Shown piece after piece: positions 1 to 64,000 of a DNA stretch of 64,000 bases (position 1 is its first letter; every line of letters begins with the position of its first letter). The stretch is from assembly GCA_034509925.1 (NCBI GenBank), contig CM067528.1, positions 8,904,001 to 8,968,000 on the forward strand, given 5' to 3'. Both the position numbers and the translations under genes were made by a program. This DNA is from Hirudinaria manillensis (Eukaryota; Annelida; Clitellata; Hirudinida; Hirudinidae). The notes under the pieces are model-generated. The model was not told the origin of the DNA. It worked only from the letters and a program-made list of their open reading frames with translations, and did not search any database.

Positions 1-200
1 GCACTTCCCGTTGGCGTCGTGCGGCCTGAAGCTGGCAGCCTTGCACTGTTTGCTCTTCTCGCAGAACTTGTGACACGCGTCCACGTCGGGTTGCTCGACT
101 GACACCATCCTGTCGTCGACGTAGTTGCCGTTTTGCTGGAACCCGTCGCAGGTTTGCGACTCCTTGCTTATCTCCCATTCGCCAGACTTGAGGTCCACTT
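1..200 (-). CDS. PAN module 23, partial at window edge
   Basis: The acceptor CTGCAG opens [18 protein letters not shown], with [12 protein letters not shown] further on, as in an ordinary apple domain. The exon continues off the left edge, so the gene's C-terminus is not in the window. Confidence 0.7.
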
Positions 201-1039
201 CTGCAGTTTGACGTTTTGTCGGAAAGTTAACTTTAATTTTATAAATGTTTATAAATCCACTTTATAATAATTTATTTTGTTATTTAAAATTTTAATGTAT
301 TATTTTATCATGATAATTTTATAAATGTCTATAAACCCAGTTTATAATAATTTATAAAATTAATTTTCTAAAACTACGGTGACGAATCTAATCTCAAATG
401 CGAAAAGTTGCAAAAACGGTTGGAAATAAAAAGTGGCATTTAAAAATCAAAATAAAATTTATCTATGATTTAAAAAAATATGTTTTATTTACCGTCGCAG
501 TTCTGCTTGATGTTTGTAACAACACCATCCTCATATTCCAATTCGTCTTCCTTCACTAAGAAGTCTCCGTGGAGCACGTGGCACTTCGGCTCGGCCCAGT
601 TTCGTCCGAAGCTGCTGGCCGTGCACTCGTTGCTGTCCTCGCAATGCTCCAAGCATTCCTCTTCCGTCTTCGCCTCCGGCATCGGTTCCATCCCCTCTCC
701 CGGATACTTTGCTCCGTCGACGCTGACCAGGCAGACCTGGATTTCCTGGCCGTGGATGATGATCTTCGACATCACAACATCGACGCCTTCTTCCGTCTGG
801 ACGAGTCCTCCTTCTCCTTTAACTTTGGATGATTCGGTCGTGCACAGCTCGCCTTCACCTGTGAGTTGACCTGGTCGAATTTTTGAATGCTTAAGATTGC
901 ATAAGAACGATGCTATTGATTGTTTGATGGGCATCAGTTTGGAACAAGAGGTAATAAAGAGTAAGGAGTTTGTAAAAGTTCACAGATTATAGAATTAAGG
1001 AAACATGTTAAGATTCAATATAAAAAGCATTTTAATAAA

Positions 1040-1103
<64 letters not shown>

Positions 1104-4100
1104 GAGTTACCTGACTTAATCATGCGCCTGAATTCAATCAACAGCTCCACCTTGGCCAGGAAGGTGATGGAACCCGAACGCGTTTTGAGTTTCCCCCCGT
1201 CCATCTCGGCCTTCCCCTCCTTCTGGATGCTGCACTTTCCTTCCTCCCAGTTCGCCACGAAGCACTTGTCCTCGTCCAGGCACGCCCTGACGCACTCCTC
1301 GACTCCGCCCACCTTCACTTCCTTCAATCCCTCGTAAAACCATCCCCACCTGAAGTGCCAGAGTCTCCTCACTGCACAGATAAAAGCACAAAACGAACGT
1401 TTTACGATCTGTCGTTCGGGATTTAAAAAAAAAGGACTCTATGCCAACGTCGTCGTCATAGACTCTGCTTTGGAAGGCGCTTTTAGTCATTCGTTTAATT
1501 TAAGAGGTTTGTTATATAAATGTTTGTTATATAATAATCTGTTGCCATGGCAACAACATTTCTGAATTCATTTCAAAATAAAGCAAAAAAATAAAAACGA
1601 AACAATGTCTCTCAATCTACAAACATTTTCCAAGACGTTTGACCAGTTTCAGACATTGTTTGTCGTTCTTGCATCCGTAACCTGAGAAAAAAATGAAATC
1701 AAATTCAAATCATGCAAAGCATACCAACAGTTTGTCAATAATTTAAATTATTTAAATTTATTTATTAGATCATAAATGATTTAATATAATAATTTAATTA
1801 AGACAATTTAGTAATTTGTTTTATTTTCAGTGGGTTAATATCAATGCATCATTCAATTCGTAAAAACATCGTTCAGGTAAAATTACCTTCCTGGTCATCA
1901 GAGCTGTCTTCACCCTCACCAAATATAAATGCTCCAAAATAGAATCCTCCTATTCCTAGATTAAATAATGTCATTATAAATATTATAAATTATATTACGT
2001 TATAAGTATCATTAAATATCATTCCAGGTATAATTTATTAGTCATTACTTTCTTTCAAATTTACATGGTTTTTTTTAAATTTAAAAATAAAAAAACAGAA
2101 ATGTCTTAAAATGCAAACATCAAGAACATACTCACCGTGACCTTTCCGCTTCTCCCTGAGTTTCTTGAGCTTCCTCGCTTTGCCGAAGAGCGTGACGGTT
2201 CCTACGCGATCCTCCAGCTTCTCAGGCTTGAATTCAGTCGCTCCGTCTTCCTGGACGTAACACTTGTCGTCCTGCGACCAGCTGACCACGAAGCACTTGT
2301 CGTGGCTCTTGCAAACTTGGACGCACTCTTTGAAGCTCTGTACGTACACCACCAGCTTCAAGCCCTGATAGAATCGTCCCCATACGACGTTCCATCTCTT
2401 CTTCTCTGTGGAGGATTCGAAAAGATAATAAGGTCGCCAGGTGCACTGCTTGAAGTAATTTAATAATAATAATAATAATAAATTAAATATTCTGGACAAT
2501 ATTAATGAATGACATTAGAATATTAAGATGAAAATTGAAAAAGAGTTTGAGCAGAAAAACAATGCAATCGTTGTCTCACTGATATTTGCTCTCTTCAGAA
2601 GATCCAAACACTTTTGATCTTTCCGACAGCCGAGTTCTAGGAAAAACAATGGCAGGGATTTCAGATGAAGGTATATTTCATTATTTATATATAATATAAA
2701 CATAACATAACAAATAAAAGGTATGTAAATATTCCATTATAAATGTATATATGTTGTATAACCCTAAAATTATATAATCCAAAGAATTGTTTAAAATAAT
2801 ATGGCGATATAAAATTAGTGCTACTATACAGAGTCTTCGGTTAGGTTTGATTATGCAGCTCAACAAATCGGGAAACGAGCAAGGCAGAGAGAGAGAGTCA
2901 GGGAAATAGCAAATTCGAAGACCTCGACAATTAGGCATTGAATACCTTCCAAAGGCCATCTTCTCAATAAATCTAACTTCCATAAATTAGGACCCCGGAT
3001 TATTACAATATATATATATTTTTTGTCGCGTTGGAACTCGTCGAAAACTCTTCCCAAGCTCTTTACTGGCTCTTCTGAGACCGTCGGAATGCGTTGTCCT
3101 CCGGCGGTGAAGCACACGTCGCTGCGAACTCTCCCTCTTGTAAGAGAAAGACTCCGGGATTTTGCGGGCTTTAGAGCCATGCGACACCATTCGAGTAGAT
3201 CATTGAGCTTGTCAAGGGCTCTTTGGACAATCTGCTGCCTGTTTAGAACGATGGTGGTGTCGTCCATGAAAACCTTTACTGAAGGCATAAACACCCCTCT
3301 ACCCAAACGCATCTCGGGGATCTCAGCTCCTACTGCATTTAGTACGACTAAAATAGCAGGCACAAACAGCGATGGAGAAATGGCACATCCCATGGCTATG
3401 TCGATCTGCAGAGGGATCCAACACGTGGTGCAATCTTTTGTGGAAAAACGCATCACGAAACCGTTGAAGTATTCTTTGAGTACCTCAATTATCGTTCCAG
3501 GAGCATGGTGGATCTCTAACGTCTTCCAGAGGAGTTGATGGGGCACCGATCCATAGGCGTTGGCCAGGTCGAGCCACACGACGTGTAGACTGAGTTGGTT
3601 CCTTTTTGCGTTCTGGATCGCCTCCCATATCTCTGCTGTGTGCTCAATGCACCCCGGCACACTTGGGATGCCTCCCTTTTGAACTGCTGTGTCGATGTAC
3701 TTGTTTGTTGTCATGAACATAGTCAGCCTTGCCGCTAGACATGAGAAGTACAAGGAAATGGTTCGGGTTACCGCCTTCGCTGTCGTCAGTCGCCCTGTAC
3801 AGCAGGAGCACACGGTTGAGGCTGCCCCTCAGATCCATCGTTGAAGAATATAAAATTAGCAAAATCAGAACTTAATGGTCGCTCAACAACTCCAGTGACA
3901 GCAGGGTCCGCGACGTCATGCCGCAACTCCGCTGAGGAAGGAAATTCAGAGCCCAGGATGAAATTGAGGAATCCGAGGCAATCCTAGCCTTCGAGGAGAA
4001 AAGAGGACCCGTGCAGGTAGACCGCCATGGAGTCGGATGGAACCATTTTCCGAGATGGTCCACAGCGAATGTGCAGACAAAAGCCGCCATGATAATCCAA

Positions 4101-7100
4101 GAGAGAAGGCGAGAGATGGAGACCGAAAGGATTGCGCTGGCAGTGCAGCAAAGCCAGCAAGGACAGTGGACAACCTGGGAAGACGTCATCCAAAGATCCA
4201 TCGCATGGAAAGACATTTGGAAAAAGTCTCCCCTCCGCTTGGCATTCCTCATAAGGTCGGTCTACGACGTGCTCCCTTCCGGGTCCAACTTACAGAAGTG
4301 GGGGATGGTTGAAGACGTTTACTGCGAGCTCTGCGGAGGTGAACAGTCACTCCGACACGTGCTTTCATCATGCACGTACGCCCTTGCTCACGGTCGCTAC
4401 ACTTGGCGATATAACCAAGTCCTGCGGGTCATGGTCGAGGCGGCTAAGACGGCATGCTCCCAGGCAAATGCTCGAGAAATCGCGGCACCAAGAAGAATGT
4501 ACTTCTTAAGAGAGGGCTCAACACAGCACCGCAAAAGGAACATGGCCCAAAGGAGGGACTTGCTGTCCACGGCCAAAGACTGGACAGTTGCGGCAGACCT
4601 GCAGGGAGAAAGGCACTACCACCAGGTGCTACAAGAGAGCGGCAAGCGGCCCGATCTGGTGCTGGCGTCGGCAGCAACCGATTCCGTCATTATGGTAGAG
4701 CTGACGGTCCCATGGGAGGACCGAATTGATGTCAGCAATGCTCTGAAGAGCGACCGTTACGAAGAGCTGAAGATGGATTTAGAGGGGAAAGGTTATAGCG
4801 CCCGTGTGTTGCCAATAGAAGTCGGAGCGAGAGGGCTGGTAGGCAAGTCTACATACGCCTTTCTCAGGAAGATAGGCCTTTCAAACAGGCAAACCAAACA
4901 GTTCGTCCAGAAAATAGCCGAGTCCGCAGAATCGGCTTCTCATTGGATCTGGACAACGAAGGACCGAGGCTAGTCGTCCCTGTCCACTCCACCAAAACAG
5001 GGACTCCAGTGTAAGACCAGGAAAGAGACACCCCGGACGGCATTCACACCAAAGTGATATAAGAAGTGCCGCAATGGCGACTTTGACGGTTTTTCGGATG
5101 GCGGAGCTCTCGCGGAATTTTTCGTAAAATGGTAGTGCGAGTATTGTTTGTTTGTCGGAAGTCGTTGTCTGGTTATCGGAAGAAAGTTTCTGGCAGGGAC
5201 ATCCGCTTGATCAACGGATGCGGCCCAGCCCCCGAGAGTGTCAGGATTCAGGGACGAAACACTCGTAGAGGGGGCCATTCCTCTGATGATCCCTGCCAGA
5301 ACGCTCGTTCAAGAGTTTCTATCAATATATATATATATATTATTAATTTGTTTATGAGGCTTCTGATGAGCTTCCTTATCTTGTATCATACATATATATA
5401 TATATTATTAATTTGTTTATGAGGCTTCTGATGAGCTTTCTTATCTTGTATCAAATATATATATATATATACATATATATAGATTACCTGCGGAATGGAA
5501 AATTGCGTTGGTTACTCCTATACATAAGAAAGGACCCACCGTTCTCCCTGAAAACTACAGACCTATTTCGATCACATCAACTTGTTGTCGTGTAATGGAG
5601 AGGATCATCAACAAATCAATTATGCATCATTCACTGCACCACAAATTAATAAGCAAGGATCAGCACGGATTTGTTAGAGGCAGATCTACTGTTACAAATC
5701 TTCTTGAATGCATGCAACAGTGGTCGGAAGCACTCCAATCTAGACAGTCAGTGGATGTTGCATATCTCGACTTCAAAAAGGCTTTTGACTCAGTATCACA
5801 CTACAAACTCCTAAGCAAACTACCTCATTACGGCATCAGTGGCAACATTATAGGATGGCTCACCGACTTCCTATCATTGAGGAGCCAACGTGTTAATATC
5901 GGTGGAACTCTATCAGATACGGCCTGTGTCATCAGTGGCGTCCCCCAGGGCAGTGTACTTGGACCTACTCTCTTTTCACTATACATCAATGACCTCCCAA
6001 ATCTGTTTAAAGATACTAATATTGTCTGCAAACTATTTGCAGATGATGTTAAGCTCTATTGCCTCCCAACGCCTTCACAAACACAGTTACAATCAGCTCT
6101 TGATAAGGTCGCACAATGGAGTAATACATCGCAGTTGCAACTCGATAAATGCCAGTTCTTCACTATAGCCGGCCGCAGAAAGGAAGCAGGCGACCTCCGA
6201 AAATACTCCATCAACGGTCAGGCCCTTCAAAGCGTGGACATGATTAGAGATCTCGGAGTCGTAATAGGTCCTTCCCTGAAGTTTGTTACTCATATTGAAG
6301 CCATCACTCACAAAGCTGCCAAAATCTCTTGGATGATCAGGAAGTCTTTTTCTGCCAAAGACCAGGAAATCTTAAAGCTTGCCGTCTGCACTTACGTCAG
6401 ACCCATCCTCGAATATAGTTCACCAGCCTGGAATCCCCACCATGTATTTCTCATTGACAGAATTGAAAAGGTTCAGAAAAAATTCACTAAATCAATATCT
6501 TCTGTTGCATCATATTCATATATGGACAGGCTCAAACTCCTCAATCTCCCCACCTAGGAAGAGCGCCGCCTCCTGGCCGACTTGACCTTCTGCTTCAAAC
6601 TGCTGAAGGGTTTTGTAGACTCTCCCCTGAAACATTTCCTGGTTCTTCAAAGTTATCGCGGCACAAGGGGTCACAATCTCAAGCTAAAGCAATGCAAATT
6701 TTCTACCGACGTCGTCAAATATTCTTTTTGCAATAGGATTGTCCAACCTTGGAACTCATTACCACCTGATTTTATTAATGCTACAACCGTTTCTAGATTC
6801 AATGCACTTATAAGAGACTTTGATCTTAGCAAATACCTTACATATAACTAACTCTCATTGTAGTCATTATCGCCACCCTGATTCATACTGTCATTGTAAT
6901 TTGTCCTTGCTCGAATTGGAAATCGAAAACTGTGTTAGTGGTCCTATTGGGCCCTTCAGTTTGAATAAATGAATAAATATATATATATATATATATATAT
7001 GCAAAAAGGCATAAATAAAATCGATCAACTTATAAGTGAAATGCATAATATGCATATAAATAATAAAACGTATAAATTTAATAAAAACAAATGCAACCAG

Positions 7101-10100
7101 AGTCACGTTGTACTCTAGAATCGAACCTCCAAAGGCGGGTCCAAGCTTTTCATGGTCAGGTTTGCCATCCTCATCTTCATCCTCATCCTCATCATCATCA
7201 TCATATTCAAAGCCAAAAGAGAATTCTTCAAAAGTAAACCGACCTCCTATCGATTCAAATTATTATTTTTTAAAATATTTTTAACTTTCATTTGGAATTA
7301 AAAAAAAAAATTAAACTAATCACAGAACATGAATTCTGAATACTGCCAATGTTTAATCGAGTTCCAAATTTTGAGAAATTATAAATAAATAAATTAAGAA
7401 AGTATAGCTCACGCGCACGGCGCTATATAAATGACATATTATTATTATTATAAATAATTAAATTAAGGTAGAATTACACAGAACTTTGAATTGCAAATAG
7501 AAACAGATTAGACCAGATGATTATAGGCAGATAGAAACAGATTGGTGCACTTCTTTCAGGTATAAGAAATGGGGACAGAATTTGGTAAAATCAGAAAAAA
7601 ACCTAGGAGAGTTTATCTAAGCATTATAAAATTTAAATTTTCGGTTAAATTGTTCAGAATATTAAATCTGCCTTCCCTTGAGTACAAGCACTTTCCCTAA
7701 ATTATGAGGGGTTGGGGATTGGGATATGCCACCCACAAAACCCTGATATGCCAACGTTTCTATGCTATATTCGGACGGACTCACCGTGACTTCTGATGAG
7801 CTTCCTTATCTTGAAAAGCAGCTTCTTCTTCCCGACAAGAGTGAAGGATCCCTCCCTCGACTCCAAATCTTCGGGTTTCAAGTCTGCTCCTCCGCCTTCC
7901 TGGATGTAACACTTGTCGTCTGCCGACCAGCTCAGAACGAGGCAATCCTCCTTCTTCAGGCAAACCTCTGCGCACTCTTCGGGGTCCTTTGCCTCTACCT
8001 GTTTGGCCGGCTTGTAGAACGCTCCCCACTTGACGTACCAAAAGCTTCTAACTTTTCCGACGCGTTTGATGCGTTCCAGGCATTGATTGTCGCCCTGGCA
8101 ACCAAACTCTGTTGAAATAAACCAATAGTTACAGACTCTTAACAACAACAATATGCGTAAAATTGTCCTTATTATAATAAATTTTTTTTATTAGCAGTTT
8201 TTATCCATTCCACTTTGTCCATTTTGTTAGACATTACATTCCATCGGATTCATAATTCCTAAATTCTTAAGCAAGCCAAAACATAAATTAAAATTCAAAA
8301 AATAAACGCCACCCACTTCCAAAAGCAGGTCCAAGAGGTTCCTCTTCGTCTTCTTCATCTTCTTCTTCACCTAATTAAACGAACATTCGATAATATTACA
8401 GAAACTCACAACAAAACCGATGCTTAACGTTTAAATATATATAATATAGGATGAAAAAGATGACTGTTTCTTAAGATATCTTAAGAACTCAATGCCTTTC
8501 TGCCATTCAATTTCAAAGAACACAGAAAAAACTCAGAGGTGATAAATAAATAAAACAAATTTGACAAAATTTTAAATTTTAAATCGTGTCCAACCAGTTT
8601 GCCAAGGATAATTAATTTTTTTTTCACTTTAAGAGAATATTGATGAAGTCTAATGAATATTTATGAGTATTGCCAGCAGTGGCATCGACTCCAAATTGGA
8701 TTCCAAACCTGGCAACCAGAATCCTGGCTTCCCGGGCCGAACCAGGTGACCAGGCAGAAGATCATACTCATCCGGGAAATCTTCAGTCGTTCCTGGTTGA
8801 GATGTTAAGTCGAGTCACAAAGAGTAGAATCAATCTTAATCTCTATAATTGTTTATTAGTCATTTATTCAATTCTGACTAATTATAAAAGTGCAATCGTA
8901 TTATATTTAATAAAAATTAAAAATATAGATGAATTGTAAAAATATAATTTTAAAATGTATATGCAAAACCAGTCAAAATCTAAACGAATAACCTTTGATT
9001 TTACGGAATTTTCTCAACTCCAACAGTCTCTTCTTCTTGCCCAAAAGAGTGACTGCATCGTCTTGAGGTTCGAACTGTTCTGGTTTCAAATCCTTTTCGT
9101 CATCATCCTGAACGTAGCATTCTTCGTTTGCCCAAGTTACAGTAAAGCACTTGTCATCTCCTTTAAAGCAGACTTCTGCACATTCCAAGATGTCTTTGGC
9201 TTTCACCTTTTTCGACTTCTTGTAAATTCTTCCCAATAGGACGTGCCAATATCTTTTCACTTTATGAACAAGAGTTTTTGGTGAGCATGAAATGTGGACA
9301 AATTGTATGCAAACAAATGCTTAATTGCCAATGGCAAGCAAAGTATACCTTTTCCAAGCTTCCTGACGAGAACCTTGCATTTCTTGTTACTCCGACAACC
9401 CAAATCTATAATTAGTTTACAACCTCTTAAATCTTATATTCACAGACTCTATCCGGCTTAATAAAAGCAAATAAATGCAAATAAAATTCGAAAATGTCTG
9501 AGTTTAACAGTATATTATTATTATATTTAATTACTAAAATATTATTTTTAATACTATTTGAATAATAATAATAAAATCATGTCATTATTATTATTATTAT
9601 TATTAATTTATTCCAAATATACAAAATCAGACAAAAACCTCCAAATTCAGGTGAGGGTACCTCCTCCTCTTCACCTGGAAAATTGAAATCAATTATCTTT
9701 ATTATAAAATTTATTTAAAAATTCTGTAGTCGTTCGATAATTAATTTAATTCCACTTTTAAATTTAATAAAACAGAAATCGATTCCAAATGGCCGTCAAA
9801 ATCCACCTGGAAATTCCACTCCAGGCACTTCAGGAAGGTTTACATATTTTTCGCCCGTGATAAATCCAGTTTAAACAGGTAAAACAATGAATTTACTGCT
9901 ATTTTTCATGAAAATTACTTTTAAATGAACGTTAATTTGTAATAAAATGAGAGGCTCGAGTGATAACGGTAACAATGGTTCATTACCTTCTGGTGACTCA
10001 GGTTCTTCTTCTTCACTTGGTTCTCCTGGTCGAACCATCTCACCAGGTGGCAGTTCCTTGGGGAATCCTTCAGTTGTACCTGTGGTGAAATTAAGTTGCT

Positions 10101-13100
10101 AAGAGTTTTCAATATTAATATGTGCGTGTTTATTTAGTTTTGAGTGGTTGTTAAATCGTACTTTTATCATTTGATAACAGCGCCACATTTAGTTTGATAA
10201 GAGCCTCATCGTAAAAGTTAATGTTATACTCAAAGCCTGTCAAAATTGGACATCATTACCTTTATTTTTACGGAATTTCCTCAACTTCAGCAGTCTCTTC
10301 TTCTTACCCAACAGAGTGACTGCATCGTCTCGAGGTTCGAACTGTTCTGGTTTCAAATCCTTTTCCTCATCATCCTGAACGTAGCACTCTTCGTTTGCCC
10401 AAGTTACAGTAAAGCACTTGTCATCTCCTTTAAAGCAGACTTCTGCACATTCCAAGATGTCTTTGGCTTTCACCTTTTTCGCCTTCTTGTAAATTCTTCC
10501 CAGTAGGACGTGCCAATATCTTTTCACTTTATGATAAAGAGTTTTTGGTTAGCGTGAAATTTGGACGAATTGTATGCAAACATATACTTTTCTGCAAATG
10601 GAAAGCAAAGTATACCTTTTCCAAGTTTCTTGACGAGAACCTTGCATTTCTTGTTACTCCGACAACCCAAATCTATAATTATATTAAAACCTTTTAAATC
10701 TCATTGGATTAATTAATGCAAATGTAATTAATTTATGAAATTTCTGAGTTTAACATATTATTATTATCAATATTAATATTATGATTCCTATTCACCATTT
10801 ATGTCAGACATAAAATCAGATAAAAAAAAACCTCCAAATTCAGGTGATGGCACTTCTTCCTCTTCACCTGGAAAATTGAAATCAATCATCCTTATTATAA
10901 AATTTATTTGAAAAGTGTTTTAGTGGTCCTCAATATGCAATTTATTTCATCTTCTAATATAAATAAATAAAGTAAAAAATTCAAATGGACACCTGGGAGC
11001 ATTGGTTCCTCTCCACCAGGAAGCTCTGGTTCTTCTTCACCTGGGAGCACTGGTTCTTCACCACCTGGTGACACTGGTTCTTCTCCACCTGGTGAAACTG
11101 GTACTTCTTCACCTGGTGACACTGGTACTTCTTCTCCACCTGGTGAAATTGGTATTTTTTCACCTGGTGGCACTGGTTCTTCACCACCTGGTGACACTGG
11201 TACTTGTTCTCCACCTGGTGAAACTGGTACTTCTTCTCCACCTGGTGACACTGGTACTTCTTCTCCACCTGGTGATACTGGTACTTCTTCACCTGGTGAC
11301 ACTGGTACTTCTTCACCTGGTGACACTGGTTCTGCTTCACCTGGAGGCACTGGTTCTCCTGGTCGAACCATTTCCCCTGGAGGTAGGTCATACTCCTCTG
11401 GTAATCCTTCAGTGGTACCTATTTTAAAATTAAGTTGCTAATAGTTTGAAATCTTAACTTTTATTAATTGTTTATTCAATAACGACTAGATGTTAAATCG
11501 TACTTTTATCATTTGATAATAGCTCCACATTTAGTTTGATAAGTGCCTCATCGTAAAAGTTAATGTTATACTCAAAGCCTGTCAAAATTGGACATCATTA
11601 CCTTTATTTTTACGGAATTTCCTCAACTTCAGCAGTCTCTTCTTCTTCCCCAACAGAGTGACTGCATCGTCTTGAGGTTCGAACTGTTCTGGTTTCAAAT
11701 CCTTTTCCTCATCATCCTGAACGTAGCACTCTTCGTTTGCCCAAGTTACAGTAAAGCACTTGTCATCTCCTTTAAAGCAGACTTCTGCACATTCCAAGAT
11801 GTCTTTGGCTTTCACCTTTTTCGCCTTCTTGTAAATTCTTCCCAGTAGGACGTGCCAATATCTTTTCACTTTATGATAAAGAGTTTTTGGTTAGCGTGAA
11901 ATTTGGACGAATTGTATGCAAACATATACTTTTCTGCAAATGGAAAGCAAAGTATACCTTTTCCAAGTTTCTTGACGAGAACCTTGCATTTCTTGTTACT
12001 CCGACAACCCAAATCTATAATTATATTAAAACCTTTTAAATCTCATTGGATTAATTAATGCAAATGTAATTAATTTATGAAATTTCTGAGTTTAACATAT
12101 TATTATTATCAATATTAATATTATGATTCCTATTCACCATTTATGTCAGACATAAAATCAGATAAAAAAAAACCTCCAAATTCAGGTGATGGCACTTCTT
12201 CCTCTTCACCTGGAAAATTGAAATCAATCATCCTTATTATAAAATTTATTTGAAAAGTGTTTTAGTGGTCCTCAATATGCAATTTATTTCATCTTCTAAT
12301 ATAAATAAATAAAGTAAAAAATTCAAATGGACACCTGGGAGCATTGGTTCCTCTCCACCAGGAAGCTCTGGTTCTTCTTCACCTGGGAGCACTGGTTCTT
12401 CACCACCTGGTGACACTGGTTCTTCTCCACCTGGTGAAACTGGTATTTCTTCACCTGGTGACACTGGTACTTCTTCTCCACCTGGTGAAATTGGTATTTC
12501 TTCACCTGGTGGCACTGGTTCTTCACCACCTGGTGACACTGGTACTTGTTCTCCACCTGGTGAAACTGGTACTTCTTCTCCACCTGGTGACACTGGTACT
12601 TCTTCTCCACCTGGTGATACTGGTACTTCTTCACCTGGTGACACTGGTACTTCTTCACCTGGTGACACTGGTTCTTCTTCACCTGGAGGCACTGGTTCTC
12701 CTGGTCGAACCATTTCCCCTGGAGGTAGGTCATACTCCTCTGGTAATCCTTCAGTGGTACCTATTTTAAAATTAAGTTGCTAATAGTTTGAAATCTTAAC
12801 TTTTATTAATTGTTTATTCAATAACGACTAGATGTTAAATCGTACTTTTATCATTTGATAATAGCTCCACATTTAGTTTGATAAGTGCCTCATCGTAAAA
12901 GTTAATGTTATACTCAAAGCCTGTCAAAATTGGACATCATTACCTTTATTTTTACGGAATTTCCTCAACTTCAGCAGTCTCTTCTTCTTCCCCAACAGAG
13001 TGACTGCATCGTCTTGAGGTTCGAACTGTTCTGGTTTCAAATCCTTTTCCTCATCATCCTGAACGTAGCACTCTTCGTTTGCCCAAGTTACAGTAAAGCA

Positions 13101-16100
13101 CTTGTCATCTCCTTTAAAGCAGACTTCTGCACATTCCAAGATGTCTTTGGCTTTCACCTTTTTCGCCTTCTTGTAAATTCTTCCCAGTAGGACGTGCCAA
13201 TATCTTTTCACTTTATGATAAAGAGTTTTTGGTTAGCGTGAAATTTGGACGAATTGTATGCAAACATATACTTTTCTGCAAATGGAAAGCAAAGTATACC
13301 TTTTCCAAGTTTCTTGACGAGAACCTTGCATTTCTTGTTACTCCGACAACCCAAATCTATAATTATATTAAAACCTTTTAAATCTCATTGGATTAATTAA
13401 TGCAAATGTAATTAATTTATGAAATTTCTGAGTTTAACATATTGTTATTATCAATATTAATATTATGATTCCTATTCACCATTTATGTCAGACATAAAAT
13501 CAGATAAAAAAAACCTCCAAATTCAGGTGATGGCACTTCTTCACCTGGAAAATTGAAATCAATCATCCTTATTATAAAATTTATTTGAAAATTGTTTTAG
13601 TGGTCCTCAATATGCAATTTATTTCATCTTCTAATATAAATAAATAAAGTAAAAAATTCAAATGGACACCTGGGAGCATTGGTTCCTCTCCACCAGGAAG
13701 CTCTGGTTCTTCTTCACCTGGTGACACTGGTTCTTCTCCACCTGGTGAAACTGGTTCTTCTCCACCTGGTGAAACTGGTACTTCTTCACCTGGTGACACT
13801 GGTACTTCTTCTCCACCTGGTGAAATTGGTATTTCTTCACCTGGTGGCACTGGTTCTTCACCACCTGGTGACACTGGTTCTTCTCCACCTGGTGAAACTG
13901 GTACTTCTTCACCTGGTGACACTGGTACTTCTTCTCCACCTGGTGAAATTGGTATTTCTTCACCTGGTGGCACTGGTTCTTCACCACCTGGTGACACTGG
14001 TACTTGTTCTCCACCTGGTGAAACTGGTACTTCTTCTCCACCTGGTGACACTGGTACTTCTTCACCTGGTGACACTGGTTCTTCACCACCTGGTGACACT
14101 GGTTCTTCACCACCTGGTGACACTGGTTCTTCACCACCTGGTGACACTGGTACTTCTTCTCCACCTGGTGATACTGGTACTTCTTCACCTGGTGACACTG
14201 GTTCTTCTTCACCTGGAGGCACTGTTTCTCCTGGTCGAACCATTTCCCCTGGAGGTAGGTCATACTCCTCTGGTAATCCTTCAGTGGTACCTATTTTAAA
14301 ATTAAGTTGCTAATAGTTTGAAATCTTAACTTTTATTAATTGTTTATTCAATAACGACTAGATGTTAAATCGTACTTTTATCATTTGATAATAGCTCCAC
14401 ATTTAGTTTGATAAGTGCCTCATCGTAAAAGTTAATGTTATACTCAAAGCCTGTCAAAATTGGACATCATTACCTTTATTTTTACGGAATTTCCTCAACT
14501 TCAGCAGTCTCTTCTTCTTCCCCAACAGAGTGACTGCATCGTCTTGAGGTTCGAACTGTTCTGGTTTCAAATCCTTTTCCTCATCATCCTGAACGTAGCA
14601 CTCTTCGTTTGCCCAAGTTACAGTAAAGCACTTGTCATCTCCTTTAAAGCAGACTTCTGCACATTCCAAGATGTCTTTGGCTTTCACCTTTTTCGCCTTC
14701 TTGTAAATTCTTCCCAGTAGGACGTGCCAATATCTTTTCACTTTATGATAAAGAGTTTTTGGTTAGCGTGAAATTTGGACGAATTGTATGCAAACATATA
14801 CTTTTCTGCAAATGGAAAGCAAAGTATACCTTTTCCAAGTTTCTTGACGAGAACCTTGCATTTCTTGTTACTCCGACAACCCAAATCTATAATTATATTA
14901 AAACCTCTTAAATCTCATTGGATTAATTAATGCAAATGTAATTAATTTATGAAATTTCTGAGTTTAACATATTATTATTATCAATATTAATATTATGATT
15001 CCTATTCACCATTTATGTCAGACATAAAATCAGATAAAAAAAACCTCCAAATTCAGGTGATGGCACTTCTTCACCTGGAAAATTGAAATCAATCATCCTT
15101 ATTATAAAATTTATTTGAAAAGTGTTTTAGTGGTCCTCAATATGAAATTTATTTCATCTTCTAATATAAATAAATAAAGTAAAAAATTCAAATGGACACC
15201 TGGGAGCATTGGTTCCTCTCCACCAGGAAGCTCTGGTTCTTCTTCACCTGGGAGCAATGGTTCTTCACCACCTGGTGACACTGGTTCTTCTCCACCTGGT
15301 GAAACTGGTACTTCTTCACCTGGTGACACTGGTACTTCTTCTCCACCTGGTGAAATTGGTACTTCTTCACCTGGTGACACTGGTACTTCTTCTCCACCTG
15401 GTGAAATTGGTACTTCTTCACCTGGTGACACTGGTACTTCTTCTCCACCTGGTAAAACTGGTACTTCTTCACCTGGTGACACTGGTTCTTCTCCACCTAG
15501 AGATACTGGTTCTCCACCAGGTGACACTGGTACATCTTCTCCACCTGGAGACACTGGTACTTCTTCTCCACCTGGTGATACTGGTAGTCCTTCTCCACCT
15601 GGTGACACTGGTGCTTCTCCCCCTGGCAAAACATTTCTTCAAACTTACCAATTTCAAACATAATGTTTAACTATGCTTTTATAAAAAAAAAATCAGTTTC
15701 CTGCAGCATGTTCTGAAATATGTCTATGTTTACATTTGCTTATTTCATAAGAAAGAAAAAGGGCATTAAACACATTTGACAGGCAGCTCACCCTCCGGCA
15801 AAGAGGGTATTAATACTTGTCCAGGTCCATACTGAGGCTCTTCGCCACCAGATGGAGTTCCTCCGCCAGTCTCACCTGGTATGTTTGTATTAATGAAACA
15901 TGAAACTTCATCTTCTATGAAATAACATGTTATTGCATTGGAAATATAGCATGATCTAAATAAATATTCTCAATTATTAATGCCATCAACATGATGACAA
16001 ATGTTGCGTATATGTCATGATTATTATTATAGATTATTATTAAGGATGGATCAGTGAAGTCCTTCAGCGACTTCATTTACGACAAATGTGTCGGAAAGTT

Positions 16101-19100
16101 TGGGGTCATCCCTGCAAAGGAACCTCAGAAGGTGTATGAATCCAGGCGACAGCGCGACATTAACCGCCTAAAGGGCGAGAAAAAGGCGCTTCGCCGGCTG
16201 TGGAAAGTGGCCAACGAAGATGAGAGAGAAGGACTCTCCGTCCTATGGGAGGACGTTAAAAGACGTGTGAGGGACTTGCGCGGAGCTGAAAGAGCGCGGA
16301 AGAGGAAATACGAGAGGAGGAAAGCTATGAGAAGCTTCTTCAGCGATCCCTATAAGTATGGGAGATCGCTGTTAGATCCTCCAAAATCGGGTGTGCTTAC
16401 TGTAGAGCAAGAAAAACTGGAGGAACACTTAGTCAGAACCTATAGTGACCTCCTCCAGCATGAAGCTCTTCAGGAAAGGCTGGACATTTCGGCGGTGCCG
16501 CTGCCAGCCAGCCCCTTTTGTATGGCGTCTCCTTCGCTCGAGGAGGTGAGAAGAGTCGTTAGAAAAGCGAGAAACCGCTCAGCGCCAGGACCCAATGGAG
16601 TTCCATATCTCCTGTGCAAGAGATGCCCCAAGACACTATATCTGCTGTATTCCCTCGTCGAGGGGGCGTGGTCTTCCGCTACGATCCACGACGAATGGAA
16701 AAAGGCAGAGGGCGTCTATATTCCAAAGGAGAAAGACTCCAGGGATCTGAATCAATTCAGACCCATATCACTGCTGAATGTAGAGGGGAAGATATTCTTC
16801 TCCATAATGGTATCGAGGCTCACAGAGTTTGTGATGGCTAACCAGTACGTTGACATATCTGTCCAAAAGGGAGGAGTTCCAGGTGTACCTGGTTGCATCG
16901 AACACACCTCCATGATATGGGAGGCGATCCATAGGGCCAGGAGGGGCCGGTTGAGTCTGTACGTAGTGTGGCTGGACCTAGCAAACGCATATGGGTCGGT
17001 GCCGCATCAACTCTTGTGGAAGACGTTGGAGGCACACCATGTGCCTCAGCCCGTTATCCATATCCTCCAGGAATATTTTAACGGGTTCATGATGCGTTTC
17101 TCCACCCAAGCGTACACGACGAAATGGGTTCCTCTGCAGGTAGGGATAGCCATGGGGTGTGCGATTTCTCCGACCCTGTTCGTACTGGCGATGCAGATCC
17201 TACTGAAGGCAGTTGGGTCCGACATTCCAGAGGCGCACATTGGTAAGGGTGTGTACATGCCTCCAATAAAGGCATTCATGGACGACACCACCCTGATTAT
17301 GAATAGGAAGCGAATCGTTCAGGAAACCCTGGACAAGCTGGACGACTTGCTAGGATGGTGTCGTATGGCCTTCAAACCTGCGAAGTCCAGGAGTCTCTCT
17401 TTGGTTAGAGGGAAAATTTGCAGGGACTTCGTTCCTCGAGGTGGCGGGACAACGAATCCCCACAGTATCCGAGGAGCCTGTGAAGAGCCTAGGAAGGATG
17501 TTTGACGACTCGCTCACCGACAAGAGCATGAAGAACGCCATAGTCACGCAAACCAGTAAGGGGCTGCAAGCGATCGAGGCGGCGCCGCTCCAGGGTCGTT
17601 TCAAAGTGTGGCTTTTGCAGTTTGTGCTCCTGCCCAGACTCCTTTGGCCTTTGACCATCTATGAGATTGGTCTATCGGCGGTCGAGGGGTTAGAGAGGAA
17701 AATCAATCGGCACACCAGGACATGGCTGGGTTTACCTCCAGCATTGTCGTCGGTTGCCCTCTACAGCAGGAGCGCGAGCCTTAGACTGCCACTTAGGTCC
17801 ATCGTGGAGGAGTACAAACTCTCCAAAATCCGAACGCAGTGGATGCTCAATAACTCCGCGGACAACAGGATCCGTGAAGTTAATCCACTGCTCAGATCTG
17901 GAAAGAAGTTCCGAGCGCAGAAAGAGATCGACGAGTCAGTAAATGTACTGATGTTCGAAGAAGTGAGAGGTCCTATCCAGACAGACCGTCACGCAGTGGG
18001 ATGGAACCACTTCCAAAAATGGTCCCAGGCCAGCTCATCGACTAGAGGTGCGATGATTGGCCAGGAGAGGAGGCGGAAAGAGGAACAAGATCGAGTCACA
18101 AAGGCCGTACAGTTAGCACAACAGGGTAAGTGGACAACTTGGGAGGATGTGATCCAACGGTCCCTTACCTGGAGCGATTTGTGGAAGTTGTCCCCGCTCC
18201 GGCTGGCCTTTGCGGTAAGATCGATTTATGATCAGTTGCCTTCCAAGGACAATTTAAGGAGGTGGGGGTTAGTAGAAGACGCCAAATGTGGGTTCTGCGA
18301 CGGAGCCGAGACACTGCATCATGTGCTCAGCAACTGCACATACGCCCTTGCCCATGGTCGGTATACGTGGCGACACAATCAGGTCCTTCGAGAAGTGTGT
18401 GAGGCCACCAAAGCAGCAGTAACCAGAGCAAACTCGCGCGCAATCTCCAAGCAGCGGAAGATTTACTTCCTGCGCGAGGGCCACGCACACCTCTGCAGAA
18501 AGCGATGTAAAACGCCAAGAAAGGACATCCTTGCAGAGGAAAAGATTGGACAGTCGCAGCCGACTTAGAAGGAATGAGGCACTATCCCCAGGTGCTGATG
18601 GAGAGTGGCAAGAGGCCCGATGTGGTGTTGATGTCACCGTCGTCGGATGCCATCATTTTGGTGGAGTTGACGGTCCCATGGGAGGACAGAATGCAATATA
18701 GCAATGCGCTGAAAGCGGAAAAGTATGCAGATCTGGCGGTGGACCTGGAAGCGAAAGGGTTCAGAGTTGACCTCTTCCCAATAGAAGTTGGCGCAAGGGG
18801 CGTAGTCGGCAAGTCGACTTACGCATTCCTCACGAAAATAGGCCTATCTAGCCGAGAAAGAACGAAGACGATGACAAAGATGTCTGAAGCGGCGGAGGCA
18901 GCTTCGTTCTGGATCTGGCAAATGAGAGGCAAGGAAACATCTTCGGATGCCACAGCGAAACGACCGGAGAAAGCCGCCGATCTCCGGTCAGAATAAATCC
19001 ACCGAAGCAATTCATCGCCCGAGAGGCGCGGAGCCGGTGACGGAAATGTCTGTTACCGCGCGCCGCTGCAAAGAAAATTTAAAGCCCAAGTCGATATTGT

Positions 19101-22100
19101 TGGGCGGCAGGGATGACGGAAAAAGGCCACTGAGAGTCGTGGGGGCTAGGTGGCGTCACTTCAGCGACTGAGTGCAGCGACGAAAGAAGCCAACGAGAGC
19201 TTTCAGTAGTCGCTCCAGTCTGGCACGTGATGGCATAAAGAGGCCAATGAGAGCCTTCCAAAGCCTAAGTTTCGAGTCCGCACAATGGAAACCGACAGGG
19301 ACATCCGGCTGATCACTGGATGCGGCCCACCCCCGGAGAACGTCAGGGGTTTCAAAGGGCCGAAACGTTCGAAGATGGGGGACCTTCTCTGAGGATCCCT
19401 GTCGGAAAGCTCCGAGGAGGAGTTTCCAGCATCAATATGTCAATATTCAGGTATTATGTCTGTCAATAGCATTAATTTGGAGGAATATAATAATTCTCAC
19501 GTAGATTTTCATAGGGCTGTTCTAATAACAATAACGATAATAATAATAATAGTAATAATAACAATAATAGTAATAATAATAACAATAACAATAATAATAA
19601 CGGTAACAATAATTTTGGCTACTGTTGAAATGCTGAACTCACCTGGCAACTCTGGAGGCTTGATCAAATTACCTGGGGCTTCATACTCCGTGGGGCTTCC
19701 TTCAGTCACTTCAATTGCATGAATTATTAAATCATTGTGACAATGATAATTAATTAAGTAATTAACTTTTAATTACTGAGTTAAAGACAGTTTTATTGTT
19801 TTAATTCCAGTATCTGACATAAAGGAACATAAAGTCTATCAATCGTTGACTAAAAATTATCGACCAATGAAAAACACTTTTGAACTTAGAATTGAAATAA
19901 AACTGGTAAAACCTGCTGGTACATGCTCTCCAACATCGGGAAGTTTAGTTGTTGCGATTACGAACCCCTCCTCTGTTATGAATCCATCAAATGGTTCCAA
20001 TGAAACAACGACCATTGGATAGTATTTGTATTTCCAAATAATATTTGCATAATCAGTCATAATTGTATTCTATAATTTCTAATTTCGAAATTTGTTTCAT
20101 TAATGTCACTTTAAAACAAACTAAAGTGAATTTCCAATTTAATTTGAAATCTAATAAATATTCAAGGTCAGTCAGTAGAGACACATGTGGCAAAGGAGTG
20201 AAGTTCTCACCTCCTGGAAACACTGGTTCTTCTCCGCCTGGAATCACTGGTGCCAGTGGTACTTCACCACCTGGGGAGAGTGGTACTTCTCCACCTGGAT
20301 AAACTGGTACTTCACCACCTGGAGACAATGGTACATCACCACCTGGAAACACTGGTACTTCTCCACCTGGAAACACTGGTACTTCTCCACCTGGTGACAC
20401 TGGTACTTCAGCACCTGGTGACACTGGTATTTCACCACCTGGAGACACTGGTACTTCTCCACCTGGATAAACTGGTACTTCACCACCTGGAGACAATGGT
20501 ACTTCACCACCTGGAAACACTGGTACTTCTCCACCTGGTGACACAGGTAATTCAGCACCTGTTGACACTGGTATTTCACCACCTGGATAAACTGGTACTT
20601 CACCACCTGGAAACACTGGTACTTCACCACCTGGAAACACTGGTACTTCTCCACCTGGAGACAATGGTACTTCACCACCTGGAGACACTGGTAATTCTTC
20701 ACCACCTGGTGATACTGGCACTTCACCACCTGGAGACACTGGTACTTCTCCACCTGGATACACTGGTACTTCACCACCTGGAGACAATGGTACTTCACCA
20801 CCTGGAGACACTGGTAATTCTTCACCACCTGGTGATACTGGCACTTCACCACCTGGAGACACTGGTACTTCACGTCCCGGATATATTGGTACTTCACCAC
20901 CTGGTAACACCGGTACTTCTTCACCTCCTGGGGACACTGGTATTTCTCCCCCTGATATCACGGGTTCTTCACCTCCTGGAGACACTGGTACTTCTCCACC
21001 TGGATACACTGGTACTTCACCACCTGGGGACAATGGTACTTCACCACCTGGAGACACTGGTAATTCTTCACCACCTGGTGATACTGGCACTTCACCACCT
21101 GGAGACACTGGTACTTCACCTCCTGGATATACTGGTATTTCACCACCTGGAGACACTGGTACTTCTCCACCTGGAAACACTGGTACTTCTCCACCTGGAG
21201 ACACTGGTACTTCTCCACCTGGAGACACTGGTACTTCTCCACCTGGATATACTGGTACTTCACCACCTGGAGACAATGGTACTTCACCACCTGGAGACAC
21301 TGGTAATTCTTCACCACCTGGTGATACTGGCACTTCACCACCTGGAGACACTGGTACTTCACCTCCTGGATATACTGGTATTTCACCACCTGGAGACACT
21401 GGTACTTCTCCACCTGGATACACTGGTACTTCACCACCTGGAGACAATGGTACTTCACCACCTGGAGACACTGGTAATTCTTCACCACCTGGTGATACTG
21501 GCACTTCACCACCTGGAGACACTGGTACTTCACCTCCCGGATATATTGGTACTTCACCACCTGGTAACACCGGTACTTCTTCACCTCCTGGGGACACTGG
21601 TATTTCTCCCCCTGATATCACGGGTTCTTCACCTCCTGGAAGCACTGGTACTTCTCCACCACCTGGATACACTGGTACTTCACCAACTGGTGACACTGGT
21701 ATTTCACCACCTGGAGACACTGGTAATTCTTCACCACCTGGTGATACTGGCACTTCACCACCTGGAGACACTGGTACTTCACCTCCTGGATATACTGGTA
21801 TTTCACCACCTGGAGACACTGGTACTTCTCCACCAGGAGACACTGGTACTTCTCCACCTGGAAACACTGGTACTTCTCCACCTGGATAAACTGGTACTTC
21901 ACCACCTGGAGACAATGGTACTTCACCACCTGGAAACACTGGTACTTCTCCACCTGGTGACACTGGTACTTCACCACCTGGAAACACTGGTACTTCTCCA
22001 CCTGGTGACACTGGTATTTCACCACCTGGAGACACTGGTACTTCTCCACCTGGATACACTGGTACTTCACCACCTGGGGACAATGGTACTTCACCACTTG

Positions 22101-25100
22101 GAGACACTGGTAATTCTTCACCACCTGGTGATACTGGCACTTCACCACCTGGAGACACTGGTACTTCACCTCCTGGATATACTGGTATTTCACCACCTGG
22201 AGACACTGGTACTTCTCCACCTGGAAACACTGGTACTTCTCCACCTGGAGACACTGGTACTTCTCCACCTGGAGACACTGGTACTTCTCCACCTGGATAT
22301 ACTGGTACTTCACCACCTGGAGACAATGGTACTTCACCACCTGGAGACACTGGTAATTCTTCACCACCTGGTGATACTGGCACTTCACCACCTGGAGACA
22401 CTGGTACTTCACCTCCTGGATATACTGGTATTTCACCACCTGGAGACACTGGTACTTCACCACCTGGAGACACTGGTACTTCTCCACCTGGATACACTGG
22501 TACTTCACCACCTGGAGACACTGGTAATTCTTCACCACCTGGTGATACTGGCACTTCACTACCTGGAGACACTGGTACTTCACCTCCCGGATATATTGGT
22601 ACTTCACCACCTGGTAACACCGGTACTTCTTCACCTCCTGGGGACACTGGTATTTCTCCCCCTGATATCACGGGTTCTTCACCTCCTGGAAGCACTGGTA
22701 CTTCTCCACCACCTGGAAACACTGGTTCTTCTCCACCTGGAAACACTGGTACTTCTCCACCACCTGGAAACACTGGTTCTTCACCAGGAAACACTGGTAC
22801 TTCACCACCTGGAACCTCTGGCAATAGATCTTCTGGCAATTCCTCTTCACCAGCTTTTTTAAGATAATTAAAAAGTGATACATTTCTTTAAAATTGCCAA
22901 CGAAATTATGTTTAATGCGGTTATTTGATCTCGTTTTAGTGCTCATGTCATTAAAATGAATGCTTTTTGAACAATTAGCAGCAGCTGAACTTTTTATTTT
23001 AAAAAAAAAATTAAATGCCGGCGAATTGTCACCTAATCCGGGAAACTTTTTGAATTTTCTATATTTCTTGAGCTTTTTCACCTTGCCCAAGAAAGTGACC
23101 GCATTGTCGCTCGGCTCCAAATCATCTGGTTCAACTTTGGTCTTTCCGTCATCTTGAACGTGACACGTGCTGTCATCAATCCAGCTAAATGAGAAGCAGT
23201 TGTGGTTGTTTTCGCATACTTCCTTGCATTCTTTGATGTCTTTTGCAGGCACTTCCTTCAAGCCCCTCAACTTCTTTTTATAAATGGTTTTCCAGCGATT
23301 TCGGGCTTCGGTTTAAAGATAAAAAAATAAAGCATAAAAACCAGGACAATGTCGGTCCTAGTGAGTTTATTATTAAAATTATTAAAATGTGTGAATTATT
23401 AAAAAAAGAACTCACAAATTCCGGCACGTTCCACGAGTTCCAAGCATTTTGGATCATTCCTGCAGTCAGATTCTAACAACATCGAAAGTTGCTATTCATC
23501 CCTTTAAACTTCTAACTCAATGTATAACTGACAATGAGCTATACATGCATATATGCATTAACAGACCATGTGGTATGTTCTGATTAATTAACAAATGAAT
23601 AAATTTATATATGAATTTAAGTTAATTTAATTCACCTCCAAATCTGTCTTCTTCTTCCTCATCTGATTTGTCTTCACTGAGATCTTCCAATGGAAAATCT
23701 TTTCCTGACGAAATGTACAAAATTCTTCGAATAATCCAAGAATTAAGGGCACCATTTGCACCCAAAGGTAATGACGAGCATTATTTTGATTTCAAATTTT
23801 AACAACAACAACTTTTTTTTAAAACCTTGAACAATTTTATTTCCAAACTCAGCATCTAACAACTATTTAACTTTACAAAAGACACGCCACTATGCCATGA
23901 AACGGAAACAGACCTGGATGGAGCTTCCTATATTTTCTCATCTTCAAAAGACGTCTCCTTCTTCCGAGTAAAGTGAGGGAATTTGGACGCTTCTCCAGAT
24001 TTTCGGGCTTCAACTCCGGTTCTGCGTCATCCTGTACGAAGCACTTGTTATCTGCCCAGCTGAGGACGAGACACCCGGCCTTGCTCAGGCATGTTTTGGC
24101 ACAGTCTTCCAAGTCCGCTGCTGGAACTTCCTTGGTTCCCTTGTAGAATGTTCCCCACTTTTTGTTCCAGTATTTCCGAACTTTAGAAAACGTAATTTGG
24201 TAACTGACCTAAATTTTTTTTTGCAATTACATCTTAGTAAAAATCTCCATTAAAAATATAATGAAAAGGTCTGGACCAAGACATTCACCGCATTGGTGCA
24301 AGTTAAGAACTCCGATGAGTTAGATTATTCAAACCTTTTTTCAATCGTTTAACGAGATCCAAACAAAGAGGATCATTTTGGCAGCCCAATTCTGTCAACG
24401 ATATTTTGTTTCAATTAAAATAATAAATTTTTCATAAATCTTTTTTTAAAAGATAAATCTTTATTAAAGTTTCTTGTTTAAAAATAAAGAGCTCTATTAA
24501 AACTTAAGATTCCCGTACATCCAGGCATGAGCTTTCATCTAAAGTTAAGTTTATGTTTAGTAAGTTATTACTTGTTAAATAATACCACATTATGACATGA
24601 AATGCTTAATAACTTGCTCATTGTAATGCATTTTTACCTCCAACTTCCGCCGGTACGTTGTCATCAGATTCACCTTCATCGCTCGACCCTTCACCTAGCA
24701 ATGGGCATTAACGCATTAAAACATTTATTCCAAATAACTTCCTTCGTATATTTGTAATTATTCAATTTAGTAATGTTACACGTAGAATTTTATGACAATC
24801 GAGTGCTACTAACATACCAGATACGATACCTGGCAGAACCAACCCACCTGGAGGAAATTCTAAATCACCTGGCACACCCCATTCACCTGATGGAAATTCA
24901 GAATCTTCTGTCAAATCTTTGCCACCTTGAAAAGAAGATGAAAACAGGTTTACAACTCTGTTTAAGTCAGCACCAAAATGCAAGAAGTTTTACAAGCAGA
25001 CGTTACTTCAAACATCGGGACACGTTACAAATTAATATTAATTAAAAGTTAAAAATACAAATGAATAGACTTTTGTTTAAATGTCCTAAAATTAAAAGAT

Positions 25101-28100
25101 GGCTATTTTATGAATTATATTACATCATTAATATACATATATATACTTGGGTACATATAATATATGAATATATTACATACTTTATTTGTTCAAGATATAA
25201 AACGTTACCAGGCAGTTTCTTGAATTTCCTGAATCTTTTGAGTCGTCTCACTTTGCCTAGGAAGGTGACTGCGTCGTCGCTCGGTTCCAAGTCCTTTGGA
25301 TTGACTTCATCGTCTCCGCCCTCTTGGACGTAGCATTTGTTGTCTTTGGTCCAACTTGCACCGAAGCACTTGTCGCTGTTCCTACACGCATCGACGCACT
25401 CTTTGACGTCTCTTGCGGGCACCGTTTTGGATCCTCTTAATTTCTTTCCGTGTTTTATGAACCAATATTTTCGTGCTTTGGAAAAACAGAGATTAAATGC
25501 TTCAACAATTTAATAAGAAGCGACACAAAATTCATAAAGTTATGAAACAATGCCAACATATTCTAGCTTCTTTCACCAGATCCAAGCAGTGCTGACTGTT
25601 CTGGCAGCCCAAATCTAAAGTAGAACAAACGAACAGGTTTATGAATATCTTTTCATTTTCTAATTTAACATTCATCATACCTCCATATTTGGCCTCTTTG
25701 TCTTTGGATTTGATTTCATCTTCACTAGAGGAACCATGACGTCCTCCTGGTGAAATTGAATTTATTATCAAATTCTAAATCCAAAAGACTTGTCATTCGA
25801 AAGATTAAATTGCAGCAGACGCGGAACAAACCGGGACGGAATTTCCTGTATTTTCTTAGCTTCAAAAGACGTCTCCTTCTTCCGAGTAGAGTGAGGGAAT
25901 TTGGACGCTTCTCCAGGTTTTCGGGCTTCAACTCTGCTAATGTGTCGTCCTGTATGAAGCACCTGTCGTCCGCCCAGCTCAGGACGAGACATCCGGTCTT
26001 GCTCAAGCAGATTTTGGCGCAATCCTTCAAGTCCGCTGCCGGAACCTCCTTGGTTCCCTTGTAGAACGTTCCCCACTTTTCGAACCAGTATTTCCGAACT
26101 TTGGATACAAAATTTGTCGATTATTCAGCCAATAATTCAGATTCTCTTGAATAATGATGAGGACAATGCAGCAGTATTATTTCAATTATTTTTAAAAAAC
26201 TCGACAATTTAAACTGAAAATATTGCTAACCTTTTCTTAATTTTGTAACAAGTTCCAGACAACGTTGTTCATTCTTGCAACCAACTTCTGTTAATGAAGG
26301 CAATTGCTTTAATTAAAAATAAATTTAAAGTCTTTCTGGGAAAAGCTTTACCAATACTTCGTTTTATTATTTATTTCAGCATTTAGAGTTTAATATTGAT
26401 TATGCCATAAATCATTAAATTCAATCTTTAGATTAACATATCTGCACTCTCTGACCTCCAAAGCTTGGTGGCAGAGTGTCATCGGATTCATCTTCACCTT
26501 TCAAAGTTTAATCGAATAAATTATTAAAACTATAAACCATAATTTCAACAATAATAAGAATAAATGGCAAAAATTGTTGTTCTTTAATAATCTTCATCTA
26601 CAAGATGTCATTGATACATCACCAAATTCACCTGACAAAACTGACTCACCTTTAGGAAATTCTAAATCATCTGGAAGTTCTAAATCCCCTGGAGGAAGTT
26701 CTATCTCACCTGGCTCTTCCCATTTACCTGGGAAATTCCATCCACCCGGATGAAATTCTATATCACCTGGCAGGCCCCATTCACCTGGTGGAAACTCTGA
26801 ATCTTCTGTCAGATCTTTGCCACCTTGTAAATTAATATGAAAACAGGTTGACTACTCTGTTTAATTCAGATCGATACATCAGGTTTTACAAGCAGACGTT
26901 ACTTCAAAAATCGATACAAACTAATATTAATTAAAACATTAAAAATACTAGCAATTTTGTTTAAACACAAATCTTGAACAGATATAAAACGTTACCAGGC
27001 AGTTTCTTGAATTTCCTGAATCTTTTGAGTCGTCTCACTTTGCCTAGGAAGGTGACTGCGTCGTCGCTCGGTTCCAAGTCCTTTGGATTGACTTCATCGT
27101 CTCCGCCCTCTTGGACGTAGCATTTGTTGTCTTTGGTCCAACTTGCACCGAAGCACTTGTCGCTGTTCCTACACGCATCGACGCACTCTTTGACGTCTCT
27201 TGCGGGCACCGTTTTGGATCCTCTTAATTTCTTTCCAAACTTTATGAACCAGGATTTTCGTCCTTTTTTGCAAAGACAAAATTTATTAAATGGTCTTATT
27301 GCCTTTAATTTATGTCATCATTTTGCTAACCAATGACAGCCAGTTTTACAATTTCCAAGCAGCGTTGATTGTTCTGGCAACCCAATACTATGGCAAAAAA
27401 TAAGATATGTGTATGTAAAAAATAACTATAGCACTCAATATGATTACTTTAAACCACAGAATTTTACAATACAAAGAACTGTCAGCTATTATTTCTCCAA
27501 GCGAAAATGTTAGGTAGAGCTTACTTAATTCGTTAATCAATTTATGAATTACGTTTAAGCAATTTCTTTGGTAAAATCAGAAATAATTATCGTCATATTT
27601 CAGAATTTGTAGTTACAAATACCTCCAAATTTATCCTGAAGTCGTTTTTCATCATCAGACGATTCTTCGTCGCCATGTCCTGAAAAAAAGGATGGAAATG
27701 AATCGAGAAGTTTCACCTAATCATCTGTTCAGGCAAACATTAGCAGGAAAACATCTTTTTTTATGGATTTATATTTAATATTTGAGTTTAATCGAAAGTG
27801 GAGCCCAGACGATCGTATGACTTTGAAACAAATATTTGTTATTAATGTCTAATTAATTTTAATTAATTAATTAAAATCGGAAGAGCATCTGCTCGGACGT
27901 GCCTGGAAACCAGGAACCGGGGAAATTCTCGTGGTCGTGAGGGAAATTAAATCCTTTGTCGTGGGATCCACCTTCGTGACCTTAGAATTAAAATTAAATT
28001 CAGCCTTTTAATTCTCAGTAATAAAAAAAATTTATTTTGATTTTCAACAATTAAAACATAACCACACGTAATGTAAATACTTAACTACTTGTAATTCGTG

Positions 28101-29623
28101 GAAATCCGCTTGGTCATTCATTTATTTTATTTTTTTCTAAACAAAATGAAGGGTCATACGATGATCACTTAGATATTTTGTAACAGCGTTAGGTAACAGA
28201 AAATAGAGTGAAACAGAAACAAGCAACATTGTCAACAGAAAATCAAGTTCACTTAATGGAGAGGTAGTTATTTAGGTTTAAGGATGACACGCACGATTTG
28301 AAGCAATATTTTAAAATAACGAAGGTAGGTTTGCCATTGATAAAAAAAATCAAGTTTACCATTATGGCCTTAGTAATTACAAATAGTAAGTCATAAATGA
28401 AGTGAACAACTCTGTGGATGTACCTGGAAACCAGGATCCAGGAAATTCCAAATGGCCAGGAGGGAATTCGAATTCTTCATCTTCCTCGGGACCTTGCGAT
28501 TGCAATGTAAGTTTAATTGTAAATTTAAAATGAAAATACATTCTTTTATACATAAACAAATAATTTATAAAATAAAAACTTTTATTGTAATAATTACAAA
28601 GCTGTTCTTTAAACAAAATAATTCAATAAATTAATTCAACTAACCGAGTTTTCCGAATTTCCTGAATTTCTTGAGGTTATTGACTCTGCCCAAGAACGTA
28701 ATGGCTCCCGGTCGGGATTCCAGATTTTCCAGTTTCAATTCAGGTTGTTCAACTTGCTGCATGTAGCATTTGTTGTCGACCCAAGTCACAGCAAAGCACT
28801 TGTCGGTCTTCTTGCAATTTTCGACGCAATCTTTGATGCCGGCCGCTGGAACATATTGCAGTCCCCTGTAAAACCATCCGTACCTGATGAGCCACAGCCT
28901 CCTCTCTGGAAATGAGAACAAAAATTCCCAAGTTTTTTTGAAGAGCAGATATCAAATGTCGAGTTGCAGGTGCTTCGGAAACTAACCGATGTTGGCCAAT
29001 TTCACGAGCTCCAGACACTTTTGGTCATTTTGACAACCTAATATTCAGATTTTAAATTATGTTTTAATAATGCAAATCAAAGATTTTGAATTTGTTTCTC
29101 AGCAAAAGTTCAACCAAGAATAGCAATCAACCTCCTTCATCGCCAAACTTGCTCCTGTCGCCACCATGAAAGTGTCCCCAGCCAAAGTGAAAAGATCCGC
29201 CATCTAGCGAACGTTTCAAAAATAAATAAACGCGACCTCACGTGACATTACAAAAGACATTTTAAAACGTTAAAAAAATTTAAAGAAAAGAATCTCCTTC
29301 TGAATTAAGTCAACTCACGGAATTTTTCGAATTTTCCAAATTTTCCGAATCGCAGGAATCGCTTAACTCTGCCGAGGAGCGTGAGTGCTCCGGGTCGAGT
29401 TTCCAGGTTCTCGGACCGCAACAGGCCCGTGCCCCCCTCTTCCAGGTAGCACTTCTTGTCCAACCAGCTCAGAACGAAGCAATTCTCTAGGCTGTCGCAC
29501 TTCTCTGCGCAGTCTCTGAGATTGGTCGCCGGAAATGCCTTCAGTCCCTTGTAAGTCCGGTCCCATTTGATGAACCAATCGTTTTCCACTACAAAATGGA
29601 ATATAATTGGTATATGTATACAG

Positions 29624-29692
<69 letters not shown>

Positions 29693-32600
29693 ACCTCCTA
29701 AATATATTTATATATATATTTATATATATAGTAAATATATCTGTAGTATATACATTAGTGCATTTGTATTAATATATAATATCTATTTATTTTACTACAG
29801 AACATATTAAATGTAGTATATTTATATTATTTTAGATATTTTTACTGTTAATTTTTAAATCGTGATTTCCAATTTTTTTACTAACCAATGCCAGACCCAC
29901 TGATTAGAGCCATGCACAATGGATTCTTCTGGCAACCCAATTCACCAAATGCAGGTCCAAGTTTATCATCTTCTGAACCGCCCCATCCTTCACCTGGTGT
30001 TAAAATGCGAGAAGTCGCTGAAAGATCAATCTATCGCCGATTGAATCCAACTGATCTGAATTCAATCACTGATTGAAACCGAATGATTTGAAAAAATATT
30101 TGACAAGACACTGGTTCTTTTTTAAATTATTATTATTATTATAATTATTCTTAATCCTCGTAAGTTAATTATTACATAATTTCAAACAATTATATTTTTC
30201 ATTCTCCAAGATATAGTTGATATTATAACTTGATGTGATGTGATTAAATTTAAGTAGGAAAGCAAGATGACCAGGAGAAAATTGGAAATATGTAGTAAGA
30301 TTTACATACCGAATGGGAAATGACCGGTTTGGAAACCGACACCAAAATGGAATTTTCCTCCTTCAATAAATCATTCGAGAAAAGCTCAATTAAATGTCTT
30401 TAAAAAAAGTTATAAACATTTAAATTTAAATTGTTTAAAATCTGTAAACACGCTTTTTTGATAACCTTGCATTTTCCGGTAGTTTTTGAATTTGAAGAGT
30501 CGTTTGATCTTGCCCAAGAAGGTGAATGCGTTTTTGACCGGCACGAGGTTTTCTGAGTGCAGCTCGGCTCTGCCTTCCAGCTGCAGGTGGCATTTGTTGT
30601 CCAACCAGCTCCCCACGTAACACGAGTCACTGTTCAAGCAGAACTCGTAACATTCTTTGACGTCTCTTGCACGCGTTTCTTTCAGTCCCTTGTAAAATGA
30701 GCCCCATTTGATGAACCAATCTCTCTCGGCTTCAGGAAAAAATGCGAACGATTTAAGGTATCGAGATATTGTTTAAGTCTTTTGGAATATTTCTTTCTGC
30801 GAAGTCATCTCGAATGATTGCCGATCAAAACGAAATAAATATAATAAAAATTAATAAATCAAAGTATTATTTCATCCTTTACCTATGTTGGCCAATTTGA
30901 AGAGACCCAAACACACCGGATTATTCTGGCATCCCAGAACTACAAAAATGTCAAACGATTCGAATTCCTAATTATATTCTCAACAATATTTATATAAATA
31001 TTTAAATAAAAAAACACCTTTTACGAATATCAGATGGACGTAATTTTAGAAACTGTTTGGATAATATTTATTCATGTAATATAACCTCCGAAAGCAGGTC
31101 CAAGGGTTTCGTCTGCACCACCATCATCACCACCACCACCAATGCCACCTTGGAAAGAATTTCAAAGACTCCATCAAACTCAATGCGACAACAATAATAA
31201 CATTTTGACGTTATTTTACAAAACTTATTTCTTTTATGACAATAAAAGTCATAAAAAATTTGAAAGTTGAATTTCTAGGAATGATGATGTTTTACGCCAT
31301 CAAAGCAGTGTTTTTCGAATCCAACCTCCCCATTGGAACCATCCTCCAGCACTGTGGAACTGATATTGTTTGCCAAACTTGAGTCCTGACCATACATGTC
31401 ATACACGTGTAACAGCCAATATTGAGTTGTAATTATTACTTTATGTAATTATTATACTAGTTGTAAAATTATCAATGTAATTAATTTCTAATAAAGTACA
31501 CTGCAATAATCAATTACTTATTTAAGTGTTTGCCAATTCATCCGAGAATCTGAGGGTCAGAAAACTCAGACTTCATCAATCTCTAAAGCTTATCTGATCC
31601 ACATAAAATTGAAAATTATCCCAGGCGGTTATAATTTGATGACGTACCGTACATTTTCCTGTTACTTTTGAATTTGAAGAGATGTTTAATCTTGCCCAGG
31701 AATGTAATGGCGTTATTTTGTGGTACAAGGTTTTCAGAGTGCAGTTCAGCTTTGCCATCCTGCTGCGTGTAGCATTTGCCATCAACCCAACTTGCTACAT
31801 AACAGGAGTCGCTATTTGTACAGGATTCAGAACATTCTTTGACATTTGCTGCCTTAGTTTCCTTCAATCCCTTGTAGAACGAGCCCCATTTGATGAAATA
31901 ATGTCCTTGTACTGCAAGAAGTCATGAGTAAATTATAAAAACAGTTGCTTAGAACATGAACACATAATGCTATTGATATGTTTAATTCTTCGATCATAAA
32001 CAAAAACATTTATCTATGAAATAGAGGGGTTTACCTAGATTAGCTAAGTTGACGAAACTTGAGCACAATGGATTTTTTTGACAACCTAAAACTGTCAAAA
32101 TATTCAATAATGTTACCTCTATCGGCAAGAAATATTATTTTAATTCGTAGTGGTACGCCTTAATCACTACGTAAGTACTACTGTACTTATAAGGCACAAC
32201 CTCCAAATGCGGGTCCAAGAGTTTCTTCCCCTTGGCGGCCACCATCTTCATCTGACAAATTAAGAAATTATCGAAAACATCAGTAATATTATAATTAACA
32301 AACATCACGACATCCAAATATCATGTACATATCAGAATGTGTACATAACTCGAAGTGTTAAATTCATTTCCCCTGCATCGGCCGGCAGGCAGAATTTTCA
32401 GTCTCGGGAAAGTTTAATAAATATTAAGAAGGAAAATAAAAAATAAGGAACTATTTGGCTAACCAGCCATTTAAACTTTTTGCCACAATTAATTTATAAT
32501 TTAAACGTTTCTGTTTCTCTAATTTATTTATTTATTAATTTTTCAATTCTGCTTTCAAAATCCTACTTCTCCACCTTAATGTAATGCAAATTGGCTGGCG

Positions 32601-34700
32601 TCGCTTAAATGTATATCATTAGTATGGGTTTTCAAATTTCAATCTTTTACAAATAAGGGAATGAAAATCAACGTAATATATACCGTATTCGACAACCTCC
32701 CATTTTTCCCCTTTGACTAACTGTCCAGGCGGAAGCTCAGAGAACTTCCGATTTCTTCTAAATTGCAAGAGAAGTTCTATTCTGGCCAAGAGAGTGACGG
32801 CGTTTTTCTGAGGCTTTAATTTTCTCTCATTTATTACAATTTCACCGAATGATTGAATTAAGCATTTGCCCTCTGTAAGCCACGTCAAAGCAAAGCAGAC
32901 GTCACTGGAAAGGCAAGCATCAACGCAGTTCTTACAACTTGTGGCCGCGACTTCTTTCAACCCCTCGTATATATATCCCCATTTGAGAAGCCAATACTTG
33001 ATATCTGTAAAATGCGCTCACACTTTTACCGGAACCATAAAACATTAAAAATGTTATAAAAGAAATATTGGAGACGGTACAGATGATCAAATGCTCTGAA
33101 ACTAACCCACGCCTCTGAAAAGAGCCGTTCTGTCGAATCTACGCAAAAAGTTGTAAGCCCCTTTCTGAACCTTCACATCGCTTTTTAAAATGGTGAAGTC
33201 TTTCATGTGGATCCAACAGGGACGATTTGTGTTTTTATCCCAATCCACAGCCCCACATTTCTCGCGATTGAAGCATAAGTCCAAACATTCTTGAGGTGTG
33301 GCAGCATCGACTTGATCCAAACCCGGACCAGTGTAGTGCATGTCGTAGCTTATCTCCCAAAATCCCGTACCTTAAATAAGGAATTGTTTATTTAAATAGA
33401 CTACTAAAATTTCTTAGTTACAATTTTTGACTAAAACCTTCTTAGCTAAAGCATCCTAACCGCGAAAGGAACTCTGGTTCACTTACTTATACCCCTGATG
33501 ATGTTTAGGCATTGTCTGTTCAAGACGAAGTTGATCACAGATTCGCGCGGCACCCGGCTCTCCAGTACAACTTTAAAGGGTTTTGTTTGAACCCAACAAG
33601 TCGATTTTGTTATAAAGTCCCAATCCACCAGGGAACAATTTGGATCATCTTCGCACATCTTCAGACATTCCTGTATTTGCACGGAAGTCCCCAATGGTTC
33701 ATTAACTTGGGACAAGCCCAAATATTGGATACCAGGGAAGGCAATCCAGCACGGATGTTCTATTAAATTTAACGATTGGTGTATAGTAAGAAAAATATAA
33801 ATTGAGTCATTTAGAAAAGAAGAAAGTTTTTAATGCTTTAATAAAAGTTAATAAATTAGTTGTTTTATAATCTTTTACAAGCTTCGAAAGTAGGCTCTAC
33901 TATAATTTATTTCTCTTTAAGTCTCGGCGTTTAAAGCCCGACAATGTCCAATGAAGAAATATGAAATACATTAAAATGCTAAATAAACATTGGGAGCCAG
34001 CTAGCGCGAGAAAAATCCTTTATGCCCTCGAGTTGATATATATATGTTTTCTCTTCCCAAAATGGCCCAAAATGCTTTGCTATCGTTCAATCGGTTCAAC
34101 AAAAAGTGGGGACAAAAGAAAAACTTACCAACATCCTTTAACAAATCGAGACACCTCTGGTCGGTCATGTAATTCGTGACTCCCTTCTGGAATTTCAGTT
34201 TGCTGACTTCAAAGGCTTCAGTCTGCAACCAACATTGGGGTTTCGTTGAGATATCCTTGTCAAAAGTCTTGCAAACACGCGAGGCCCTGCAAAGGGACTG
34301 ACAAACATTCTCTTCGTCTGCACCTGGAACTTGTTGAAGTCCTTTTTCAGCTACGTGCATGTTTAGACCGACCTTCCAGCAATCCTGATCTGTTGGTGTA
34401 ATTTAGATTTTTATTTATTTTTACAGCTTCGCTGCCTGATTGAATGAAGCATTTGCCATATCTAAAACGTGTCGAAGCTAAGTAGACGTCACAAGCATAA
34501 ATGTAGTTATTAAAATATAAGGACCAGAAAAGACATTATTTATAATTGGAATTTTTAACATATATTTTTTATTCGATTTAGTAATTTTTTAAATAATTTG
34601 GTCGAAATCTCATAAGATGAAATAAACAATTATCTTTCAACTTAACTTCCAATGAAGAAACCAGAGTTACAAAGGCCAAAACTACGGCCCCTAACATCAT
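1..34700 (-). CDS. Giant secreted multi-PAN/apple protein with Pro-Gly-Gly-Glu repeat exons (3' partial)
   Basis: This is one gene as I read it. A signal peptide exon at 34,647-34,700 is followed by about 72 exons down to the left edge, where the sequence is still coding. Summed coding length is about 13.6 kb, at least 4,500 residues. PAN/apple domains (C-x3-C, hydrophobic core, second Cys pair) recur 23 times and bind proteins or glycans in known families. Between them lie acidic linkers, C-x5-C mini-exons and Pro-Gly-Gly-Glu repeat exons. I placed boundaries by GT/AG sites. Apart from the phase-0 join after the signal peptide, every exon keeps phase 1 at both ends, so the frame stays open throughout. 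I saw no internal signal peptide or terminal stop, which argues for one gene, but a transcript is needed to exclude two or three adjacent genes. A structural, adhesive or mucus-type extracellular role is inferred. Confidence 0.75.
493..858 (-). CDS. PAN module 22, long six-cysteine form
   Basis: A 366-nt exon has its PAN cysteines at [25 protein letters not shown] and NCDG, plus an extra one near the start (ELCTTE). The six-cysteine pattern is restored, and there is no basic tail or separate mini-exon. This marks the end of the derived array. Confidence 0.75.
1040..1101. repeat. AAT microsatellite
   Basis: About 20 AAT units lie in an intron of the multi-PAN gene. Confidence 0.95.
1111..1955 (-). 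CDS. PAN module 21
   Basis: The linker is 1,887-1,955 ([17 protein letters not shown]), the mini-exon 1,625-1,681 (GCKNDKQC) and the PAN core 1,111-1,371 ([16 protein letters not shown], four cysteines). The mini-exon donor GTTTGT is weak but keeps phase. An AAT microsatellite follows in the intron. Confidence 0.75.
2136..2636 (-). CDS. PAN module 20: mini-exon and PAN core
   Basis: The mini-exon is 2,580-2,636 ([15 protein letters not shown]) and the PAN core 2,136-2,405 ([23 protein letters not shown], tail [13 protein letters not shown]). The phase-1 join gives KKKRW across the intron. Confidence 0.75.
3020..3750 (-). mobile_element. RLE-type retrotransposon copy 2, inverted RT segment
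   Basis: The minus strand encodes the central reverse transcriptase domain: [40 protein letters not shown], the catalytic FMDDTT, and then [10 protein letters not shown]. It is homologous to copy 1 at 16 kb but inverted relative to its own 3' half, which starts at about 3,751. About 75 codons present in copy 1 are missing at the junction. The 5' end of the element is truncated. It lies in an intron of the multi-PAN gene. Confidence 0.8.
3751..5325 (+). mobile_element. RLE-type retrotransposon copy 2, 3' half and tail
   Basis: Coding runs from [14 protein letters not shown] through a C-x2-C-x7-H-x4-C knuckle ([17 protein letters not shown]) to a restriction-like endonuclease with RPDLVL and [11 protein letters not shown], ending near 4,973. 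There is one early in-frame stop (KIRT then TAG, near 3,875). A 3' untranslated tail shared with the two other copies ends in TTTCTATCAAT and AT repeats. The RLE and knuckle place it in the R2/NeSL-like group, not the APE group. Confidence 0.8.
5189..5300 (+). other. Conserved 3'-tail stem of RLE element, copy 2
   Basis: Arm TCTGGCAGGG (5,189-5,198) pairs with CCCTGCCAGA (5,291-5,300) and encloses about 92 nt. Confidence 0.65.
5326..5480. repeat. About 78-nt tandem repeat with PAN-exon remnant
   Basis: Two copies of an AT-run, then ATTAATTTGTTTATGAGG, then a 24-nt stretch (5,360-5,383 and, with one mismatch, 5,437-5,460) lie head to tail. The 24-nt stretch matches the 3' end of the module 19 PAN exon near 7,790-7,813 and encodes KIRKLIRS on minus. 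Confidence 0.7.
5482..6990 (+). mobile_element. CR1/Jockey-like non-LTR retrotransposon, 5' truncated
   Basis: Coding starts inside the reverse transcriptase ([30 protein letters not shown]). It continues through [21 protein letters not shown] and catalytic FADDVKLY to a C-terminal WNSLPPDF region ending at 6,851. One in-frame stop (TAG near 6,555) interrupts it. The 3' tail ends in GAATAAAT repeats and an AT run. No endonuclease is present in this copy. It is a dead insertion in an intron of the multi-PAN gene. Confidence 0.8.
7127..7225 (-). CDS. Acidic linker exon of module 20
   Basis: A 99-nt exon reads EFSFGFEY followed by about a dozen Asp/Glu and closes EKLGPAFG. It is separated from its mini-exon by a 4.5-kb intron loaded with retrotransposons. 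Confidence 0.7.
7397..7452 (+). repeat. SINE/LINE-like 3' tail fragment
   Basis: CACGGCGCTATATAAATG followed by ATT repeats resembles the conserved tails of many invertebrate SINEs and LINEs. It is too short to classify. Confidence 0.35.
7785..8792 (-). CDS. PAN module 19, mini-exon fused to PAN core
   Basis: The linkers are 8,709-8,792 ([14 protein letters not shown]) and 8,317-8,370 ([18 protein letters not shown]). Exon 7,785-8,108 encodes GCQGDNQC and the PAN core ([15 protein letters not shown]) with no intron between them. Four core cysteines are present, and the tail is [14 protein letters not shown]. Confidence 0.75.
8993..10079 (-). CDS. PAN module 18 with a 21-nt micro-exon
   Basis: The exons are linker 9,987-10,079 ([18 protein letters not shown], then Glu-rich), tentative micro-exon 9,807-9,827 (PGVEFP), linker 9,639-9,674 ([12 protein letters not shown]), mini-exon 9,349-9,405 (GCRSNKKC) and PAN core 8,993-9,259. 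It is a diverged fifth member of the module 14-17 family, but it has no long repeat exon. Confidence 0.7.
10260..11418 (-). CDS. Repeat exon and PAN module 17
   Basis: The exons are repeat exon 10,993-11,418, linker 10,832-10,867, mini-exon 10,616-10,672 and PAN core 10,260-10,526. Against module 16 the core has EPRDD for EPQDD, and the repeat exon has a few single changes. The intervening introns match. Confidence 0.75.
11602..12760 (-). CDS. Repeat exon and PAN module 16
   Basis: The exons are repeat exon 12,335-12,760, linker 12,174-12,209, mini-exon 11,958-12,014 and PAN core 11,602-11,868. The unit is offset exactly 1,342 nt from module 17, introns included, so it is a recent tandem duplicate. 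Confidence 0.75.
12944..14290 (-). CDS. Repeat exon and PAN module 15
   Basis: Exon 13,670-14,290 (621 nt) opens [20 protein letters not shown] and continues with PGGEEPVS repeats. It is 195 nt longer than the two following copies. The linker is 13,515-13,544, the mini-exon 13,300-13,356 and the PAN core 12,944-13,210. The PAN core is identical in protein to modules 14 and 16. Confidence 0.75.
14474..15622 (-). CDS. Repeat exon and PAN module 14
   Basis: Exon 15,200-15,622 carries 141 codons of [13 protein letters not shown] repeats. It opens [12 protein letters not shown] rather than with the TTEG segment. The linker is 15,045-15,074 ([10 protein letters not shown]), the mini-exon 14,830-14,886 (GCRSNKKC) and the PAN core 14,474-14,740 ([15 protein letters not shown], tail [16 protein letters not shown]). 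It is the first of four nearly identical tandem modules. Confidence 0.75.
15792..15875 (-). CDS. Gly-rich linker exon
   Basis: An 84-nt phase-1 exon begins [19 protein letters not shown]. Acceptor ACCAG and donor GTGAGC are canonical. Confidence 0.6.
16040..19437 (+). mobile_element. RLE-type retrotransposon copy 1, longest copy
   Basis: This is the most complete of three copies. The order is an N-terminal region ([16 protein letters not shown]), the reverse transcriptase with [24 protein letters not shown] and FMDDTT, a thumb/linker, the knuckle [17 protein letters not shown], and the endonuclease (RPDVVL and [11 protein letters not shown]) ending near 18,996. Two frameshifts (about 17,440 and 18,560) break the single ORF, and the N-terminal zinc fingers expected in this group are absent. 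A conserved 3' tail follows. It inserted in the sense opposite to the host gene, in the intron between 15,875 and 19,643. Confidence 0.85.
19292..19405 (+). other. Conserved 3'-tail stem of RLE element, copy 1
   Basis: Arm CCGACAGGG (19,292-19,300) pairs with CCCTGTCGG (19,397-19,405). Relative to copies 2 and 3, two base pairs differ on both arms, so pairing is kept. Confidence 0.65.
19525..19612. repeat. Imperfect AAT/ACA-rich simple repeat
   Basis: A low-complexity AATAATAACAATAAT-type tract lies next to a linker exon. Confidence 0.8.
19643..19708 (-). CDS. Linker exon, TEG type
   Basis: A 66-nt phase-1 exon encodes [13 protein letters not shown] and continues Pro-rich. It resembles the TTEG openings of the repeat exons of modules 15-17 and the linkers of modules 18 and 19. 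The intron after it carries a 3.4-kb retrotransposon. Confidence 0.6.
19913..19972 (-). CDS. Linker exon after the giant repeat exon
   Basis: A 60-nt phase-1 exon encodes [20 protein letters not shown] between CATAACAG and GTTTTACC. It is supported only by splice sites, phase and composition. Confidence 0.45.
20211..22853 (-). CDS. Giant Pro-Gly-Gly-Glu repeat exon (881 codons)
   Basis: A single 2,643-nt exon starts [16 protein letters not shown] and then repeats an 8-9 residue unit, PGGEVPV followed by S, F, Y or L, about 100 times. Variants carry an extra Glu (PGGEEVPV). Larger blocks also recur: an [16 protein letters not shown] segment appears at about 20,945, 21,605 and 22,655 (minus strand). 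The composition is Pro, Gly, Glu and Val, with no Cys and almost no Lys, so it should be disordered, extended and strongly negative. Gly is not at every third position, so it is not collagen. The acceptor is AAAAAAG|CT and the donor G|GTGAGA, both phase 1. Because the unit is a multiple of three, other frames and the opposite strand are open too; those frames are shadows. Confidence 0.8.
23033..23704 (-). CDS. PAN module 13, last before the giant repeat exon
   Basis: The exons are linker 23,636-23,704 (acidic, ending RFG), mini-exon 23,416-23,472 (DCRNDPKC) and PAN core 23,033-23,305 ([21 protein letters not shown], tail [12 protein letters not shown]). The donor after FPGL joins in phase 1 to the repeat exon at 22,853. 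Confidence 0.75.
23914..24925 (-). CDS. PAN module 12
   Basis: Exon 24,830-24,925 is a shorter sister of the module 10 Pro-Gly linker ([17 protein letters not shown]). The acidic linker is 24,638-24,694, the mini-exon 24,335-24,391 (GCQNDPLC) and the PAN core 23,914-24,180, close to module 10. The linker-plus-PAN block therefore appears to have duplicated as a unit. Confidence 0.75.
25209..25746 (-). CDS. PAN module 11
   Basis: The exons are linker 25,681-25,746 (charged), mini-exon 25,558-25,614 (GCQNSQHC) and PAN core 25,209-25,475. Residues 14-85 or so of the core are identical to module 9 at the protein level, from [13 protein letters not shown] to the basic tail. This points to a recent exon duplication or gene conversion. 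Confidence 0.75.
25832..26823 (-). CDS. PAN module 10 with long acidic Pro-Gly linker
   Basis: Exon 26,650-26,823 encodes 58 residues of acidic Pro/Gly motif ([12 protein letters not shown] and variants). The short linker is 26,456-26,497, the mini-exon 26,231-26,284 (GCKNEQRC) and the PAN core 25,832-26,098 ([11 protein letters not shown], tail [14 protein letters not shown]). Modules 10 and 12 are close paralogues. Confidence 0.75.
26996..28492 (-). CDS. PAN module 9 with three linkers, one using a GC donor
   Basis: The linkers are 28,424-28,492 and 27,903-27,980, which both end FPGSWFP and so look duplicated, and 27,623-27,679 (acidic). The mini-exon is 27,331-27,387 (GCQNNQRC) and the PAN core 26,996-27,262. 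The second linker ends in G|GCACGT where its sister has G|GTACAT, so a GC-AG intron or a dead exon must be assumed. Confidence 0.7.
28645..29203 (-). CDS. PAN module 8
   Basis: The exons are linker 29,132-29,203 (Gly/His-rich), mini-exon 28,987-29,037 (GCQNDQKC) and PAN core 28,645-28,905 ([10 protein letters not shown], four cysteines, tail [10 protein letters not shown]). All keep phase 1. Confidence 0.75.
29319..30360 (-). CDS. PAN module 7 with fused linker and mini-exon
   Basis: The linker 30,310-30,360 is Gly/His/Phe-rich. Exon 29,886-29,993 encodes an LGPAFG-type linker and the GCQKNPLC segment with no intron between them, so the usual intron has been lost. The PAN core is 29,319-29,588 ([11 protein letters not shown], four cysteines). 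A long TA microsatellite lies in the intron at 29,626-29,690. Confidence 0.75.
29626..29690. repeat. TA microsatellite
   Basis: About 32 uninterrupted TA units lie between PAN module 7 and its linker. Confidence 0.95.
30466..31385 (-). CDS. PAN module 6 with two linker exons
   Basis: The linkers are 31,326-31,385 (Gly/His/Trp-rich) and 31,086-31,148 (Gly/Asp run ending LGPAFG). The mini-exon is 30,883-30,939 (GCQNNPVC) and the PAN core 30,466-30,729. The core has four cysteines and a Lys/Arg/Phe tail. It is closest in sequence to module 5 (shared LHSENLVP). Confidence 0.75.
31648..32251 (-). CDS. PAN module 5: acidic linker, C-x5-C mini-exon, PAN exon
   Basis: There are three exons: the linker 32,201-32,251 ending LGPAFG, the mini-exon 32,035-32,085 (GCQKNPLC), and the PAN core 31,648-31,911 ([10 protein letters not shown], four cysteines, then a basic tail). 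It is the first module in which the closing-helix segment is a separate exon with two cysteines. Confidence 0.75.
32684..33004 (-). CDS. PAN module 4 with C-terminal extension
   Basis: The core begins [17 protein letters not shown], setting the pattern for most later modules (aromatic-W, W-G-x-x-Y-x-G-L-K). It has four cysteines. The exon runs on past the basic tail FRRNRKF into a Pro/Gly-rich stretch and ends VVEYG. The donor is the weak GTATAT, supported by phase 1 continuity into the next linker. Confidence 0.75.
33107..33370 (-). CDS. PAN module 3, outer cysteines lost
   Basis: The domain starts TGFWEIS, with Phe where the first Cys stood, and ends RRFDRTALF, without the last Cys. [12 protein letters not shown] and PCWIHMK are retained. 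The two partners of the outer disulfide are therefore missing together. It is transitional between modules 1-2 and the derived modules. Confidence 0.8.
33487..33759 (-). CDS. PAN module 2, six-cysteine form
   Basis: This exon has the same layout as module 1: PCW at the start, ECLKMC, NCSLVDW, STCW and closing RQCLNII. The acceptor is TTTAATAG and the donor GTAAGT, with phase 1 at both ends. It is the second and last N-terminal module with all six cysteines. Confidence 0.8.
34129..34384 (-). CDS. PAN module 1, six-cysteine form
   Basis: One exon holds a complete PAN/apple domain with DCW at the start, the paired cysteines VCQSLC, then VCKTF, QCW and a closing [11 protein letters not shown]. 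These six cysteines match the usual three-disulfide apple fold. The closing helix is the segment that later becomes a separate mini-exon. Confidence 0.8.
34647..34700 (-). CDS. Signal-peptide exon of the multi-PAN gene
   Basis: The exon encodes [18 protein letters not shown], a hydrophobic secretory signal. It ends in a phase-0 GTTAAG donor. It joins in frame to the CAG|GAT acceptor at 34,384, giving a mature start near Asp-Cys-Trp of the first PAN domain. I chose the first of two adjacent ATGs. All other introns in the gene are phase 1. Confidence 0.7.
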
Positions 34701-34889
34701 GGTTGAAACTCTCGTCTGAATAATTAAACAAGGAAAAGTCAGCAAATGGTAAGAAAGATAAGAACATTATAAATCACGCATTGAAAATTCTAAAAGATAA
34801 GATCTGCTAACACAACTCGTTAAATCCAGACCAATGTCTTCACAAGGCTGGAATTTAAGTAACAGTTGGGTAAAGATTGGAGCGAGCCA

Positions 34890-34896
34890 TTTTATA
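34890..34896 (-). promoter_or_regulatory. Putative TATA box of the multi-PAN gene
   Basis: TATAAAA reads on the minus strand about 190 nt upstream of the signal-peptide ATG. It fits a start site near 34,865. A possible 5'UTR splice acceptor (TTATTCAG) lies just before the ATG. No transcript evidence is available. Confidence 0.45.
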
Positions 34897-34900
34897 CACA

Positions 34901-37016
34901 TTTCTGGCAAACAATCCTTATTGATTGATATTCAGCCAACTTATTTCAAAGTCGTATAAACGTCTGGTGTTATTTTCAAAATATGACTTGTTTTTCCCGG
35001 CAACGACATGCGATGTTTATCAAGACGCAGCAGGTTATAGAAAGCTTCTGCCGTAATATGGAAGGGAAATCATGTTCATCAAAAATATTTTAAGATAGTA
35101 GAAACCTAGAACAAAGAGCTATTAAACTTCACATATTACAGATAAATGGATGGAGTTCCCTTTCTGTACACAGAGGACCTCAAAAAGGCGCTATACCAAT
35201 TAATTTTAGATTATTTAATTTTCTAAAAAATAAAGACGCATCATATCGATTCCAAGTTATAAAAAGGAATTTGTTTTTCAATTAATTTTTTTAAAATACG
35301 ATTTCAGTGTTTTTGAAGGCAACTTTTGTGGCTTTGAAGAGTCGAGCGATCTCGATAACTAACAATTTTATTTTTATTGTTAATGCTAATTCGTTATTTG
35401 TTTTTTTTTAAATGTATACAGTCGTTGTCATAGTTTTTCTCTTTCTCTTATCAATTAAAAATGTCTTTTCCTGGGCATCTGGAGTCAGTTTTTCATGGCT
35501 CGTTATGGCCGTGTGCTTATATTTAATTAAAACTATCTTGGCTTTATTGGCTGCTATTACAGATGCATTTTACCAAAGCATAGGAGGGTCATAATTTAAT
35601 TTAAAAACGTGTTAAATGAAATTTCTACATCACTATGAATCTGTCTTAGGATGGATCGTTATTATTATGGCGCTATTATTCCGGAAGATTTTATCTGTAT
35701 TATTTCAGTCGACTTGCCATTTTATACAGCTTCGGCTTTCCTCTTGATGAAAGATAAATGACACGCAATGTTATTCTGCCACGTTGCTATACGAACAACA
35801 CATCACTCAATCATTCTGAGAAATTACTACCGCGGCCATCTATTGCTAACGCAATCTGATCTCCGAGCTATATAAATGAATTCACCAAAGGTTCAGCTTC
35901 ACGTTTCGACAATCACATGCAGCGTAAACTGTGAATCCATAAAGAATGTAAATTTCTTTTACTTTAAAATTTTGCTAATTTTTTTAAAAGCGAATTTCAA
36001 CTTTCACCAGGTGAGCTGCGGGATGGCATGGTTGCCGTCGTTAAGAACGCTCCAATTTATTACCGTCCCCACCTGTTTTTGTTCGGTGTTTCGCCGGCAG
36101 ATGTTTTGCGTTTGCTATCTGATGTAAACTGAATTATCGGAAATTATAAATATAAACTAATCCAATATATTAGCGAGTCGCAATCAGAATCTAAGTAGAG
36201 TCGTTCCTCCATCGCTGGATCATTAATTGCATAGTTAAACTGAGGAAATGACAAGAACACAGGAAAAAATCTCATCATTTAGTCCACTACAGGAATACAA
36301 CGATGGATCAGAAAAAAAAACAAAACAAAACAATATAAAGCAGTGGCCAGCTTATTTGCCTCTCTTCCCCAGAGCACCAAACCACAAGTGATCCTCCTTA
36401 ACCATCAAACACCAGCACATAACCAGCTGAGCTAATCCACAGTCTCCACATATTCACCTCTGGAATAACTAATTACGACAACACGCTAGTCACAAATTAA
36501 GCTTCCCCAATAAACTCAGTAACAATGCCAGAAGCAGTTGAATTTAATTCATAAATAACAAACATCCCAAAGAACAACTAACCCACTATTTGGTTCAGCC
36601 CAAACCATTCACATCAAACTTATCCCTAGAGGAAAAAACTAAAACACCCAATGGTTTAAGTGATAGCATCATTGGACACATTTTATTCAAAATTTATTAT
36701 TCAAAGCATTCCAACAGATTTCAAGAGTTTTTCACTTTAGGATAAAATCGAAAGTATCTGACTTCCAATCACGCAAATTCTCATTTGAAGAAAATCTTTA
36801 ACTGGCTAGCCACCATATTTGACGAATCTATCCCTATAAGCAACCTCTCCTCTCCTCAACTTTTTCTCTGTTTTTTCCTGCAAATGTTAAACAAATTCAT
36901 CAGTTTTGGAAAAAAAGTTAAAGAACGAGGTCATTTCTTAGTAATTTTAGATAAAAATGCCACCCTAAACAATACTCAAAGCTATAAAATTATACATAAC
37001 ATCTACTGAGATGTTG
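34901..37016. other. Intergenic, no gene recognised
   Basis: The stretch is AT-rich. Only short ORFs occur, including a 60-codon hydrophobic one at 35,412-35,594 and an 83-codon one at 35,876-36,127. Neither has recognisable homology or splice context. It probably holds the promoter of the multi-PAN gene on the left and the NDUFB4 3' region on the right. Confidence 0.6.
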
Positions 37017-37709
37017 TCACGGGGTTTCCAGATTATAATGGTCAAAATTATCGAGTAAAAAACGAGTGCCTACCCTATCCCATTTGAACAAGTAATAGGT
37101 AGCGGCTATTGGCGCAACAAAGAGAAACACTCCCACTGCAGTGGTCTTTGGAGTTGGCTTGAACATTTCATAATGGAAAACCTTCATGGATAGAAACCTT
37201 TGCAGAGCTGGATCAAACTGAAAGCACAAACAAACAGTAATTCACAAACCATCAATAACTAGTACCAAGTTGAGAGTGTACTAGGTTTTATTAAATGCAG
37301 TTTAATTAACAAAATATTCCACATTTAATGCTGCAAAACCTCGCTGATTCAATTCAATTCTAATCATCCTGTTGGCTAGGAATAATGGAAGTCAGTATAA
37401 ATGACTGAATTACACCAATAAACAACTCATCTGATGAAAATGAAAGCTACTCACTGAGAGATATTTACAAGTAGCAAACATGACATAATAAAATAAATTT
37501 ATTATTGGTTTTATTTGCAGACAACAAAACCAGCCAAGGTCACTTACCAAGTGATCTCCAACGGGTCTGAAGGGATTAGTATTTTTCATCTGAAATTCCT
37601 GTTTCAAGCTGTCGCGTAATTGTCGTCTGGCCTCAATGCGTCGCATTTCATCAGCGCTGACATCGTACAAAGTATGCGGGTCAAAAGCTCGCTTCCCACC
37701 GCTGGCCAT
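37017..37709 (-). CDS. NDUFB4: NADH dehydrogenase 1 beta subcomplex subunit 4
   Basis: Two exons (37,548-37,709 and 37,017-37,217) encode 120 residues. This is an accessory subunit of mitochondrial complex I in the inner membrane. The N-terminal half has FDPHTLYDVSADEMRRIEAR, like the PETR/AERLAIRAQLKREY region of NDUFB4. The second exon has FKPTPKTTAVGVFLFVAP, matching the family's FRPTPKNSLMG and single membrane helix. Family length is about 129 residues. The intron is phase 0 with a GTAAGT donor and a TTTCAG acceptor. The gene is transcribed away from the lipase-like gene, whose ATG is 400 nt upstream. Confidence 0.85.
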
Positions 37710-38109
37710 CTTTGTTTAGATCGGGTTCCCAACCAAACTGCATATTGAGTGATAGATCTCGTAAATATTCAAGTGAAAAACTTATCGGAATGGTTGTAAA
37801 AAAAAACAATTTATAATTTTATTATAATTATTTTAAAATCGTTAACGTTTAACTAATTTTCCATGTCGTTAAAAGGAATTAGCAATAAGTTTAGCAGAAA
37901 CGCAAATAAAGTAATGTTATATTATGTATTAAACGTATTTATAAAGTGGAAAGTATTTGTAGATTTCCATCAAAGTTTGAGATGTTATTGCTTTGCTTTA
38001 CAGTGGTTGCGAACTTGTAAATAATGTAGGGATGATAGTCCATTATTTGTTTGGGAAGGGGCCCGATTGCTCAAACTAGTCTGGATGCAGATTAAGACAT
38101 TTTCATAAA
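37710..38109. promoter_or_regulatory. Putative bidirectional promoter region, NDUFB4 / lipase-like gene
   Basis: Only 400 nt separate the two divergent start codons. No TATA box or CpG-rich core stands out, and the region is AT-rich. Confidence 0.45.
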
Positions 38110-41100
38110 ATGCCAGCCCTTGTTCTGTTTAAAAGACGATGGAAACTTGGCTCGGATGATCTCGTAATTCCTGCAGCAATTTTGGCAGCCATCCATCTGA
38201 TATGGTTATGTAATATTATATAGCTTAGCTAAATGACTAGCTTTAACTCAGAGGAAGCTTGTCTAATTCCACAGTGAAATTTATGCTTAAATTTTAAAGT
38301 TATAAATGCCAGAGCTTCCAAGTGAAGTGTCTATAAATTTATTTACAACACGTTTTGAGAGGCAAATGCTACAGATATAATGTCCGGCCAAATTGAGAAG
38401 ACTTAATATCCTTTATAGCAAAAGGAGGATTTCTTGACAAATTATAAATTTTCAATTACTCCAGGACATCGGTCTTAGCGTACATGCTGGTCTTGTCTGA
38501 AAACTTGCCAAGCAACTCATCCCACTGGATTGTTTCTCTGAGATGGTTTATCATTGGGATGATGGTCATCTTTCCAGCCAGTCTGGTCTTGGAAATAGCC
38601 ATTGCAGTAGCCAGTGGAAGAGGAGGACCACTGAAGACAAACATGAGATCAAGTGTCTCCACACTTCTGTATCTCAGGCTAGGTGGGTTTAAGAGACCGC
38701 CTTTGCGACAGAATTATTATCATGATGATGATGTTGTCTAACCTTGCAGTTCATTATGGCAGTTTGGAAAGTCATTTGTTGGCCTATGTGTTTCTCTTGT
38801 TGTCAAGAAATTTGTTTTCATTATGTGATATAATGTTTTTGATTGTAATGTTGTGATGTTTTTCTCAACATTTCTGTATGTACATGTTTTGAAGATATAG
38901 GTAATCATGATTTGAAAACACAATTGGTTTTCAATATTATTATTATACCATTACTATTGGAATATCTGTTGATCCCTCTGAGTTGCAATCAATATTGTTG
39001 TTTCTGTCTAATCATGGATTGTGTTGGTTTTTAAGATTATTGCAGGGCATTGAAAAGATATCGTTTTAATTGTTATCATCACCACTATCATCATCATCAT
39101 CATCAAGATGTTGTCATCATAGGTATGCTGGGTGTTGAATTGTTCTGGGAAATCTTGAGTACTGTGCACCTGTTTCTCTCTGGAGATAATAAACCAAGTT
39201 CCATGGTATTGAGCATCATTGGTGGTGAGCTTAATAATTAATATGAGCAGATTGGCAAGGGATGGCTGGATGGTTGGGTGGAGAGATGAATGTCAGATGA
39301 GTCCCAGCAGTTAATCTAATGGTTTTTTGAATCTGTGCTTTTAAGATTGTATAAATCTTTGGAATGGCTGGAATATCAATATACTTATAAATATATTATA
39401 AATAGAACTCTGGTCTCTTGGTGGAGCTCCATTTGTTTAATTTGTTCCAGGTTTCCTCCTTTTCAATTGGCTGGTCACGTTTGTTGTTATTGGCCAGTTT
39501 GGGAAAGCTCCTCCCCTCAGGGATAACCTGAAGTGCTCTGGGGTCATCCATTCTTGTTCTTTTCATCCTCTAGGACAGGACGAAGCTTCTTCCGAGAAAG
39601 CCGCCGGAAAAACGATGTCTATGGGCGGAGGGGATGGCAGCGGTATTTATAGCAGCATAAACGAAGCCCTGTGTAGGGGTGGAGCCATGTCAAACAGCCT
39701 CATTGGTCAGACTGTTGCCAATAGCAATGATGATGAAACTCCATCCAAAGATAGGAAGTTGGTCTCATTTTGAGATGATTTCTATTTTTGAAAATATGCT
39801 GAATGACGATGATGGAGTAATATATTCGTGACATTGCTCAGTGTAAATGTTATATTGATAAACATTTTTAGGTTCTTTGGCTCCCATGATATATGCTGTT
39901 TTACTGTGCCATCCAAGAGGGTGAGGAAGATTGATATCATCACAATCATAGTCCTTGTCATCATCATTATCATCCTTATCACCATCATCATCCTCATCTT
40001 CATCATTTGCTTTGTTCCCTTAAATAGAACTCATTCAGTGAACTGGAGAGAGTCATCTCCTTTGCACTGAGTGACCTTGACCTTGTGCAGAGTGACATCA
40101 TCGCAGGCCTAGTGCTTTTCAGGAGGTCGCAGAGGTCGTTCCAGGACATGACCATAGCCGAGGTGTTGATTTAAAGGATGCTTTAAGATTATTGTTATTA
40201 TTATTATCGATTGTTGTTATTCTTTTTGTAATTATAAATAAATTAAATGGCAATTATTCCCATTATAAAAAACATTGCTAATAAAACTATTGCACAAAAT
40301 GATGACATGTAAACTTGTTTAAAATTGTCATTGTCAAAAGAGGAATCAGCCTAGGTGCAAATTACGACTTACAATGACTCGTGGCCTGTGATCATACATT
40401 TGCAGTCGTACGACCTTGTTTCAGCCCTCCAACGAGGTGTACCAGTTCCTTTCTGGCACCCCAATTACCTCCACAACTAGATTCCTGGGGTTCAAGTCCC
40501 AAGGTACGGTGGAGTTCTACTCGAAGGTCGTCAGGTTCATGAGGTACCCTCTGGCAGCCCACAGGCTGACGAGAAGCATGGCATTCAAGAAGTTCAGGCG
40601 ATCGGGAAAACTCCATGACGACGGTGCAAACTGGTGTGTTTCCATACAAGTGTTGCCTTGACAAACATGATGCCAATGGGTTGACACAGTTTTTTTTCCT
40701 CCAATGATAGTTGTGCCTGCTGCTATCAGGCGAGGACCAAGCATCCCAAGAGGCTGATCTCAGGCAGGATTCAAACCCTCCAATCTGAGCCCGTAGAAAA
40801 AGAGCTGGCCAATCTGATTGGCCAAAAGCAGTTCGAGCTCCTGCACTGCAGCTTATTGGTCAGTAAATTGATGTCCATTCATAAATCTGATAAAGGCTTC
40901 AATGCTGGTCTATACTGCCATTGTTATATATATATATATATATATATAGGAAAAAAAAATTCATTACAGGTTTCACAAAAGTTCATTAACATAATAAGAC
41001 TCCTTATATATTACTTGATGTCCGTAACATGTTTATAGAATAAAATATCAATAGGTAACGTTATTATTGATGAGTTTAGGAAAGCAACTTAATGATATTG

Positions 41101-44100
41101 AAAGAGGACAAATTCTTGCCTTTAAAGACTTGAATTTGTCAATTTCTGAAATTTCTAGGAGGATGAATCGCTCTAGAAATGTTATTAGTCGTTTTTTAAG
41201 TGATCCTCAAAGTTATGGAACAATTTGTTCCCCTGGAAGACCAAAAAAACTGGATGAACGTCAGAGAAGAGTCATTCTTCACAAAGCTTCCAAGGGGCTC
41301 AGTTCAACAAAGGAACTAAAAAATAGCTTAAACCTAAATGTCAGTAGATCGACAATATTGAGATATCTCCGTGGAAGTGGTTTTCTAAAGTTTGTTAAGT
41401 GTCAGCACAAGCCGCTTCTGACGGAGGCCCACAAGAGGTTCCGACTGAACTGGGCAAAGGAGATGTTGGATTTGGACACCAACTGGAAGTCCGTTATTTT
41501 TTCAGATGAAAAAAAATTTAACTTGGATGGTCCAGATGGATTCAAATTTCATTGGCATGATGTCAGAAAATGCAAAAACTCATTTTTTAAAAGAAATTTT
41601 GGAGGTGGCTCAGTGATGGTCTGGGCTGCCATTTCCTTTGCCAGTTCTTCAGAACTTGTGTTCTTAGAGGGGAATCAAAACTCTGCCAAATATGTTGAAA
41701 CTCTGGACCATTATGTGACAAATTTGGAAATGAAAGGGTGATCTTCCAGCATGACAATGCCCCTCTACACACGGCAAAATCAACCAAACCTTTTTTCCAG
41801 GAAAGGAATTTGGAGGTTCTCAAGTGGCTATCTCGCTCCCCAGACTTGAACCCCATCGAAAACGTGTGGGAATTGATTGCCAGGAAAATATATTGTAATG
41901 ACAAACAATATTCCAGCGTTCAAGAGCTGAAAGACTCTTTGGAAAAGGCCTGGAAAGAGCTGGACGAAGACAGCCTAAAACCTTTCCTAGATTCATTAAA
42001 AAACAGAATTAAAGAAGTAATTATGAAGAAAGGAGACAAAACTCATTATTGACTTTCATATAAATCATAATTTAAATGTTTAAATCCAATAAATTTGAAA
42101 ATTTATGCTCCACAGTGTTCTTCGTTGATGTGTGCAATTTCGGGGATTTCCAGTGTTTTGCTAAATTCTCACAAAATATTTATTTTTGCACAATAAATTT
42201 AATAAATCTGTAAATGTAACGTGTTTTACTATATCATATAAAAAAATGGTTTACATAACTCCACTACTTGGAATGATATCATCAAAATATGCACCTGTCC
42301 TATCTTTATGATGCGCACTGTATATATATATACCACCGGCCTCAAGAGAGTGATGAAAAGAGAAGGCAATATGAAGAGCTTCTCCGATTTCATCTACGCT
42401 TCCTGCCTAGAGAAGTTCGGGTCTGTCGAAGTCAAGCGCCCCACAAAACCCAAAGAATCCAGGCGGCAGATCGAGCTACGAAGTTTAAAGCGCGAGAAAA
42501 GCAGATGAAAAAGTTCGGGTGAGGCCGAAAAGGCCGGTTTGATGGTGCTGTGGGAGGGGGTCAAAGGAAGAATCAACACCCTCCGTCAAGCAGAAAGGGC
42601 GAGACAAAAGAGGTACGAAAGAAGGCGAGCAAGACAAGAATTTTTCAGAGATCCATATCGCTACGGGAGGTCACTGCTCGAACCACCAAAATCAGGGATT
42701 CTTTCTGCTTCAAAGACGGAGCTAGAAACACACCTCACCAAGACGTACACCGATGCTCTTTGCAGCACACCGCTTCCTCAGAGAACTGAGATTAAAGCAC
42801 CTTTCCCGGCTCATCCATTTCAAGAGGCAGCTCCATCGATCGAGGAGGTTAAGGGAGTCGTGAAGAAGGCAAGACACCGCTCCGAGCCCAACGGGATCCC
42901 ATATCTGCTCTAAAAGAGATGCCCAAGAACGCTCAAGCTGCTCCACACAATAATAGCTTCCACCTGGGCCAATGCCGTAGTCGACAACGAATGGAAAGTA
43001 GCGGAAGTTGTGCACATTCCGAAAGAAAAAGAATCTAAGCACATAAATCAGTTCAGGCCTATTTCGTGTTGAATGTCGAAGGGAAAATCTACTTCTCATG
43101 TCTAGTGGCAAGGCTGACTATGTTCATGACAACAAACAAGTACATCGACACAGCAGTTCAAAAGGGAGGCATCCCAGGTGTGCCGGGGTGCATTGAGCAC
43201 ACCGCAATGATCCAGAACGCAAAAAGGAACCAACTCACGCTACACGTCGTGTGGCTCGACCTGGCCAACGCCTATGGATCGGTGCCCCCATCAACTCCTC
43301 TGGAAGACGTTAGAGACCCCCCCCCTGCGGAATTTTTCGTAAAATGGCGGTGCGAGTATTGTTTGTTTGTCGGAAGTCGTTGTCTGGTTATCGGAAGAAA
43401 GTTTCTGGCAGGGACATCTGCTTGATCAACGGATGCGGCCCAGCCCCCGAGAGTGTCAGGATTCAGGGCCGAAACACTCGTAGAGGGGGCCATTCCTCTG
43501 AAGATCCCTGCCAGAACGCTCGTTCAAGAGTTTCTATCAATCAATATATTTATATTTTTTTTTTGCAGTTAAATTTTGTTTGGTTGGATTTTTATATTAT
43601 TTTGCATGCTTTAAGTTAATGTTTAATTTTTTTAATTATGTTTGGAATATTATATATAATGTCTAATATTTTCCTGAATATTCCTGCAGAACAAGGACCT
43701 GGACGGCATCTCATTCCTCGTGGGATTGGATCACGAATTCAAAGCAGTTGTCGTCTGCCTGTGGAGCACCATCTGTCTCAAGGTTGATATTTAAGCATCT
43801 TTGGGTCATTAAGGTCATCAGGGGTCTGCACGGTAGAAATTAAATTGCCTGTAGTAGTTGGGGTCATTAATAAATAATACTTGAAATAAAAGTATTATTT
43901 CATTAAAAGCAGTTATTGTCTCTCTAACTTCATTATTATTATCATCATCAGGATGCATTGGCAAAGATGTGCAGCAACAAGGTGACTTCCCAATGTGTGA
44001 TTGTAAGGCCAGACTGGCTAGTGTCTGAGGTGAGTGACATGATGATGACGATGAGGATGTTGATGAGAAACAATGAATCGTGATAATTATGATTATGGAG

Positions 44101-47100
44101 AGTTTTTATTATTATTATTAGTGTCAGTGGCACTGCTTTGTTATTATGTTAGTGACATCAAGGCCTTCCATTAACACCATCATCATTGTCACTACTATCT
44201 TCACCATTATTTCTTCTCCTGCAGTACTTTGCCATTCTGGCAGATAAGATCTATTCCAGGCTAAGAAATGACAATCTACTTCTTCAGGCCCTTAGCCATG
44301 ACCAGGTATTTTTTGATGATGATGATCATTATTATCATGATACTAAAACCGATGTCTTAGGTGATGCCAAATATGTATATGTTTATATCATTTATTATTT
44401 CAAAATTCTTAATTCCTAAATTTGCACCATCATCAGCTGTCTGGAACGGAATGCTACGAGCTAATTGTGACCGGCCAATCGCTGGCAGGGGGTGTGGCAT
44501 GCGTCCTGGCTGTTCTCTTGAAGCAGTTCTATCACAACCTCCATTGCTTTGCCTATGCTCCGCCCAATTCTATTTTTAAGTAAGTCCCTTTTTTTCCTGG
44601 TTTCACTTTCTGCTTCATCGTACCTCATGCTGTTTTTCAGTGCCGTCTGTGTCAGGGACACCCAGTCATTCATAACCAGCGTCGTAGTTGGCAAGGATGT
44701 CGTGCCCAGGTGACTTGAGTCATTCATGTCATCGCCATGTGGCGTTGTTGCTGCCACCACTGCATCATCACTGACCACTAAGTTCATCGGTTCAACTGCA
44801 ATATCATCATCAGCAACAGCACTGTGTCTGTCATTAATCATATTCATCATCATCATAATCAACAGTGATATTGCAACATTTCTTAAGGTTGAGTTGCAAT
44901 CAATTAGAAGCCTTCAGGCAGAATCTCGTCTCGTGTCTCAGGTCGTGCAAAAGTCACAAGGTTAGGAGTTGTCATTGTTTATTCAATTATTATTATTATT
45001 ATTATAATCAATATTATTATTATTATTATTAGATAATGTTTTGCTTGATTATTATACCACAAATTGATTCCCTTCCTATTTTAAAATATTTAATTCATAT
45101 CTCTTCATTAATCCATTCCAGCTAAGAATCCTCTGCTCTCAGACGTCATCTGCCTGCTGTCCTGAGCAACAATCGACTGCAGACCACCTTGGACGCGAAG
45201 GGGACCTCTTTGACAAGACCACGGGTCTCTGCCTCCCCGGGAAAGTCGTGCACATTGTCAGGAGTCGTCCCAAGATCAGGTGAAAAGGCTTCAGAGAAGA
45301 AGATGAATTGTCGCAGAATGAATGGCAAACAAATGAATGACTGAAGGGGATTTGATTCAAACAAGTTTTGGTATTTGACATTGCCTTGCTTGATCTTAGT
45401 CACATTAGATGCAGTTGTGGTCATTGCCTGCAGATCCATCATCATAAGATACTTATCACTGACCTATTTTTTCATTACTTTATTGCTATCACCACTGTCA
45501 ACATCCATTCTGACCTTTACCCACACCTTACACCATCAGCTGCTCCAACCGTATGTCCCAGTGCAAGCGCCACTCCGTATTCCAGGCTGTTTGGGCGAGG
45601 AACGAGGATTTCAAGAATATCCTGGTCTCCAGGAAAATGATATCGGACCACTGCCCCTTCCTCATCATGGATGCTCTGGAAAAGGTGGAATGGATAGAGG
45701 GATGGTCTGACGAATGAGTGGGCCTATCGATCGATGGAAAGATTGAATCATTGTTGATCTTGGATGAAACAGGCAGCAGGAGAATGCTATCGAATGAGTC
45801 TCTTGAATTATTTGTGAGGTCAAATGCTTTCAGGTCTTGACCCATATCAGTCCAGCAAAGCCGGTCAGGAAGGGGGTGAGCGGCAAAAGAGGGCACCATC
45901 GTCCAATTATTTCAGCCAATTCCAGCCACAACGAGACGACCCTCACCTCTCAGAACACGGTCTCTGACTTCTCAACTAGCGAGCAGTTGATCGAATCCAC
46001 CTATGCTCCAGCCACCCTCTCCATGGGACCCACCGAAATACCCCACCCTTCTGTTCAGGAATTCTTCAACCAGTCTGTGACCCTGGCAGGGGACGTGTCC
46101 GAGCCCCACTTCGGATTGGGCGTACCGGGTCCTTACGAGAGAGTCAACAACCAGACGTTCCCCAAGGTCAAAATGAGGTCTTCGCGACCTTCTGAGTTTT
46201 CCAACAGAGGTTGAGCTGTCGTTCTGTAGCAGCCTTGTAGTGTATTAATGTTAAATATTTAATGACTCGTTAATATAATTGATTAACAGTGTTAATTGGT
46301 GATTAAGTGAAATGGTAATTGTTGTCATTGTCGAACCAGATTTATCAATAATATGATGGCATTGACTAACCAAACAAATTCCTCATGCAGCCATCAGAAT
46401 CATGCCACAGCAGCTTTCCTCCAATGGAGGTCCATCCAGCCAGCACACTACGGAGAGTTTCTACAACACTATAAACATTCCCAACCACTTTTCCTCTATG
46501 AATGACAACTCCGTCGCATCGAATCCTGCCAAAAACCGAGCGACGGCTGCCAACCAATTTGTCTCCGGTGAGCAGAACAACAAGAGGCAGCCGATACTCA
46601 TCGACAATTGGACGGGGGCTTTCGCGCCCTTGGCCAGTCCGGAGGCTCTGTCGGAGAGTTCCAGCCTGGCCAGTTGCGGCGAGCAGTCCTCTTCCGGCCA
46701 CTCTGCTGGATTCGTTTCCGGCCTTCCCGGACACAGGGGTGACAGCATCAAGAGGCTTTCATCAGGAGCTGCATACCAGAGGCTGGTTGCTCGAATCGAC
46801 CCAATCAGGCAATCCCCTCTGGGACCCGTTCACCCCTTTTCTGGAGGTTGGGTCGACCATGGAAGTGCCGACACCTCTTCGAGTCACAAGGATTTGCCAG
46901 AGAGGATTAAGAAATCTTCGGTTACTTCGAAATCAAATACAGGCTCCTTGAGGTCGCGGTCAACCAATCAGGAACAGGGATCCACGAAGGGTGAGGATGA
47001 ACAAAGCAAGGACTTCGGAGCTTTTGTTGGCCACTACCCCCAAGGCGAGGAGTCGTACTATGCCGAGATCGGCGAACCCTCCGACAGTCCACCCGATCGG

Positions 47101-47736
47101 GTTGCAAAGCCAAAATCTGACAGCCTGTACGATCTCATCATGGATGCTGATTCTCCCGTGGAGAAGGACGCCCACTGGAAAGAGCCCCGGGAAGAAGAGC
47201 GAGCCGATTCCGACCTCATGGTCTTCTCTCCACCCTCCTCTGGCGAGCACCTCAAAGCAAAGTCTGCCATGATTGCTCTTCCGTCACCAAACTTATCTTG
47301 CAAGGATTCAATCCTCCGAGAGGAGCAGGAGACGATAGGCATTTCTGTAGAAGGAGGTTCCCCGTTCGAGTGCGAACCAATCTATTCCAAGGTACTTCCA
47401 AGACTGGAGAGGAAGTTTGAAAATCCCGACAACATTGTCAAAGAGGGGCTTTCCACCACTGCGAATCACGACCTCTCCTCAGAGCTGGGAAAAGATTCAA
47501 CGGAAGAGAAAAGTGCTTTCATCGACGGTGGTGGCACGTTTTTTTGTGACAGCGATGATGACTATGAAGAAGCACATGAGCAATTCATCTACGACCTCAT
47601 GATTGGTCACTATTCATATGCTGGGCGGGGCTACCCTCATGGCTTCATCGAATCATATTCGAGAACTGCCATCGAAAAGGCCACCCAAATTTCAGTGGCA
47701 GAAGAAGTGGTGGAACCCCAACCCAATATTTTCTGA
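38110..47736 (+). CDS. Diacylglycerol lipase-like protein (sn-1-specific DAGL family)
   Basis: About 17 exons. The first, 38,110-38,204, encodes MPALVLFKRRWKLGSDDLV, the hallmark DAGL N-terminus, and four membrane helices follow. Well-supported exons are 38,465-38,682, 39,108-39,221, 40,028-40,162, 40,425-40,649, 40,730-40,858, 43,690-43,782, 43,952-44,029, 44,225-44,305, 44,437-44,579, 44,641-44,709, 44,888-44,960, 45,122-45,279, 45,540-45,684, 45,834-46,209 and 46,391-47,736. Boundaries within 39,451-39,770 are uncertain. The lipase domain keeps the serine (GQSLAGG), aspartate (GKDVVPR) and histidine (GKVVHIV) positions. The usual GHSLG has become GQSLA, and the RGT motif is WST. A Ser/Pro-rich tail of about 570 residues follows, as in DAGL-alpha. 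DAGL makes 2-arachidonoylglycerol at membranes; activity here is uncertain. Confidence 0.82.
41067..42325 (+). mobile_element. Tc3-like (Tc1/mariner) DNA transposon, one frameshift
   Basis: The transposase has N-terminal helix-turn-helix motifs (LSISEISRRMNRSRNVISRF, GRPKK). The catalytic region has FSDEKKFNLDGPDG, QHDNAPLHT and SPDLNPIENVWE, a DD34E spacing typical of the Tc1 family and closest to Tc3. A frameshift near 41,737 separates the two halves (41,067-41,741 and 41,738-42,052). The 3' noncoding end runs to a GCGCACTGTATA terminus near 42,325. A matching left terminal repeat was not found, so this copy should not be autonomous. Confidence 0.85.
42340..43541 (+). mobile_element. RLE-type retrotransposon copy 3, internally deleted
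   Basis: The N-terminal region ([17 protein letters not shown]) and the start of the RT ([23 protein letters not shown]) are present with several frameshifts and stops. At about 43,320 the sequence jumps straight to the shared 3' tail, so most of the RT, the knuckle and the endonuclease are gone. It ends TTTCTATCAAT, like copy 2. It starts directly at the end of the Tc3-like element. Confidence 0.8.
43404..43515 (+). other. Conserved 3'-tail stem of RLE element, copy 3
   Basis: Arm TCTGGCAGGG (43,404-43,413) pairs with CCCTGCCAGA (43,506-43,515), as in copy 2. Confidence 0.65.
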
Positions 47737-50693
47737 GTTTTCATCCCAGTGAGCAAAAATACTCGATTTAAGCAATCGTCATCATCACCAGCAAACAAAC
47801 AAGCATCACTTCAATAACTTGTATTTTAATCAAAATTCTCGACAGCTTAAGAACTTTCTTTCTTTGACCAATCAAATCAATTGAGCTAGATTACTTGCCA
47901 TTCTACATTCAAGGTCTTTCTGATAGTTAACCTAAATTCATCACCGTTTTGTATCGGGTGGCAGAAATATATATTTCTTCATTTTCACAGGACATTCCAT
48001 CCTTCTTGCCCTCGTTCCATCGCTTATTATTTTCCAGCACCGTTTCCATGTTTCCGTGCAGGGCACCAGTCCGGTCAGGGCGCATAATGAAGACCCCCCT
48101 TCTTTTCTATTTGCTCAAAGCTGAATTTTTGTGCTGTTTTCTCCTGATTTCTTTCGGCCTCTCTTCAAATGACGGAACATCGCTCGTGCACGACGCGTTG
48201 GCCGAACTGCAGATTGTTGATGATTTAAATGGAAGCATTCATTTATTCTTCTGAGAGATGGGAGTGATTCCTCAAGTCTTCTTTGGTCACGCTTCGTGGA
48301 ATCTGTCGATCAACTGAACGAATGCTTCATTCCTCCTCCTGAAAAGCCGTCTCCTGATTTGTTTCAAATCTGCTTCGATCCGAATCTCAGATAAGCCGAC
48401 CTCATCTGGCCAATCGGAAACATGGAATGTGGAATGGTTTGGATTTCCGATCGAATGTTGTCTTTGTGTTGTTGAGTTCTAGTCGTACGAGTACACTAGG
48501 TTGTCATTTGTTTACAATTTATGGTAGTTTTTGTTTGTTCACATTGGTTATGTAGATTTACATAGTGGAGTTTTGGATTCATTTTTAATGCAAAATGTCT
48601 CCCTTGGTGGTAATTTGGAAATCTCAATTTCAGTGTAAAATTTCTATGTTTTAAGTTCCAATTTCTGTGAATAATTAATTTTCATAGATGAATTTGCATT
48701 GTATTTGTTGCATAATAAAAGGTTGCGTAATCGGTTAAAAGATTCGAGTTTATCTGGCTTTCGTCATTAATTTAGTTTGAGTTTGTTTGTCATGAACCTG
48801 ATTTCGACATTCTGAGTCGTCGGATTCTTTCATTTGCACTTGTCTTTATTTTTGCCAATTTTTAATGCTATTTTGACTCTGGTCAGGTCTTTACAGCAGA
48901 TGTTGTTGAAGTTAATCCATTTTTTACCAACCACCATTGACCATTATCAACTATTATAATAACATTCTTGCTATTTATTTCACATCTTCAATTTCATGTT
49001 TTCTGCATTTTGTCATCGGATATTATATTATATTATAATATTAGGAGATGTTTTATTTTATAATTATATTATTATAATTATTAGGAGTTAAATACAGATT
49101 GTCCTTTCTTCCTTGTATTTTGTTACATTGATTTTTAGTCATCATCGTCGTCCTCGTCATTGTTGTTGTTGTTTCGAAGTACTTGAAGTATTCTGTCGTT
49201 CATACTTACGTCTCCTGGGGTCCAAACATAATTTTGTTGTTGTTCCTCTGGTCGTTGATGCAGCAGACGAGTGGTCAGATTATCTTTGTTGGAGCTTGGT
49301 TGTTGATCGTATGATGAATTGGTTATTGATATATTTAGTCGTTATTAATATATTTTTTGGTTATTGATATATTTATTCGTTATTAATGTACTTATTATCA
49401 AACTACTAATTGTTGGTACTTGTATTTAAATTTATAAATTCCAATTATTATTGGCTGATTGAGATCATTTGATGAGTTGTTACCTTTAGAATGGATTGTT
49501 GTTATGGTCGTCTCCACTATCATTATTAGTATATATATATATATGGTCAGTTAGCATGATTGCTATTTTGTTAGTTTTCTTTGGATATGCATTATTATTA
49601 TTGTTATTATTATTATTATTATCGTTATTATCATTATTGTTGTTGTTATTATTATAAATATTTATTTGTTGCTATTGTTCCTTGTGTTGCTGAATTTATA
49701 GAAGTAGAAGCATCATTGGTGCAAGTAAGGATTGTCCTTAACGACAAAGTTGATTCCATAATCGGATATTGTTGCTCATTAATAGTTATCGTAGATGTTT
49801 TATGTTCTTGTCTCGCATCTCTGGTAGCATAAAACTTGCCCAAATTTAGCTGAGATCTGTCCATTGGATATTAATAGTTGTTTAATTAGATTTTGGGAAA
49901 ATGAACGTTTGCCATGACTATCTCGTTAGCATCTAAGGATAGTGTCATCTGATTGTTTGTCCATGTAATCCTGCAATTGCTGGTCTTTGACCTCATCTTA
50001 ACTATATGACCTTGTTGCTATGATTTTAAAGCTAACCGATGTTGACGTAATAATAACTAGACGTGAATTTACGCTTATTAGTTTTGACTTTTTTTTAAAT
50101 AATTCGTTGCCACTTCGTAATCATCAGCTGCAACTTAAAAAAGAAGCTTTGTCCATATTACATGCGATTATGTAGTAATAATTATTCAGGAATGTAATTA
50201 TGGTTCCTAAAGAGGAGATCTGGCTTCACTATTGCCGAGGGTATAGGTGCTATTGGCGCTGGATACCATGGCAGGGGTCGAAGTTCTGGTCGGGGGTCTG
50301 TGATTATGTTTTGACTACTGCAAAATTTCATTAACTTAAGTTCAAATATATTTTTTAAATTTGTTGAGGAGGAATAGATGTTCGGGAAGATGAATTTGGA
50401 GTCACACCTTTCGATGGACGTATCTCACACAAAATCATAACAAAAACATTGATTTAAACCAAATATTGCATTTATTAAAAATAATTTTAAATTTTACAAT
50501 TACTTTGATTTGAGATTTAAAAAATGAATTTGTAATAAATAACCGAATAGCTTTTAAATGTTGTTGTTGGTGAGGTGTCAGAAATCGATGTGAAACTGAA
50601 GAGTTTTATTCTAGTTGGATACTTAACCATATGTCCGCGATTGTATTTCAATTATATTTTAATAAAGTTTAAGTTATTTGATTTCCGAGCGGC
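47737..50693. other. 3' UTR and intergenic, no further gene seen
   Basis: The stretch is AT-rich with ATT microsatellite runs near 49,590-49,660 and a short TA run near 49,530. No coding exon was recognised. Confidence 0.6.
48714..48719 (+). terminator. Candidate poly(A) signal of the lipase-like gene
   Basis: AATAAA occurs about 980 nt after the stop codon. Other AT-rich candidates exist, so usage is unproven. Confidence 0.35.
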
Positions 50694-55064
<4,371 letters not shown>

Positions 55065-58000
55065 TTTTGCCGATGTAGGTTACAGTCGGGTTTGAACTTT
55101 AGGCCGTTTTGGATTCGAGGCGTCGAAAATGCCCGAGTTCGACGTCCTCGGATCGATCGCGGACGTCGTCTTCTTGGACGCGATCGCACGAATATTTGCA
55201 TCTATAATTTAACCCCGCCCAGCAACAACTACCCCTACAATAATTCTCCCCTACTAAGGCTGCACGTGTGTTACCCTTCAAAGTTGTAATTTAATTTTGA
55301 CGATAATGTAATTTTGATGAAGTAATTTTCAATCTTGATGATTCGCTTGTCGACGTGCATAGTTAAGGAAGCCGAGCGATTAATGGCTAGCTGTTATTCA
55401 TTAACGGCTGTTCCCTGTTATTGTTAATCTGTTAACTTTTCTCGAAAGAGGGTCTTGTCAAATTATGTCAAAATCGATACGGGCGACCCGCGATTTTAAA
55501 TTGTTTTCCCTTTTAAGTTTGTTTACAAAACAATAACAACAGCAGCGGTCGTGATATTTCAGACGATTCAACTTTGACTGATTAATTAAAATAATGATTA
55601 GCTTTTTTATTACATTATCAATTATAATCATATTACCTGTAGAATGTTTTTGCCCATTGCACGCAACCGATTCCAAGCGAACCACGCACGGTCTTATCCT
55701 CGCAATCCTCCCTCCGTCGCTTATCCTCGCAACCTTTCCTCATTCCGATGCTCAAACGGCATTTTTCTGACGGCGCGGGCCTGGCATTGTAAGATAAAAT
55801 AGGTTCAATTGGCTGGCTGCTGCTGTTCAACTGGTTGTGATGATGATGATGATATTTAAAATAGGGTTTGAAAGGAAGTCTTCGTTCGATCAGTTGTTTG
55901 CTGTAAGTGCCTTCATCAGCTCGGTACCATCATCATCATCACCAATCCCTGCTATCCCTGCTCCACTAGGTTTGGCCCGAAATCTTGTCTCGTCTGCGGG
56001 GTGGACGTGATTACTTCGATGATGGTGTTGATGACGACGACGATTGTTATTTCGGGTCTCTGACCGGCTGCCGACGTACGAGCTCTCGCCATTACACGGC
56101 TTTCCGTCTCGTCGTTTTCTTCTCTGCGTTCATTCGAGCAGAGCCTCGAGTCGTTCCGGTCGCTTTCCCGGGCCGTCCGTTCCGGCGAGTCAATTCGTCG
56201 GCACCGAAAGGCTGGAACTTTACGAGTCAAAGGTCGTTCGGTTGCATCGTCCTCGGGGTCGAGCGAGGTCATTCGCTAAGGAGGGGTCGTTGATTCGCAT
56301 ACTCGAATTGGATAGAATCTTCAATGACGTCATTGTGTAATCAGCACGTCATCTCTGAAGCTGAGCTTTTGAAGTCATGCATGGTGCATAGGTTCGTACA
56401 TTTCAGCAGAGAATGTTTTATTTTTTTTCATTTCACTTCGTTCGTCTTTGTCGGGTGAAATGTCGTTTATTATTTGTAAATAACTGTTGAAAGTTGCTTA
56501 TTTATCAAGTCCATGGATTCTGACAATTTCTGTAGAAAAGACAAAATGAAGACGATGATTATATAACAGGTATAATGCCTGTGTTTTAGGGTGCATGGCA
56601 CAGAAACCATTCTATTCTGGGCCCCACTTTTCCGAGTAAAAAGATTGTCGTTTTTCGTGCTCGCAAGTATTGGGGGGGGGGACAGTTACGTATGGTAAAC
56701 TGCACGGCCAAACTACCTACGAGGAGCGTTGTTCGTGCGTGATTTGCACATCCCTATTTTTTTACGACTGACCTTTTCCGGTTCTCATTCTGTCCGCGAT
56801 GCTAATAGTCATGCCATGCTGTCATGGCTATGTCGACGTCTCGTTGTTGTAAAATAGAATCTTCGAGTGTTGATAAATAAAATCAATTAAAACACAAATA
56901 TGTTAAGTTGGTAGGTACGATCGATTTTCTAGTCATTTGAGAATAATGCACAATTCTTTCTACTCAGCAAGAACTGACACTTCTGATTTTTAACACCTTG
57001 ATTTTAATTTGAACTTCTCTGTTGAAATCGTGGCATTTCAGTTTAGAATGTCAAAGAGAATTGAACTTTAGAAGCCCTTAATGCCGATCTGATTTGACCT
57101 TTTGGCCAAAGAGAATTGATCGCTGAGCCTTTTTATTTTGCAAATTCACTCGCGACCAAAGACGAGAGTTTGTTGAGTGCAGCAGCATAATGTACTGTTG
57201 GTAACGTATCAGTCGTTGACATCATTAACATTTTTATTTATTAATTTATTTTTAAACGAAGATTTATAATAATAATAAAAAAGGTGGCAATCCTTTGTCT
57301 GAAATTTCAGTCCTTGGATGTAATCAAATGTTCTCAGCTCTGAACGAACTTAAACCAGATAATTGTGTACGTGAATGATTGCTCATTTCGTTAGTGGATT
57401 TTTTTAATAATAATAATAATAATCCTTACGAAATATTCGTATAAATCTATGTAGGTGGTCGTTATTGTGGAGTCGTCTTAAGGAACAAAACTTGCTCGAA
57501 ACTAAATTCTCAAATTTATAAAAATATGTTTGAGAATTATTTTTTTAACATTTTAATCCTTAACATTCGATTCATTATTGCGTTAAATTGTGAGAAAATT
57601 AATTAATATTATCGTGGTTAAACTCGAGTAAGTTTGAGAATTGATCGATAAAAGATAATATCAATACCTTTTCGCTTCGGGGCTATGATGAATATAATGA
57701 ATATAAATACAGTTGTAAATGTAAATATATCAATAACAACTATAAATACTGGACCTCGTTCGAAATTGATGACATTCCAAACTTCTCCATAACTTCCTCA
57801 GTTTCCTGCCGATTGATTCTAGTGCGCCATCTAGCAGTTAGTAATTTTTGTAAACTTTATTTTAATATGTCAAACATTTTTTTGCGATTTCTCTGCATCA
57901 TTGACCAAGCCGTTATGTTATCAGATGGATGGAATAATTATACCTCATCTCGTATAATTACATTTCGATGAAAATTATAATATAATTACCGATGGACAAA

Positions 58001-58216
58001 AGTCCGTTTCTGCTTCTTTTCAAAATTTTGAACGGTCCCAGTCATACGAGATAAGGTCTCAAGAAAGAAGGCAATGATGCGAGATTTCAACGAGTGTCCG
58101 CTCACGAACACAAGGAATTTCTTCCTTTACTTGACAAAATCCATTGTTTGACTTCACAAAGTTGACACAAGGGCTTAGATATGCTCTTCTGTTTACCAGA
58201 CGACCGAAGCTTATTA
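55065..58216. other. 3' UTR and intergenic, no further gene seen
   Basis: This begins with a GC-richer stretch after the mannosidase stop. It includes an AATAAA near 56,877 and ATT runs. ORFs in 55.9-56.3 kb overlap on both strands and lack recognisable domains. Confidence 0.55.
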
Positions 58217-58300
58217 CGACTATTATTATTATTATTATTATTATTATTTTTTTTTTTTTTTTTTTTTCTTTTTTTTTCTTTTTTTTTTTTTCTTTCCTTT
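58217..58300. repeat. ATT microsatellite and T-rich tract at the 3' end of the R2/R4-like element
   Basis: About ten ATT units are followed by a T/C-rich run. Read on minus this is an A-rich tail followed by AAT repeats, directly downstream of the retrotransposon. Confidence 0.85.
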
Positions 58301-59526
58301 TATTAGCCCAGCCAAAAACTCACAGAAAGCAATCAATTCATACAATTCATAATCCGCTTCAATAATTTTAGGTCCGCCAATGGGTCTGGGAAATCCCGTC
58401 AGACCATTCAAAAAAAGGAACTTTCAAGTCAATCTTACGAGTCATTGTACATTCACAAATGTAATTCAATTCAACTTCTTTTTTCTTCTTCTCCAGGCGT
58501 TATTTTTATAAGTTCGCCAAATCTTATGGGTCTCCTGCAACGTTTTGATGGAGGTCCACATGAGGAACCTCCTCGAGACCCCAAATCTTCTCCAAACCCT
58601 CCAAGACTCTTCTGCTATTGCTCCTCTCCAGTTCAAGACCAGGGCGGTGATGGTACCTTTCTGACTCCGTTGTTCTGGAATCGGATTATTTTCCTTCATC
58701 CATTGGTGGATTCCCGGAAGGTCATACTTTGCGACTTTTGAGGCATGTATTTTATTCAAGTCGGCAATATCCGATGCCACTGCCACGTCACACACGACGT
58801 ATGTGGAGCCTTTCCATGCGCACAAATCAGGAATTTTTGTTCCTTCTATCGTCGGGATTCTGGGTTCGATGCTGGTAGTAAACCCCATCTTCTCAAGTTT
58901 GCTTCCTAACATGGCCAAAATGGAGTTGTGTCTAACATGTCTAGGACCATCGGTAACATGGCACCGCTGTATGATATGGCCCAGCGACTCCTCAGTCCGG
59001 CATCCAGCAGTGCAGAGAGTGCTCAAATACATCTTGTACCTCGATTCCCGCAATCTGTTGTGCAGGACCGCGGCTCTAACCTTCACGCAGTTGATCCATT
59101 GATCTGACGTCATTCTGCTAATTCCATCGATTAGCCATTCGCTTGGACCAATGGCGTTTGAAAATGATTGCAGTCCATATCCGTCAACTGTTTTGTACAG
59201 TTGTTTTGCCGTTCTGATGCCCATTGTTTTGGCGTCTGTACAATTCTGTGGGAGACCAAACTTCCTGACTTCTCCCATCACTGTCGTTCCGCCTCCAAGG
59301 ACGTCCAGCATGAATTGGTCTCTATTCGCCTTGGCTTCTTTTAAGACCTGTGACATGCGACGAATTCTTATATTTGGAATCCATTTCCGAAGTTGAAGTA
59401 TTCCGAGACCTCCCAGTCGGACTGGGGCATACAGGAATGCATTGGGGACGTCCTTCGGTAATTTCAACCAATGTCGAACTGTTCGTCTAATGGTGACGTC
59501 GGCGGCGTTCAAAGACTTGAGGCTTA

Positions 59527-59540
<14 letters not shown>
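58301..59540 (-). mobile_element. R2/R4-like retrotransposon, C-terminal part and 3' UTR
   Basis: On minus, SLNAADVTIRRTVRHWLKLP and APVRLGGLGIL are typical of the region after the R2 reverse transcriptase. A knuckle C-x3-C-x7-H-x4-C (CTAGCRTEESLGHIIQRC) and an RLE with IPDLCAWKG and VVCDVAV follow. Coding ends near 58,466. It is separated from the RT part by an A-tract and AAT repeats that break the frame. Confidence 0.82.
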
Positions 59541-59569
<29 letters not shown>

Positions 59570-59594
59570 TTTTTTTTTTTTTTTTTTTTTTTTT
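59524..59594. repeat. ATT microsatellite plus T tract inside the R2/R4-like element
   Basis: About 14 ATT units and 25 or so T residues interrupt the element between the RT (LVHHLSFE) and SLNAADV. Confidence 0.9.
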
Positions 59595-60630
59595 CGAAGC
59601 TGAGATGGTGTACAAGGCCAGGCATGAGATGAGTTCTGAGAATGTAGAGTCGCTGATGTGGTTCCAAAGGGGCGCGCGAAATGGAGTGCAGGTCTTTTTG
59701 AATTTTTTCTGCTATTGATGCATATTTTAATCGTGCCCCAATCTCAATACCAAGATATTTGTAGGTTTCAATGATATTTAGTGCAGTGATTTTCGTGTGT
59801 TGAACTTCAAGATATGGTTCCGGATTGACAATCCACGATCTTTTTGCGATGTTTATCTCGGTGCGAAGAGATGCGCACTTGATTGGATTCATCGCTAATC
59901 CCACCTTAGACATTCCTCCTTCAAGTTGTTGAAGCATCATCTGCATTCCAACGTCTGTTGTAGACATCAGCAAGAGGTCGTCAGCAAAGGCAACGTAGTT
60001 GCATTTTATTTTGGACTCAGCGTCTCCTGTTACGCCGATTGACTTGTCCACTTCGCTAAGGACCATGTCAATAACGGCATTGAAAAGCATTGGAGACATT
60101 GGATCTCCTTGCTTGACGCCTCTGCCCACTTGAATGCGATTACTAATTCCGTCTGCAGTCTTGATTTGAACCCAACTATTTCTGTACAGTTCTGTCAAGT
60201 AATTGATAAACAATGGTGGCGCCCCGAGTCGAGAAGCAGCTCTCATGATTGATTGATGAGAAACTGAATCAAACGCTTTGGATACGTCTACGAAAGTCAA
60301 ATTTAACTTTTTCAGTTCCTGCTTCTTTTTCTTGATGAGTGACTTCACCAACCATATATTATCGGCCAGACCATCTCCTTGACGAAACGCTTTTTGGCGC
60401 GGAGACAACGGCAAGAAGGAGATCATCCGTCTGTTCAGGATCCTATGAAACAGTCGACCAATGATTGGGCTCACTGTGATGGGTCTGAACTCGCTTGGGT
60501 TGGTGGCTCCACTTATTTTTGGAATGCATGTGACGATCCCAATTTTGAATGAAGACGGGGGCAAACCAGTTAACAGCCACAGTGACATGTGAACTGCAAA
60601 GTCAATGTTCTTGATCCCTTGTATGTGATT
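59595..60630 (-). mobile_element. R2/R4-like retrotransposon, reverse transcriptase part
   Basis: On minus the frame reads [66 protein letters not shown], catalytic YVAFADDLLLMS and RTHLMPGLVHHLSFE. It lacks the N-terminal zinc fingers. At its upstream end (about 60,630) it is fused to a second copy of the SLNAADV region rather than to its own N-terminus. Confidence 0.85.
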
Positions 60631-61036
<406 letters not shown>

Positions 61037-61127
61037 AAGCCACATTTATTTATTTACTACTACACAAACTCCATCACCATGAAATTCGTGGATTCATGAC
61101 AGCAATACGTTATCAGTGTGTGTTGTG

Positions 61128-61151
61128 TGTCGTGTGTGTGTGTGTGTGTGT
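61128..61151. repeat. GT microsatellite
   Basis: A short GTGTGT run with one interruption. Confidence 0.85.
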
Positions 61152-61314
61152 GGCATTCGACCCTTATCAAGTGATTAAGTGATTTTAAGTCTCCAGCAAT
61201 CTACATAAGTTGTGGAATAAAACAAAGTAGATTTACGTGGTATGAGTTGTAAGTAAATTAAAGATAGATTGAAAGATAAATTCAAGATAATCTATCTTAC
61301 AAATGTTTTAAATT

Positions 61315-61560
61315 CAATTTATACTTCATAGTATTCTTGGTTGATGCGTGCAGTTTCGGGAATTTCCAGTTTTTTGTTGTTGTTGTTAAATTCTCAAAAA
61401 ATATTTATTTCTGCTCAATAAAGTCGATAAATCTGTAAATGTAAAGTATTTTAATATAATCCTAGAAATACATAATGGTTTACATAATTCCATTACTTGG
61501 AATGATACCGTCAAAATATAAATGTACCTGTCCTATATTTATGAGGCGCACTGTATATCT
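61315..61560 (+). mobile_element. Solo 3'-terminal fragment of a Tc3-like element
   Basis: The sequence parallels 42,100-42,325 (the 3' noncoding end of the Tc3-like copy) with substitutions and small insertions. Shared stretches include ATTTCCAGT, TAAATCTGTAAATGTAA, GGTTTACATAA and CTTGGAATGATA, and it ends GCGCACTGTATA. No transposase is present. Confidence 0.75.
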
Positions 61561-61836
61561 TTGGTCCCAATTGTAAACACGGAAATCGCGGAAATCGTTA
61601 TTATAAATCTAAATTTTGGATGCTTGCAGTGGAGATACAAGTAAGCGAATCGTTTATTTTTGAAAATGAACTTTTCTGTAGATTTTACGTGTGGAATTTA
61701 AATTTAATCATTTTCATCGCTTTTAGCGTCTAAGTCGTCTTTATCTAATCTTCAGAAATTCTTTTTATTAATAATACTAAATTTTTTTAAATGAACTCAC
61801 TGTTTGACAGGGAAGAAAAATTTCAATCCCAACGCG
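61561..61836. other. Upstream region of the fucosyltransferase, nothing recognised
   Basis: AT-rich sequence lies between the Tc3-like fragment and the 102-nt duplication. It may hold the promoter or a 5' noncoding exon, but no clear motif is visible. Confidence 0.4.
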
Positions 61837-62040
61837 TTCAATAGTTATAGAGGTTATAAAGTTCTTGCTGAAGTTTTGCTGACTTCACCGTCGTTGTTCG
61901 CATTAATCTCATTAATCCTGATCTCGATCCAGGTGAAGTTCAATAGTTATAGAGGTTATAAAGTTCTTGCTGAAGTTTTGCTGACTTCACCGTCGTTGTT
62001 CGCATTAATCTCATTAATCCTGATCTCGATCCAGGTGAAA
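61837..62040 (+). repeat. 102-nt direct tandem duplication
   Basis: A unit starting TTCAATAGTTATAGAGG and ending ATCCAGGTGAA occurs twice in a row, essentially identical. It lies about 300 nt upstream of the fucosyltransferase ATG. The unit is divisible by three and stays open, but I recognise no protein in it. Confidence 0.85.
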
Positions 62041-62338
62041 ACGTTTTGGGCTGATGGTTTTTTGACGGTTTTAGGCTGTCACTTTAAACTGAAAGCCAGT
62101 TTAGATGCTGGATGCTATTTAGAAATTGCTGTCAGAGGCCTAAATAAGTTACTTAACAAGCGTAGAGTCCACGGTTTAATTGCTACATCAATGGCGCAAT
62201 GGTTTAAAGTGATACTTTTTACGACAGCGAGATAATATTGGATATTAAACTTATATACTAATGCTTGCAAGGCGACGTGATATTCTGTAATCTAATTTCC
62301 AGCAGTATTTCTTTAATTATTAATAATAATTATTAAGG

Positions 62339-63989
62339 ATGAGACTGATAAGTCACAAAGCCAGATGGAGATTCGTAACCATGGCAGTCCTACTGTGCGT
62401 CTTCCTATTCCTTTGCCGTCGTTTCACCCGCATTCGTCTATTCAGAGCGTGCAAAAGGAACACCTCCTACGTCACGCTCTGCCCAGAGAGACTGTTAGGG
62501 CACCATAGGCTAGGGAACCATCTCTTCATGCTGTCGGCCGTACTCGATTTGGCCTTCAAAATTCAGAGGAAAGTGGCAATGCCCGCACAGGGCTGGTTTC
62601 TCGACCAAGTCTTTGACTTTAATCACACTGGACTGACAGACAGGGGAGAGTTGTTTGAAATCGAGAGGTAAATAAATTAATTTTTTTTTTAGTTAGTGAA
62701 TTCGTTTATTCAAAAAAAATTGAAATATACACAAATCATGCCAAAAAAAAATTATACTTAATAGCATAATTGATTGTAAATACTTGATTAAACATCACAT
62801 GAACTTCTTCCGACTTCTAAAAGTCAAAATTGAATGAAACGCAAAAAGCGGGATGTACTTTGTCCAATAATTTAATCTAACCAGCAAAACAATATCTCGT
62901 GTAATTCTATTTTATGTAATTGCCTCAAGTTTTCTAAAAGTAATCACCACCACCATCACTCCCGCTTTCTATTTTAATTGAAAACTTTAACACGAATTAA
63001 TTAATTCATCAATAAACGTATATATATGTTCATTTATTTATAAATTTAAACGTTGTTTACATTGTAATTTTAAAAAAATAAACAAACAAAACAGGTACGA
63101 AAGTAGAGACGAAATCTGTCCAGGCTGCAAAACAATTGAAACGCCACATTTCGACTACGACTTCCGGTTCTCTGATAGGAACTTTCTGGACGAGCATCAC
63201 CAAGACAACGAAACGACGCTCGAGATATGCGGACTCAGCCAGACCTACGTGCACGCCCTCAACCCTCAGGTGACCCGCATGCTCCATCTCCTACCCCCAA
63301 TGCTGAAAGACGATGCCTACGACAAAGCCTCGATTGTAATAAATTCCTTTAAACAAATGATGCTTACGGGCGAGTTAACTTCATTCGCTTTGTATTCCTA
63401 TAACGGCTTGGAAAAGCTTTCCTACAAATCTTTGAAGCCGAATTCGAGATTAGAAACAGGACGCGCCCATAAGGGTGAGAGTGGAAGGAGCCGAGAGCCT
63501 TTCATCGTCGGGATCCACGTCAGAATGGGAGACTTCTTGGATACCTCGCACGCGGACTACGGTTTAACTGTTGCCGACGGACAGTATTTCAGAAAGTCTT
63601 TCGAATATTTTATCAACTCCCACGAACAAGTCGTGTTTGTTGTTTTGAGCGACGACATTCAATGGGCCATTGACAACTTTGCCGAATACTGCGGACTTGG
63701 CAGTTTGACTTCATCGCCGGTCGAAGGGAAAACTCAAAACCGAACCTCGTTCGATTCTGAAAACGTGAGAATGATCTTCTTCAGAGATACCGTAGCTCAG
63801 GATTTCGCTCTTCTTTGCCGCTCCGATGCCCTGATAATATCGACTGGAACTTTTGGATGGTGGGCTGCCTGGTTTAACGGTAGAGCCAAAGTCATCTACT
63901 ACGAGAATTACCCCAGACTCGACTCCGAACTTGGAGAAAAGATGAATAAAAAGAACTACTACGTCCAGCATTGGATACCCATGAGCTGA
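62339..63989 (+). CDS. GT11 alpha-1,2-fucosyltransferase-like protein
   Basis: Two exons (62,339-62,667 and 63,095-63,989) encode 407 residues. It is a type II Golgi protein with an anchor at about residues 15-27 (MAVLLCVFLFLCRRF). The GT11 landmarks are HHRLGNHLFMLSAVLDL near the N-terminus, the donor motif VGIHVRMGDFLD, VVFVVLSDD, and STGTFGWWAAWFNG with DFALLCRSDA before it. The family transfers fucose from GDP-fucose to galactose in alpha-1,2 linkage. In the usual HxRRxD motif the second Arg is Met here. The start follows AAGG and is the first ATG before the anchor. The intron is phase 2 (GTAAAT donor, AAACAG acceptor). Confidence 0.87.
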
Positions 63990-64000
63990 CGAGTGCCTTG

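Follow-up and report, generated by a model that had tools for sequence, protein, structure and literature searches.

Organization of the locus

The window, a 64,000-nucleotide stretch of the Hirudinaria manillensis genome (GCA_034509925.1, contig CM067528.1, forward-strand positions 8,904,001 to 8,968,000), carries on its minus strand a gene, here called A, that runs from window position 34,700 to 301 bases below position 1 (C3:8,903,699; negative coordinates lie below position 1) and heads a tandem array A-B-C-D. A sequence-only reading had proposed one giant secreted protein of about 73 exons and more than 4,500 residues in one continuous frame, with a signal peptide, 23 PAN/apple-like modules, acidic linkers and several Pro-Gly-Gly-Glu exons, and our model bears out this description and adds the strand, minus, which that reading left unstated. 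The joined frame of 73 exons comprises 13,725 coding bases and encodes 4,574 residues (about 495 kDa), with 144 of 144 splice dinucleotides being GT/AG and a single terminal stop (EKK-stop) at -301. A TATA-like box lies near exon 1 at 34,896, and an AATAAA starts 60 bases past the stop. We built the model with phase weighting, masked two retroelement-bearing introns for the gene finder, corrected exons by hand and compared the result with paralogue C; without masking, the finder called 83 exons. Exons starting in phase 1 numbered 70 of 73, a count partly built in by the weighting of -8 per non-phase-1 exon end. A hydropathy scan, not a signal-peptide predictor, placed the strong hydrophobic 12-mers of A within residues 1-17 and found one marginal 12-mer at 702, indicating a signal-like N-terminal stretch without a membrane anchor.

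The 23 PAN modules of A fall into three classes, namely three N-terminal apple modules, 18 derived modules and two C-terminal PANs, and the repeating plan consists of a two-cysteine link exon, a PAN exon of about 267 bases, a Pro-Gly exon and an acidic exon, nearly all of them phase-1 symmetrical. In the order of transcription, exon 1 (34,647-34,700), which holds the start codon and the signal-like stretch and resembles the start of C, is followed by the apple-type modules m01 (34,129-34,384, six cysteines, with relatives P0002/P0003), m02 (33,487-33,759, six cysteines) and m03 (33,107-33,370, four cysteines), and then by m04 (32,684-33,004), the first derived module, which has an extra C-terminal stretch. 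An acidic linker ending in LGPAFG (32,201-32,251), also present in C, and a two-cysteine link (32,035-32,085) lead to m05 (31,648-31,911); a Gly-rich linker (31,326-31,385), a Gly-rich/acidic linker (31,086-31,148) and a link (30,883-30,939) lead to m06 (30,466-30,729); and a linker (30,310-30,360) and an acidic linker fused to a two-cysteine link (29,886-29,993) lead to m07 (29,319-29,588). Next come a linker (29,132-29,203), a link (28,987-29,037) and m08 (28,645-28,905); a Pro-Gly/acidic linker (28,424-28,492), a linker (27,918-27,980), an acidic linker (27,623-27,679), a link (27,331-27,387) and m09 (26,996-27,262); and a Pro-Gly-rich linker without a Pfam match (26,650-26,823), an acidic linker (26,456-26,497), a link (26,231-26,287) and m10 (25,832-26,098). 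Module m11 (25,209-25,475) is preceded by an acidic linker (25,681-25,746) and a link with a weak donor (25,558-25,614), m12 (23,914-24,180) by a Pro-Gly-rich linker (24,818-24,925), an acidic linker (24,638-24,694) and a link (24,335-24,391), and m13 (23,033-23,305) by an acidic linker (23,636-23,704) and a link (23,416-23,472). The largest exon (20,211-22,853) then encodes an 881-residue PGGE(V/E)PV(S/Y/F) repeat with a 24-base period and 92 PGGE motifs.

Downstream of this block, a small linker exon conserved with C (19,913-19,972) and a further linker (19,643-19,708) are followed by a 3.8-kb intron (15,876-19,642; 0.34 kb in C) containing a plus-strand retroelement (PF00078 at 16,033-17,502, PF13966 at 17,354-18,565), and then by a Pro-Gly-rich linker (15,792-15,875). 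Five near-identical derived modules come next, each preceded by a Pro-Gly exon, a short acidic linker and a two-cysteine link; the order begins with the PGGE exon at 15,200-15,622 (10 PGGE), the acidic exon at 15,045-15,074 and the link at 14,830-14,886 before the first copy, m14 (14,474-14,740). The corresponding exons are 13,670-14,290 (14 PGGE), 13,515-13,544 and 13,300-13,356 for m15 (12,944-13,210); 12,335-12,760 (8 PGGE), 12,174-12,209 and 11,958-12,014 for m16 (11,602-11,868); 10,993-11,418 (8 PGGE), 10,832-10,867 and 10,616-10,672 for m17 (10,260-10,526); and a short Pro-Gly/acidic exon at 9,987-10,079, with 9,639-9,674 and 9,349-9,405, for the last copy, m18 (8,993-9,259). A Pro-Gly linker (8,709-8,792) and an acidic linker (8,317-8,370) precede a single exon in which a two-cysteine link and the derived module m19 are fused (7,785-8,108), and a very acidic linker (7,127-7,246) precedes a 4.5-kb intron (2,637-7,126; 0.27 kb in C) with reverse-transcriptase sequence inside (PF00078 at 2,863-3,828). 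The 3' part consists of a link (2,580-2,636), derived m20 (2,136-2,405), an acidic linker (1,887-1,955), a link (1,625-1,681), derived m21 (1,111-1,371) and the C-terminal-type modules m22 (493-858) and m23 (1-200 in the window). Exons lying entirely inside the window thus number 71 of 73, since exon 72, which carries m23, extends to -98 and exon 73, with the stop, lies outside at -290 to -301.

The motif PGGE occurs 132 times in A, always in the five repeat exons, and PG occurs 210 times. Searching the genome for PGGE repeats gave at least 30 matches, of which 29 of 30 were at this locus and the remaining one was weak, with 8 stops. Charge is distributed in blocks: over their final 20 residues the 18 derived modules have +37 charges per 100 residues, compared with 0 in the other five modules, and the two-cysteine link exons carry +14 per 100 residues, the Pro-Gly exons -18.5 and the remaining linker exons, acidic or Gly-rich, -21. 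Read from its translation, the predicted chain is a block polyampholyte with cysteine-knotted beads. A Pfam match of the whole PGGE exon to the copper chaperone PCuAC (1.6e-8) was rejected as a composition artefact, as zero stretches passed alone; two weak NCBIfam matches (best 0.044) were taken as chance, and Rfam gave 0 matches in the window.

Several other features surround the gene. Upstream of A, NDUFB4-like exons lie on the minus strand at 37,020-37,715 (8.9e-7 and 1.8e-4), and the plus strand carries a Tc3-like transposase in two overlapping open frames at 41,055-42,049 (HTH_Tnp_Tc3 matches in the first frame), a 456-residue open frame at 46,366-47,733 with no Pfam match at E<=0.01, a glycosyl hydrolase family 47 (class I alpha-mannosidase) gene from 51,370-51,636 onward with one exon matched, and a glycosyltransferase family 11 (fucosyltransferase-like) exon at 62,991-63,986. 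A minus-strand retroelement occupies 58,469-60,714, with reverse transcriptase in 59,527-60,714 (PF00078, 5.3e-31) and no Pfam match in its 3' frame; around -12,000 to -14,500 there is a similar copy. A TTA repeat of about 95 copies spans 60,752-61,036.

The tandem array and coding evidence

Gene B lies downstream of A, outside the window, with its start MLKCAIFLTFLSFARST at -3,409 and its stop at -9,727 (C3:8,894,273-8,900,591). Its hand-corrected model has 17 exons encoding 1,203 residues, with 9 PAN modules and acidic linkers, and follows the same plan as A except that Gly-Thr (GTGTGGT) repeats stand where A has PGGE. An 838-residue piece of B searched against 7,186 candidates gave none at E<=1e-3. 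Gene C, a raw gene-finder draft, extends from -20,331 to about -46,111 and has its own signal-like start similar to that of A; it lacks m01-m04 and has 8 copies of the KRYW module versus 5 in A. The segment C3:8,827,657-8,883,700 comprises the tandem duplicates C and D, the latter seen by motif scan, and a remnant with partial modules at 8.827-8.836 Mb. The A and C copies lie about 46 kb apart. Comparing A plus B with C plus D, the aligned pieces were mostly 92-98% identical outside the module and PGGE repeats and 79-88% inside, with one further piece at 84%, while repeated PAN exons had mean similarities of 0.98 and 0.99 within A or C and 0.94 between them. A TAG occurs in one module match of B, where it lies past the modelled exon end, and in one of D.

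With a free start, the gene finder scored 1990 on the A strand, compared with 48-59 for five first-order Markov shuffles, 449 for the opposite strand, and 156 and 87 for the two strands of window 35-64 kb. Because the finder was trained on A and the shuffles also yielded 20-23 phase-1 exons each, neither this score nor the phase count is independent proof. The independent coding test is instead the comparison of A with its tandem duplicate C, whose draft matches A in the place of splice sites for most exons. One-to-one pairing was possible for 33 of 72 exons, leaving out the cluster of five module copies, exons >600 bases and those lacking a partner of equal length with >85% identity. For the 33 pairs, dS was 0.040 and dN 0.014, giving a dN/dS of 0.36 (Fisher p 7.6e-6). 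The ratio was similar in 11 PAN exons (0.351) and 22 linker and link exons (0.378), was 0.365 with one exon mispaired, and was accompanied by no stops in the 33 paired C exons; identity across 23 introns comparable in length was 96.6%. On this sequence comparison, the exons of A and C are diverging under purifying selection. A plus-strand or chance reading of A is rejected on the strand scores and above all on dN/dS.

The sequence-only reading would have failed had A contained several independent genes with their own signal peptides. The hydropathy scan found no second signal-like stretch inside A, and B and C have their own starts. As the only strong hydrophobic stretch is N-terminal and the neighbouring genes have signal peptides of their own, we take A to be one gene, and a division into several is unsupported.

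Taken as a decaying or unexpressed repeat locus that merely resembles a gene, A would fit the retroelements in two of its introns, the absence of m01-m04 from C, the partial modules of the remnant and the TAG in one module match each of B and D, but its frame is open over 73 exons with every splice dinucleotide intact, its dN/dS is 0.36 and related modules occur in another source, so that we regard this reading as very improbable.

Module classes and their relatives

Four core cysteines form invariant columns in 18 of 18 aligned rows (18 of the 23 modules were aligned). The six-cysteine apple type is characterized by an additional outer (N-C) cysteine pairing. This outer pair is present in m01 and m02 and absent from m03 and the aligned derived modules, and so defines a subtype only; the derived modules have in addition a basic C-terminal end. 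Against Pfam PAN_1, 17 of 18 module rows matched at E<=1 (best 2.4e-7), and the one row given in full reached 19.0 bits, under the 21.4 cut-off. A genome-wide PAN_1 search at E<=0.001, in which 150 of 206 candidates were scored, listed only m22 and m13 among the 23 modules of A. These weak matches indicated that most modules of A are divergent PANs.

A tree of 42 modules (m15-m17 omitted as copies, and P0008 also omitted) recovered the C-terminal class (A m22-m23 and B m8-m9) with support 99/98, the apple class (A m01-m03, B m1-m2, chromosome-4 modules, P0002 and P0003) with 95/83 and the derived class (25 rows) with 95/97. Eight relatives came from other sources, through searches that reach only sequences sharing exact words and within a length range: six (P0001, P0003, P0004, P0006, P0007 and P0008) presumably lie on one contig of 5,546,610 bases, and the remaining two on contigs of 4,762 and 1,140 bases. 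Seven of the eight were placed in the tree, most of them grouping with individual modules of A or B (P0002/P0003 with m01, 100/100; P0006 with B m4-m5, 97/91; P0004 with m07, 93/88), an arrangement suggesting that modules of the A and B kinds already existed before the relatives' species split off.

Within the 148-Mb genome (23 contigs), where match counts are lower bounds, m10 gave at least 50 matches, 50 of 50 at this locus, and m02 gave at least 56, the majority of them on chromosome 4, with others on 3, 6, 7 and 12. By these searches the derived module appears to be confined to this locus. Clusters of apple-type PAN exons at C4:12.672-12.727 Mb, C4:7.311-7.318 Mb and C7:1.933-1.950 Mb are seemingly tandem multi-apple genes. 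The genome also contains 63 antistasin matches and a match to the hirudin family (26 of 64 positions) that includes one TAG.

A profile of the apple class (13 modules, three from A) searched against PDB found saratin first (2k13, E 1.4e-6, the match spanning positions 2-80 of 88) and LAPP second (1i8n, 0.0014), and m02 alone found neither of them in PDB. The derived-class profile found factor XI first (7.1e-5), with saratin at 0.0081, and with a mixed profile of 18 modules the values were 1.2e-6 for factor XI and 1.4e-5 for saratin; the apple and derived class profiles match each other (hhalign 97%). On profile evidence, the apple modules of A are related to leech saratin/LAPP, with kinship over the whole domain, and the predicted A chain has 23 modules where that family consists of small single-domain secreted proteins. 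The sequence-only reading knew of no named protein with this architecture. None turned up in our homologue searches, which were run with shorter pieces than full-length A and gave hits without names or no hits, and within that scope the claim stands; at the level of its modules, however, A has named leech kin. By sequence, A belongs to the PAN family, falls outside saratin/LAPP by architecture, and is matrix-like only insofar as we infer it.

Proposed role and alternative explanations

From the architecture, which is read directly from sequence, we infer role and tissue, as the sequence-only reading did for a matrix role: A would be a self-associating, oppositely charged extracellular matrix protein of cocoon, cuticle, mucus or adhesive, to which we give slightly better than even odds (about 0.55). 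Small, disulphide-knotted PAN beads with positive tails would alternate with flexible negative spacers, and such opposite charge blocks would draw neighbouring A chains together laterally (coacervation); cross-links between chains may form through the link cysteines. Extensibility could come from the 881-residue PGGE block serving as a spacer, and the atypical modules at the N- and C-terminal ends could be binding heads. The likeliest products would be the cocoon wall, the cuticle or a surface mucus, or an adhesive from glands. That B keeps the plan and changes the repeat is as expected if the spacer is physical, not catalytic. Also in favour of this reading are the one open frame with its sole signal-like start, the charge blocks, the separation of the module classes in the tree, the finding of derived modules and PGGE repeats at this locus in the genome searches, the low dN/dS of PAN and linker exons alike, and the greater likeness of repeated PAN exons within A or C than between them.

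The main rival is a multivalent salivary protein, in which tandem saratin/LAPP-related modules would attach at the bite site to collagen or clotting factors, and the long chain would either raise avidity or be cleaved to release single inhibitors. The best PDB match of the apple-module profile is saratin (E 1.4e-6), the nearest solved relatives of these modules are salivary platelet inhibitors, and excerpted text of one study reports PAN proteins in medicinal-leech salivary secretion (PMC7191736). Yet 18 of the 23 modules are derived away from saratin, having lost the outer cysteine pair and gained a basic tail, their profile fits factor XI better than saratin (7.1e-5 versus 0.0081), and the solved inhibitors are small (103 and 126 residues in PDB), in contrast to a 495-kDa chain carrying PGGE and acidic blocks, all of which makes a salivary role unlikely in our judgement.

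A housekeeping matrix inside the body, extracellular or luminal, such as gut lining, nephridia or basement matrix, rather than an external secretion, would have a precedent in LET-653, whose PAN domains, in the portion of the report available, attach it to matrix in the lumen of the worm's excretory duct (PMC4970718). In searches that reach only sequences sharing exact words and within a length range, however, the derived module had relatives in just one other large contig and one small one, which suggests a lineage-specific use, and we consider an internal matrix improbable.

For the self-associating extracellular matrix protein, a more specific version can tentatively be put forward, as a possibility that we ourselves rate as doubtful. 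In leeches, a PAN module related to platelet inhibitors may have been turned into the bead unit of an oppositely charged block polymer specific to the lineage, in which charge would condense basic-tailed PAN knots and acidic/PGGE spacers, and link cysteines would harden them into cocoon or adhesive material, the polymer's length being tuned by module copy number (5 in A versus 8 in C). If true, the block polymer would add a new class to the natural protein materials.

Neither PAN modules nor their use in tandem is new, and matrix proteins with PAN domains have been described. Our searches of open-licence literature and for homologues found neither the derived module nor a set of 23 modules nor a plan combining charge blocks with PGGE, and the same literature yielded nothing that ties a leech PAN domain to the cocoon. 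Judged by its predicted protein, A looks like undescribed leech building material and is a candidate gene for a leech secreted material, with exon boundaries, given here, that make cloning or proteome searching possible. One module family would then serve both small inhibitors and a long repeated building unit, and the array offers a case in which module copy number and spacer type vary between paralogues with the coding frame under purifying selection.

Comparison with known systems

Saratin (2k13) and LAPP (1i8n) share with A the common PAN core and, in the apple modules, a Cys-Trp start. They have 103 and 126 residues in PDB, whereas A has 23 modules, mostly derived and basic-tailed, with PGGE and acidic linkers. 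The Apicomplexan microneme proteins MIC4/MIC5 and the factor XI heavy chain also contain PAN/apple domains, and in the profile search factor XI and MIC4 were matched in several stretches per chain. To our knowledge, these proteins have fewer modules than A and no PGGE or charge-block linkers.

Another protein to compare is C. elegans LET-653 (PAN-mucin-ZP), which like A is secreted and combines PAN with a flexible low-complexity region, and for which the accessible part of the report shows binding to fibrillar luminal matrix via PAN (PMC4970718). The same text describes the LET-653 PAN domains as partly dispensable for function, which counts against the matrix analogy (PMC4970718). Unlike LET-653, A has 23 PAN modules, and Pfam found no ZP domain in its module rows and five other pieces.

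Within leeches, the Theromyzon cocoon protein is described, in the excerpt consulted, as a unit of one antistasin-like and one EGF domain repeated six times, antistasin-like being a kind of module that leeches also use as an anticoagulant (PMC12838937). Like A, it is a leech secreted protein that repeats a module kind also used against clotting, and it differs from A in that the repeats are antistasin-like and EGF, not PAN (PMC12838937). By analogy, it would be a parallel case in which an inhibitor-like module serves as building material.
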